From: Hypomesus transpacificus
Lineage: Eukaryota; Chordata; Actinopteri; Osmeriformes; Osmeridae
Assembly (NCBI RefSeq): GCF_021917145.1
Contig: NW_025813780.1
Coordinates: forward strand, 62,001-126,000
Length of the DNA stretch: 64,000 bases
Direction of reading: 5' to 3'
Below the pieces are notes generated by a model. The model was not told the DNA's origin and made no database searches. It worked only from the letters and a program-made list of their open reading frames with translations. A program made the translations under genes and the position numbers. Below, one piece after another: positions 1 through 64,000 of the stretch (its first letter is position 1; each line of letters opens with the position of its first letter).

Positions 1-3000
1 AAAACGAATAGTTCACAAAGCCAGTGCCTTGCGAGGGGACCAGTGCAGGCAGGCAGCAGGCGTTCAATAAGTAAACAACCGACATACACTGCCTGCCATC
101 TTACAGGCACTCGAAATGTTCGTGTGAAATGTGCATGTGTAAGAAAGAGAGGAAGAGAGAGAGATAAATACACGGAATAAAAGAGAGAAAGGTCCATTTC
201 ATTGATTTGCTCTAATGGAAAGCTCCCATCAGCTCCATTTCAACCATTATCTCACTCATTTGTCACACACACCCAGGATTAGTGAAAAATACGAGAAAGA
301 GAGGGTGCGTCACTTGTTATGAATGGATGTCACAATATGCTACGACTTTACCCTTCTTGGTTTTTAGCACATGGTCAACGTGCCATTATTTTTCTACATC
401 GGCATGCAACAAGACAAGCGTTACGACCAGTCAAAACCTTGAAAACATGTTTCAGAAGGACGTTTAAAGTCATCAATCACAGCGACGTAGTGTATCGTTG
501 AAGAGAATCACACCCGTATCAGACAAATTGCATTGTTGCACAGATTAATAAAATATATCGGCCTGTCCCTACCGATATCTGTGTCCGAATCATGGCACTT
601 AAATGTATTTACTTGACATGAAAATAGGATATGACTGACTCAATCGGTAGGCTATTCATATATCAACACCTCAGTATTTTAATCTATGAATACATATAAC
701 ACATGTATTGCCTTAATGAACTAATTGTCCCCCAAGTTTGGATTTAAGAACATTTCAGTACCATGGACAGCGTTACATGAGGCGCGTTTTTAAGACTAAT
801 GCCGAGTGCATTTATGTCAATCATGTTATCTCGGCAAAACGGAAAAAGGCATTTAAGGGTGGAATAGGCCTAACATTAACAGTTAAAACATGACATTCAT
901 TTCCCCTATGACTATCACTACTTTAGAGTCCAACAAGCATAAACTGTATGAGACCTGCTACTATTTTTTTTTAATAAATAATCGTTTTAGTGAAACAATC
1001 ACGCCCCCGTGTGGTTAAAAACAGGAAAGATAACGTGAGAAAGACCAAATGAAAGACAGGCCATATGGATGACGTGTTCCTCCGTTAACGAAGTGAGTGA
1101 GTTCACATGCACCCCAACGGGAGAATCCCACGCAGCAGCTCCAGCAGATGCGCCCCAAACCTCAGGGCACGCCGATCTTCCCCCGCTGCTTGATATGGTC
1201 CAGAGTCGTGAGTCAGGTCCAGCGCGCCACATCACAAATAAACATTAGGCTATGGAGACGAACTCGCAAGCCCGGGGTCATGAATCTGATGTTGATTCAG
1301 ATTAACAGAGACATGTTTGAGAGACAGAGACGTAGTCTTGGATGCAGGCCTACAAGGCTTGGGGGGACAGTGCGAGGAGTTCATTCGCGGCCAAACTCTG
1401 CCTCGGGCTTTCAAAGTATCCCCTGAAAGCTAATCCATGACTGGCGTGGATGTTTTTCGAATTGATATGCGCTACAGAGAACCATTGTCAAAGAACAGAT
1501 GGTCTGACCAGTGCCCGGTAAAACGACATATCTCTGTAAAGCTGTAACTGCCTTGTGGTGTTACCCCTCGGATAACTGTCACTTTCTCGAACAAAGCAAT
1601 GGAAAATCGACTGATGCAAGTTGTCATAGATTCCGCTGCTGTCCTCCAGCCTTTGTATTCGACTTGACAGATTGTGTGAATGTAAACTATTCTACATATT
1701 ATTTGAACTAATGTAGGCTACTAAAGACCCTTTCAAATCTAACCCTGCCTTATGTCTTCTACTAAATTACGTTTATGCAGATATTTAATTGTAGCATGCA
1801 TTAGTGTATCAAAATGATTTAACAACGTTTTTACCTTTAGGCTATCTTCTAAATGATCTCTAACAAAAATAGAATATGCCTGCTGATACAAAATCTGGTA
1901 TGAAACCTCTTTAAACCTATAAATCTGCTTGAGATAAGCCCTACTTACTTGTGGCCATGCATTTAAATCTAGTATACAATAGGCAATGTAATAACCTTTA
2001 TGTTAGCCTTTGACATTCCTTGCTCATACATTGCACTGGTTTGTTGATAGTCAAATCAACATCCATATTTGTGAGGAAGGATTACCATGCTTAAACCATT
2101 CATCTCATGAGATCCAACACACTACTGTTCCTGTCTCTGCTGTTGTGGTACATACTCTATGGTTCTCTCCCAGTGTTCCTGCCTCGCGAGGGAGCCAATG
2201 CTCCACATTGATTCCACTCTCACAAGAATTTTGTTTGTTTTTCACTTTATTAAGTCTAGTAGGAGCCTACATAAAACACAAATGTTACCTTATACACAAA
2301 CACAATCCAGCAACAGTTTATCAAATGTTGTGCTGATATTGCCAGTGTTGTCATACCGCAGAGTCCAGGGTATTAAGCAATAGCCAAGAACACAAATGAA
2401 TACATGTACATGTAAGAACACACGCATCTCACGTTCTCCGTCCTCACGGTCTTGCAAGACCGTTCTGGCAAGGACGCTTGGCAAAAACATTCTTCTCATG
2501 AACGCAAGTACGTTCTTAAAGTTCCTCGGATTGATAAACAGCCAATATGTCTATGGTAATGCTTTAGAGTAGACACATTTGCCCTAGCTTACATGCGCAC
2601 AACTGGCTGTCGCAAGGTATGACGTATATAGCTGGTTGCGAGCGTGCACGAGCAGCATGGCAAGCCACTCTACTGCGCAAGACCGGACGAGCCATAAGTT
2701 AAAATACGACGCGGTCCGTTTCTCGCTCTCGCATGCCTCACTGCGCCACTGAGCACTTACATAGAAATGAACGGGGGTTATGTACATTTTTTATGGTTTG
2801 ATGTTGATATTAACATGGAGACATTTTTATTATTTTGACAGAAGATATAAACAAGAACCACCTTAAACATGTTTGTTACTTAAGTTTTTATAAATGTAAA
2901 TGGTCTGGAAGGATGCCTAATATCTTCCATTAAAGCTGATATAAAAATGTATTTTGAAACTTTAAAAGGACTTTCAAGCCGAAAACCTGTGAGAACTATG

Positions 3001-3400
3001 GACATCTACAAATAATTGAACCTTTCCTCTTTATATTGACACCTATTATATACCTCATCATGTGTTGATGTTTTTTTCTTTGAAAAAATATCTGTATATG
3101 AAACAATTTTGATCTTATTGTAAGGATGGATGTCTTTTGACAATGTTAATAAAATAAATTAACGGGGGTGCCATATTAAAGAGCTCCTTTGCTTGGTCTA
3201 TCATGGTTTGCACTAGACAAGAGGAAAGACACAAAATTAAAGCAGTGGAACGTTTAAAAAAATTACCCCAAATTACGCCCAAAAACTGTTTTTGTGAGAA
3301 TGTGAAGAAGTAGCCTTGAACTAAAATCTGACTACGGATCAATTTAAGTTACGTTAGTTTACATACGTATTAAAAATATAAATCTAAACTGATAATACAT
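1..3400. other. Upstream flank with no supported gene
   Basis: No reading frame here looks like a conserved protein; frames are short and AT-rich. A more GC-rich, CpG-containing patch at about 1090-1430 has open frames on both strands (roughly 80-110 codons), but I recognise no family. A palindromic patch at 2405-2530 is listed separately. Confidence 0.5.
2405..2530. repeat. Palindromic patch, possible small inverted-repeat element
   Basis: A perfect 16-bp palindrome (CGGTCTTGCAAGACCG) lies at 2447-2462, flanked by looser complementary arms (CGTCC to its left and GGACG to its right). AAGAAC-type words occur towards both ends. This resembles a degraded snap-back repeat, but the ends and family are not clear. 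Confidence 0.3.
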
Positions 3401-3419
3401 GTTATGTTAGTCCACCCTA

Positions 3420-4414
3420 CGGTATGACAATCATTGTCCAATGGGAGCGACTGTGATCTTTCCTCGGAATCGGATCTTGTCGGTCAGACAGCAGTCCAAT
3501 GACTGTAAGCAGCGGCCAGTCAGAGAAATACCACTAGAGTAGGTTGACGGAAAGGCAGAGATTGAATGTCTAGGAAAATATTTGGTAAACTCCATTTGTG
3601 ATTTGAATGGATGCTGGACAAGAAGCAAGGTTTTAACATAATTTGCAGTGAGCGGCCGGATCAGATCAACGGCACGGTATGTAGCACCAGCTAGCTAGGT
3701 AAACAAAAAAGCAAAAAGTTCTGTCTAGCTTGTTAGCTAGTTTGCTAGCGAGTAGAGTTCTTGATGGGACATCTGAGACAGAGTTCTTTCGTCATTTATG
3801 ATGCGACACGGTTAGAATCATGTAAGAAAGAATATATTGATTCTTAGCTACGATTGCTGGTTAACAATAATAAATCATATCTTTACAACCATTTGCATTT
3901 TTCCCCCATAGTGACAGCAATTTACTGATTAGCATACAGTTAGCTTTAGATATTCGAACTACGCGTATTAGATCGCTAGCATTAACGATAGTCTAGTGTA
4001 TATGGCTTGTTTGCAGGCTTAGCTAACTAAGCGTTAGCCTGCTTTCTTAGACTATGTCATTTCTGGTTGACAAGATGGCTAGGTAGCCCAAGTGAGCCTA
4101 AATCCTCGTTTCCTGGAGTTGTCAACCAATTTAGCTCTTGCGGTTGATAAATGATTACATTACTCTATTATTTAGCTGTGCTAAGCTAAGTAAAACAAAC
4201 TCCCGTCTAATCAAATTGTTGATACAATAACTGATGCCATGTGCATGCTATGCTCTCCGCATGTAGCTTACCAATTCACACACTTTCAATTAATATATAT
4301 GACCTTTAAATTCAAGAAGTAGTAGACTACCCAAGTAGTATTTAATGTTGTGTACTGTTCCGTTTTAACAAGAATCAATAGAAGAGGTTAAAATACATTG
4401 TTTGTGTTTTGTAG
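3420..4414 (+). promoter_or_regulatory. Probable fbxo30 promoter, 5'UTR exon and first intron
   Basis: A CCAAT word lies at about 3437. A good splice donor (CACG|GTATGT) has its GT at 3677-3678, and a strong pyrimidine-rich acceptor (TTTTGTAG) ends at 4414, just before the coding exon. The simplest reading is a non-coding first exon ending at 3676 and an intron of 3677-4414. The transcription start is not directly visible, so this is inference from splice-site quality and position. Confidence 0.4.
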
Positions 4415-4455
4415 TGCGGTGGTCCCACCACTTAAACACTTCGCTCCCCCTGACG

Positions 4456-7171
4456 ATGGAGCAGCAGCATGCCCACTGTGTGACCTGTGTGAGCCAGAGG
4501 TGCATGACCAGACCTGAGCGAGGTGTTTCCTGTGACCTCGTAACCTGCTCCCTGGTCTGCGGGGCTTCCTTCCACGCATGCAAAGGGAGCGAGCACCGCC
4601 TCCTCTGCCCCCTGGAGAGGGTGCCCTGCCTCAACAGTGGCTTCGGATGCCCGGCCACCTTGATACGCCACCGGATGCCGGCGCACTTGCAAGTGTGTCC
4701 TGCCGGTGTGGTATGCTGCACCATGGAGTGGAACAGGTGGCCTGTGAGCTGCCTGGATTACACCTCGTATGAGAGCCTGAGTCGAGGCGTGGAGGAAGTG
4801 GAGCAGCTGGACATGGCGCTTGCTCTGCAGGACCAGCGCACGCTGCTTGAGTCCCTCAAGGTGGTTGCCATGGCGCCCACCATTGAGAGAAGTCCGCCGG
4901 TAGCAGAGAGCAAGAGGAACAGTTTATCAGACTCAGTCAAACCCGCGGCTACTTCAGTGGCTTGTCCCCCCATGGCATCAACTACTGAACCTTGCTCCTC
5001 CCTGGCCTTGCCACCAGTGTTGCCGCCAACCTCGGCAAAAGATAAAATTGCTAACGGGATAAACGGTTTGAACGAGGAGCAGTACAGCAAACTGTACGAG
5101 GCCACAGTGGAGACAGCAAGAAGTCTGGCAGCAGCGTTGGATGTCCTTAGCAGCGCTAGCACCTCGGACAACAACCAATTGGAATGTGTCAACGAAGCAT
5201 CAGTGGTCCCGCACAGTGAGGGCAGCGACGGGGCTGTGGAACTTTCCAACGGCCTGGAGTCTAAAGCCCCTGTAACTGAGGGAGTGGGTGTGAAGGAGTG
5301 CTACGGCCAGCTCCACCAGGCCACAGTGCAGCTGAGGAGAAGTCTGGTCTCAGCGCTGGGCGTGCTGGGCAACACGGTGAAAGACACAGACCCAATCAAC
5401 AGAGCCCTGTCTGACTTGAGGGTGGAGCCGAGCTGCAGCTCCCACCAATCAAAGCCAGTGGACCCCACGGACGTGGACGTGAAAGATGGCATGGCAGGAC
5501 TAATCCCAGCAGTCAGTGGAGCCGTCAGCCACGCTGCTGTGGTGGAGGCCACCGATCGACTGCCAGAGCTTTCAGGTCAGGCCATGGAGCTTTCTACCGA
5601 GGTCAGGGACAAGCAGAGTCTATGCAATGGTTGTTTGGATGGGAAACGGACGGAGAACGGGGCAGAGTGCCACGCCTCAGACGCAGCAGATAATCCACAG
5701 GAAGGACCTAGCGGGTCCTCTTTGGAGCCAATCTGTTCAGCTGCGGTGCAAGACCGAGTCCACTCTGTTCTCGCTCCTCCGCTGCCCTCTGCTCCTCGTC
5801 AGGAGCCAACGCCTCACTCAGTCTTGCCTCTAGCACCTCCCCTGCAGGTGCAGCAGGAGATTGCACAGCGGGCGGGGCATGTGGTCTTGGAGGACAGGGG
5901 GACTGAACGCAAGTTCCAGAATCACCAGTTGCTCCGAGGCCTAGGCCAGTATACCCTGTGTAATGGGCGGAGAACTCTGTTCTCTGACCGGTCGCTGTAT
6001 AGGTATAGACCCAAAATGGAGGACAAGGCAGTGGACACGTCCGACCTGGAGCAGGAAGAGGACCCGATGGGCCTTGGGGAGATTGACCTGATCACCGCGG
6101 CCCTCCTGTTCTGTCTGGAAGAGTCCCGAGAGTGCCGCAGGATCTCCGACACGGTCTACGTAGACGGCTTCCACGTTGACTTCGGCACGCAAACCTTCAC
6201 CTTCCCCGCTGCCATCCTGGTGACCAGCACGAGGGTAGGGGATGTAGCCTCGGCGTCCGCCTGTGACCACGCCGCCCCCCAGCTCTCTTACCCCAGCCCC
6301 TTCCGTACACTGCGCCTTGACCTAGTCCTGGAGGAGGTCCCTCAGATCCGGAACATTCCCTCCAACCGCTTCCAGCACATGTTCTCCTTTGTGTGCGGCC
6401 AGCTGTTCCGCAGGGACGAGTACTCGTCCCACTTCAAGAACGTCCACGAGGACATCCACGCAGGCCTCAACGGGTGGATGGAGCACCGGTGCCCGCTAGC
6501 GTACTACGGCTGCACCTACTCCCAGCGAAGGCTGTGCCCTTCCACGCAAGGGTCTAAGGTCATCCACGACCGGAACCTCAGGTCGTTCGGCGTGCAGCCT
6601 GGCCCAGACGACGAACATGTGAACGTATCTCAGGTGGACCAGTTCAGCGGGCTCCCCTTCGAGATCCTGCGCCATGTGGCCGGTTTCCTGGACGGCTTCA
6701 GCCTGTGCCAGCTATCCATGGTGTCGCGGACCATGAGGGACGTGTGTTCCAGCCTGCTTCAGTCCAGAGGCATCGTGGAGCTCCGCTGGGAGAGGAAGCA
6801 CTACCCAAACGCCAATGGCTCCTTCTCATGGCAGATAAAGGACAGGGTAAGACACATGCATGGATGGATCGCTACACATTTTTTGATAACAATTTCAAGT
6901 GTTTGCTGACATGAGATCCTCTCTTTTGTCAATGCCTGGCCCGTCTCTGCAGGTGTGGCGATTCAGCACGGCCTTCAGCCCGGTCAGCGAATGGCGCTTC
7001 GCCAAGGTCCCTAGCATGTCCGACCACCTTGGAAAGTGTCGCTACAACACAGTAGAACGCAAGAGCGAGGCCTTCCCGCTGCCTTCCATGTGCACCGCAC
7101 GTCCCTGTCCTGTGCACGGCCGTGGCCTCCTCGAAATTCTCAAACTGCACCAGGAGCAACACCTGACCTAA
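4456..7171 (+). CDS. F-box only protein 30 (FBXO30)
   Basis: Substrate-recognition adaptor of an SCF-type (SKP1-CUL1-F-box) ubiquitin ligase. CDS = 4456-6846 joined to 6953-7171 (donor AGG|GTAAGA, acceptor CTGCAG|GTG), 869 residues; human FBXO30 has about 745. The start ATG at 4456 follows the acceptor at 4414, has A at -3 and G at +4, and gives the family-like MEQQHAHCVTC; an ATG 54 bases upstream lies in the intron. Visible parts: N-terminal Cys/His-rich TRAF-type zinc finger (about residues 8-95, with CCTMEWNRWP), the block KAVDTSDLE...DPMGL, a second Cys/His region with HFKNVH (about 645-700), an F-box beginning LPFEILRHVAGFLDGFSLCQ (about 730-775), and a C-terminal WRFSTAF segment. The FBXO30 versus FBXO40 call rests on the overall match and the EATVETARSLAAAL motif. 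Oddity: that motif is duplicated (residues 210-231 and 283-304). It converges on the lipoxygenase array. Confidence 0.95.
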
Positions 7172-7870
7172 CCAATACTTAACCTCTCTTAAATGCACCA
7201 CAGTCACTGTGTCATTGAATACCCTCGTTTTGTTGTTGTTAGCTTTATTTTTGATATTGTAAAGGACCGTTCTGTGTCGTATGGATGTGGGCGGAGAAGA
7301 ACCTTAAAGGAAGAAATAACACTTGACATGTTTGATATGGTTATAGCTGGTAGCACATTCACCTGCAGTTTAACCATAGGAGGAGCAGAATAAGTACACT
7401 ATAACATTTATTTGCATGGTGTGGTGTGAAATTGTCCCCCTATATTTTCGTAACGTGATTTTATAGGAGAAAAAAACATGTACATAGCAGTTTTATATTC
7501 CAATTCCCTGCGAGAGACTTGTCAAATCTGAAATCATCGGATGTCTTGGCTGCGTCCTGCCTTTTCGGTCATAGTCGTGGAATAAGCAAGTTGTTTACCA
7601 TATTACATCATTTTTGCATAACAGAAGTTATGATCGCACTTTAATCAGATTTCCTAATCCCAGGTCAATCTTATACCCATGTTCAGTTAACCAAACTCTT
7701 CCTCCGTGTAATGCCTTTATTGGGGTCATGAAATGCAACGGTCAGTGGGTTCTTGGTGGATTGGACAAGTGTAAACGAACCAGGTCCAAAATAAAAACTA
7801 GCATGAAAATATCCCAACAATGCATGTAGTTTTACTGTTCAATTAAAAGTCTTTACCACAGGTGCCAGCT
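7172..7870 (+). other. fbxo30 3'UTR with candidate polyadenylation signal
   Basis: AT-rich non-coding sequence follows the stop codon. A canonical AATAAA is at 7790-7795, with a weaker AATTAAA-like word near 7840. The transcript should end about 280 bp before the last exon of the oppositely oriented lipoxygenase locus A. Confidence 0.5.
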
Positions 7871-8153
7871 CTGCAAAGATTCACTAGTGGCTATAACTAT
7901 GATATACTGTATGCCAAAAGACAGCGATAACTGTGAGAGGTGCACATGGTTAAAAACCCTTAGTGGGTTTGGTTTTTTGAAAATACAATGTTTTAAAGGT
8001 TATTTCTGGAACAAAAGCTTTTAGCATAGACACATTTCTGTACAGATTAAATTCGAGACTGGTATTCAAAAGCATGATAGCAGATCTCTTAAGAAAACTG
8101 AACATGGATCTGCGGCCATGCTGGATCGTAGTGGCAGGAAGGCAGTTGTGCCC

Positions 8154-11100
8154 TCATATGGATGCACTGTTGTCTATCTCAGCAGGATTCATGTAGTTTT
8201 AGGCCAGTGGAAGACTGGCATTCCTCTCAGTGATCAACATGGTGAGGAAAGTAAGGTCTGTTTGCAGCTGCTTAATCATCTTCTTGGGTGGGTCCTCATC
8301 AAAATGATTATCTGGGTAAGAACCAAGAGGAACCTGAGGGCCACAAAGCAAACACTTACTTTCTAGCCTACTGTAAATCATGAAACAGAAGCTATGTACT
8401 ACGGTAAGTCACGTCAAATGTGCATGACGAATAGAGGTTGATGGCGATTGTTTGTGATGTTCCTCGCGGTGTGACCTAAGGGTGTAAAGTAAAGGTGACA
8501 TCACTAAGAGTGGAAATGTGGGCGCATGTCTCTCACAAAGTCAGAGTATTTCTTGCTGACGAGCCATAGGGACGCCATGTTTCTGACCGTAGTGCCAACA
8601 TCTGGAAGTGTCTCCAAAATGGTTTCCATGCTAGAGCTTCCCTTAGTGGTTGGGGCAGGCTTGCACATCAGTGAGGGGCTATTTGGTGGCCAACCACAGT
8701 AGTCAAACTAGGAGGAGAAAGTCACTGAATGATGTCAAATGTCACAGGATTGAATCCTCAGAATTGGTCCTACTCATTTACATGCATATCAACTGTCCCA
8801 TATTGACAGCCGAATGTTGAGCTGACACTGTGAAGATGATCATGGTGATAAACTTGATCATTTCTTCCACTTTCTGAAGTTTCACATCGGTAACAGCTTT
8901 TAAACACACGCAAATCAATAGTTAGCTGTATTTAGTCCCTCTTTTGCATAATAACTGAATGGTGATCCAGTAGCAGTTTAAACTTCACAGCTGTAGCTGT
9001 CTTGGGGGAGAATGGGGTTTAGAACCTGAGGTGTTCTTTATGAGGAACCCGTAAGTGTAGATCTCTCCAACCCAGTCCTGGAGCTCAGAGTCCCTGGAAA
9101 CCTCACTGTCACTGGGGTAGTAGTACTCCACAACACTTTTGACAAAGCTACGTTCAAAACAAGGACATCGTTACACGATTCAATACAATCATAATAATAA
9201 CATGATGCTTATTTTAACATGTGAACAAAGTTGGTTCATGGCAGCTGGTATGTCTCCACCTGTTGATGACCTTCCACAGTTTAAGCCCATCATCCCTGTA
9301 GTAGTAGTGGGGGATGAACTCCATTCCTCATGCAGTAATGTCCTCCGGCAGACAGAGGGAGCTGAATATATCTTTCAAGGACCTCCGCATGAGTTCAATC
9401 ATCCCCTCCACTCCCAAAGCTGTCTCCTAAACAGATAGGATTTGATTCGTTATGGTGTCATTTGTGTAGGTTATCTTCGTAGCTGAACTGTATCATTTCT
9501 TACATTTGTTAGAACTCCTTCTGGGCCAAACAACCTCTCCCGACTGAGAACATTGATCTGCAAGGTCTGACGGAAGTGTGGTATCAGCAACTGGAACAAG
9601 AGTAGACGGAGAAAAGTTAGAGGAGGAAAGGGAATTAAAACACACCGAGTTCATGTTACAGACATGAATCCTACTGTACATTGATTTTTAGAGCGTCCAT
9701 CAAGACAAGCATGCCAAACGCAAAATTTGCCACAGGGATTAATTGATGTATTTTGACGTTGTTTGCTAGGTTGCCTTACCTTGTAGAGTGGATGTGTCAT
9801 GGGTAGGTTACGGAAGGTGGCCATAGCAAAGACCTCTGCCAGGAAGTGAGTGCCGAGTAGATTATAGCAAAACTGATGCTCTATGTAATCTGCGTTCCTC
9901 ACATACATCTTGGCCAGCAGCCAATCATACTCAGAGTCACTAGGCAGAAAAATGGGGTTCTGTTCCGAGGCCTTCTGACCCAGCTGTGAGGTGAAAGAGT
10001 CCAAGACCACAGAAAAAGGAAAAATCATGAATGGCTATGAATTGTTATGAAAGAGATATTGTGTTCCTGTCATTAGCGTCCTCAGTGGGTGAGCTAGACC
10101 TGGATGGCGATGGGCAGCAGTTTGTTCTTTGGGTCCTTGTAGAACAGACAGAGTGCTGGGGTCAGAGGAAGAGGGTTATCGTTGATGGTCCTGGTGGGCA
10201 AGCCTTCAAGCCTCTTGTAGTCACAAAGGAAAATGCATGGAACTCAAAATAAAATGTGATGTTTGCGTTGTTTAAAAGTCCACATACATGTCATGTATAC
10301 TGTAGAGAAATGGTTTGTATATACAGTATATAGCTTTACTAACCTGCATCTCTGTAGCTAGAGAGTTTCCGTCAATGATGGACTTCACCATTTCGTCAGT
10401 GACAGGGAAGTTTGGAGGCAGCTTCCTGCAGACTCTGATCCCATTGGGGTTGGTTCCATTTAGAAACTGGAACCCGAAGAAGTCATCCTCTTTCCAATGC
10501 TCCGAGACATAATCTATATCATACACATTAAAAGCGTTACTGAAGGCAGACACATTTGTACAGAAGGCAGATTGTGGCACACTGGTGAGCTCTATTCCTC
10601 TACCTGAGATGGGTGTTTTATTGAAAAAGAATATGTTCTTCATCTCCTCCAAGTCCTTCCATTGCTCGGTGGAAGTAGAAAGACCCTTCATTTGAAGTTC
10701 AATCAAACTGAGAGGGACAGCAACATGGACAATGACATGTGCGCTGTTGAATTTACCTTAATCGTTCAAGTTGGGTTTGTGCGTGAATATATGTCAACTT
10801 GACCCTAGTGAGTGCCACAGGTTATATAATATGTATCTGCTAGTTTTGAACTCACCTGGTATTCTTGGTAAACTCCATCTCTGCTATTTTGGAAACAGGA
10901 AAAGGTAATCCTGCAGGCAGAGCTGATATATCACCGGCACAGTTCATCTGGGGCAGTCCTTCAGCATACACAACCCACCTGGGAGATATAACATGCATTT
11001 ATACACACATAAACACAAGCATCTAAAGCATACACATATTCATAGACACATACATCCTTGTTGAAACTGTCATGTGACATGTCATGTGATGTGTAGTCAT

Positions 11101-12142
11101 TTATAGTGGAGCCCCTGAAGAAGACTAACTGGTAGAGGTTTCTTTGCTGATCCAGCTCCTTTTTTCTCTGGCCAATCAGGAAAGGGAGTTCATCCTCAAA
11201 GCTCTTAGTAGCTGTAATGAATTACAGTAGGAAGAGAAAAATATGCTAGTGTTATTGCTATTGGTTATTCAAGCATGACACAATGTCTGTCATGACAAAC
11301 AAATCTCTCCATACAAGTTTACATTTACATTTATTCATTTAGCAGACGCTTTTATCCAAAGCGACTTCCAAGAGAGAGTTTTACAAAGTGCATAGGTCAC
11401 TGTAGAAACGTTGCTCATAAATCAGTTTGAAGAACTAGCATGTGGCATTTACTAATGCAGACTGTGGGCCCACCTTTGCCCCCCCTAAGTTTCACAACCT
11501 CCCCCCTGGAAATCCATCTGTAACAGGGGAACAGGATGGCATCATCCTCTGGGGTCGTCACGACAATCTTTGAGCAGAACCAACGGTTTTCAGGCATGAA
11601 AAGTAACTGTTCTTTCTCCAGCTTGACCAGGAGGAGGCGTCCCAGGGAGGAGGCGCTGGTGACAGTGTAGCTGCTTGTCTGTAGATGAATGACAGCGTTT
11701 TTCCTTATTTGGTCCAACTGTACATCAGCAACAAATTACTCACTTGAAATTGGAAGTCATTCGAAATGTGTAACCTTAAATAGGTAGTGACATGCAAAAA
11801 CGTTCCACATGTAAAGCATTTCAGTAAATCAGCTGTCCAATGCAAGATAGTTAAATTGAGCTGCTCAAAGGGTTGGAGGAGTCTAGTGTTTAACTGCTTT
11901 TGACCTGAAACATGGTTGTTGTTGTTAGTTTTATTTTTTGGTGCCATAAAGGACTGTTTTGTGTTGTTCAGTTAGTCTCCTCATTGTTTCCTCTGGTTCC
12001 TTACCTTCTGAAACATTAAGTCTTGTCCTGTGTTTACTGGCTCACTCTCTCCCTCAGAGCCAATCAGCGTGATGTGTACATTGTCATAGCTGCCAGCAAG
12101 CAGCATGTCACCTGTGGTCACCACTACTTTGTAACTACCCAT
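8154..12142 (-). pseudogene. Lipoxygenase locus A, decayed ALOX-type pseudogene
   Basis: All 14 exons are recognisable (1 to 14): 12005-12142, 11474-11678, 11130-11211, 10856-10978, 10604-10707, 10344-10513, 10100-10243, 9780-9983, 9504-9590, 9260-9426, 9026-9147, 8793-8893, 8537-8707, 8154-8333. The PLAT start (MGSYKVVVTTGD) and the catalytic region are clear, but lesions are many. The first iron-ligand His of the HxxxxH pair is Asn (YNLLGTH; codon at 9861-9863). A TGA at 9328-9330 replaces Arg in exon 10. A TAA at 8199-8201 in exon 14 removes the last 14 residues, including the C-terminal Ile ligand. The exon 12 donor reads CAG|TT instead of CAG|GT, and the exon 7 acceptor AG is displaced by one base, which would shift the frame. 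It is far more divergent than loci B-F, so it is an old copy. A sequencing or assembly error cannot explain this many independent defects. Confidence 0.9.
11325..11402. repeat. Short SINE-related fragment (CATTTAGCAGACGC type)
   Basis: Contains CATTTAGCAGACGCTTTTAT, followed by a segment on AAAGCGACTTCCAA and GTGCATAGGTCA. It matches the starts of the longer repeats at 21364 and 60745. It sits in intron 2 of locus A. Confidence 0.65.
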
Positions 12143-13442
12143 GGGGAAGTTAAACACTTAAAATAAGAGAGATAATACAAATGAAAATATCTTGAATGCT
12201 TTGCCCGTTATTTTTCCGTACAGATATAGACTTCTGAGGAATGCTAGTATTAGCTGGTCCTTTAGATAATTTTGACATACCTCCGTACAATAGTCTTGAT
12301 GACTGTACCATTCAAAAATAATACAAGCTAACACTTCTACGGATGGATTCCTTGTACAGTTTTACCATATTATTAATTCCCCTGGACACAGATCAACAGA
12401 TAGGTCAGGCCTAACTTGGACTGAAGCAACCTTTCAACAGACTAACTGAAGTGTTTTGAACATACCTGCAAAAACACTGATTCTGATCACCTCCGTCTTG
12501 TTCAGTCATGTACTCCTGAATGGTGACAGGAAGCCTTTGTCCTGTAGACAGCGTGGGCTGTGTTTACACAGGGATATCTGATGTACAGTGCAGAAGTCAC
12601 TGATGTACAGAAGCCATGCAAATGTTGCTCACAGTAAATGCACCTTTGTACCATCAAAGGTATAAAGGTCTAATAGTGTAGGTGACAACATAACCACAGG
12701 AGAAATCAAATTGCTATTCTCAAACTGCAGGTTTCATGTAGATGTAAGGTAGTCAACTCAGAGTTCTTCGTGTTCAACCAGTAGAGAGCTCATCCTCAAA
12801 GGCCTGCTGTTAGGTGCAAATTTACACAATTAGGAGAAAACATCAATGGAAGTCTGAAAGTGAAGAATGACAACTAAGGTATCAAAAAAAGTCTAACTTT
12901 TTTCACAATTGGTGACATTCATGCTACGGAGAATATTTGCAGACAACATTTGCTCACTACTAGCTAAACAACCTCCCCCTAGACATTTCATCTATGATTC
13001 CATTTAATCAATAAATCAAGTAGGGATGCACCAAATCCAGATTTTTGGGGTTCGGCTGAATACCGAATCCACTGGTTAAGATTTGTCCGAATCCGAAAAC
13101 CAAATCCTACTCCCATCCTCAGTCCATTAACACAGTAAACACATTAATGAAGGAAACAACGTCCACAGCAGTGTATCTTTTTTTACTGTAAAATAACATA
13201 CACAACTATTGCATGACATTTTTTAATCTCCTAGCACACATTACTTCATATTCCAGATGCCCTTCAACTTAAGGTGTAATGCAAAACCTTTCAGTCCTAC
13301 TTCACATTTGTCATTATGCCATCACAGTGTTCTGCACTGGCTCTACACCCTTTCAAAGTCTACTTACAAGACGTGCAGAACATAAATTGCCTCTAGGGGG
13401 TGCTACAAACACCAGATCCAAAACAAATAGTTTGACAGTCAC
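12143..13442. other. Intergenic A/B region
   Basis: No gene is visible. There is no TATA box at the position where loci B-F have one, which fits locus A being inactive or differently controlled. The right part (about 13150-13440) is homologous to the 3' flanks of loci C-F. A hAT-like fragment is listed separately. Confidence 0.5.
13022..13125. mobile_element. Truncated hAT-like element end
   Basis: Begins TAGGGATGCACCAAATCC, followed by a 'TTCGGCTGAATACCGAATCC' segment. This is the style of terminal sequence seen in many fish hAT elements. Only one end is visible, with no matching inverted terminus nearby, so it is a fragment. The assignment is from memory of the terminal motif. Confidence 0.4.
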
Positions 13443-16400
13443 TCATATTGTTATACTATTCTCAATATTTGTAGGGTTCAAGTAGAAGTAAGGCAGTTTA
13501 AGCTTTGAGTTCCTTGTATTGATGAACTCGCTCAGGAAGGACAACTCGGTCTGCAGTTGCTTCTTCATATTCTTGGGAGTAGCCTCATCAAAGTATTCTT
13601 CTGGGTATGTTCCAAGGGGAACCTGAAGAAGGAGAAAAAATTGTAATCTTGATGAGAATTATGGAATAGACAGAGATACATTTTGAATTCACTCAATTAA
13701 ACACTGCACCTGTCTAAATCTATAGGCATACTCACAAAGTCATCAAATTTCTTGCTAAGCAACCACTCTGTGGCCATGTTGTTGACTGAGGTGCCAACAT
13801 TTGGTAGGGTCTTCAAGATGGAGTCCATACCAGACCTCCCTTTCGTAGTCGGAGGAGGGTTGTTCAGAAACAAGGGGTTGTTGGCAATCCAACTGGAGTA
13901 GTCAAACTACTAGGCATAAAATAAAGAAAATGAAAAGAACAATGGAATGTATGTCATTTAGGTTATAGATAGGGAAATTCTATATAGATATTGAAGAGCT
14001 TGAGTATTTGAATGTCACCTGTCCCATGTTAAGAGCATTATGTTGAGCAGAGACAAGGAAGATGATCATTGTAATGAACTTGACCAGCTCGCCCACTGTA
14101 TGAAATGATTCAGGGATTCCTGGAAAGACCAGAGCAGTCACTGTCACTGAAACATGTCACGTTCAACAATTCCTTCAGAGACATTTGCAAACTTTTAGGC
14201 TGAGTACCTGACTTGCTGTTTCCAAGAAAACCATACATGAAGATCTCTTTAATCCAGTCTTGGAGCTCCGAGTCCCTGGACACTTCACTGTCAGAGGGGT
14301 AGTAGTACTCCACCATCCCCTTGACAAAGCTATAAAACAAAACACAACACAGAGAATAGACCTTCAGAGCTCGGGTTCAGTTTAAAGTTAATCCAAAAAC
14401 AGCTGAACAGCTTTGCGCTACCTGTTGATGATCTTCCACAGCTTCAGGCCGTCATCCCTGTAGTAGAAGTGGGGGATGAACTGCATTCCTCGTGCAGTAA
14501 TGTCCTCCGGCAGACAGAGGGAGCTGTAAGTTAAATCTGACAGTGACCTCTTCAAAAGTTCTTTCAGACCATGTCCGTCTATCAAACCCTGAAGAAACAA
14601 ACACATAAGTCAGAACACTAAACTCTTGTGGGTAACGCAATAATCTGGATCAACCCTGATCTAGTTCTATTGAACTCTCACTTTTCACACTGAGATATTA
14701 AGGGAAATGTAAACTTATGAATGGCAATGTACATTTGTCAGGGGTCCATCTGGACTGATTAGTTGTTTACGAGCAAGGACATTTATCTGCAGAGTGTAAC
14801 GAAAGTGGGGAGTCAGCATCTGGAATTCAAATAAGAACAGTGGAGAGAAGAAAAGTGAATACATTGTGTTACAAAAATTCCACCAAGACAATTGTTACCG
14901 CAGTACTATGCTTTGGTAAAAGCCTAGATTTTAAAATTCCATATCACCATTTACATGTTTTTAGCCATGAATCAATGTGTACAACTGGACCCAAGTGTCC
15001 ATAATGAAATGCACAATTTTACACAAAAGGTACCTTGTAAATGGGGTGTATCACAGGAAAGTTCCGAAAGGTTGCCATTGCAAAGACCTCTGCCAGCAGG
15101 TGGGTGTTCAGTAGATGGTGAGTAATCTGATAGTCATTGAAATCTGCACATCTCATATATAACTTGGCTAGCAGCCAGTCGTGCTCTGAGTCACTAGGCA
15201 GAAAGATGGGGCAATGCTCCAAAGGTACTTGTCCCAGCTGTGAGAAATGAAAATGGTCAAATAACAAAGAAGTGTATGTCTATTATACAGGCCAACATCT
15301 TTTGGGCATTAATGTACCTGGATGGCAATGGGCAGCAATTTGTCCTCTGGGTTCTTGTAGAAAAGACAGAATCCTGGAGTCAGAGGAAGAGGCTCACCAT
15401 TGACAACCCTGGTTGGCAAACCCTCTAGTTTCTTATAGTCACAAATGAATATGTTCCCTTCCTGTGTGCAAAACAACACATATCATCTTAACTGCACTGT
15501 TATGGAAGACAGGAAAAACTCAGTTTGCATATCTCAAATCCACATTAACAATTAAACTCAGTTTGCATTTCTCAAATCCACATTAACAATTTAAACTCAG
15601 ACCTTGATCGCTCTGGCTAGAGAGCTTCCAGACTCCAGGAAGGGCTGTACCATCTCGTCAGTGATAGGGAAGTTGGGGGGAAGTTTGGAGCAGCATTGGA
15701 TCACATTGGGGTTGGTTCCATTAAGATACTGGGACCCAAAGAATTCATCATCTTTCCAATGGTCATAGACGTACTCTAGAAGGAACATTTTAATTGTCAT
15801 TTAATATATAAAAGACATATTGGGTAAATTGCAAAGAGGATTACAACAGATAATATGAAAGCCCTCTTTGAGATATATTGTATTCCTGCAAAAGAAGCAT
15901 AAAAAGCACAAAAGAGCATTTGTTCAAGAAGATTTGTTCATCTACCTGCTATGGGTGTCCTCTTGCACCAGAAGACCTTCTTCATGTCCTCCAAGGTTTT
16001 CCAGTGCTCAGTGGAGGATGCAAGACCTTTAAGGTTGAGCTCAGCCAAACTGGAGTGGAAATTGGACAACAGGAAAACGGTAAGAGGTTAAAAAGGAAAA
16101 CGTTTAAAACTGAATTCCGAAAGGTTATTTTGTACTTGACTGTGTGTCTATTTAAAAAAATTAAAGCATTAAAATGACATTTTATTTCCAATAACAATGA
16201 ACACAATGTACAAGTATACTGTATGTGTGTGTGTGTGTGTCTGTGTACACACATATATTGCACTATATACAGTAAAGTACATTTTCCACACATGGAAAAT
16301 GTATCCAAACTTTTCACTGGTACTGTACACGCATACCAATACGTGTGTTGTGTATATTCCACAACATGTCTTACTCAGTACCTCAATCATTAACATACAA

Positions 16401-18200
16401 TGCACAGTACTTGTCAATTTGGGGTGATTCAACAGCAACTCACGCCATGGATTTAGTGTAGATGAATTCTGCACGTTTAGAGAAGGAAAATTGGACTTCA
16501 GAAGGGAGGGAAAAGGGGTCAGTGATGCTGATGATGTATGGCACTCCCTTTGCATATTCAGCCCACCTAAATATTGAAACAAGAGAATGCAAATACACAG
16601 CAAAACATTCAATGGGTAATTCATCACAATGAATTAGGAAACTCGTTACAGTTTTCTAAAGAAGTAAATTGACTTCTTTTTTACAGTTTATTTAGTTTCA
16701 AAGGTTTTCCTTTAGAGAGAATGTTGGGAGACTAACTAGTAGCTAGACAATGTAAAGTGGATACATTGCAGATGCAGCTAAATGTATATCAATAATAATG
16801 TGCATTGGCCTGAGCACAGAGCAAGTACAATGACACAATCACTCACTTGAACAGTTGCTTATGAAGCTCCACCTCCTGTTTCCTGTGCTTAACCAGTAAA
16901 GGAAGCTCATCCTCAAAAACCTTGGTGGCTGAGAGATAGTGAAAAGACTTACATCATTAAATAAAAGCAATGTTTATTTACAAGATTTCATGAATAAATG
17001 AAGGCTTATTTTGTTTAACAAATACAAATTCCAGATTTACCTTGCCCCCCCCTGAGCTCTACAACCTCCCCCCTAGAAATCCATCTGTAACAGGGGAACA
17101 GGATGACATCACCCTCCGGGGTCGTCACGACGATCTTGGAGCAGAACCACTCGTTTTCAGGCAAGTAAAGATACTGTTCTTTTTCCAGCTTGACCAGGAG
17201 GGGGCGCCCCAGAGACGAGGTGCTGGTGACAGTGTAGCTGCTTGTCTGACATACAAGATGGACAATTGTCATTGATTAATAACATTTAAATGAATACTAA
17301 TAATAATAATAAGTGAGCAGGAGGCCATGTGTCTGAGAGGCTGTTACTTTCATGTCCCAATGCAAACATCTCCTTCTGACGGACACTAGGATCAAGACCC
17401 CATACCAAGCTCTTCGGCTTGAAACAAATGCCTCGATGTATTGCATTTCAGTTTTGGCTTGTTCCGGTGATTTCATTTTATCATCTCAAGTCAAAAAATC
17501 CACAATTGTTATAAATAGAATATATCTTTGGCCAAATTGTGTTGATTTTGAAACAAAATGGGAAAGCTAGTACTCTTTGCACGTCTTGCTTATGTCAAAG
17601 ACATATACATGATGAAGCCTGAAGTTCAACATTGTGCAGAACTTAGTTTAATAGCCTTGGTCTATGGGTGGATGTTGCAGTTTTGGTAATTGTAATAAGG
17701 TTCCACTAGACTAGAGGAAATGCTTGCAATTACTACCAAACAGAATATGACTTCTACTTACAATAGCCTAGTGTCTACAGTATTTATAGCTTAGGTCTAC
17801 TTGGCAGAACACACAGTTTGGTTTCCTGTTGCAGACAGTATTTTCAAACACATTTTCAAGTTCATACAGCTTGAGAAACTGGCCCTCATTTATGAATCTA
17901 TCATAGTAACCAGCACATATTAATGTGCAGAAATGATCTTCTAACATGGTTCACATGTGATTCACAAAATATTCTTATAACATTCTTATATCCCATCATC
18001 CACTGAATAAAATAATATTTGGATTTTGAATGGTTCATAGATTTTTAATTTACCTGCCCAGTTTGGAAATCCAGACCATAGTTGTCCAGGTGTGTGCGGT
18101 TACTCTGCCCGTCTGTTCCAATCAGTGTGACATACATATAGTCAGATGTCTCAGACAGCAGCCACTCACCTGTGGTCACCTCTACTTTGTATTCGGCCAT
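13443..18200 (-). CDS. Lipoxygenase B, ALOX family
   Basis: Iron enzyme predicted to insert O2 into polyunsaturated fatty acids to give hydroperoxides; cytosolic, with no signal peptide seen. Exons 1-14: 18054-18200, 17041-17245, 16847-16928, 16444-16566, 15946-16049, 15603-15775, 15318-15461, 15034-15237, 14733-14819, 14422-14588, 14208-14329, 14019-14119, 13736-13906, 13443-13622; total 669 residues. PLAT/C2-like domain is about residues 1-117 ([12 protein letters not shown] start), the rest catalytic. Ligands seen: THHLLNTH (His367, His372), SAQHNALNMGQ (His546, Asn550), C-terminal Ile669. The stereo-control site is Ala410 (INVLARKRL). Exon sizes and phases fit the vertebrate 14-exon ALOX pattern and all junctions keep frame. 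B lacks the intron insertions of C-F and is several percent diverged from them, so it predates their duplications. The paralogue name (alox5-like, alox12-like or aloxe3-like) cannot be settled here. Confidence 0.9.
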
Positions 18201-18405
18201 GACAATTTGGCATGAAAATCACTAGAACAGATTAGAAAAAACCTTACTGTACAAGTTAATGGATTCCAGGGTATCAATTTCAGCCTGTGTCTTTAAACAG
18301 CCTGCATCCCAATACATGAAAAACAGAACCTACCATTAACTCCTGTTCAGATTAAGCTTGCTTTATCTTTTTCTCTTGACTAGAGATCAGGTTTGTTTTG
18401 GAAGC

Positions 18406-18413
18406 TTTATATA
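18406..18413 (-). promoter_or_regulatory. TATA box of lipoxygenase B
   Basis: TATATAAA on the minus strand, about 206 bp before the ATG, followed by AGCTTCC. The same box sits 203-206 bp before the ATG of loci C, D, E and F, so position and sequence are conserved across paralogues. Confidence 0.6.
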
Positions 18414-18734
18414 TTTGTACAACTCCTCCCCTTTAAGAATAACATTTCAGTTGTAAAACAGGTCTCATCCAGCAGGTTTTTAAGCAAATTACCCCTTATC
18501 CTAGCCTTTAATTGTTGTTTTAAATGAAGAATAAAGTTTGGAATTAAGTTTGACTTCATTACTGAATAATACTGAAAGTTAATGTGACTGAGTTTATAAG
18601 GTAAGTGACAGAGTGTCTGTATGGGGCCTTGTTAAAAAGGCAAGCAGCGGAAGGAAAGGGTTACTTAGAGTTAGTAGTTACTTTGCAAAGTTTACTCTTT
18701 TCTTAAACAGTCTGTCTGAGCCTTGTTTTATATC

Positions 18735-18890
18735 GTTTTGTCCGTTCCGTGCATCGACCTGATTATGATTTTGGATTACCTATATAGCCCTGTCTGCCTG
18801 TGTATCAACCTCTGCCTGTTCCTGGACTACCCTGTTCTACAATAAACCCTCTGCACTTGGATCCTGAGTCTGGTCTGCTTACACCTAGGA
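18735..18890 (+). mobile_element. LTR-like relic
   Basis: Contains a run of CTGCCTGT-type words, then AATAAACCCTCTGCACTTGG and a TCCTGAGTCTG ending, which is typical of the 3' part of fish LTR-retrotransposon LTRs. The 5' part and target duplication are not clear, so it is probably a truncated solo LTR. Confidence 0.35.
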
Positions 18891-21363
18891 TGGCCTGAAG
18901 TGTTCTGACTTCTCCTGGAGATCTCATCTTCTGCAGGCTCATTCTTTAATCTATACTACAATTCCAGGACTCTGTGTGTGTGTCTTTGTGTGTGCATGTT
19001 TTTGAGTGGTAATTTTGTAAACAATTTGCTGGAAAAGCGAGCACTGTGCAAAGTTGTAATTTGGCATGTGCAAAAGGACATGTGGTGCCACACGGTTAGA
19101 TGTTGTTTGGATGAGATCATTTCGTAAAGAAAAGACCTTTGCCAAAAGGTTACATACAGTATGTGTTGCCCAGGACCACCTGCAACCCCACACCCAGAAT
19201 ACACAGACCTGCCATAGCAACTAAACCCCCACACTCATAATTGTTTTTATCATATGCATGAATGACCAGAGGATTTGAAGGCTGAACAAGTAGTTTCTGG
19301 TTTTATAGAATTTCAACTGTGATCTGACATGTGGGCACAAAAGCAACTGAGAAAAACTGCATCGGCGTTACTTTAAGATTAATATGGATTCCATTGAAAT
19401 GGGAATCTTTTTTTTCATACTTGTGTACACATATCAAAAACATTCCTGTTAAAACTCCAGCCCTAGTTGTGACACAAATTATTTTGGTGATCAACCAGCT
19501 GATTATTAAAATATAAATGTTCAGACGGGTGGCTCTTTAAGAAGAGGGTTGGACTGTCCTGACCTAGAGGGAAGAAAAGTCTGACTAATAGACTTACTGA
19601 AGGATAATTTATTTCCATCTATTTCATGTCTCTGAATATCCAAATGTATCTGAAGGATTTGTCACATACTAAACGTCATATATTGCAATTGATGAGACCA
19701 GAAGGTTAACTGGAGAGTTAATAGGCACCAGAACTTACTAAACATGTTACACCAGATGCCTCCAACAGTTTCAGGTGGCAAAAGGTGGGAAACAGGAATG
19801 GTCTGTTTTCTAGTAGACCTGGGGCTTCTTGCATAGTATTCAGGGGGTGAAAATTAAGACTCACAGGTGTAACCCTAATCATAGATACTGAATGACTGTC
19901 CTTTTGTGTAGTTAAGCTTCACTTTTACAAATACACTGATCGTACATTCACAAGGTGTCCTACTGTAGGGATGTTTTGGCAGCCCGTTTGTCACTGGTCA
20001 CCCAGACACTCGTCTGGGACAGTTGTTGATTTGCATGAATGCTAAGTAGTCTATCAAATTGTGTTCTGTACCTATCAGGTGACAAAAAGAATGTGCAATA
20101 TGTCGAGTCAGTGGATACCCTGAAAATGGTAGGTTAGCAGTAGAAATATAAGAACAATTAATGTAATATCATGTTATTTGAAAATGGGTGTGCAATATGT
20201 AGCCTATACGGTTTATATTTCTTTAATGACCATTTCAATGACCCATCTCACTCTTTCTCTCACTCCCCCTCACCCCATGCTCAAGTCAACATTCTACCTC
20301 CAGGTGTAATTTAACTATCGACAGTTCTATAATGTTCAGTTCTTCTCTCTCACCCCAGGGCCGGGGATGTGTGCCAAAGGTCATGCTTTAATGAAGTCCT
20401 TTAGGTGCCTTCTGAGTCAATTGTCACCTGTTTACGCGGCATATTGCATTTCTTCCATAACCTATTTTGTGTTTAAGATTTTCTGGGGGCACTCCTTCTA
20501 GGGTGTCTTAAGATCATCCAAGGACATAACAAATGTCATGCTTCTATCCTTCGTATAATAACCTTTTGCACATCTCTCCCTACTATAAGGAACCCAATCA
20601 ATGATGTTATCATGTTTATATTGGTGATCAAGTCCATCTGTAGGAGTCATTTCTATGTTACTTTAATGCTTGCACTTGTTTCTGTTTTCCGAGAATTTGT
20701 GCCCTCTACAGGTCAAAAGGCCATTAAATGGGAGAGTGACCTGTTGGAGGTGCGGCTGACTGGGAGCACACAGCTTTTGACCTTGCTGATTATCTTGCAG
20801 GCTCAGTGGTCGAGGATAGGCCTCGATGCTGGTTTGTGCTCTAGGACTTTATTTATTTTCAAACCACAAGTTGTATCATCCAGTTATAATAATAGTAATA
20901 AACCAAATCACTTGGAACTGTACTTGGACCTCTTTGGATCTTTATTTCACACAACAAGCGTCAAAGAACCCCCAGTCAACGTCAACAACGTGACTATCAA
21001 AGGGACACTTGCAGGACAAATGGTCATTATACTATCCTTGGTTGGATAGACACATTTCCAGCTATTGAGCCTTTCCTATTTGTTTGATACTTGTGGACGG
21101 TTCCATGATACACAGATAACTTTCAGGATAGGTCCTCCATCACTTAGAAAATCCCTATATGAATGAGGAAAGGCCTGCTGATGGGTCAGACAGACAGCTC
21201 AGGTTCTTTCAGGGTCTCTCCAAACAAGGTCCTAATGTTTCCTTGAATGTCTGAGTCCAGCATCCAATCTATCTTTTCTTTATTTACAAAGCAAGGTGAA
21301 TACAGCATCAACAACTTTTCACAGTAAGGACAAACTACCACTACACCCACTGTAGCAAATTTA

Positions 21364-21740
21364 AATGTACATGTATTCATTTAGCAGACACTTTTATTAT
21401 CTAAAGCGACTTCCAACAGAGAGCTTTACAAAAAGTGCATAGGTCAATGATCATAAACAACGAGATAGCCACAAAAAAAATTGCGGGAAGCCAAAACATG
21501 ACCATACATTGTGATAAGCAAGTGCGAATGGGAAGAAACATGAGCAAGTAGTTAAACAAGTTACAAATTAAACAACATGAACCTTAAAAGTGCAGGAGTG
21601 TACCTGTAAGAAAGCAAGCAACAATAATATAATCTACAGTGAGTAAAAGTAGGTAACTCAGTTACAACTAACCAACAAGTTACAACTAACCAAAGAGTCC
21701 CTCAGTAAGTGACATTGTGTTCCTGGAGGAAATAAACTAA
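21364..21740. repeat. Dispersed repeat, copy 1
   Basis: About 375 bp, beginning CATTTAGCAGACACTTTTAT-like and running through GTGCATAGGTCAATGATCAT, a GAAGAAACATGAGCA segment and TCCTGGAGGAAATAAACTA. It aligns along its length with 60745-61115, beyond the short head shared with 11325. This indicates an interspersed repeat (SINE or non-autonomous LINE relative) of unknown name. Confidence 0.65.
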
Positions 21741-22035
21741 CATCGGATCCAACAAATCTTAAGTACTGTTGTACTCCCGGAACACAAAGCAACTCTCCTT
21801 TTAATATCCCCGTCTCTTGTAATACATTCAAAAACAACTATTACATGACATTTCAAACTTCAACTTCAGGTATAATGCAAAACTTTTCAGTCCTACTTCA
21901 CAATTGTCATTAAGCTATCACACTGTCAGGCTCTACACCCTTTCAAAGTCTACTTACAGACGTGCAGAACATAAATTGCCTTTAGGGGGTGTTACAAACC
22001 CCAGATCCAAAACAAAAATAATTTGACAAAATCAC

Positions 22036-22576
22036 TCATATTGTTATACTATTCTCAATATTTGTAGGGTTCAAGTAGATGTAGGGCAGTTTCAGCTTTG
22101 AGTTCCTTATATTGATGAACTCGCTCAGGAAGGACAACTCGGTCTGCAGTTGCTTCTTCATCTTCTTGGGAGAAGCCTCATCAAAGTATTCATCTGGGTA
22201 TGTTCCAAGGGGAACCTGGAGGACAAGAAATGGTGTCTTGATGAAAATTATGGAATGGACAGAGATAAGTTTGAATTCACTCAATTATTATCATTGCTCC
22301 TATAAAAAACTATAGGCATCCTCACAAAGTCATCAAATTTCTTGCTGAGCAACCACACTGAGGCCATGTTGTTGACTGAGGTGCCAACATTTGGTAGGGT
22401 CTTCAAGATGGAGTCCATGCCAGACCTCCCTTTCGTGGTCGGAGGAGGGTTGTTCAGAAACAAGGGGTTGTTGGCAATCCAACTGGAGTAGTCAAACTAC
22501 TAGGCATAAAATAAAGAAAATTAAAAGAACAATGGAATGCATGTAATTTAGGTTATGGATAGGGAAATATCATGTG

Positions 22577-22619
<43 letters not shown>

Positions 22620-25600
22620 CTTATTGACTATTTGAATGTCACCTGTCCCATGTTAACAGCATTGTGTTGAGCAGAGACAAGGAAGAGGATCATTGTAATA
22701 AACTTGACCAGCTCGCCCACTGTATGAAACGATTCAGGGATTCCTGGAAAGACCAGAGCAGTCACTGTCACTGAAACATGTCACGTTCAACAATTCCTTC
22801 AGAGACATTTGCAAACTTTTAGGCTGAGTACCTGACTTGCTGTTTCCAAGAAAACCATACATGAAGATCTCTTTAATCCAGTCTTGGAGCTCCGAGTCCC
22901 TGGACACTTCACTGTCAGAGGGGTAGTAGTACTCCACCATCCCCTTGACAAAGCTATAAAACAAAACACAACACAGAGAATAGACCTTCAGAGCTCGGGT
23001 TCAGTTTGAAGTTAATCCAAAAACAGCTGAACAGTTTTGCGCTACCTGTTGATGACCTTCCACAGCTTCAGGCCGTCATCCCTGTAGTAGTAGTGGGGGA
23101 TGAACTGCATTCCTCGTGCAGTAATGTCCTCCGGCAGACAGAGGGAGCTGTAAGTTAAATCTGACAGTGACCTCTTCAAAAGTTCTTTCAGACCATTTCC
23201 ATCTATCAAACCCTGAAGAAACAAACACACAAGTCACAACAATAAACTGTTGTGGCTAACACAATAATCTGGATCAACCCTGATCTAGTTCTGTTGAACT
23301 CTCACTTTTCACACTGAGATATTAAGGGAAATGTAAACTTATGAATGGCAATGTACATTTGTCAGGGGTCCATCTGGACTGATTAGTCGTTTACGAGCAA
23401 GGACATTTATCTGCAGAGTGTAACGAAAGTGGGGAGTCAGCATCTGGAATGCAAATAAGAACAGTGGAGAGAAGAAAAGTATATACATTGTGTTACAAAA
23501 ATTCCACAAAGACAATTGTTACCGAAGTACTATGCTTTGGTAAAAGCCTATATTTTAAAATTCCATATCACCATTTACATGTTTTTAGCCATGAATCAAT
23601 GTGTACAACTGGACCCAAGTGTCCATATTGAAATGCACTATTTTACACAAAATGTACCTTGTAAATGGGGTGTATCACAGGAAAGTTCCGAAAGGTTGCC
23701 ATTGCAAAGACCTCTGCCAGCAGGTGGGTGTTCAGTAGATGGTGAGTAATCTGATAGTCATTGAAATCTGCACATCTCATATATAACTTGGCTAACAGCC
23801 AGTCATGCTCTGAGTCACTAGGCAGAAAGATGGGGCAATGCTCCGAAGGTACTTGTCCCAGCTGTGAGAAATGAAAATGGTCAAATAACAAAGAGGTGTA
23901 TGTCTATAATACAGGCTAACATCTTTTTGGCATTAATGTACCTGGATGGCAATGGGCAGCAATTTGTCCTCTGGGTTCTTGTAGAAAAGACAGAATCCTG
24001 GAGTCAGAGGAAGAGGCTCACCATTGACAACCCTGGTTGGCAAACCCTCTAGTTTCTTATAGTCACAAATGAATATGTTCCCTTCCTGTGGTCAAAACAA
24101 AATGTATTATGTTAACTGCACTGTTTCCATTTAGTCATTTAGCAGACGCTCTTATCCAGAGCCATTTACAGTAAGTACAGGAAAATTTCCCCCGAGGCAA
24201 GTAGGGTGAAGTGCCTTGCCCAAGGACACAATGTCATTTTGACGCGCCCGGGAATCGAACTGGTCGCCAGGAATCGAACTGGCGACTTTCAGATTACTAG
24301 CCCAATTCCCTAACCGCTCAGCCACCTGACTCTCTGACTGTTATGAAAGAAAACTCAGTTTGCATATCTCAAATCCACATTAACAATTTAAACTCAGACC
24401 TTGGTCTCTCTGGCTAGAGAGCTTCCAGACTCCAGGAAGGGCTGTACCATCTCGTCAGTGACAGGAACGTTGGGGGGAAGTTTTGAGCAGCATTGGATCA
24501 CATTGGGGTTGGTTCCATTAAGATACTGGGACCCAAAGAATTCATCATCTTTCCAATGGTCATAGACGTACTCTAGAAGGAACATTTTAATTGTCATTTA
24601 ATATATAAAATACATATTGGGTAAATTACAAAGAGGATTACAACAGACAATATGAAAGCCCTCTTTGAGATATATTGTATTCCTGCAACAAAAAAAGGCA
24701 TAAAAGCACAGTTTTCAAAAGAGCAAAGTACTGCTGTGCTGAGAATTTATTGGTTGGTTGCATAGTATTGTTTGAGGGATTTGTTCATCTACCTGCTATG
24801 GGTGTCCTCTTGTACCAGAAGACCTCCTTCATGTCATCTAAGGTTTTCCAGTGCTCAGTGGAGGATGCAAGACCCTTAAGGTTGAGCTCAGCCAAACTGG
24901 AGAAGGAGGTTGGACAACAGGAACGTAAAAAATAAAAATTGATTAAAACTCAGTGAATTCTGAAAGGTTATTTTGTACTTGACTGGAAATGTCAAATTTT
25001 ATGTGAGGGGTAGGATGTCAGGGAGTCACCTGGTTCACGTGACCAAGCCTAATGAGTCACCTGATAGCTAATTTCAATTAAATGCAGGCCTTTTGTTTGC
25101 TATGAGAGCGAGACAAACGCATAAAGCGGGTAAGGGTCACAGGCGTTCTTTTAAAAACAGGTTATGCATAGCTTAATCAGCAGTAGCCCATCCTTACCGG
25201 TGTTTGTGTTTTATTTTGAATGTTATAAAGGTAAATGTGTGTGCCTGCACTGCTCTGTATTGATTATGCACTTAACGTCTTTATAGTGCACCGTGCTAAA
25301 ACTACTCAGTCTATGACCCTGCACAGACGTACAGGTATTTTAGTTACATGAAGCATTGAACAGATAGCCTGTAAATTCAGTATCTTCGATGGGCAAGTAA
25401 CTAATGGGTAGTTTGCTACTTTTCAGGAGTCAGTAGCCACTGTTTTTCCCTACCTTATATTTAGTACGAAATTAGATATTTGAACTATTCCCTGTACCCG
25501 TTCAACTAGTGTAAACCAGCAGCTCAGGGTTTGGGTTATGCTCTGCTACAATGTGTGCCTTTTGATGTACGTGTATGAAACCACCTCCAAGTTGTGTTTT

Positions 25601-28140
25601 GCTTTTCACCGATTTTGTTTGGCGGGACCTACTCCTGTCCTTTTATGTATTTGCCGTGAGAGTGCCCTCTTTTGGGGTGATTTTACTATGATCATTTGAT
25701 CTTTGTTATTTTTTAGCAGTGATAATAGCAAAATTGCAGCTTTGGTGCAGCACTTTGTATTAGTGGCTTGTGTGAGCACTTTATAGGATTGTGCAATATT
25801 ATAAATAAAGTGCATTATTTTAGTAGCCACCTTCTCCCTCATTCATTTCCTTGAGTAGCCATTAGTGGGGAATACCATCCTAGCTACCACTGATTCTTAG
25901 CCAAGATTCAGTCGGGTGAAGGTTACTTATATAAAACATAACTGTTCAGCATTGAAACTTCATTGTATTTCCAATACTAATTTACACAGTATACAGTCAA
26001 GTATACTGTGTGTGTGTGTGTATATATAGCACTATATACACACACATACCAATACGTGTGTTGTGTATATTTCAAAACATGTCTTACTTAGTACCTCAAT
26101 CAATGTACAGTACTTGTCAACTTGAGGTGTTTTAACAGCAACTCACGCCACGGATTTGGTGTAGATGAAGTCCACAAGTTTAGAGAAGGAATATTGGACT
26201 TCAGAAGGGAGGGAAAAGGTGTCAGTGATGCTGTTAATGTAAGGCACACCCTTTGCATATTCAGCCCACCTGAATATTGAAACAAGAGAATGCAAATAGA
26301 CAGCAAAACATTCAATGGGTAATTCATCACAATGAATTAGGAAACTCGTTACAGTTTTCTAAAGAAGTAAATTGACTTCTTTTTTACAGTTTATTTAGTT
26401 TCAATGGTTTTCCTTTAGAGAGAATGTTGGGAGACTAACTAGTAGCTAGACAATGTAAAGTGGATACATTGCAGATGCAGCTAAATGTATATCAATAATA
26501 ATGTGCATTGGCCTGAGCACAGAGCAAGTACAATGACACAATCACTCACTTGAACAGTTGCTTATGAAGCTCCACCTCCTGTTTCCTGTGCTTAACCAGT
26601 AAAGGAAGCTCATCCTCAAAAACCTTGGTGGCTGAGAGATAGTGAAAAGACTTGCATCATTAACTTACGTTATTAAATAAATGCAATGTTTATTTACAAG
26701 ATTTCATGAATAACTGAAGGCTTATTTTGTTTAACAAATACAAATTCCAGATTTACCTTGCCCCCCCCTGAGCTCTACAACCTCCCCCCTGGAAATCCAT
26801 CTGTAGCAGGGGAACAGGATGACATCACCCTCCGGGGTCGTCACAACGATCTTGGAGCAGAACCACTCGTTTTCAGGCAAGTAAAGGAACTGTTCTTTTT
26901 CCAGCTTGACCAGGAGGGGGCGCCCCAGAGACGAGGTGCTGGTGACAGTGTAGCTGCTCGTCTGACATACAAGATGGACAATTATCATTGATTAATAACA
27001 TTTAAATGAATAATAATAATAAGTGAGCAGGATGCCATGTGTCTGAGAGGCTGTTACTTTCATGTCCCAATGCAAACATCTCCTTCTGACGGATACTGGA
27101 GTGGTAAGATCAAGACCCCACCCCTAGTTCCTCAGCTTGAAGCAAATGCCTCGATGGATTGGTAGTATTGCATTTCAGTTTGACTTTTTCTGGTGATTTT
27201 ATTCAATCAGCTCAAGTCCAAAAATCCACAATTGTTATAATACATCTTTGGCCAAATAGTGTTGACTTTGAAACGTACTGTGTACTCTTTGTACACTTTG
27301 CTTATGTCAAAGACACAGACATGATAAAGCCAGAAGTTCAACATGGTTCAGACAGTATCTTGGTTTAATAGCCTAGGTCTATGGGTAGGATATTGGAGTT
27401 TTGAAATATACCAATTGAAATATGGTTCCAGAAGAGGAAATGCTTGCAATGACTAGCAAACAGAGAATATGACTTATGAGCGGAGCAAGTTCGGGCATGG
27501 CACTTGGGCAGCGTGCGTCATATCACCCATTTAACTCGTTGCTCCCTGCCTCATGTCATGCATGCTGCAGTGAAGGCATGGAGCGCTTCTCCATGTACAT
27601 CCATTCCGCCAGTGTTAAAACAAATGTTCATGTATATGAATAAATGGTGAAATCAATCACGTGAGTGTCTTGACTGAACTACTTATAATAGGCTATTGCC
27701 TACAGTATTTATAGCTTAGGCCTACTTGGCAGAACACAGTTTGTAGGCTACATTCATTAACCTAGCCTGGTTTCCTGTTGCACACAGTATTTTCAAATAC
27801 ATTGTCAAGTTCATACAGCTTGAGACACTGGCCCTCATTTATCAATCTATCATAGTAACCAGCACAGATTAGTGTGCAGAAATGATCTCCTAACAGGGTT
27901 CACATGTGATTCACGAAACATTCTTATATCCCATCATCCACTGGCATGAACAAAATATTTGGATTTTGAATGGTTCATAGGTTTTTAACTTACCTGCCCA
28001 GTTTGGAAATCCAGACCATAGTTGTCCAGGTGTGTGCGGTTACTCTGCCCGTCTGTTCCAATCAGTGTGACATATATATAGTCAGATGTCTCAGACAGCA
28101 GCCACTCACCAGTGGTCACCTCTACTTTGTATTCGGCCAT
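22036..28140 (-). CDS. Lipoxygenase C, ALOX family
   Basis: Same predicted activity as B. Exons 1-14: 27994-28140, 26757-26961, 26550-26631, 26147-26269, 24793-24896, 24400-24572, 23942-24085, 23658-23861, 23357-23443, 23046-23212, 22832-22953, 22643-22743, 22326-22496, 22036-22215; sum 2010 bp, 669 residues plus stop, every junction GT-AG and in frame. PLAT residues 1-117; ligands His367/His372 (HHLLNTH), His546/Asn550 ([11 protein letters not shown]), Ile669 (ENSITI end). Ala410 suggests an S-type product by the Ala/Gly rule for animal lipoxygenases. Introns carry a SINE (intron 6), a ~1-kb insertion (intron 4) and a ~190-bp insertion (intron 1). Exons 1-3 are identical to D and E; exons 10-14 differ slightly (for example WKVIN and GMDSILK, against WKIIN and GMHSILK in D-F). 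Confidence 0.93.
22578..22618. repeat. (AT)n microsatellite
   Basis: An uninterrupted AT run in intron 12 of locus C. The equivalent site in D, E and F is shorter and broken by TGTG. Confidence 0.9.
24120..24340 (-). mobile_element. tRNA-Leu-like SINE in intron 6 of C
   Basis: On the minus strand there is an A-box-like GGCTGAGCGGTTA (24311-24323) and two B-box-like AGTTCGATTCC words (24251-24280, a small internal duplication). A tail contains GCGTCTGCTAAATGAC, the widespread fish SINE tail. It is absent at the same place in B, D and F. The head resembles tRNA-Leu but is embedded in a longer repeat, so it is not a functional tRNA gene. Confidence 0.75.
24985..25970. mobile_element. ~1-kb insertion in intron 4 of C, possible solo LTR
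   Basis: Absent from intron 4 of B, D and F, where the flanking sequence is nearly continuous. It contains AATAAA (25804-25809) followed by a GTAGCC-repeating stretch, LTR-like in layout, but I cannot define TG...CA ends or a target duplication. It holds no coding frame I recognise. The same insertion is in E. Confidence 0.5.
27479..27680. mobile_element. ~190-bp insertion in intron 1 of C (family also at 61226)
   Basis: Locus B has continuous sequence here, while C inserts ATGAGCGGAGCAAGTTCGGG to about GTGTCTTGACTGAACTA. A possible ACTTAT duplication lies on both sides. The words TTGCTCCCTGCCTCATGTCA and GTCTTGACTGAACT recur at 61226-61665, so this is a dispersed repeat. Copies in D (37626-37827) and E (48858-49059) come with the block duplication. 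Confidence 0.6.
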
Positions 28141-28342
28141 GACAATTTGGTATGAAAATCACTAGAACAGATGAGGAAAAAACCTTACTGTACAAGTTCA
28201 TGGATTACAGTGTATTAATTACAGCCTGTGTCTTTTAAAGACCCTGCATCCTAATACATGAAAACAGAACCTACCGTTAACACCTCTTCAGATTTTTGCT
28301 TGCTTTTTCTCTTGTCTAGAGATCAGGTTTGTTTTGGAAGCT

Positions 28343-28350
28343 TTTATATA
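28343..28350 (-). promoter_or_regulatory. TATA box of lipoxygenase C
   Basis: TATATAAA 203 bp upstream of the ATG on the minus strand, as in the other active loci. Confidence 0.6.
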
Positions 28351-28959
28351 TTTGTACAACTCCTCCCCTTTAAGAAAAAGAATTCGGTTGTGGAAAAGGT
28401 CAGATCCAGCAGGCTCAATAAACCCCTAAGGTTAGAGATGATCTCTTACATCTTGCCTTTATTGTTATGTTGGTTTATACAAAGAATGAAGTTTGGAATG
28501 AAGTTTGGCTCCGAGCCTACCTAGGATGGCCTGAAGTTTTCTCAGAAAAAGATATATCTCTTCTGCAGGCTCATTCTTTAATCTATACTATAATTCCAGA
28601 ACTCTCTGTTTGTCTTTTTGTTTGTGTGTGTGCACATTTTATAGTGGTAACTTTGTTGACAGTTGTGAATTAATATTGCACAATTTTGTGAGATTACTGT
28701 AAGGTTTTATCTTTGTTTGGGGTAAACCAGAGATGTAAACGATTTAGCCTATGTCATGTAATACCTACTCAGTAGGCCACCTGTTTTTGGACACAAACTT
28801 TTGTTGTTGTTGCTAAAACACAGACTTGACATTCAATGTAAAAGTTAACTCTGAATTAGCCCGGACAGAGGCCTGTGTGTGAACCCTCTAAAATGGTCCC
28901 TCATTTCAATTTGAATAAGGTAATGTAATGCATCTTCTATAGATGTTAAGCTATAGATG

Positions 28960-30146
28960 AGTATCAAGGTGGCATAATTTGTATGCTGATGACACACAAC
29001 TTGATCTGCCTTTGAAACCCAATGATACTGTTTAACCTCTTTTTATACTGCATTGCGGATATAAAAAAGTGGCTTTCAAGTAATTTTCTCCAACTAAACT
29101 AGGAAAAGACCGAAGTGATCATTTTGGTCCTGCTGGCTCGAGAGCTAGTCTTCGTAAAATGATTAGTAATTTTTTTCTCTAGTGTCAACTCACATGTTAG
29201 GAACCTTGCAGGGGCGTGTCCAGACATTTTTAATAGGGGTGGCACCAGGGGTGGCCCGCCTCTGACTGGGCATATAGCCAATCATATATTGGGGTGGCCA
29301 ATCAGATTTCAGGGGTGGCCCGTGCCACCCTAGGCCACTCCCTAAACACGCCCCTGGAACCTTGGGTTCATTATTGACTCGGACCTTGGGTTGGTCAAGC
29401 AGATTAACTCTGTGGTGAAAAATCGTTTCTATCAGTTACGACTGATTTCCAAGGTCAAATCTGCTTTGTCTTTTAAAGACCTTGAAACTGTCATTCATGC
29501 TTTTATCACCTCACGTTTAGATGATTGTAATTCCCTCTATGATGGTCTCCCCAAGTCCTCAATTGACCGTCTTCAGATGGTGCAGAATGCTGCTGCCAGA
29601 ATTTTATCGTCCACTACAAAGTTTGACCACATTACCCCAGTCTTGGCCTCTTTGCACTGGCTTCCTGTCCAGTTTAGATTACATTTTAAAATGTTATTGT
29701 TTGTTTTTAAAGCTCTTAATGGACAGGCCCCTTCATATATCTCGGACCTCTTAAAATTACACACACCCATTAGGTCACTGAGGTCTGCGGACAAGCTACT
29801 TTTATACACTCCCCGATCACGCTGTATACACACAAGTGATAGGGCCTTTTCAGTTGTTGGTCCTAAACTGTGGATTCAGCTTCCCCTGTCTATTAGGCAG
29901 ACTCCATCTTTGTCTATTTTTAAATCCAAGACCCACCTTTATGTTCTGGCGTTTCCCACCACTTGAGTTGTGCTGTTGCTTGTTTTGCTGTTGTTGACTG
30001 TTTTGTATTTTGTTTTTACTTTGTATATTATAGTGCTTTTTAAATATGTATTTGGATTACTGTTTTTGTGCATTTGTTTGGCACCTTGGTCAGCCTTGCT
30101 GTGTTGTGAGTGTGCTTTATAAATACAATTTACTTACTTACATACA
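28960..30146 (+). mobile_element. L2/CR1-like LINE 3' fragment, copy 1
   Basis: Degenerate end of a reverse-transcriptase ORF. The catalytic YADD motif is readable at 28982-28993, then DIKKWLSSNFLQLN followed by a stop. After a MITE interruption there is a 191-codon open stretch (29391-29966) with SRLDDCNSLYDGLP, QNAAARIL and ITPVLASLHWLPV, typical of this LINE group. It ends GTGCTTTATAAATACAATTT plus TTAC repeats, an L2-like tail. It is 5'-truncated and carries stops, so it is inactive. Confidence 0.85.
29209..29356. mobile_element. hAT-like MITE inside the LINE, copy 1
   Basis: 148 bp with 11-bp terminal inverted repeats (CAGGGGCGTGT...ACACGCCCCTG) and an 8-bp target duplication GAACCTTG at 29201-29208 and 29357-29364, diagnostic of hAT-type insertion. 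Removing it mentally rejoins the LINE reading frame (…MLGTLGFIIDSDLGL…), confirming insertion into the LINE. Confidence 0.9.
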
Positions 30147-30779
30147 TTATACTAAACCCAACAAAACTGAATTCACAATTTTCAGCAATTCAGACTATGG
30201 TGGAAGAGAATACTGACATTTGATATTGCTTGCTTCATTGAAAGGTTGTTGGCAGCTCAGTGTATACCATTTTGTTTCAGCTAAATTCATCCTTGACCAC
30301 CTAAACCACCTACCCCCACCCCTCCTCCATGGGAACAGTTATGTTGCCACAGTCTGGCAACAGGACAGTTCATGATCATGTTGAAAACTGAACAGTTGAG
30401 TTTTCCCTGGAAGATGTAATAAAACAAATGAACTCATAAAACAAAAGCCTCTTCGCTCAATTGGATAGACCTACAACCAATCATAGCAACGAAATCTGTT
30501 GTTTGTTAATTAACTACTATGAATTAGTTTGTTAACTAATTCCACCCATTGCTCTTTCGTGACGTTGTTGATTACGTTGCTGTCCATCATCTGTCCATCG
30601 TCGTATAAAGCCCACCCTGGCAATTTCATTGGTCCGCCCAGCTCCTGGTTTAATATAGTTTGTCCCCAATACGAGCCCCTCCAGACCCAACTTCCCGACC
30701 AAATTTTTGGTGTGGGCGGGGCTAAGTTGGGCTGGAAGCCAGGCTAGTAATGAGCTACTAGCTCAGCCCTTTTCGAAGG

Positions 30780-31500
30780 CAAGGATATCTTTTGTAAAGC
30801 CAACAAGCCCCAACTAGCGCAGGCATTCACTGATTTCTCAAGCAAGACATCTAAAAAAACTGTCCTGGATTCTATCCCACCAACTGAGCAATATACCCTT
30901 GACGGTGGCTCCCTGGTTCACCGCTTGGCATGGAAAAAGAGGGCCATATGCAGACTTTACCATACACCATTATGGTAAAGCAACAGTTGTTTTTGAAGTT
31001 TTATCAAAGTTCCTTCCATCAAAGACAATACGCATCAGAGACGTGGTGAAACACTCACCCCATTGTTAACTTCAATGCAGAGACTGATTTTATGGGAAGA
31101 AAGGATGATTTCCTTTCCAGATCTTGCAACAAACAAGAACTTCTCAATCTTATGACCGAGGAGCTGGAGAAGGGCTGCACTGTTAGTAATGCATCAGGTG
31201 ATGCTGACGTGGACATTGTCAAAGCTCCAGTTAAGGCCTAAGAACATCAGCCCACAACCTTGATAGGGGAGGATACAGACATACTCATTCTTTTCGTCTA
31301 CTATGCTGGGACGAACAATAGAGGCCTCTAGAGTCCAAAACTACTGAAGTGTACAACATTAGTGAGATGAAACGCCTTCTGGGTAGTGACTTGTGTTCCC
31401 AGTTGCTGTTTATTCACGCCTTCACAGGATGTGATACAACCCGCATTTTTTGTGTTGGCAAACAGACAGCGTTCCAGAAACTTGTGAATGGTGAATCAAC
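30780..31500 (+). pseudogene. Broken multi-copy ORF with HAFTGCDTT motif, copy 1
   Basis: Conceptual translation in shifting frames gives LDGGSLVHRLAWKK, then GEDTDILILFVYYAG, a stop, a frameshift, and LCSQLLFIHAFTGCDTTRIF. I recognise this order from an abundant, poorly characterised family in animal genomes that usually travels with mobile elements; its function is unknown to me. It is clearly broken. The open frame continuing to 31882 beyond the motif shows no resemblance. Confidence 0.55.
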
Positions 31501-32009
31501 TATCCTGTCCTGTCCTGTCCAATGTGTTTCTGCTCCCACATCAAGCAAGGAATGTCATAGAGGATCCTGGGGCCAAGGCAATGGCAGTGATGTTTGGCGG
31601 AAAGAGTACCTATTCACTTGTGTTACATCCCTCGCCGTGCTTGTATGCGTGTTCTGCATTGTTGTGTGCTTGTCTTCCCTTCTGTTTCCCCTCATTCTCG
31701 TTGCTGCAACCAGGTGCCCGTCAGCGATTGGCTCCCGCCTCCATTCCCCGTCACCGCTGCACCTACGCTCATCAACCTCCGTCCAGGATTGGCTGTCGTC
31801 ACCACTCCCCCGTCGCCAACACCCTGCACTCGTCCAATCGTCTGTCTGTCCACATTTAAAACCTGTTCTGTTCGGTCTCTAGCCCTGTGTAAGGAGTGTG
31901 TGCCATGTATGTTTTCTTAGTATAGGGACATCTTTTGGTTGCGCAGATAGAACCCTTTTGTTACTTACCTTTCTTTTTTTCCCCTTTTTTTTTGTGTGAA
32001 ATAATTCAG

Positions 32010-32860
32010 TTCAGTTTTGGCTTGTTCCGGTGATTTTATTTTAGTCAAAATCCACAATTGCTATGAATAGAATATATATCTTTGGACAAATTGTGTTGAT
32101 TTTGAAACAAAATGGGAAAAGTAGTACTCTGCACTTTTTGATTATGTCTAAAACATTGACATGATGACGCCAGGAGTACAGTGAGACAATCTACAGCGCA
32201 AGACCTGACAAGCCAGAAGTTCAACATGGTGTAGACAGTATCTTGGTTTAATAGCCTAGGTCTATGGGTAGGATGTTGGAGTTTTGATAACTGTAATACG
32301 GTTCCACAAGAGGAAATGCTTGGAATTACTAGCAAACTGTAAAGCAGATTTTCTGTGTACATGTGCAGCCTGAGTCTCTGTAAGGTCAAGATGTCCTGCA
32401 GCGAGGCCCCCTCTGAACAGAATATGGCACAAAGCCCAGACAGTGGGGAGACAGTAAGGAAAATCATGTACATGTACAACTAGGGCTATGTGATTAACGA
32501 CCACTTCACCTGCTGAATGTTCTAGTGCATCAGCGCACTGACCACTGAAGACCTGTTACAAAGTAATTCTGTGCATTCTATATCTGTGCTGTCCAACTCA
32601 TGTATTGAAGCATGGCTGAGAGACAGAGTTTTCACTCATGCCATCAGTTTGTCTTGAACTGATTGTTTGAATCAATAAAACATATCAGAAAAAACCTTAC
32701 TGTACAAGTTCATGGATTCCAGTGTATTAATTTCAGTCTTAGTCTTTTAAACAGCCTGTATCCCAATACATGCAAACAGAACCTACCGTTAACACCTGTT
32801 CAGATTTAGCTTACTTTTGCTTTTTCTCGACTAAAGAGCTTTATATATTTGTACAACTCC
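32010..32860 (-). pseudogene. Exonless remnant of a lipoxygenase gene, copy 1
   Basis: 32010-32345 aligns with intron 1 of locus B (same words around TCAGTTTTGGCTTGTTCCGG and TTGTGTTGATTTTGAAACAA). 32685-32860 aligns with the 5' flank of the lipoxygenase genes, including an orphan TATATAAA box at 32840-32847. Exon 1, expected between them, is missing and replaced by unrelated sequence. A C-tract (about 32862-32878) then abuts the 3' flank of the next gene. This is the scar of another array member. Confidence 0.75.
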
Positions 32861-33279
32861 CCCCCCCCCCCGCCCCCCTCCGATCAAGGTCCTAATATTT
32901 CCTTGTATGTCTGAGTCCAGAATCCAATCTATCTTTTTATTTGCAAAGCAAGGTGAATACAGCATCAACAACTTTTCACAGTAAGGACAAACTACCACTA
33001 CCCCTACTCTAACACAAATCAACTCTCATTTTAATAACCCCCTCTCTTGCAACACTATTGCATGAAATTTTACAATCTCCTGGCACACATTACTTCATAT
33101 TCCAGAAGCCTTTCAACTTCAAGTGTAATGCAAAACCTTCCTACTTCACATTTGTCATTATGCTATCACAGTGTCAGGCTCTACACCCTTTCAAAGTTTA
33201 CTTAGACGTGCAGAACATAAATTGCCTCTAGGGGGTGTTACAAACACCAGTTCCAAAACATTTATTTCTACAAAATCAC

Positions 33280-36200
33280 TCATATTGTTATACTATTCTC
33301 AATATTTGTAGGGTTCAAGTAGATGTATGGCAGTTTCAGCTTTGAGTTCCTTGTATTGATGAACTCGCTCAGGAAGGACAACTCGGTCTGCAGTTGCTTC
33401 TTCATCTTCTTGGGAGAAGCCTCATCAAAGTATTCATCTGGGTATGTTCCAAGGGGAACCTGGAGGACAAGAAATGGTGTCTTGATGAAAATTATGGAAT
33501 GGACAGAGATAAGTTTGAATTCACTCAATTATTATCATTGCTCCTATAAAAAACTATAGGCATCCTCACAAAGTCATCAAATTTCTTGCTGAGCAACCAC
33601 ACTGAGGCCATGTTGTTGACTGAGGTGCCAACATTTGGTAGGGTCTTCAAGATAGAGTGCATACCAGACCTCCCTTTCGTGGTCGGAGGAGGGTTGTTCA
33701 GAAACAAGGGGTTGTTGGCAATCCAACTGGAGTAGTCAAACTACTAGGCATAAAATATAAAAAATGAAAAGAACAATGGAATGCATGTAATTTAGGTTAC
33801 ATATAGGGAAATAGCATGTGATAAATATATATGTGTATATATATATATGAGCTTATTGACTATTTGAATGTCACCTGTCCCATGTTAACAGCATTATGTT
33901 GAGCAGAGACTAGGAAGATGATCATTGTAATGAACTTGACCAGCTCGCCCACTGTATGAAACGATTCAGGGATTCCTGGAAAGACCAGAGCAGTCACTGT
34001 CTCTGAAACATGTCACATTCAACAATTCCTTCAGAGACATTTGCAAACTTTAAGGCTGAGTACCTGACTTGCTGTTTCCAAGAAAACCATACATGAAGAT
34101 CTCTTTAATCCAGTCTTGGAGCTCCGAGTCCCTGGACACCTCACTGTCAGAGGGGTAGTAGTACTCCACCATCCCCTTGACAAAGCTATAAAACAAAACA
34201 CAACACAGAGAATAGACCTTCAGAGCTCGGGTTCAGTTTGAAGTTAATCCAAAAACAGCTGAACAGCTTTGCGCTACCTGTTGATGATCTTCCACAGCTT
34301 CAGGCCGTCATCCCTGTAGTAATAGTGGGGGATGAACTGCATTCCTCGTGCAGTAATGTCCTCCGGCAGACAGAGGGAGCTGTAAGTTAAATCTGACAGT
34401 GACCTCTTCAAAAGTTCTTTCAGACCATTTCCATCTATCAAACCCTGAAGAAACAAACACACAAGTCACAACAATAAACTGTTGTGGCTAACACAATAAT
34501 CTGGATCAACCCTGATCTAGTTCTGTTGAACTCTCACTTTTCACACTGAGATATTAAGGGAAATGTAAACTTATGAATGGCAATGTACATTTGTCAGGGG
34601 TCCATCTGGACTGATTAGTCGTTTACGAGCAAGGACATTTATCTGCAGAGTGTAACGAAAGTGGGGAGTCAGCATCTGGAATGCAAATAAGAACAGTGGA
34701 GAGAAGAAAAGTGAATACATTGTGTTACAAAAATTCCACAAAGACAATTGTTACCGAAGTACTATGCTTTGGTAAAAGCCTATATTTTAAAATTCCATAT
34801 CACCATTTACATGTTTTTAGCCATGAATCAATGTGTACAACTGGACCCAAGTGTCCATATTGAAATGCACTATTTTACACAAAATGTACCTTGTAAATGG
34901 GGTGTATCACAGGAAAGTTCCGAAAGGTTGCCATTGCAAAGACCTCTGCCAGCAGGTGGGTGTTCAGTAGATGGTGAGTAATCTGATAGTCATTGAAATC
35001 TGCACATCTCATATATAACTTGGCTAACAGCCAGTCATGCTCTGAGTCACTAGGCAGAAAGATGGGGCAATGCTCCGAAGGTACTTGTCCCAGCTGTGAG
35101 AAATGAAAATGGTCAAATAACAAAGAGGTGTATGTCTATAATACAGGCTAACATCTTTTTGGCATTAATGTACCTGGATGGCAATGGGCAGCAATTTGTC
35201 CTCTGGGTTCTTGTAGAAAAGACAGAATCCTGGAGTCAGAGGAAGAGGCTCACCATTGACAACCCTGGTTGGCAAACCCTCTAGTTTCTTATAGTCACAA
35301 ATGAATATGTTCCCTTCCTGTGTGGAAAACAAAACATATCATCTTAACTGCACTGTTATGGAAGACAGGAAAACTCAGTTTGCATATCTCAGATCCACAT
35401 TAACAATTTAAACTCAGACCTTGGTCTCTCTGGCTAGAGAGCTCCCAGACTCCAGGAAGGGCTGTACCATCTCGTCAGTGACAGGAAAGTTGGGGGGAAG
35501 TTTGGAGTAGCATTGGATCACATTGGGGTTGGTTCCATTAAGATACTGGGACCCAAAGAATTCATCATCTTTCCAATGGTCATAGATGTACTCTGGAAGG
35601 AGCATTTTGATTGTCATTTTATACATACAAGACATATTGGGTAAATTACAAAGAGGATTACAACAGACAATATGAAAGCCCTCTTTGAGATATATTGTAT
35701 TCCTGCAAAAGAAGCACAAAAAGCACAAAAGAGCATTTGTTCAAGAGGATTTGTTTATCTACCTGCTATGGGTGTCCTCTTGTACCAGAAGACCTTCTTC
35801 ATGTCCTCCAAGGATTTCCAGTGCTCAGTGGAGGATGCAAGACCCTTAAGGTTGAGCTCAGCCAAACTGGAGAGGAAATTGGACAACAGGAAAACGGTAA
35901 AAGGTTAAAACAAATCAATTAAAACTTAGCAAGGTTATTTTGTAGCTGTGTCTTAAAAAATTTTTTTACACAAACTACAAGTATACTGTGTGTGTGTGTA
36001 TGTATATATATATATATGTAATGGATAATGCCCGACGAGGTGTAAAATATCACCTGATAATGGACTCCGCGTAAGCAACCGTCCTCCGCAGGTGATATTG
36101 TACACCTCGTCGGGCATTATCCCTTACACATAGCACTACATACACGCACACGCATACCAGTACGTGTGTTGTGTATCAACAACATGTTTTACTCAGTACC

Positions 36201-38287
36201 TCAATCATTAACATACAATGCACAGTACTTGTCAATTTGGAGTGAATAAACAGCAACTCACGCCATGGATTTGGTGTAGATGAAGTCCCCAAGTTTAGAG
36301 AAGGAAAATCGGACTTCAGAAGGGAGGGAAAAGGTGTCAGTGATGCTGTTAATGTAAGGCACCCCCTTTGCATATTCAGCCCACCTGAATATTGAAAAAA
36401 GAGAATGCAAACACAGGTTCTGAAGCAACACAGCAAAACATTTCAATTGGTAATTCTTCAATGAATTAGGAAACTAGTTACTTTAGCCAGTTTTCTAAAG
36501 AAGTAAATTGACTTTTTTTAACTTTATTCATTTATAGTTTCAAAGGGTTTCCTTTGGAGAGGAAATGTTGGGAGGGTAACTAGTAGCTAGACAATATAAA
36601 GTGAATACATTGCAGATGCAGCTAATTGTATCTGCATGTCAATAATAATGTGCATTGGCCTAAGCACAGAGCAAGTACAAAGACACAATCACTCACTTGA
36701 ACAGTTGCTTATGAAGCTCCACCTCCTGTTTCCTGTGCTTAACCAGTAAAGGAAGCTCATCCTCAAAAACCTTGGTGGCTGAGAGATAGTGAAAAGACTT
36801 GCATCATTAACTTACGTTATTAAATAAATGCAATGTTTATTTACAAGATTTCATGAATAACTGAAGGCTTATTTTGTTTAACAAATACAAATTCCAGATT
36901 TACCTTGCCCCCCCCTGAGCTCTACAACCTCCCCCCTGGAAATCCATCTGTAGCAGGGGAACAGGATGACATCACCCTCCGGGGTCGTCACAACGATCTT
37001 GGAGCAGAACCACTCGTTTTCAGGCAAGTAAAGGAACTGTTCTTTTTCCAGCTTGACCAGGAGGGGGCGCCCCAGAGACGAGGTGCTGGTGACAGTGTAG
37101 CTGCTCGTCTGACATACAAGATGGACAATTATCATTGATTAATAACATTTAAATGAATAATAATAATAAGTGAGCAGGATGCCATGTGTCTGAGAGGCTG
37201 TTACTTTCATGTCCCAATGCAAACATCTCCTTCTGACGGATACTGGAGTGGTAAGATCAAGACCCCACCCCTAGTTCCTCAGCTTGAAGCAAATGCCTCG
37301 ATGGATTGGTAGTATTGCATTTCAGTTTGACTTTTTCTGGTGATTTTATTCAATCAGCTCAAGTCCAAAAATCCACAATTGTTATAATACATCTTTGGCC
37401 AAATAGTGTTGACTTTGAAACGTACTGTGTACTCTTTGTACACTTTGCTTATGTCAAAGACACAGACATGATAAAGCCAGAAGTTCAACATGGTTCAGAC
37501 AGTATCTTGGTTTAATAGCCTAGGTCTATGGGTAGGATATTGGAGTTTTGAAATATACCAATTGAAATATGGTTCCAGAAGAGGAAATGCTTGCAATGAC
37601 TAGCAAACAGAGAATATGACTTATGAGCGGAGCAAGTTCGGGCATGGCACTTGGGCAGCGTGCGTCATATCACCCATTTAACTCGTTGCTCCCTGCCTCA
37701 TGTCATGCATGCTGCAGTGAAGGCATGGAGCGCTTCTCCATGTACATCCATTCCGCCAGTGTTAAAACAAATGTTCATGTATATGAATAAATGGTGAAAT
37801 CAATCACGTGAGTGTCTTGACTGAACTACTTATAATAGGCTATTGCCTACAGTATTTATAGCTTAGGCCTACTTGGCAGAACACAGTTTGTAGGCTACAT
37901 TCATTAACCTAGCCTGGTTTCCTGTTGCACACAGTATTTTCAAATACATTGTCAAGTTCATACAGCTTGAGACACTGGCCCTCATTTATCAATCTATCAT
38001 AGTAACCAGCACAGATTAGTGTGCAGAAATGATCTCCTAACAGGGTTCACATGTGATTCACGAAACATTCTTATATCCCATCATCCACTGGCATGAACAA
38101 AATATTTGGATTTTGAATGGTTCATAGGTTTTTAACTTACCTGCCCAGTTTGGAAATCCAGACCATAGTTGTCCAGGTGTGTGCGGTTACTCTGCCCGTC
38201 TGTTCCAATCAGTGTGACATATATATAGTCAGATGTCTCAGACAGCAGCCACTCACCAGTGGTCACCTCTACTTTGTATTCGGCCAT
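33280..38287 (-). CDS. Lipoxygenase D, ALOX family
   Basis: Exons 1-14: 38141-38287, 36904-37108, 36697-36778, 36262-36384, 35763-35866, 35420-35592, 35174-35317, 34890-35093, 34589-34675, 34278-34444, 34064-34185, 33875-33975, 33570-33740, 33280-33459; 669 residues, all in frame. Iron ligands and Ala410 are as in C. Exons 1-3 match C and E. Exons 4-6 are the second type, shared with F ([18 protein letters not shown]). Exons 7-14 are shared with E and F. Intron 4 holds a hairpin MITE; the SINE and the 1-kb insertion of C are absent. The protein should differ from F only within exon 1. Confidence 0.92.
36018..36127. mobile_element. Hairpin MITE in intron 4 of D
   Basis: 110 bp with near-perfect 38-bp terminal inverted repeats: GTAATGGATAATGCCCGACG at one end and its near-complement CGGGCATTATCCCTTAC at the other, with AATATCACCTG/CAGGTGATATT innermost. 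It is absent from the same intron of B, C and E, so it is an insertion. The superfamily is uncertain because flanking microsatellite hides the target duplication. Confidence 0.85.
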
Positions 38288-38489
38288 GACAATTTGGTAT
38301 GAAAATCACTAGAACAGATGAGGAAAAAACCTTACTGTACAAGTTCATGGATTACAGTGTATTAATTACAGCCTGTGTCTTTTAAAGACCCTGCATCCTA
38401 ATACATGAAAACAGAACCTACCGTTAACACCTCTTCAGATTTTTGCTTGCTTTTTCTCTTGTCTAGAGATCAGGTTTGTTTTGGAAGCT

Positions 38490-38497
38490 TTTATATA
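38490..38497 (-). promoter_or_regulatory. TATA box of lipoxygenase D
   Basis: TATATAAA 203 bp upstream of the ATG, in a promoter region identical to that of C and E. Confidence 0.6.
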
Positions 38498-39106
38498 TTT
38501 GTACAACTCCTCCCCTTTAAGAAAAAGAATTCGGTTGTGGAAAAGGTCAGATCCAGCAGGCTCAATAAACCCCTAAGGTTAGAGATGATCTCTTACATCT
38601 TGCCTTTATTGTTATGTTGGTTTATACAAAGAATGAAGTTTGGAATGAAGTTTGGCTCCGAGCCTACCTAGGATGGCCTGAAGTTTTCTCAGAAAAAGAT
38701 ATATCTCTTCTGCAGGCTCATTCTTTAATCTATACTATAATTCCAGAACTCTCTGTTTGTCTTTTTGTTTGTGTGTGTGCACATTTTATAGTGGTAACTT
38801 TGTTGACAGTTGTGAATTAATATTGCACAATTTTGTGAGATTACTGTAAGGTTTTATCTTTGTTTGGGGTAAACCAGAGATGTAAACGATTTAGCCTATG
38901 TCATGTAATACCTACTCAGTAGGCCACCTGTTTTTGGACACAAACTTTTGTTGTTGTTGCTAAAACACAGACTTGACATTCAATGTAAAAGTTAACTCTG
39001 AATTAGCCCGGACAGAGGCCTGTGTGTGAACCCTCTAAAATGGTCCCTCATTTCAATTTGAATAAGGTAATGTAATGCATCTTCTATAGATGTTAAGCTA
39101 TAGATG

Positions 39107-40293
39107 AGTATCAAGGTGGCATAATTTGTATGCTGATGACACACAACTTGATCTGCCTTTGAAACCCAATGATACTGTTTAACCTCTTTTTATACTGCAT
39201 TGCGGATATAAAAAAGTGGCTTTCAAGTAATTTTCTCCAACTAAACTAGGAAAAGACCGAAGTGATCATTTTGGTCCTGCTGGCTCGAGAGCTAGTCTTC
39301 GTAAAATGATTAGTAATTTTTTTCTCTAGTGTCAACTCACATGTTAGGAACCTTGCAGGGGCGTGTCCAGACATTTTTAATAGGGGTGGCACCAGGGGTG
39401 GCCCGCCTCTGACTGGGCATATAGCCAATCATATATTGGGGTGGCCAATCAGATTTCAGGGGTGGCCCGTGCCACCCTAGGCCACTCCCTAAACACGCCC
39501 CTGGAACCTTGGGTTCATTATTGACTCGGACCTTGGGTTGGTCAAGCAGATTAACTCTGTGGTGAAAAATCGTTTCTATCAGTTACGACTGATTTCCAAG
39601 GTCAAATCTGCTTTGTCTTTTAAAGACCTTGAAACTGTCATTCATGCTTTTATCACCTCACGTTTAGATGATTGTAATTCCCTCTATGATGGTCTCCCCA
39701 AGTCCTCAATTGACCGTCTTCAGATGGTGCAGAATGCTGCTGCCAGAATTTTATCGTCCACTACAAAGTTTGACCACATTACCCCAGTCTTGGCCTCTTT
39801 GCACTGGCTTCCTGTCCAGTTTAGATTACATTTTAAAATGTTATTGTTTGTTTTTAAAGCTCTTAATGGACAGGCCCCTTCATATATCTCGGACCTCTTA
39901 AAATTACACACACCCATTAGGTCACTGAGGTCTGCGGACAAGCTACTTTTATACACTCCCCGATCACGCTGTATACACACAAGTGATAGGGCCTTTTCAG
40001 TTGTTGGTCCTAAACTGTGGATTCAGCTTCCCCTGTCTATTAGGCAGACTCCATCTTTGTCTATTTTTAAATCCAAGACCCACCTTTATGTTCTGGCGTT
40101 TCCCACCACTTGAGTTGTGCTGTTGCTTGTTTTGCTGTTGTTGACTGTTTTGTATTTTGTTTTTACTTTGTATATTATAGTGCTTTTTAAATATGTATTT
40201 GGATTACTGTTTTTGTGCATTTGTTTGGCACCTTGGTCAGCCTTGCTGTGTTGTGAGTGTGCTTTATAAATACAATTTACTTACTTACATACA
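39107..40293 (+). mobile_element. L2/CR1-like LINE 3' fragment, copy 2
   Basis: Copy of the 28960 element carried by block X, with the same truncation, stops and tail. Its 191-codon open stretch is 39538-40113. Confidence 0.85.
39356..39503. mobile_element. hAT-like MITE, copy 2
   Basis: Same 148-bp element and GAACCTTG duplication as copy 1. Because it is inside the duplicated block, it inserted before the block was copied. Confidence 0.9.
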
Positions 40294-40926
40294 TTATACT
40301 AAACCCAACAAAACTGAATTCACAATTTTCAGCAATTCAGACTATGGTGGAAGAGAATACTGACATTTGATATTGCTTGCTTCATTGAAAGGTTGTTGGC
40401 AGCTCAGTGTATACCATTTTGTTTCAGCTAAATTCATCCTTGACCACCTAAACCACCTACCCCCACCCCTCCTCCATGGGAACAGTTATGTTGCCACAGT
40501 CTGGCAACAGGACAGTTCATGATCATGTTGAAAACTGAACAGTTGAGTTTTCCCTGGAAGATGTAATAAAACAAATGAACTCATAAAACAAAAGCCTCTT
40601 CGCTCAATTGGATAGACCTACAACCAATCATAGCAACGAAATCTGTTGTTTGTTAATTAACTACTATGAATTAGTTTGTTAACTAATTCCACCCATTGCT
40701 CTTTCGTGACGTTGTTGATTACGTTGCTGTCCATCATCTGTCCATCGTCGTATAAAGCCCACCCTGGCAATTTCATTGGTCCGCCCAGCTCCTGGTTTAA
40801 TATAGTTTGTCCCCAATACGAGCCCCTCCAGACCCAACTTCCCGACCAAATTTTTGGTGTGGGCGGGGCTAAGTTGGGCTGGAAGCCAGGCTAGTAATGA
40901 GCTACTAGCTCAGCCCTTTTCGAAGG

Positions 40927-41647
40927 CAAGGATATCTTTTGTAAAGCCAACAAGCCCCAACTAGCGCAGGCATTCACTGATTTCTCAAGCAAGACATCTA
41001 AAAAAACTGTCCTGGATTCTATCCCACCAACTGAGCAATATACCCTTGACGGTGGCTCCCTGGTTCACCGCTTGGCATGGAAAAAGAGGGCCATATGCAG
41101 ACTTTACCATACACCATTATGGTAAAGCAACAGTTGTTTTTGAAGTTTTATCAAAGTTCCTTCCATCAAAGACAATACGCATCAGAGACGTGGTGAAACA
41201 CTCACCCCATTGTTAACTTCAATGCAGAGACTGATTTTATGGGAAGAAAGGATGATTTCCTTTCCAGATCTTGCAACAAACAAGAACTTCTCAATCTTAT
41301 GACCGAGGAGCTGGAGAAGGGCTGCACTGTTAGTAATGCATCAGGTGATGCTGACGTGGACATTGTCAAAGCTCCAGTTAAGGCCTAAGAACATCAGCCC
41401 ACAACCTTGATAGGGGAGGATACAGACATACTCATTCTTTTCGTCTACTATGCTGGGACGAACAATAGAGGCCTCTAGAGTCCAAAACTACTGAAGTGTA
41501 CAACATTAGTGAGATGAAACGCCTTCTGGGTAGTGACTTGTGTTCCCAGTTGCTGTTTATTCACGCCTTCACAGGATGTGATACAACCCGCATTTTTTGT
41601 GTTGGCAAACAGACAGCGTTCCAGAAACTTGTGAATGGTGAATCAAC
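40927..41647 (+). pseudogene. Broken HAFTGCDTT ORF, copy 2
   Basis: Block-X copy of the element at 30780, with the same stop and frameshift. Confidence 0.5.
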
Positions 41648-42156
41648 TATCCTGTCCTGTCCTGTCCAATGTGTTTCTGCTCCCACATCAAGCAAGGAAT
41701 GTCATAGAGGATCCTGGGGCCAAGGCAATGGCAGTGATGTTTGGCGGAAAGAGTACCTATTCACTTGTGTTACATCCCTCGCCGTGCTTGTATGCGTGTT
41801 CTGCATTGTTGTGTGCTTGTCTTCCCTTCTGTTTCCCCTCATTCTCGTTGCTGCAACCAGGTGCCCGTCAGCGATTGGCTCCCGCCTCCATTCCCCGTCA
41901 CCGCTGCACCTACGCTCATCAACCTCCGTCCAGGATTGGCTGTCGTCACCACTCCCCCGTCGCCAACACCCTGCACTCGTCCAATCGTCTGTCTGTCCAC
42001 ATTTAAAACCTGTTCTGTTCGGTCTCTAGCCCTGTGTAAGGAGTGTGTGCCATGTATGTTTTCTTAGTATAGGGACATCTTTTGGTTGCGCAGATAGAAC
42101 CCTTTTGTTACTTACCTTTCTTTTTTTCCCCTTTTTTTTTGTGTGAAATAATTCAG

Positions 42157-43007
42157 TTCAGTTTTGGCTTGTTCCGGTGATTTTATTTTAGTCAAAATCC
42201 ACAATTGCTATGAATAGAATATATATCTTTGGACAAATTGTGTTGATTTTGAAACAAAATGGGAAAAGTAGTACTCTGCACTTTTTGATTATGTCTAAAA
42301 CATTGACATGATGACGCCAGGAGTACAGTGAGACAATCTACAGCGCAAGACCTGACAAGCCAGAAGTTCAACATGGTGTAGACAGTATCTTGGTTTAATA
42401 GCCTAGGTCTATGGGTAGGATGTTGGAGTTTTGATAACTGTAATACGGTTCCACAAGAGGAAATGCTTGGAATTACTAGCAAACTGTAAAGCAGATTTTC
42501 TGTGTACATGTGCAGCCTGAGTCTCTGTAAGGTCAAGATGTCCTGCAGCGAGGCCCCCTCTGAACAGAATATGGCACAAAGCCCAGACAGTGGGGAGACA
42601 GTAAGGAAAATCATGTACATGTACAACTAGGGCTATGTGATTAACGACCACTTCACCTGCTGAATGTTCTAGTGCATCAGCGCACTGACCACTGAAGACC
42701 TGTTACAAAGTAATTCTGTGCATTCTATATCTGTGCTGTCCAACTCATGTATTGAAGCATGGCTGAGAGACAGAGTTTTCACTCATGCCATCAGTTTGTC
42801 TTGAACTGATTGTTTGAATCAATAAAACATATCAGAAAAAACCTTACTGTACAAGTTCATGGATTCCAGTGTATTAATTTCAGTCTTAGTCTTTTAAACA
42901 GCCTGTATCCCAATACATGCAAACAGAACCTACCGTTAACACCTGTTCAGATTTAGCTTACTTTTGCTTTTTCTCGACTAAAGAGCTTTATATATTTGTA
43001 CAACTCC
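42157..43007 (-). pseudogene. Exonless lipoxygenase remnant, copy 2
   Basis: Block-X copy of the remnant at 32010. The orphan TATATAAA is at 42987-42994, with a C-tract at its upstream edge. Confidence 0.75.
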
Positions 43008-43426
43008 CCCCCCCCCCCGCCCCCCTCCGATCAAGGTCCTAATATTTCCTTGTATGTCTGAGTCCAGAATCCAATCTATCTTTTTATTTGCAAAGCAAGG
43101 TGAATACAGCATCAACAACTTTTCACAGTAAGGACAAACTACCACTACCCCTACTCTAACACAAATCAACTCTCATTTTAATAACCCCCTCTCTTGCAAC
43201 ACTATTGCATGAAATTTTACAATCTCCTGGCACACATTACTTCATATTCCAGAAGCCTTTCAACTTCAAGTGTAATGCAAAACCTTCCTACTTCACATTT
43301 GTCATTATGCTATCACAGTGTCAGGCTCTACACCCTTTCAAAGTTTACTTAGACGTGCAGAACATAAATTGCCTCTAGGGGGTGTTACAAACACCAGTTC
43401 CAAAACATTTATTTCTACAAAATCAC

Positions 43427-46400
43427 TCATATTGTTATACTATTCTCAATATTTGTAGGGTTCAAGTAGATGTATGGCAGTTTCAGCTTTGAGTTCCTTG
43501 TATTGATGAACTCGCTCAGGAAGGACAACTCGGTCTGCAGTTGCTTCTTCATCTTCTTGGGAGAAGCCTCATCAAAGTATTCATCTGGGTATGTTCCAAG
43601 GGGAACCTGGAGGACAAGAAATGGTGTCTTGATGAAAATTATGGAATGGACAGAGATAAGTTTGAATTCACTCAATTATTATCATTGCTCCTATAAAAAA
43701 CTATAGGCATCCTCACAAAGTCATCAAATTTCTTGCTGAGCAACCACACTGAGGCCATGTTGTTGACTGAGGTGCCAACATTTGGTAGGGTCTTCAAGAT
43801 AGAGTGCATACCAGACCTCCCTTTCGTGGTCGGAGGAGGGTTGTTCAGAAACAAGGGGTTGTTGGCAATCCAACTGGAGTAGTCAAACTACTAGGCATAA
43901 AATATAAAAAATGAAAAGAACAATGGAATGCATGTAATTTAGGTTACATATAGGGAAATAGCATGTGATAAATATATATGTGTATATATATATATGAGCT
44001 TATTGACTATTTGAATGTCACCTGTCCCATGTTAACAGCATTATGTTGAGCAGAGACTAGGAAGATGATCATTGTAATGAACTTGACCAGCTCGCCCACT
44101 GTATGAAACGATTCAGGGATTCCTGGAAAGACCAGAGCAGTCACTGTCTCTGAAACATGTCACATTCAACAATTCCTTCAGAGACATTTGCAAACTTTAA
44201 GGCTGAGTACCTGACTTGCTGTTTCCAAGAAAACCATACATGAAGATCTCTTTAATCCAGTCTTGGAGCTCCGAGTCCCTGGACACCTCACTGTCAGAGG
44301 GGTAGTAGTACTCCACCATCCCCTTGACAAAGCTATAAAACAAAACACAACACAGAGAATAGACCTTCAGAGCTCGGGTTCAGTTTGAAGTTAATCCAAA
44401 AACAGCTGAACAGCTTTGCGCTACCTGTTGATGATCTTCCACAGCTTCAGGCCGTCATCCCTGTAGTAATAGTGGGGGATGAACTGCATTCCTCGTGCAG
44501 TAATGTCCTCCGGCAGACAGAGGGAGCTGTAAGTTAAATCTGACAGTGACCTCTTCAAAAGTTCTTTCAGACCATTTCCATCTATCAAACCCTGAAGAAA
44601 CAAACACACAAGTCACAACAATAAACTGTTGTGGCTAACACAATAATCTGGATCAACCCTGATCTAGTTCTGTTGAACTCTCACTTTTCACACTGAGATA
44701 TTAAGGGAAATGTAAACTTATGAATGGCAATGTACATTTGTCAGGGGTCCATCTGGACTGATTAGTCGTTTACGAGCAAGGACATTTATCTGCAGAGTGT
44801 AACGAAAGTGGGGAGTCAGCATCTGGAATGCAAATAAGAACAGTGGAGAGAAGAAAAGTGAATACATTGTGTTACAAAAATTCCACAAAGACAATTGTTA
44901 CCGAAGTACTATGCTTTGGTAAAAGCCTATATTTTAAAATTCCATATCACCATTTACATGTTTTTAGCCATGAATCAATGTGTACAACTGGACCCAAGTG
45001 TCCATATTGAAATGCACTATTTTACACAAAATGTACCTTGTAAATGGGGTGTATCACAGGAAAGTTCCGAAAGGTTGCCATTGCAAAGACCTCTGCCAGC
45101 AGGTGGGTGTTCAGTAGATGGTGAGTAATCTGATAGTCATTGAAATCTGCACATCTCATATATAACTTGGCTAACAGCCAGTCATGCTCTGAGTCACTAG
45201 GCAGAAAGATGGGGCAATGCTCCGAAGGTACTTGTCCCAGCTGTGAGAAATGAAAATGGTCAAATAACAAAGAGGTGTATGTCTATAATACAGGCTAACA
45301 TCTTTTTGGCATTAATGTACCTGGATGGCAATGGGCAGCAATTTGTCCTCTGGGTTCTTGTAGAAAAGACAGAATCCTGGAGTCAGAGGAAGAGGCTCAC
45401 CATTGACAACCCTGGTTGGCAAACCCTCTAGTTTCTTATAGTCACAAATGAATATGTTCCCTTCCTGTGGTCAAAACAAAATGTATTATGTTAACTGCAC
45501 TGTTTCCATTTAGTCATTTAGCAGACGCTCTTATCCAGAGCCATTTACAGTAAGTACAGGAAAATTTCCCCCGAGGCAAGTAGGGTGAAGTGCCTTGCCC
45601 AAGGACACAATGTCATTTTGACGCGCCCGGGAATCGAACTGGTCGCCAGGAATCGAACTGGCGACTTTCAGATTACTAGCCCAATTCCCTAACCGCTCAG
45701 CCACCTGACTCTCTGACTGTTATGAAAGAAAACTCAGTTTGCATATCTCAAATCCACATTAACAATTTAAACTCAGACCTTGGTCTCTCTGGCTAGAGAG
45801 CTTCCAGACTCCAGGAAGGGCTGTACCATCTCGTCAGTGACAGGAACGTTGGGGGGAAGTTTTGAGCAGCATTGGATCACATTGGGGTTGGTTCCATTAA
45901 GATACTGGGACCCAAAGAATTCATCATCTTTCCAATGGTCATAGACGTACTCTAGAAGGAACATTTTAATTGTCATTTAATATATAAAATACATATTGGG
46001 TAAATTACAAAGAGGATTACAACAGACAATATGAAAGCCCTCTTTGAGATATATTGTATTCCTGCAACAAAAAAAGGCATAAAAGCACAGTTTTCAAAAG
46101 AGCAAAGTACTGCTGTGCTGAGAATTTATTGGTTGGTTGCATAGTATTGTTTGAGGGATTTGTTCATCTACCTGCTATGGGTGTCCTCTTGTACCAGAAG
46201 ACCTCCTTCATGTCATCTAAGGTTTTCCAGTGCTCAGTGGAGGATGCAAGACCCTTAAGGTTGAGCTCAGCCAAACTGGAGAAGGAGGTTGGACAACAGG
46301 AACGTAAAAAATAAAAATTGATTAAAACTCAGTGAATTCTGAAAGGTTATTTTGTACTTGACTGGAAATGTCAAATTTTATGTGAGGGGTAGGATGTCAG

Positions 46401-49400
46401 GGAGTCACCTGGTTCACGTGACCAAGCCTAATGAGTCACCTGATAGCTAATTTCAATTAAATGCAGGCCTTTTGTTTGCTATGAGAGCGAGACAAACGCA
46501 TAAAGCGGGTAAGGGTCACAGGCGTTCTTTTAAAAACAGGTTATGCATAGCTTAATCAGCAGTAGCCCATCCTTACCGGTGTTTGTGTTTTATTTTGAAT
46601 GTTATAAAGGTAAATGTGTGTGCCTGCACTGCTCTGTATTGATTATGCACTTAACGTCTTTATAGTGCACCGTGCTAAAACTACTCAGTCTATGACCCTG
46701 CACAGACGTACAGGTATTTTAGTTACATGAAGCATTGAACAGATAGCCTGTAAATTCAGTATCTTCGATGGGCAAGTAACTAATGGGTAGTTTGCTACTT
46801 TTCAGGAGTCAGTAGCCACTGTTTTTCCCTACCTTATATTTAGTACGAAATTAGATATTTGAACTATTCCCTGTACCCGTTCAACTAGTGTAAACCAGCA
46901 GCTCAGGGTTTGGGTTATGCTCTGCTACAATGTGTGCCTTTTGATGTACGTGTATGAAACCACCTCCAAGTTGTGTTTTGCTTTTCACCGATTTTGTTTG
47001 GCGGGACCTACTCCTGTCCTTTTATGTATTTGCCGTGAGAGTGCCCTCTTTTGGGGTGATTTTACTATGATCATTTGATCTTTGTTATTTTTTAGCAGTG
47101 ATAATAGCAAAATTGCAGCTTTGGTGCAGCACTTTGTATTAGTGGCTTGTGTGAGCACTTTATAGGATTGTGCAATATTATAAATAAAGTGCATTATTTT
47201 AGTAGCCACCTTCTCCCTCATTCATTTCCTTGAGTAGCCATTAGTGGGGAATACCATCCTAGCTACCACTGATTCTTAGCCAAGATTCAGTCGGGTGAAG
47301 GTTACTTATATAAAACATAACTGTTCAGCATTGAAACTTCATTGTATTTCCAATACTAATTTACACAGTATACAGTCAAGTATACTGTGTGTGTGTGTGT
47401 ATATATAGCACTATATACACACACATACCAATACGTGTGTTGTGTATATTTCAAAACATGTCTTACTTAGTACCTCAATCAATGTACAGTACTTGTCAAC
47501 TTGAGGTGTTTTAACAGCAACTCACGCCACGGATTTGGTGTAGATGAAGTCCACAAGTTTAGAGAAGGAATATTGGACTTCAGAAGGGAGGGAAAAGGTG
47601 TCAGTGATGCTGTTAATGTAAGGCACACCCTTTGCATATTCAGCCCACCTGAATATTGAAACAAGAGAATGCAAATAGACAGCAAAACATTCAATGGGTA
47701 ATTCATCACAATGAATTAGGAAACTCGTTACAGTTTTCTAAAGAAGTAAATTGACTTCTTTTTTACAGTTTATTTAGTTTCAATGGTTTTCCTTTAGAGA
47801 GAATGTTGGGAGACTAACTAGTAGCTAGACAATGTAAAGTGGATACATTGCAGATGCAGCTAAATGTATATCAATAATAATGTGCATTGGCCTGAGCACA
47901 GAGCAAGTACAATGACACAATCACTCACTTGAACAGTTGCTTATGAAGCTCCACCTCCTGTTTCCTGTGCTTAACCAGTAAAGGAAGCTCATCCTCAAAA
48001 ACCTTGGTGGCTGAGAGATAGTGAAAAGACTTGCATCATTAACTTACGTTATTAAATAAATGCAATGTTTATTTACAAGATTTCATGAATAACTGAAGGC
48101 TTATTTTGTTTAACAAATACAAATTCCAGATTTACCTTGCCCCCCCCTGAGCTCTACAACCTCCCCCCTGGAAATCCATCTGTAGCAGGGGAACAGGATG
48201 ACATCACCCTCCGGGGTCGTCACAACGATCTTGGAGCAGAACCACTCGTTTTCAGGCAAGTAAAGGAACTGTTCTTTTTCCAGCTTGACCAGGAGGGGGC
48301 GCCCCAGAGACGAGGTGCTGGTGACAGTGTAGCTGCTCGTCTGACATACAAGATGGACAATTATCATTGATTAATAACATTTAAATGAATAATAATAATA
48401 AGTGAGCAGGATGCCATGTGTCTGAGAGGCTGTTACTTTCATGTCCCAATGCAAACATCTCCTTCTGACGGATACTGGAGTGGTAAGATCAAGACCCCAC
48501 CCCTAGTTCCTCAGCTTGAAGCAAATGCCTCGATGGATTGGTAGTATTGCATTTCAGTTTGACTTTTTCTGGTGATTTTATTCAATCAGCTCAAGTCCAA
48601 AAATCCACAATTGTTATAATACATCTTTGGCCAAATAGTGTTGACTTTGAAACGTACTGTGTACTCTTTGTACACTTTGCTTATGTCAAAGACACAGACA
48701 TGATAAAGCCAGAAGTTCAACATGGTTCAGACAGTATCTTGGTTTAATAGCCTAGGTCTATGGGTAGGATATTGGAGTTTTGAAATATACCAATTGAAAT
48801 ATGGTTCCAGAAGAGGAAATGCTTGCAATGACTAGCAAACAGAGAATATGACTTATGAGCGGAGCAAGTTCGGGCATGGCACTTGGGCAGCGTGCGTCAT
48901 ATCACCCATTTAACTCGTTGCTCCCTGCCTCATGTCATGCATGCTGCAGTGAAGGCATGGAGCGCTTCTCCATGTACATCCATTCCGCCAGTGTTAAAAC
49001 AAATGTTCATGTATATGAATAAATGGTGAAATCAATCACGTGAGTGTCTTGACTGAACTACTTATAATAGGCTATTGCCTACAGTATTTATAGCTTAGGC
49101 CTACTTGGCAGAACACAGTTTGTAGGCTACATTCATTAACCTAGCCTGGTTTCCTGTTGCACACAGTATTTTCAAATACATTGTCAAGTTCATACAGCTT
49201 GAGACACTGGCCCTCATTTATCAATCTATCATAGTAACCAGCACAGATTAGTGTGCAGAAATGATCTCCTAACAGGGTTCACATGTGATTCACGAAACAT
49301 TCTTATATCCCATCATCCACTGGCATGAACAAAATATTTGGATTTTGAATGGTTCATAGGTTTTTAACTTACCTGCCCAGTTTGGAAATCCAGACCATAG

Positions 49401-49519
49401 TTGTCCAGGTGTGTGCGGTTACTCTGCCCGTCTGTTCCAATCAGTGTGACATATATATAGTCAGATGTCTCAGACAGCAGCCACTCACCAGTGGTCACCT
49501 CTACTTTGTATTCGGCCAT
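43427..49519 (-). CDS. Lipoxygenase E, mosaic ALOX gene
   Basis: Exons 1-14: 49373-49519, 48136-48340, 47929-48010, 47526-47648, 46172-46275, 45779-45951, 45321-45464, 45037-45240, 44736-44822, 44425-44591, 44211-44332, 44022-44122, 43717-43887, 43427-43606; 669 residues, in frame, all iron ligands present. It is a mosaic. Exons 4-6 and introns 4 and 6 (with SINE and 1-kb insertion) match C at +21379, while exons 9-14 match D at +10147 (WKIIN, GMHSILK). The switch falls in a tract at 44870-45475 where C and D are identical. This gives a third protein combination, differing from C and D at only a few positions. Confidence 0.92.
45499..45719 (-). mobile_element. tRNA-Leu-like SINE in intron 6 of E
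   Basis: Same SINE and insertion point as in C, at offset +21379. Confidence 0.75.
46364..47349. mobile_element. ~1-kb insertion in intron 4 of E
   Basis: Same insertion as in intron 4 of C, at offset +21379. Together with the SINE it marks the type-1 middle segment. Confidence 0.5.
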
Positions 49520-49721
49520 GACAATTTGGTATGAAAATCACTAGAACAGATGAGGAAAAAACCTTACTGTACAAGTTCATGGATTACAGTGTATTAATTA
49601 CAGCCTGTGTCTTTTAAAGACCCTGCATCCTAATACATGAAAACAGAACCTACCGTTAACACCTCTTCAGATTTTTGCTTGCTTTTTCTCTTGTCTAGAG
49701 ATCAGGTTTGTTTTGGAAGCT

Positions 49722-49729
49722 TTTATATA
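49722..49729 (-). promoter_or_regulatory. TATA box of lipoxygenase E
   Basis: TATATAAA 203 bp upstream of the ATG; promoter identical to that of C and D. Confidence 0.6.
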
Positions 49730-50338
49730 TTTGTACAACTCCTCCCCTTTAAGAAAAAGAATTCGGTTGTGGAAAAGGTCAGATCCAGCAGGCTCAATAA
49801 ACCCCTAAGGTTAGAGATGATCTCTTACATCTTGCCTTTATTGTTATGTTGGTTTATACAAAGAATGAAGTTTGGAATGAAGTTTGGCTCCGAGCCTACC
49901 TAGGATGGCCTGAAGTTTTCTCAGAAAAAGATATATCTCTTCTGCAGGCTCATTCTTTAATCTATACTATAATTCCAGAACTCTCTGTTTGTCTTTTTGT
50001 TTGTGTGTGTGCACATTTTATAGTGGTAACTTTGTTGACAGTTGTGAATTAATATTGCACAATTTTGTGAGATTACTGTAAGGTTTTATCTTTGTTTGGG
50101 GTAAACCAGAGATGTAAACGATTTAGCCTATGTCATGTAATACCTACTCAGTAGGCCACCTGTTTTTGGACACAAACTTTTGTTGTTGTTGCTAAAACAC
50201 AGACTTGACATTCAATGTAAAAGTTAACTCTGAATTAGCCCGGACAGAGGCCTGTGTGTGAACCCTCTAAAATGGTCCCTCATTTCAATTTGAATAAGGT
50301 AATGTAATGCATCTTCTATAGATGTTAAGCTATAGATG

Positions 50339-51525
50339 AGTATCAAGGTGGCATAATTTGTATGCTGATGACACACAACTTGATCTGCCTTTGAAACCCA
50401 ATGATACTGTTTAACCTCTTTTTATACTGCATTGCGGATATAAAAAAGTGGCTTTCAAGTAATTTTCTCCAACTAAACTAGGAAAAGACCGAAGTGATCA
50501 TTTTGGTCCTGCTGGCTCGAGAGCTAGTCTTCGTAAAATGATTAGTAATTTTTTTCTCTAGTGTCAACTCACATGTTAGGAACCTTGCAGGGGCGTGTCC
50601 AGACATTTTTAATAGGGGTGGCACCAGGGATGGCCCGCCTCTGACTGGGCATATAGCCAATCATATATTGGGGTGGCCAATCAGATTTCAGGGGTGGCCC
50701 GTGCCACCCTAGGCCACTCCCTAAACACGCCCCTGGAACCTTGGGTTCATTATTGACTCGGACCTTGGGTTGGTCAAGCAGATTAACTCTGTGGTGAAAA
50801 ATCGTTTCTATCAGTTACGACTGATTTCCAAGGTCAAATCTGCTTTGTCTTTTAAAGACCTTGAAACTGTCATTCATGCTTTTATCACCTCACGTTTAGA
50901 TGATTGTAATTCCCTCTATGATGGTCTCCCCAAGTCCTCAATTGACCGTCTTCAGATGGTGCAGAATGCTGCTGCCAGAATTTTATCGTCCACTACAAAG
51001 TTTGACCACATTACCCCAGTCTTGGCCTCTTTGCACTGGCTTCCTGTCCAGTTTAGATTACATTTTAAAATGTTATTGTTTGTTTTTAAAGCTCTTAATG
51101 GACAGGCCCCTTCATATATCTCGGACCTCTTAAAATTACACACACCCATTAGGTCACTGAGGTCTGCGGACAAGCTACTTTTATACACTCCCCGATCACG
51201 CTGTATACACACAAGTGATAGGGCCTTTTCAGTTGTTGGTCCTAAACTGTGGATTCAGCTTCCCCTGTCTATTAGGCAGACTCCATCTTTGTCTATTTTT
51301 AAATCCAAGACCCACCTTTATGTTCTGGCGTTTCCCACCACTTGAGTTGTGCTGTTGCTTGTTTTGCTGTTGTTGACTGTTTTGTATTTTGTTTTTACTT
51401 TGTATATTATAGTGCTTTTTAAATATGTATTTGGATTACTGTTTTTGTGCATTTGTTTGGCACCTTGGTCAGCCTTGCTGTGTTGTGAGTGTGCTTTATA
51501 AATACAATTTACTTACTTACATACA
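50339..51525 (+). mobile_element. L2/CR1-like LINE 3' fragment, copy 3
   Basis: Block-X copy of the 28960 LINE fragment. Its open stretch is 50770-51345. Confidence 0.85.
50588..50735. mobile_element. hAT-like MITE, copy 3
   Basis: Same 148-bp element as copies 1 and 2. It carries the G-to-A difference at 50630. Confidence 0.9.
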
Positions 51526-52158
51526 TTATACTAAACCCAACAAAACTGAATTCACAATTTTCAGCAATTCAGACTATGGTGGAAGAGAATACTGACATTT
51601 GATATTGCTTGCTTCATTGAAAGGTTGTTGGCAGCTCAGTGTATACCATTTTGTTTCAGCTAAATTCATCCTTGACCACCTAAACCACCTACCCCCACCC
51701 CTCCTCCATGGGAACAGTTATGTTGCCACAGTCTGGCAACAGGACAGTTCATGATCATGTTGAAAACTGAACAGTTGAGTTTTCCCTGGAAGATGTAATA
51801 AAACAAATGAACTCATAAAACAAAAGCCTCTTCGCTCAATTGGATAGACCTACAACCAATCATAGCAACGAAATCTGTTGTTTGTTAATTAACTACTATG
51901 AATTAGTTTGTTAACTAATTCCACCCATTGCTCTTTCGTGACGTTGTTGATTACGTTGCTGTCCATCATCTGTCCATCGTCGTATAAAGCCCACCCTGGC
52001 AATTTCATTGGTCCGCCCAGCTCCTGGTTTAATATAGTTTGTCCCCAATACGAGCCCCTCCAGACCCAACTTCCCGACCAAATTTTTGGTGTGGGCGGGG
52101 CTAAGTTGGGCTGGAAGCCAGGCTAGTAATGAGCTACTAGCTCAGCCCTTTTCGAAGG

Positions 52159-52879
52159 CAAGGATATCTTTTGTAAAGCCAACAAGCCCCAACTAGCGCA
52201 GGCATTCACTGATTTCTCAAGCAAGACATCTAAAAAAACTGTCCTGGATTCTATCCCACCAACTGAGCAATATACCCTTGACGGTGGCTCCCTGGTTCAC
52301 CGCTTGGCATGGAAAAAGAGGGCCATATGCAGACTTTACCATACACCATTATGGTAAAGCAACAGTTGTTTTTGAAGTTTTATCAAAGTTCCTTCCATCA
52401 AAGACAATACGCATCAGAGACGTGGTGAAACACTCACCCCATTGTTAACTTCAATGCAGAGACTGATTTTATGGGAAGAAAGGATGATTTCCTTTCCAGA
52501 TCTTGCAACAAACAAGAACTTCTCAATCTTATGACCGAGGAGCTGGAGAAGGGCTGCACTGTTAGTAATGCATCAGGTGATGCTGACGTGGACATTGTCA
52601 AAGCTCCAGTTAAGGCCTAAGAACATCAGCCCACAACCTTGATAGGGGAGGATACAGACATACTCATTCTTTTCGTCTACTATGCTGGGACGAACAATAG
52701 AGGCCTCTAGAGTCCAAAACTACTGAAGTGTACAACATTAGTGAGATGAAACGCCTTCTGGGTAGTGACTTGTGTTCCCAGTTGCTGTTTATTCACGCCT
52801 TCACAGGATGTGATACAACCCGCATTTTTTGTGTTGGCAAACAGACAGCGTTCCAGAAACTTGTGAATGGTGAATCAAC
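52159..52879 (+). pseudogene. Broken HAFTGCDTT ORF, copy 3
   Basis: Block-X copy of the element at 30780 with the same defects. Confidence 0.5.
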
Positions 52880-53388
52880 TATCCTGTCCTGTCCTGTCCA
52901 ATGTGTTTCTGCTCCCACATCAAGCAAGGAATGTCATAGAGGATCCTGGGGCCAAGGCAATGGCAGTGATGTTTGGCGGAAAGAGTACCTATTCACTTGT
53001 GTTACATCCCTCGCCGTGCTTGTATGCGTGTTCTGCATTGTTGTGTGCTTGTCTTCCCTTCTGTTTCCCCTCATTCTCGTTGCTGCAACCAGGTGCCCGT
53101 CAGCGATTGGCTCCCGCCTCCATTCCCCGTCACCGCTGCACCTACGCTCATCAACCTCCGTCCAGGATTGGCTGTCGTCACCACTCCCCCGTCGCCAACA
53201 CCCTGCACTCGTCCAATCGTCTGTCTGTCCACATTTAAAACCTGTTCTGTTCGGTCTCTAGCCCTGTGTAAGGAGTGTGTGCCATGTATGTTTTCTTAGT
53301 ATAGGGACATCTTTTGGTTGCGCAGATAGAACCCTTTTGTTACTTACCTTTCTTTTTTTCCCCTTTTTTTTTGTGTGAAATAATTCAG

Positions 53389-54239
53389 TTCAGTTTTGGC
53401 TTGTTCCGGTGATTTTATTTTAGTCAAAATCCACAATTGCTATGAATAGAATATATATGTTTGGACAAATTGTGTTGATTTTGAAACAAAATGGGAAAAG
53501 TAGTACTCTGCACTTTTTGATTATGTCTAAAACATTGACATGATGACGCCAGGAGTACAGTGAGACAATCTACAGCGCAAGACCTGACAAGCCAGAAGTT
53601 CAACATGGTGTAGACAGTATCTTGGTTTAATAGCCTAGGTCTATGGGTAGGATGTTGGAGTTTTGATAACTGTAATACGGTTCCACAAGAGGAAATGCTT
53701 GGAATTACTAGCAAACTGTAAAGCAGATTTTCTGTGTACATGTGCAGCCTGAGTCTCTGTAAGGTCAAGATGTCCTGCAGCGAGGCCCCCTCTGAACAGA
53801 ATATGGCACAAAGCCCAGACAGTGGGGAGACAGTAAGGAAAATCATGTACATGTACAACTAGGGCTATGTGATTAACGACCACTTCACCTGCTGAATGTT
53901 CTAGTGCATCAGCGCACTGACCACTGAAGACCTGTTACAAAGTAATTCTGTGCATTCTATATCTGTGCTGTCCAACTCATGTATTGAAGCATGGCTGAGA
54001 GACAGAGTTTTCACTCATGCCATCAGTTTGTCTTGAACTGATTGTTTGAATCAATAAAACATATCAGAAAAAACCTTACTGTACAAGTTCATGGATTCCA
54101 GTGTATTAATTTCAGTCTTAGTCTTTTAAACAGCCTGTATCCCAATACATGCAAACAGAACCTACCGTTAACACCTGTTCAGATTTAGCTTACTTTTGCT
54201 TTTTCTCGACTAAAGAGCTTTATATATTTGTACAACTCC
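53389..54239 (-). pseudogene. Exonless lipoxygenase remnant, copy 3
   Basis: Block-X copy of the remnant at 32010. The orphan TATATAAA is at 54219-54226. Confidence 0.75.
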
Positions 54240-54658
54240 CCCCCCCCCCCGCCCCCCTCCGATCAAGGTCCTAATATTTCCTTGTATGTCTGAGTCCAGA
54301 ATCCAATCTATCTTTTTATTTGCAAAGCAAGGTGAATACAGCATCAACAACTTTTCACAGTAAGGACAAACTACCACTACCCCTACTCTAACACAAATCA
54401 ACTCTCATTTTAATAACCCCCTCTCTTGCAACACTATTGCATGAAATTTTACAATCTCCTGGCACACATTACTTCATATTCCAGAAGCCTTTCAACTTCA
54501 AGTGTAATGCAAAACCTTCCTACTTCACATTTGTCATTATGCTATCACAGTGTCAGGCTCTACACCCTTTCAAAGTTTACTTAGACGTGCAGAACATAAA
54601 TTGCCTCTAGGGGGTGTTACAAACACCAGTTCCAAAACATTTATTTCTACAAAATCAC

Positions 54659-57600
54659 TCATATTGTTATACTATTCTCAATATTTGTAGGGTTCAAGTA
54701 GATGTATGGCAGTTTCAGCTTTGAGTTCCTTGTATTGATGAACTCGCTCAGGAAGGACAACTCGGTCTGCAGTTGCTTCTTCATCTTCTTGGGAGAAGCC
54801 TCATCAAAGTATTCATCTGGGTATGTTCCAAGGGGAACCTGGAGGACAAGAAATGGTGTCTTGATGAAAATTATGGAATGGACAGAGATAAGTTTGAATT
54901 CACTCAATTATTATCATTGCTCCTATAAAAAACTATAGGCATCCTCACAAAGTCATCAAATTTCTTGCTGAGCAACCACACTGAGGCCATGTTGTTGACT
55001 GAGGTGCCAACATTTGGTAGGGTCTTCAAGATAGAGTGCATACCAGACCTCCCTTTCGTGGTCGGAGGAGGGTTGTTCAGAAACAAGGGGTTGTTGGCAA
55101 TCCAACTGGAGTAGTCAAACTACTAGGCATAAAATATAAAAAATGAAAAGAACAATGGAATGCATGTAATTTAGGTTACATATAGGGAAATAGCATGTGA
55201 TAAATATATATGTGTATATATATATATGAGCTTATTGACTATTTGAATGTCACCTGTCCCATGTTAACAGCATTATGTTGAGCAGAGACTAGGAAGATGA
55301 TCATTGTAATGAACTTGACCAGCTCGCCCACTGTATGAAACGATTCAGGGATTCCTGGAAAGACCAGAGCAGTCACTGTCTCTGAAACATGTCACATTCA
55401 ACAATTCCTTCAGAGACATTTGCAAACTTTAAGGCTGAGTACCTGACTTGCTGTTTCCAAGAAAACCATACATGAAGATCTCTTTAATCCAGTCTTGGAG
55501 CTCCGAGTCCCTGGACACCTCACTGTCAGAGGGGTAGTAGTACTCCACCATCCCCTTGACAAAGCTATAAAACAAAACACAACACAGAGAATAGACCTTC
55601 AGAGCTCGGGTTCAGTTTGAAGTTAATCCAAAAACAGCTGAACAGCTTTGCGCTACCTGTTGATGATCTTCCACAGCTTCAGGCCGTCATCCCTGTAGTA
55701 ATAGTGGGGGATGAACTGCATTCCTCGTGCAGTAATGTCCTCCGGCAGACAGAGGGAGCTGTAAGTTAAATCTGACAGTGACCTCTTCAAAAGTTCTTTC
55801 AGACCATTTCCATCTATCAAACCCTGAAGAAACAAACACACAAGTCACAACAATAAACTGTTGTGGCTAACACAATAATCTGGATCAACCCTGATCTAGT
55901 TCTGTTGAACTCTCACTTTTCACACTGAGATATTAAGGGAAATGTAAACTTATGAATGGCAATGTACATTTGTCAGGGGTCCATCTGGACTGATTAGTCG
56001 TTTACGAGCAAGGACATTTATCTGCAGAGTGTAACGAAAGTGGGGAGTCAGCATCTGGAATGCAAATAAGAACAGTGGAGAGAAGAAAAGTGAATACATT
56101 GTGTTACAAAAATTCCACAAAGACAATTGTTACCGAAGTACTATGCTTTGGTAAAAGCCTATATTTTAAAATTCCATATCACCATTTACATGTTTTTAGC
56201 CATGAATCAATGTGTACAACTGGACCCAAGTGTCCATATTGAAATGCACTATTTTACACAAAATGTACCTTGTAAATGGGGTGTATCACAGGAAAGTTCC
56301 GAAAGGTTGCCATTGCAAAGACCTCTGCCAGCAGGTGGGTGTTCAGTAGATGGTGAGTAATCTGATAGTCATTGAAATCTGCACATCTCATATATAACTT
56401 GGCTAACAGCCAGTCATGCTCTGAGTCACTAGGCAGAAAGATGGGGCAATGCTCCGAAGGTACTTGTCCCAGCTGTGAGAAATGAAAATGGTCAAATAAC
56501 AAAGAGGTGTATGTCTATAATACAGGCTAACATCTTTTTGGCATTAATGTACCTGGATGGCAATGGGCAGCAATTTGTCCTCTGGGTTCTTGTAGAAAAG
56601 ACAGAATCCTGGAGTCAGAGGAAGAGGCTCACCATTGACAACCCTGGTTGGCAAACCCTCTAGTTTCTTATAGTCACAAATGAATATGTTCCCTTCCTGT
56701 GTGGAAAACAAAACATATCATCTTAACTGCACTGTTATGGAAGACAGGAAAACTCAGTTTGCATATCTCAGATCCACATTAACAATTTAAACTCAGACCT
56801 TGGTCTCTCTGGCTAGAGAGCTCCCAGACTCCAGGAAGGGCTGTACCATCTCGTCAGTGACAGGAAAGTTGGGGGGAAGTTTGGAGTAGCATTGGATCAC
56901 ATTGGGGTTGGTTCCATTAAGATACTGGGACCCAAAGAATTCATCATCTTTCCAATGGTCATAGATGTACTCTGGAAGGAGCATTTTGATTGTCATTTTA
57001 TACATACAAGACATATTGGGTAAATTACAAAGAGGATTACAACAGACAATATGAAAGCCCTCTTTGAGATATATTGTATTCCTGCAAAAGAAGCACAAAA
57101 AGCACAAAAGAGCATTTGTTCAAGAGGATTTGTTTATCTACCTGCTATGGGTGTCCTCTTGTACCAGAAGACCTTCTTCATGTCCTCCAAGGATTTCCAG
57201 TGCTCAGTGGAGGATGCAAGACCCTTAAGGTTGAGCTCAGCCAAACTGGAGAGGAAATTGGACAACAGGAAAACGGTAAAAGGTTAAAACAAATCAATTA
57301 AAACTTAGCAAGGTTATTTTGTAGCTGTGTCTTAAAATTTTTTTTTACACAAACTACAAGTATACTGTGTGTGTGTGTATGTATATATATGTAATGGATA
57401 ATGCCCGACGAGGTGTAAAATATCACCTGATAATGGACTCCGCGTAAGCAACCGTCCTCCGCAGGTGATATTGTACACCTCGTCGGGCATTATCCCTTAC
57501 ATATAGCACTACATACACGCACACGCATACCAGTACGTGTGTTGTGTATCAACAACATGTTTTACTCAGTACCTCAATCATTAACATACAATGCACAGTA

Positions 57601-59347
57601 CTTGTCAATTTGGAGTGAATAAACAGCAACTCACGCCATGGATTTGGTGTAGATGAAGTCCCCAAGTTTAGAGAAGGAAAATCGGACTTCAGAAGGGAGG
57701 GAAAAGGTGTCAGTGATGCTGTTAATGTAAGGCACCCCCTTTGCATATTCAGCCCACCTGAATATTGAAAAAAGAGAATGCAAACACAGGTTCTGAAGCA
57801 ACACAGCAAAACATTTCAATTGGTAATTCTTCAATGAATTAGGAAACTAGTTACTTTAGCCAGTTTTCTAAAGAAGTAAATTGACTTTTTTTAACTTTAT
57901 TCATTTATAGTTTCAAAGGGTTTCCTTTGGAGAGGAAATGTTGGGAGGGTAACTAGTAGCTAGACAATATAAAGTGAATACATTGCAGATGCAGCTAATT
58001 GTATCTGCATGTCAATAATAATGTGCATTGGCCTAAGCACAGAGCAAGTACAAAGACACAATCACTCACTTGAACAGTTGCTTATGAAGCTCCACCTCCT
58101 GTTTCCTGTGCTTAACCAGTAAAGGAAGCTCATCCTCAAAAACCTTGGTGGCTGAGAGATAGTGAAAAGACTTAGGCTACATCATTTACTAACGTTATTA
58201 AATAAATGCAATGTTTATTTACAAGATTTCATGAATAACTGAAGGCTTATTTTGTTTAACAAATACAAATTCCAGATTTACCTTGCCCTCCCCTGAGCTC
58301 TACAACCTCCCCCCTGGAAATCCATCTGTAGCAGGGGAACAGGATGACATCACCCTCCGGGGTCGTCACGACGATCTTGGAGCAGAACCACTCGTTTTCA
58401 GGCAAGTAAAGGAACTGTTCTTTTTCCAGCTTGACCAGGAGGGGGCGCCCCAGAGACGAGGTGCTGGTGACAGTGTAGCTGCTCGTCTGACATACAAGAT
58501 GGACAATTATCATTGAATAAGAATATTTAAATGAATAATAATAATAAGTGAGCAGGATGCCATGTGTCTGAGAGGCTGTTACTTTCATGTCCCAATGCAA
58601 ACATCTCCTTCTGACGGATATTGGAGTGGTAAGATCAAGACCCCACCCCTAGTTCCTCAGCTTGAAGCAAATGCTTAAATGCTTCGGTCATATTGCATTT
58701 CAGTGTTGTCACCCAGCTTGTTCTCGATGGATTGGCAGTATTGCATTTCAGTTTTGGCTTGTTCTAGTGATTCTATTTTATCAGCTCAAGTCAAAATATC
58801 CACCATCTTTATAAATATAATATTTTTAGCTAAATTGTGTTGATTTTTAAACAAAATGGGAACATTAGTACTCTTTGCACGTTTTGCTATGTCAAAGACA
58901 GACATGATGAAGCCAGGAGCACAGTGAGACAATCTACAGCGCAATAACACAAAGTATATAGGCTATATTCATTAACCTAGCCTGGTTTCTTTTTGCACAC
59001 AGTATTGTCAAATACATTTGTAAGTTCATACAACTTGAGACACTGGCCTTCATTTATCAATCTAACATAGTAACCAGCACAGATTAGTATGCAGAAAATG
59101 ATCTACTAAAAGGGTTCACATGTGATTCAAGAAACATTCTTATATCTCATCACATGAAAAAAACTATGGATTTTGAACGGTTCATAGGTTTTTAACTCAC
59201 CTGCCCAGTTTGGAAATCTAGACCATAGTTGTCCAGGTTTGTGCGGCTACTCTGCCCGTCTGTTCCAATCAGTGTGACATATATATAGTCAGATGTCTCA
59301 GACAGCGCCCTATCGCCTGTAGTCACTTCTACTTTGTACTCTGCCAT
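54659..59347 (-). CDS. Lipoxygenase F, ALOX family
   Basis: Exons 1-14: 59201-59347, 58282-58486, 58070-58151, 57635-57757, 57142-57245, 56799-56971, 56553-56696, 56269-56472, 55968-56054, 55657-55823, 55443-55564, 55254-55354, 54949-55119, 54659-54838; 669 residues, in frame, ligands and Ala410 intact. Exons 2-14 encode the same residues as D by eye. Exon 1 differs ([10 protein letters not shown] and SSRTNLD, against [10 protein letters not shown] and SNRTHLD), placing the variation in the PLAT domain. The 5' flank is unduplicated and diverged from C-E, so F is the array's upstream end. Intron 1 is shorter than in C-E and lacks the 190-bp insertion. Confidence 0.92.
57391..57500. mobile_element. 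Hairpin MITE in intron 4 of F
   Basis: Same 110-bp inverted-repeat element and position as in D. Only the flanking AT/GT microsatellite differs in length. Confidence 0.85.
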
Positions 59348-59551
59348 GATAGTTTGGTATAAAATCACTAGAACAGATGAGAAAAAACCTTACTGTGCAA
59401 CTTCATGGATTCCAGGGTATTAATTGCAGCATGTGTCTTTTAAACAGCCTGCATCCCAATACATGAAAACAGAACCTACCGTTAACTCCTGTTCAGATTA
59501 AGCTTGCTTTAGCTTTTTCTCTTGACCAGAGATCAGTTTTGTTTTGGAAGC

Positions 59552-59559
59552 TTTATATA
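59552..59559 (-). promoter_or_regulatory. TATA box of lipoxygenase F
   Basis: TATATAAA 205 bp upstream of the ATG. It is conserved although the surrounding flank has diverged from C-E. Confidence 0.6.
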
Positions 59560-59828
59560 TTTGTACAACTCCTCCCCTTGAAGAATAACAATTTGGTTGT
59601 AAAACAGGTCACATCTAGCAGGCTGGAATGCAAATAACCCCCTAAGGTTATAGAGAAGGTCAGTCTCATCCTCCCTTTAATTGTTGGTTTAAACTAAGAA
59701 TCTTGGAATGAAGTTTGACTTCGAGCCTACCCAGGATGGCCTGAGGTGGTCTTCTCCTGGAGATTTTATCTTCTCTAGGCTCATTTTCTGATGTATACTA
59801 CAATTCCAGGACTCTCTGTGTCCGTCTT

Positions 59829-59859
<31 letters not shown>

Positions 59860-60059
59860 GTATGTGCACATTTTCTAGTGGTAATTTTGTTGAAAATTTG
59901 CTTGAGAACCGAGCACTATGCAAAGTTGTAATTTTGCAAGTGTCCATGTGCAAAACATGAATGTTGCCTGTGGGCACCTGCAGTGCCTCCTGATGCTCTG
60001 ATGAATGAGGAGGCATGCTGGAAAACATCTCCACCTTCTAGCAGACTTCACCACACCTA

Positions 60060-60377
60060 CCCTGCTCCATCTTCTCCTGCCTCCTCCGCCTCACCTCCCC
60101 TGCCACCTCCTCACCTCCCCTGCTCCAGCCTCTCCTGCCTCCTCCTCCTCCAGCCTCTCCTGCCTCCTTCTCCTCAACTCCCCTGCTCCAGCCTCTCCTG
60201 CCTCCTCCTCCTCCCCTGCTCCAGCCTCTCCTGCCTCCTCCTCCTCCCCTGCTCCAGCCTCCCCTGCCACCTCCTTCTCACCTCTCCTGCCTCCTCCTCC
60301 TCCCCTGCTCCAGCCTCTCCTGCCTCTTTCTCCTCAACTCCCCTGCTCCAGCCTCTCCTGCCTCCTCCTCCCCTGGA
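60060..60377. repeat. C/T-rich minisatellite
   Basis: Imperfect tandem repeats of about 33 bp built from CTGCTCCAGCCTCTCCTGCC and CTCCTCCTCCC. It is almost pure pyrimidine on + with strong strand asymmetry; the minus strand is G-rich. The long open frames over it (such as 59983-60567) are composition artefacts. Confidence 0.9.
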
Positions 60378-60744
60378 AAATGCCAAATGTTTTTGTGACT
60401 TGGATACAATTACCATTAATTGTATTAAACATTGTATTAAGTATTGTACTTACAATGTGTCTAACTATGATTGTTGGATTATTGGTATGTCTGTGGCTCA
60501 AAAATCTAATGAACCAGGCACTGGTTTATTAGGTCACATGACCAAGGTGCTATGGAACAAAACTTGAACATTGTTTAATTATATATTATTGAATACAAAC
60601 AGACTCAAACAAATTGAGTTTGAAATGTGTCATTGCCATTGGGTTAGAGAGCTAGAACCAGTTGACAGTTTTAGGAGTACTGGGAAACTGTTAATGGTCC
60701 CTAACTGCTGTTTGTGGACACGAAGAAAACTTCAGGCAAATTTA

Positions 60745-61115
60745 CATCTACATTTACATTTATTCATTTGGCAGACGCTTTTATCCAAAGCGACTTCCAA
60801 GAGAGAGCTTTACAAAAGTGCATAGGTCAATGATCATAAACAACGAGATACCTCCAAAAACATTGTGGGTAATCAAAACATGAAGCATGCATTGTGACAA
60901 GGAAATAAGTGCCAATAGGAAGAAACATAAGAGCATGTAGTTAAACAAATTACAAATTAAACATGAACCTCAAAAGTGTTAGTGTAGCCTACCTGTAGGA
61001 AAGCAAGCAACAATAATATAATTTACAGCGAGTACAAGTAATTAAATCAGTTAAAAACTAGCCAATGCAGTGCAACAAGTCACCAATAAATGTAATGTGT
61101 TCCTGGAGGAAATAT
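60745..61115. repeat. Dispersed repeat, copy 2
   Basis: Starts CATTTATTCATTTGGCAGAC and aligns with 21364-21740 along its length, ending near TCCTGGAGGAAAT. Same family as copy 1. Confidence 0.65.
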
Positions 61116-61225
61116 CTTGTTATATCTCTAAACTGATGGTATCTTTATGAGTGACTTCTTGAGAGAGAATTTGCTTAAAAATAGACACAACTTTCACTGA
61201 AACTTGCCACATTTTTCTCAAACTC

Positions 61226-61665
61226 ATAAGCGCAGCTAGTTCAGGCAGGGCAATCGGGCAACGCGTGTCATTCAATCATCGGGGACGTAAGGCGGCTTAC
61301 TCCACCTTCCTTCACTCCGCCCACTACCACACCCATGTTAAGTGCATATCCATTGGGACACATCCGATAAGGCGTCTTTAAAAGACGCGCGGATAGGCAC
61401 ACACACGCACACACTCATTTGTTGTATGATCAGTGCTGCTGCCGCCCTCCACCATCCCCTTCTCCCCCATGCTGTCTGTATTTTCTGTCCGCCAGGGGGA
61501 TTATATCTCTATTGCTCCCTGCCTCATATGTCAAGTCATGTATGTGTTGCATCGAGGAGGCAGGGAGTGCTTCCCTTAGATCATTCACTCCGCCAAAGTT
61601 AAATCTATGTCCATGTCATGTAACAATAAATGCTCAAATCTAATACGTGATTGTCTTGACTGAAC
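61226..61665. repeat. Relative of the intron 1 insertion
   Basis: Shares the order of words GCTAGTTCAGGCAGGGCAA-like, TTGCTCCCTGCCTCAT, CACTCCGCCA, AATAAATG and GTCTTGACTGAACT with the insertion at 27479. It is longer here and so may be the fuller element. AATAAA near its end suggests an LTR or other transcribed unit. Confidence 0.5.
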
Positions 61666-62343
61666 TTCCTCTGATAGCTTTCACTCTCTAGATCCCGCTC
61701 ACTCTTTAATCTGTCTTCTAGTAGTTTGTCTCTCTCCTCTATTAATTTATTGTAGATCTGATTTTCTGCCGGGGGAGAATAATGTGTTGGGTTTAGACCA
61801 TTTGATGAAAACATCATTGAGCAGGCATATATTTTTGTAAAAAAAATGGTTGTTCTTTATCAATCCTCTATATTCAGAACTAACACAGACTTGAGGTTTA
61901 AGTTTAGTAGCTATACAAGACTTCACAACTAATCTCTCCCAATTCAATAGACTCTGTACCTCCCTGATCAATGGCGTTTCGAATACTTACCAAGCAAATA
62001 AGCAGATTCCTCTCTTTCAAGCTTGTCAGCTGGACTTTGTGAATAGCCTTCAACAGTAATGGTAGAAACTATCAGGTCAGATATACAATAATGCATTGCA
62101 TTAACATTTCACTGAATTCCCTCAAGTCTCCAGCTTGACTGGACGTTCATTTCAACCAGACTAAGACTCAGGGTCTGATGGAATAGGAAAAATGGACATT
62201 TAATTAAATGAACAAACCTCCTCAAGCAAAGTTATTAAAGAGGCTGTGTGGACGTGGAAATCTCCAGATTAAATTTATAATTCAATTTCTAGTATTCTGA
62301 TATTTTAATAATAGCACCATGATAAAAAAAACGGCAACCATAA

Positions 62344-62894
62344 TGTTACGGGCCTCAAGCCTAGGGGAACTTGGGCCAGCACAAACAGGTTCCTTACGCT
62401 TGAAAAGTGAAGAGACAAACACAGGTGTCAAGGCATGGAGTTCACTTTTATTAACAATCAGTAAAAACAGACTACAATAAAAGACAGGCTACAAAAATCA
62501 TTTCATATTCACTGCCAAATGCATCATCAGTCAACACAGGCGACCACCGTCCGTGGCCCAAAACCATGTTTAATCACAATGTACAAACATCAAACACACA
62601 CACAGACATCTTTTACCAACGCAACACCCCCCTTACTAGTATGCTTGTTTTTAGATCATCCACACTCATTTGCAGCAGTTTAAAAACCCACAAGAAAAGG
62701 TTATATTACCTTGAAAAGTGAAGGAACAAACACAGGTGTCAAGGCATGGAGTTCAAACAAAAGCTCTCCAATTCCTTCTTTTATCCCTCCCTGCCTTGCA
62801 GGATGCATCCAATGACACCTCGCTGTCCCTAGTGGAATGGAGTGAACCAAGCATGATGTGTATGGGCGTGCGGCACTGAAGATAGCCCGCGACA
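62344..62894 (-). mobile_element. 3' LTR of a Ty3/gypsy-type element
   Basis: On the minus strand it begins TGTCGCGGGC and ends CCCGTAACA (TG...CA), 551 bp, directly after a polypurine tract. It contains AATAAA (minus, about 62447-62452). A 46-bp segment is present twice inside it (62399-62444 and 62710-62755). The 5' LTR is outside the window. Confidence 0.75.
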
Positions 62895-62910
62895 CTCTCC
62901 CCCACTTTTA
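62895..62910 (-). other. Polypurine tract
   Basis: TAAAAGTGGGGGAGAG on the minus strand immediately precedes the LTR's TGTCGC, the expected plus-strand primer site of an LTR retrotransposon. Confidence 0.75.
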
Positions 62911-62956
62911 GAGGAGCTCTCCTGACATCTTGATTATTTGCAACTACTCCCCAGTG

Positions 62957-64000
62957 CTAATAGCCCCACAATACTGGTCTCTGATGAGGCTGCCAAGCAA
63001 GATACGAGGGGTATGGCAACAGGTCATTCAGGAAAGGGGGGTGATATGTTACTGCGTGGACTACAGGTTGGTATGACGGTTGACCCAGGCTTTGATATGT
63101 GAGCATTTCTCTTGGTCTCACTGTGCGTTCAGATCTTCTCGGCATGAGCTCTTCCTGCTCTTGCACCCGTTCCGCACCCTCAAGGTCATTACTGACATTT
63201 TCACAGACTTCTGGCACTCCCTGAACTTGTGCAGGTTGCTCCAGCGGATTAACTGGTAGAACAGGGGGTTGAAACTCTGCTACTAATGGTCTTAATGTCG
63301 ACTGACCACTGCGTGGTTGACTCATTGAGTGAGATGAGCCAGGCTGCATTCCAATATCTATGATACGATGGGGTATAGGACGCAAAGTATAGCTTTCTTC
63401 CTCGCTCTCATCTGAGTCACTTCGGCTCATAGCGTCAGAGCACCTCTGCCCCTGGGGTCTCTTTGTCCTCACCGGTCGTTGGTGCACTGATGGGCTGGCT
63501 TGGGTGTCCCCATCCAGCTGGAGGTCGCTGACAGGTAAGAGCAGGTTCCTATGTAGGACACGGGCACGCTTGACTCCCTTTTCATCTTGGACTTTATACA
63601 CCGGGCTGGCCACCTCTCCCACTCTGCTAACAACCCGGTGGATGGTCTTCTCCCAGTCGCTTCGAAGTTTCCCCGGACCATTCCGCTCTGACAAGTTCCG
63701 TACCAACACCCGGTCACCTGGCTGAAGTGTGACCCCCTTGACCCCACGATCATAGTAACGCTTCGCTTTCTCAGATGATTTCTGACTGGTCTTTGAGGCA
63801 ATGTAGTAGGCCTCCTTCATTCATCTCGCCCACTTCTCTGCAAAAACTTGTTTTGTTTGTTTTTCAGTGGTAGAGTTCAGGTCAAAAACTAGGTCCACTG
63901 GCAAACGCGGGGACCTCCCAAAAAGGAGATAGAATGGTGAGTACCCTGTTGAGTCATGTTTTGTACAATATATGCGTGAACAATGTAAGGCAGATGGTTC
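62957..64000 (-). pseudogene. Degenerate Ty3/gypsy pol 3' end, integrase C-terminal part
   Basis: On the minus strand the frame enters from beyond the window with [20 protein letters not shown] (integrase core end). It meets a TGA at about 63821-63823 (probably an Arg CGA lost by CpG decay), then continues open for 287 codons to 62957. The lower part has YYDRGVKG and [12 protein letters not shown] (integrase C-terminal GPY/F-type region), followed by a Ser/Pro/Gln-rich tail. The internal stop makes this copy inactive unless the stop is bypassed. Confidence 0.8.

Follow-up and report, generated by a model that had tools for sequence, protein, structure and literature searches.

A tandem array of four near-identical lipoxygenase genes, here called C to F, lies in a stretch of 64,000 nucleotides from Hypomesus transpacificus (contig NW_025813780.1, positions 62,001 to 126,000 of the forward strand; hereafter the window), and this array is probably real and very young, non-allelic homologous recombination having expanded a vertebrate cluster of 14-exon lipoxygenase genes. 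The array is known from one assembled sequence, i.e. a single haplotype. By self-comparison of the window, it was found to be built from a block of 8788 bp (X), which is present in three copies and alternates with two types of middle segment.

The genes A to F are all situated on the minus strand. Gene A (8157..12142) is a diverged and decayed lipoxygenase copy outside the mosaic. Its reading frame is interrupted by stops in exons 10 and 14, and an asparagine stands at the position of the first histidine of HxxxxH in C. Gene B (13443..18200) is an intact 14-exon lipoxygenase of 669 amino acids, an older paralogue with patchy similarity to C and to D and F. Gene C (22036..28140; 22036 being the last base of its stop codon) carries type-1 exons 4-6 and private exons 10-14 and is taken as the C-like parent, and gene F (54659..59347; 59347 being the first base of its ATG) has type-2 exons 4-6 together with a private exon 1 and upstream region and is taken as the F-like parent. 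The two genes between them appear to be hybrids: D (33280..38287) joins F-type exons 4-14 to C-type exons 1-3 and a C-type upstream region, and E (43427..49519) joins F-type exons 7-14 to C-type exons 1-6 and, again, a C-type upstream region. Genes B to F are each complete, with 14 exons and 2007 coding bases followed by TGA, giving 669 amino acids without an internal stop. Exon lengths are equal across all five models, which were obtained by spliced protein-to-genome alignment with the draft C protein as template and hence are not mutually independent. GT-AG borders were found in 65 out of 65 introns (13 donors and 13 acceptors per gene) under a scoring that favors such sites, while start and stop codons were not imposed.

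The assignment to the lipoxygenases was based on domains, catalytic residues and structural homologs. In a Pfam scan of D, the one of the five intact models that was scanned whole, a PLAT domain (PF01477) was identified at residues 4-107 (4.3e-21) and a Lipoxygenase domain (PF00305) at 200-652 (2.2e-64). All five models share the iron ligands H367 in HLLNTHLL, H546 in SAQHNA and the C-terminal isoleucine (in the end SITI), and the asparagine ligand is found in their translations in HNA(V/L)N. In a phmmer comparison of the draft C protein with solved structures, matches of approximately full length were obtained to ALOX15B (594 bits), ALOX5 (552), ALOX12 (464) and ALOX15 (434), and by bit score ALOX15B is thus the best match of this predicted protein among the solved structures. 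The putative Coffa position, placed by alignment, is occupied in all five by alanine (A410 in INVLAR). According to the Gly-versus-Ala rule, alanine at this position predicts S-chirality. Fish enzymes, as far as the available part of one report goes, follow the rule in part only (PMC10531496).

The three copies of X are found at 26535..35322 (X1), covering the upstream region and exons 1-3 of C, the spacer and exons 14-7 of D; at 36682..45469 (X2), with the corresponding parts of D, the spacer and exons 14-7 of E; and at 47914..56701 (X3), with the upstream region and exons 1-3 of E, the spacer and exons 14-7 of F. Compared position by position, X1 and X2 show 0 differences in 8788 bp, and X3 departs from both by two substitutions, namely at 29251/39398/50630 (G, G and A in X1, X2 and X3) and at 32080/42227/53459 (C, C and G). 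The type-1 middle segment, with exons 4-6, occurs in C (24091..26534) and in E (45470..47913); including adjoining sequence, C 23483-26534 and E 44862-47913 are identical over the 3052 bp compared. The type-2 segment, likewise with exons 4-6, occurs in D (35323..36681) and in F (56702..58054), which differ by three mismatches and one indel in 1353 aligned bp. Two of these mismatches are a shifted boundary between an A-run and a T-run and the indel lies within a TG/TA microsatellite, leaving only one ordinary substitution when such changes are set aside. An exact match of 8788 bp occurs at a shift of 10147, and matches at shifts of 11232 and 21379 are interrupted within X at just two sites. Three near-identical copies of X, middle segments of type 1 in C and E and of type 2 in D and F, and a 21379-bp super-period composed of steps of 10147 and 11232 bp had all been proposed in the original prediction, and the position-by-position and segment comparisons and the shifts of the exact-match blocks agree with it on each point. 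Chance can be discounted as the cause of the repeat because kilobases of it are 100% identical. An Rfam scan of the window returned no family at the gathering score, and elements that by their look we take to be transposon-like remnants are present. An F-box gene is a neighbor of the lipoxygenase genes.

At the protein level, 19 out of 669 residues vary among C to F. Five of these lie in exon 1 and are found in F only; ten, in exons 4-6, separate C and E from D and F; and four, in exons 10-14, are found in C only, whereas exons 7-9 do not vary among the four genes. It is from this pattern that the hybrid composition of D and E was deduced. The exon combinations first proposed, i.e. E with C-type exons 4-6 and D-type exons 7-14, and F as D with a private exon 1, hold for the proteins: E matches C up to exon 6 and D and F from exon 7 onward, and F differs from D in exon 1 only, by five residues. 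In the DNA, F diverges from D just beyond 58173, within intron 2, and exon 2 holds two synonymous differences. Over the 700 bp upstream of exon 1, C, D and E show no difference (0/700), while F differs from C at 143 out of 632 positions there and at 13 out of 147 in exon 1. Thus C, D and E have one upstream region in common and F has another. The common region is presumably the promoter, and C, D and E would then be transcribed from identical putative promoters. The private 3' end of C and the private 5' end of F each occur once in the array.

These observations fit well with the very recent unequal crossing-over or gene conversion that had been suggested for the locus, and the crossover intervals could be placed. 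The ancestor would have consisted of two minus-strand genes, a C-like one on the left and an F-like one on the right, which misaligned twice. A crossover in an identical stretch at exon 3 would have produced D by fusing a 3' part of F type (exons 14-4) with a C-type 5' part, and another, in an identical stretch at exons 7-8, would have produced E from a 3' part of F type (exons 14-7) and a C-type 5' part. The first interval (36682..36800) comprises 119 bp around exon 3 in which B, C, D, E and F show no difference; D agrees with F on its left side and with C on its right. The second (44862..45469) comprises 608 bp over exons 7-8 without a difference among C, D, E and F; here E agrees with D and F on the left side and with C on the right. 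Both hybrid junctions occupy homologous positions, each within a stretch of full identity. Each event would add a further C-type promoter together with exons 1-3, a spacer and a catalytic C-terminus of F type, which is why X repeats. X is not an independent unit, but a C-type promoter with exons 1-3, a spacer and F-type exons 14-7, repeated because the hybrid genes repeat it. We also considered X as a transposon or other mobile unit, and rejected this on account of its borders, which lie within gene bodies at homologous sites, one in intron 3 at 15 bp from exon 3 and the other in intron 6 at 5 bp from exon 7; the edges of X are therefore the ends of paralogue identity.

By enumerating the products of an ancestor C3'-t1-X-t2-F5', with crossover permitted at the 3' site, at the 5' site or in X, we found that the observed array is absent from the one-step products of the two-gene ancestor. 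A single 21.4-kb duplication was consequently rejected as a complete account. Five final crosses yield the array; two of these, with D or E formed first, need two events in total and the other three need three, so that two unequal crossovers are the minimum in this simple model. The D-first route predicts the observed identity of X1 and X2 with a different X3; on this route a single recent duplication would have given rise to X1 and X2, while X3 would derive from the other parental chromosome. The two substitutions in X3 thus weakly suggest that D was formed before E. The full history appears to be richer than two events, because B is itself a patchwork and a 300-bp tract in C (22110-22409) needs an extra event.

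Divergence between X1 and X2, which show no difference, is at most 0.034% (upper 95% bound), and that between X1 and X3, with two differences, at most 0.082%. If rates of 5e-9 to 1e-8 per generation are assumed, which are unsourced values, these bounds correspond to at most about 34,000-17,000 and 82,000-41,000 generations, respectively, which would place the array within ordinary polymorphism time. With such an age current copy-number variation would be likely, and copy number may still differ between individuals. The further suggestion of an active copy-number locus with altered oxylipin dosage is plausible.

Near-zero divergence, here 99.98-100% identity among the X copies over 8.8 kb, would likewise be produced by some assembly errors. 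The array could then contain fewer real copies, the assembler having joined alleles or switched paths in identical stretches, a reading that we consider unlikely. According to the available part of PMC9516828, false duplication affected 4 to 16% of the sequence of the older assemblies under study, with inflated gene families as a result; such duplications are attributed there mainly to relatively divergent haplotypes and recognized by half read depth and by gaps between pairs on the same scaffold. The window, in contrast, has an N count of 0, and its copies are near identical. Unmerged overlapping contigs, furthermore, would not create the junction from t2 to X in D or that from X to t1 in E; both of these hybrid junctions are in frame and at homologous sites. 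At the D junction the identity extends over only 119 bp between more diverged flanks, a distance easily spanned by one long read; the 608-bp stretch in E is a weaker counter-argument. The absence of gaps, the near-identical copies and the in-frame homologous junctions together favor a real array.

Another reading, for which conversion-like tracts speak, is an older four-gene tandem array that was homogenized later by gene conversion (concerted evolution), without new duplication. C and F differ at 41 out of 2007 coding and 479 out of 3470 noncoding sites in the aligned gene bodies and flanks, in patches, and their identity runs of 608, 390 and 300 bp were longer than in all of 2000 permutations stratified by coding and noncoding sites, which assume even substitution within each class and ignore gap columns. 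The next four runs were within the permutation range, including the 119-bp run at the D junction (p=0.91); this run locates the D crossover, and by itself is no evidence of exchange. Identity runs between B and C of 277 and 248 bp also exceeded all 2000 permutations, and by feature B is nearer to D and F in introns 4 and 6, and slightly so in intron 5. The C-F runs beyond all permutations indicate that conversion also acted, and exchange among these genes seems to go beyond the last two crossovers. As a replacement for recent crossover, however, homogenization is quite improbable: three X copies of 8788 bp, spacer included, at 0-2 differences require very long or many tracts, whereas a fresh crossover yields such identity directly. 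Moreover, the identity runs between B and F were not significant in the permutation test (largest 164 bp, p=0.06).

A particular point in the recombination scenario is the nature of the alternating segment, which begins with a 123-bp exon corresponding to exon 4 of ALOX5. The length equals the difference between human 5-LO PCR products with (445 bp) and without (322 bp) this exon, which in human ALOX5 codes for residues W144-A184. These contain helix alpha2, bearing the 'FY cork' F177/Y181, a proposed lid of the active site (available part of PMC5113960). Types 1 and 2 have V and G, respectively, at residue 177, two residues before F179; the latter aligns with the ALOX5 phenylalanine counted as F177 of the cork. 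An exon 4-6 swap may alter enzyme activity. Selection might have kept the alternation, if these exons carry the lid and the hybrids are functionally different enzymes. Between C and F, amino-acid changes affect 10 out of 133 codons in exons 4-6 against 9 out of 536 elsewhere (Fisher p=0.0013), and the ratio of nonsynonymous to synonymous changes is 10:4 against 9:17 (p=0.046, borderline). This segment was, however, chosen after being seen, and C equals F in exons 3 and 7-9, so that denser change in exons 4-6 is expected without selection. Compared with exons 10-14 alone the ratio is not significantly different (p=0.11), and dN/dS does not exceed 1 (0.0325/0.0487). Positive selection on exons 4-6 was therefore not accepted as shown, and we are very doubtful of selection as the reason for the alternation. 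Similarly hard to credit is a living copy-number locus in which recombination reassorts a two-type lid cassette (exons 4-6) while the promoter/PLAT half on one side and the catalytic half on the other stay fixed, resulting in differing product spectra or regulation within the species.

If the expansion is real, an intragenic unequal crossover would here be nearly caught in the act, with both parents and both hybrid types on one chromosome and with narrow crossover intervals (119 and 608 bp) visible. It would also provide a clean vertebrate case for measuring copy-number variation and for testing lid-exon swaps in a lipoxygenase.

The genes of the array resemble ALOX15B and ALOX5 in their full-length match, PLAT and catalytic domains, iron ligands and C-terminal isoleucine, a likeness that is ranked by bit score. 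Putative fish ALOX15 genes have 14 exons, and their proteins are described as not assignable to a human isoform (available part of PMC10531496). In zebrafish, the lipoxygenases zfALOX1 to zfALOX4b have been reported, four of them ALOX5-like (PMC9787790); both fish thus harbor multiple related lipoxygenase genes, but the accessible part of that paper mentions neither hybrid genes nor a near-identical mosaic array. In a search of the literature on tandem lipoxygenase arrays in fish, which mostly did not extend to subscription papers, the titles and abstract openings of the matches listed describe no such hybrid array. The kind of event is a familiar one, as this is a recombination-driven array with hybrid genes, having chimeric junctions at homologous positions of high identity and single-copy outer ends. 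Among the red and green opsin genes, hybrids arise by unequal crossover and copy number varies. The duplication of these opsins in catarrhine primates is discussed in PMC3449122. The two arrays are alike in consisting of head-to-tail, near-identical paralogues with in-frame hybrids formed by intragenic unequal crossover, and differ in that the smelt array consists of lipoxygenase genes with two alternating middle types; the variation in copy number seen in the opsins would be expected here as well.

The lipoxygenase gene B (13443-18200, minus strand), an older intact paralogue of the near-identical array genes C to F, is itself a patchwork according to its by-feature similarity to C and D/F. 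Its intron 3 is close to that of C (3 mismatches in 280 sites, versus 25/278 against F), while intron 6 is close to that of D/F (4/102, versus 31/141 against C). Self-comparison of the window also identified a 300-bp tract that is identical between C (22110-22409) and D, E and F (33354-33653, 43501-43800 and 54733-55032, respectively) and is surrounded by more diverged sequence, a pattern that appears conversion-like. The diverged lipoxygenase copy A (8157-12142, minus strand) is probably a pseudogene; it is interrupted by two in-frame stops and has Asn where the first iron-ligand His would stand.

Upstream of F lies a C-rich minisatellite (60054-60375, units of 33-56 bp). The self-comparison further paired 21359-21734, past the 3' end of C, with 60746-61114, upstream of F (387-bp alignment, 80% identity), representing either a shared repeat or the edge of an old duplication. 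Each copy of the repeated block X carries a 206-aa open frame on the plus strand (29346-29966, 39493-40113 and 50725-51345), which looks like the terminal stretch of a LINE reverse transcriptase; another of 287 aa (62957-63820, minus strand) resembles the C-terminal portion of gypsy-type retrotransposon polyproteins. Pfam gave no match for the latter or for the first 206-aa copy. Lastly, a domain search found TRAF-like zinc finger and F-box domains in a large open frame at 4369-6909 (plus strand), a possible synteny anchor that is presumably of the FBXO30/FBXO40 type.
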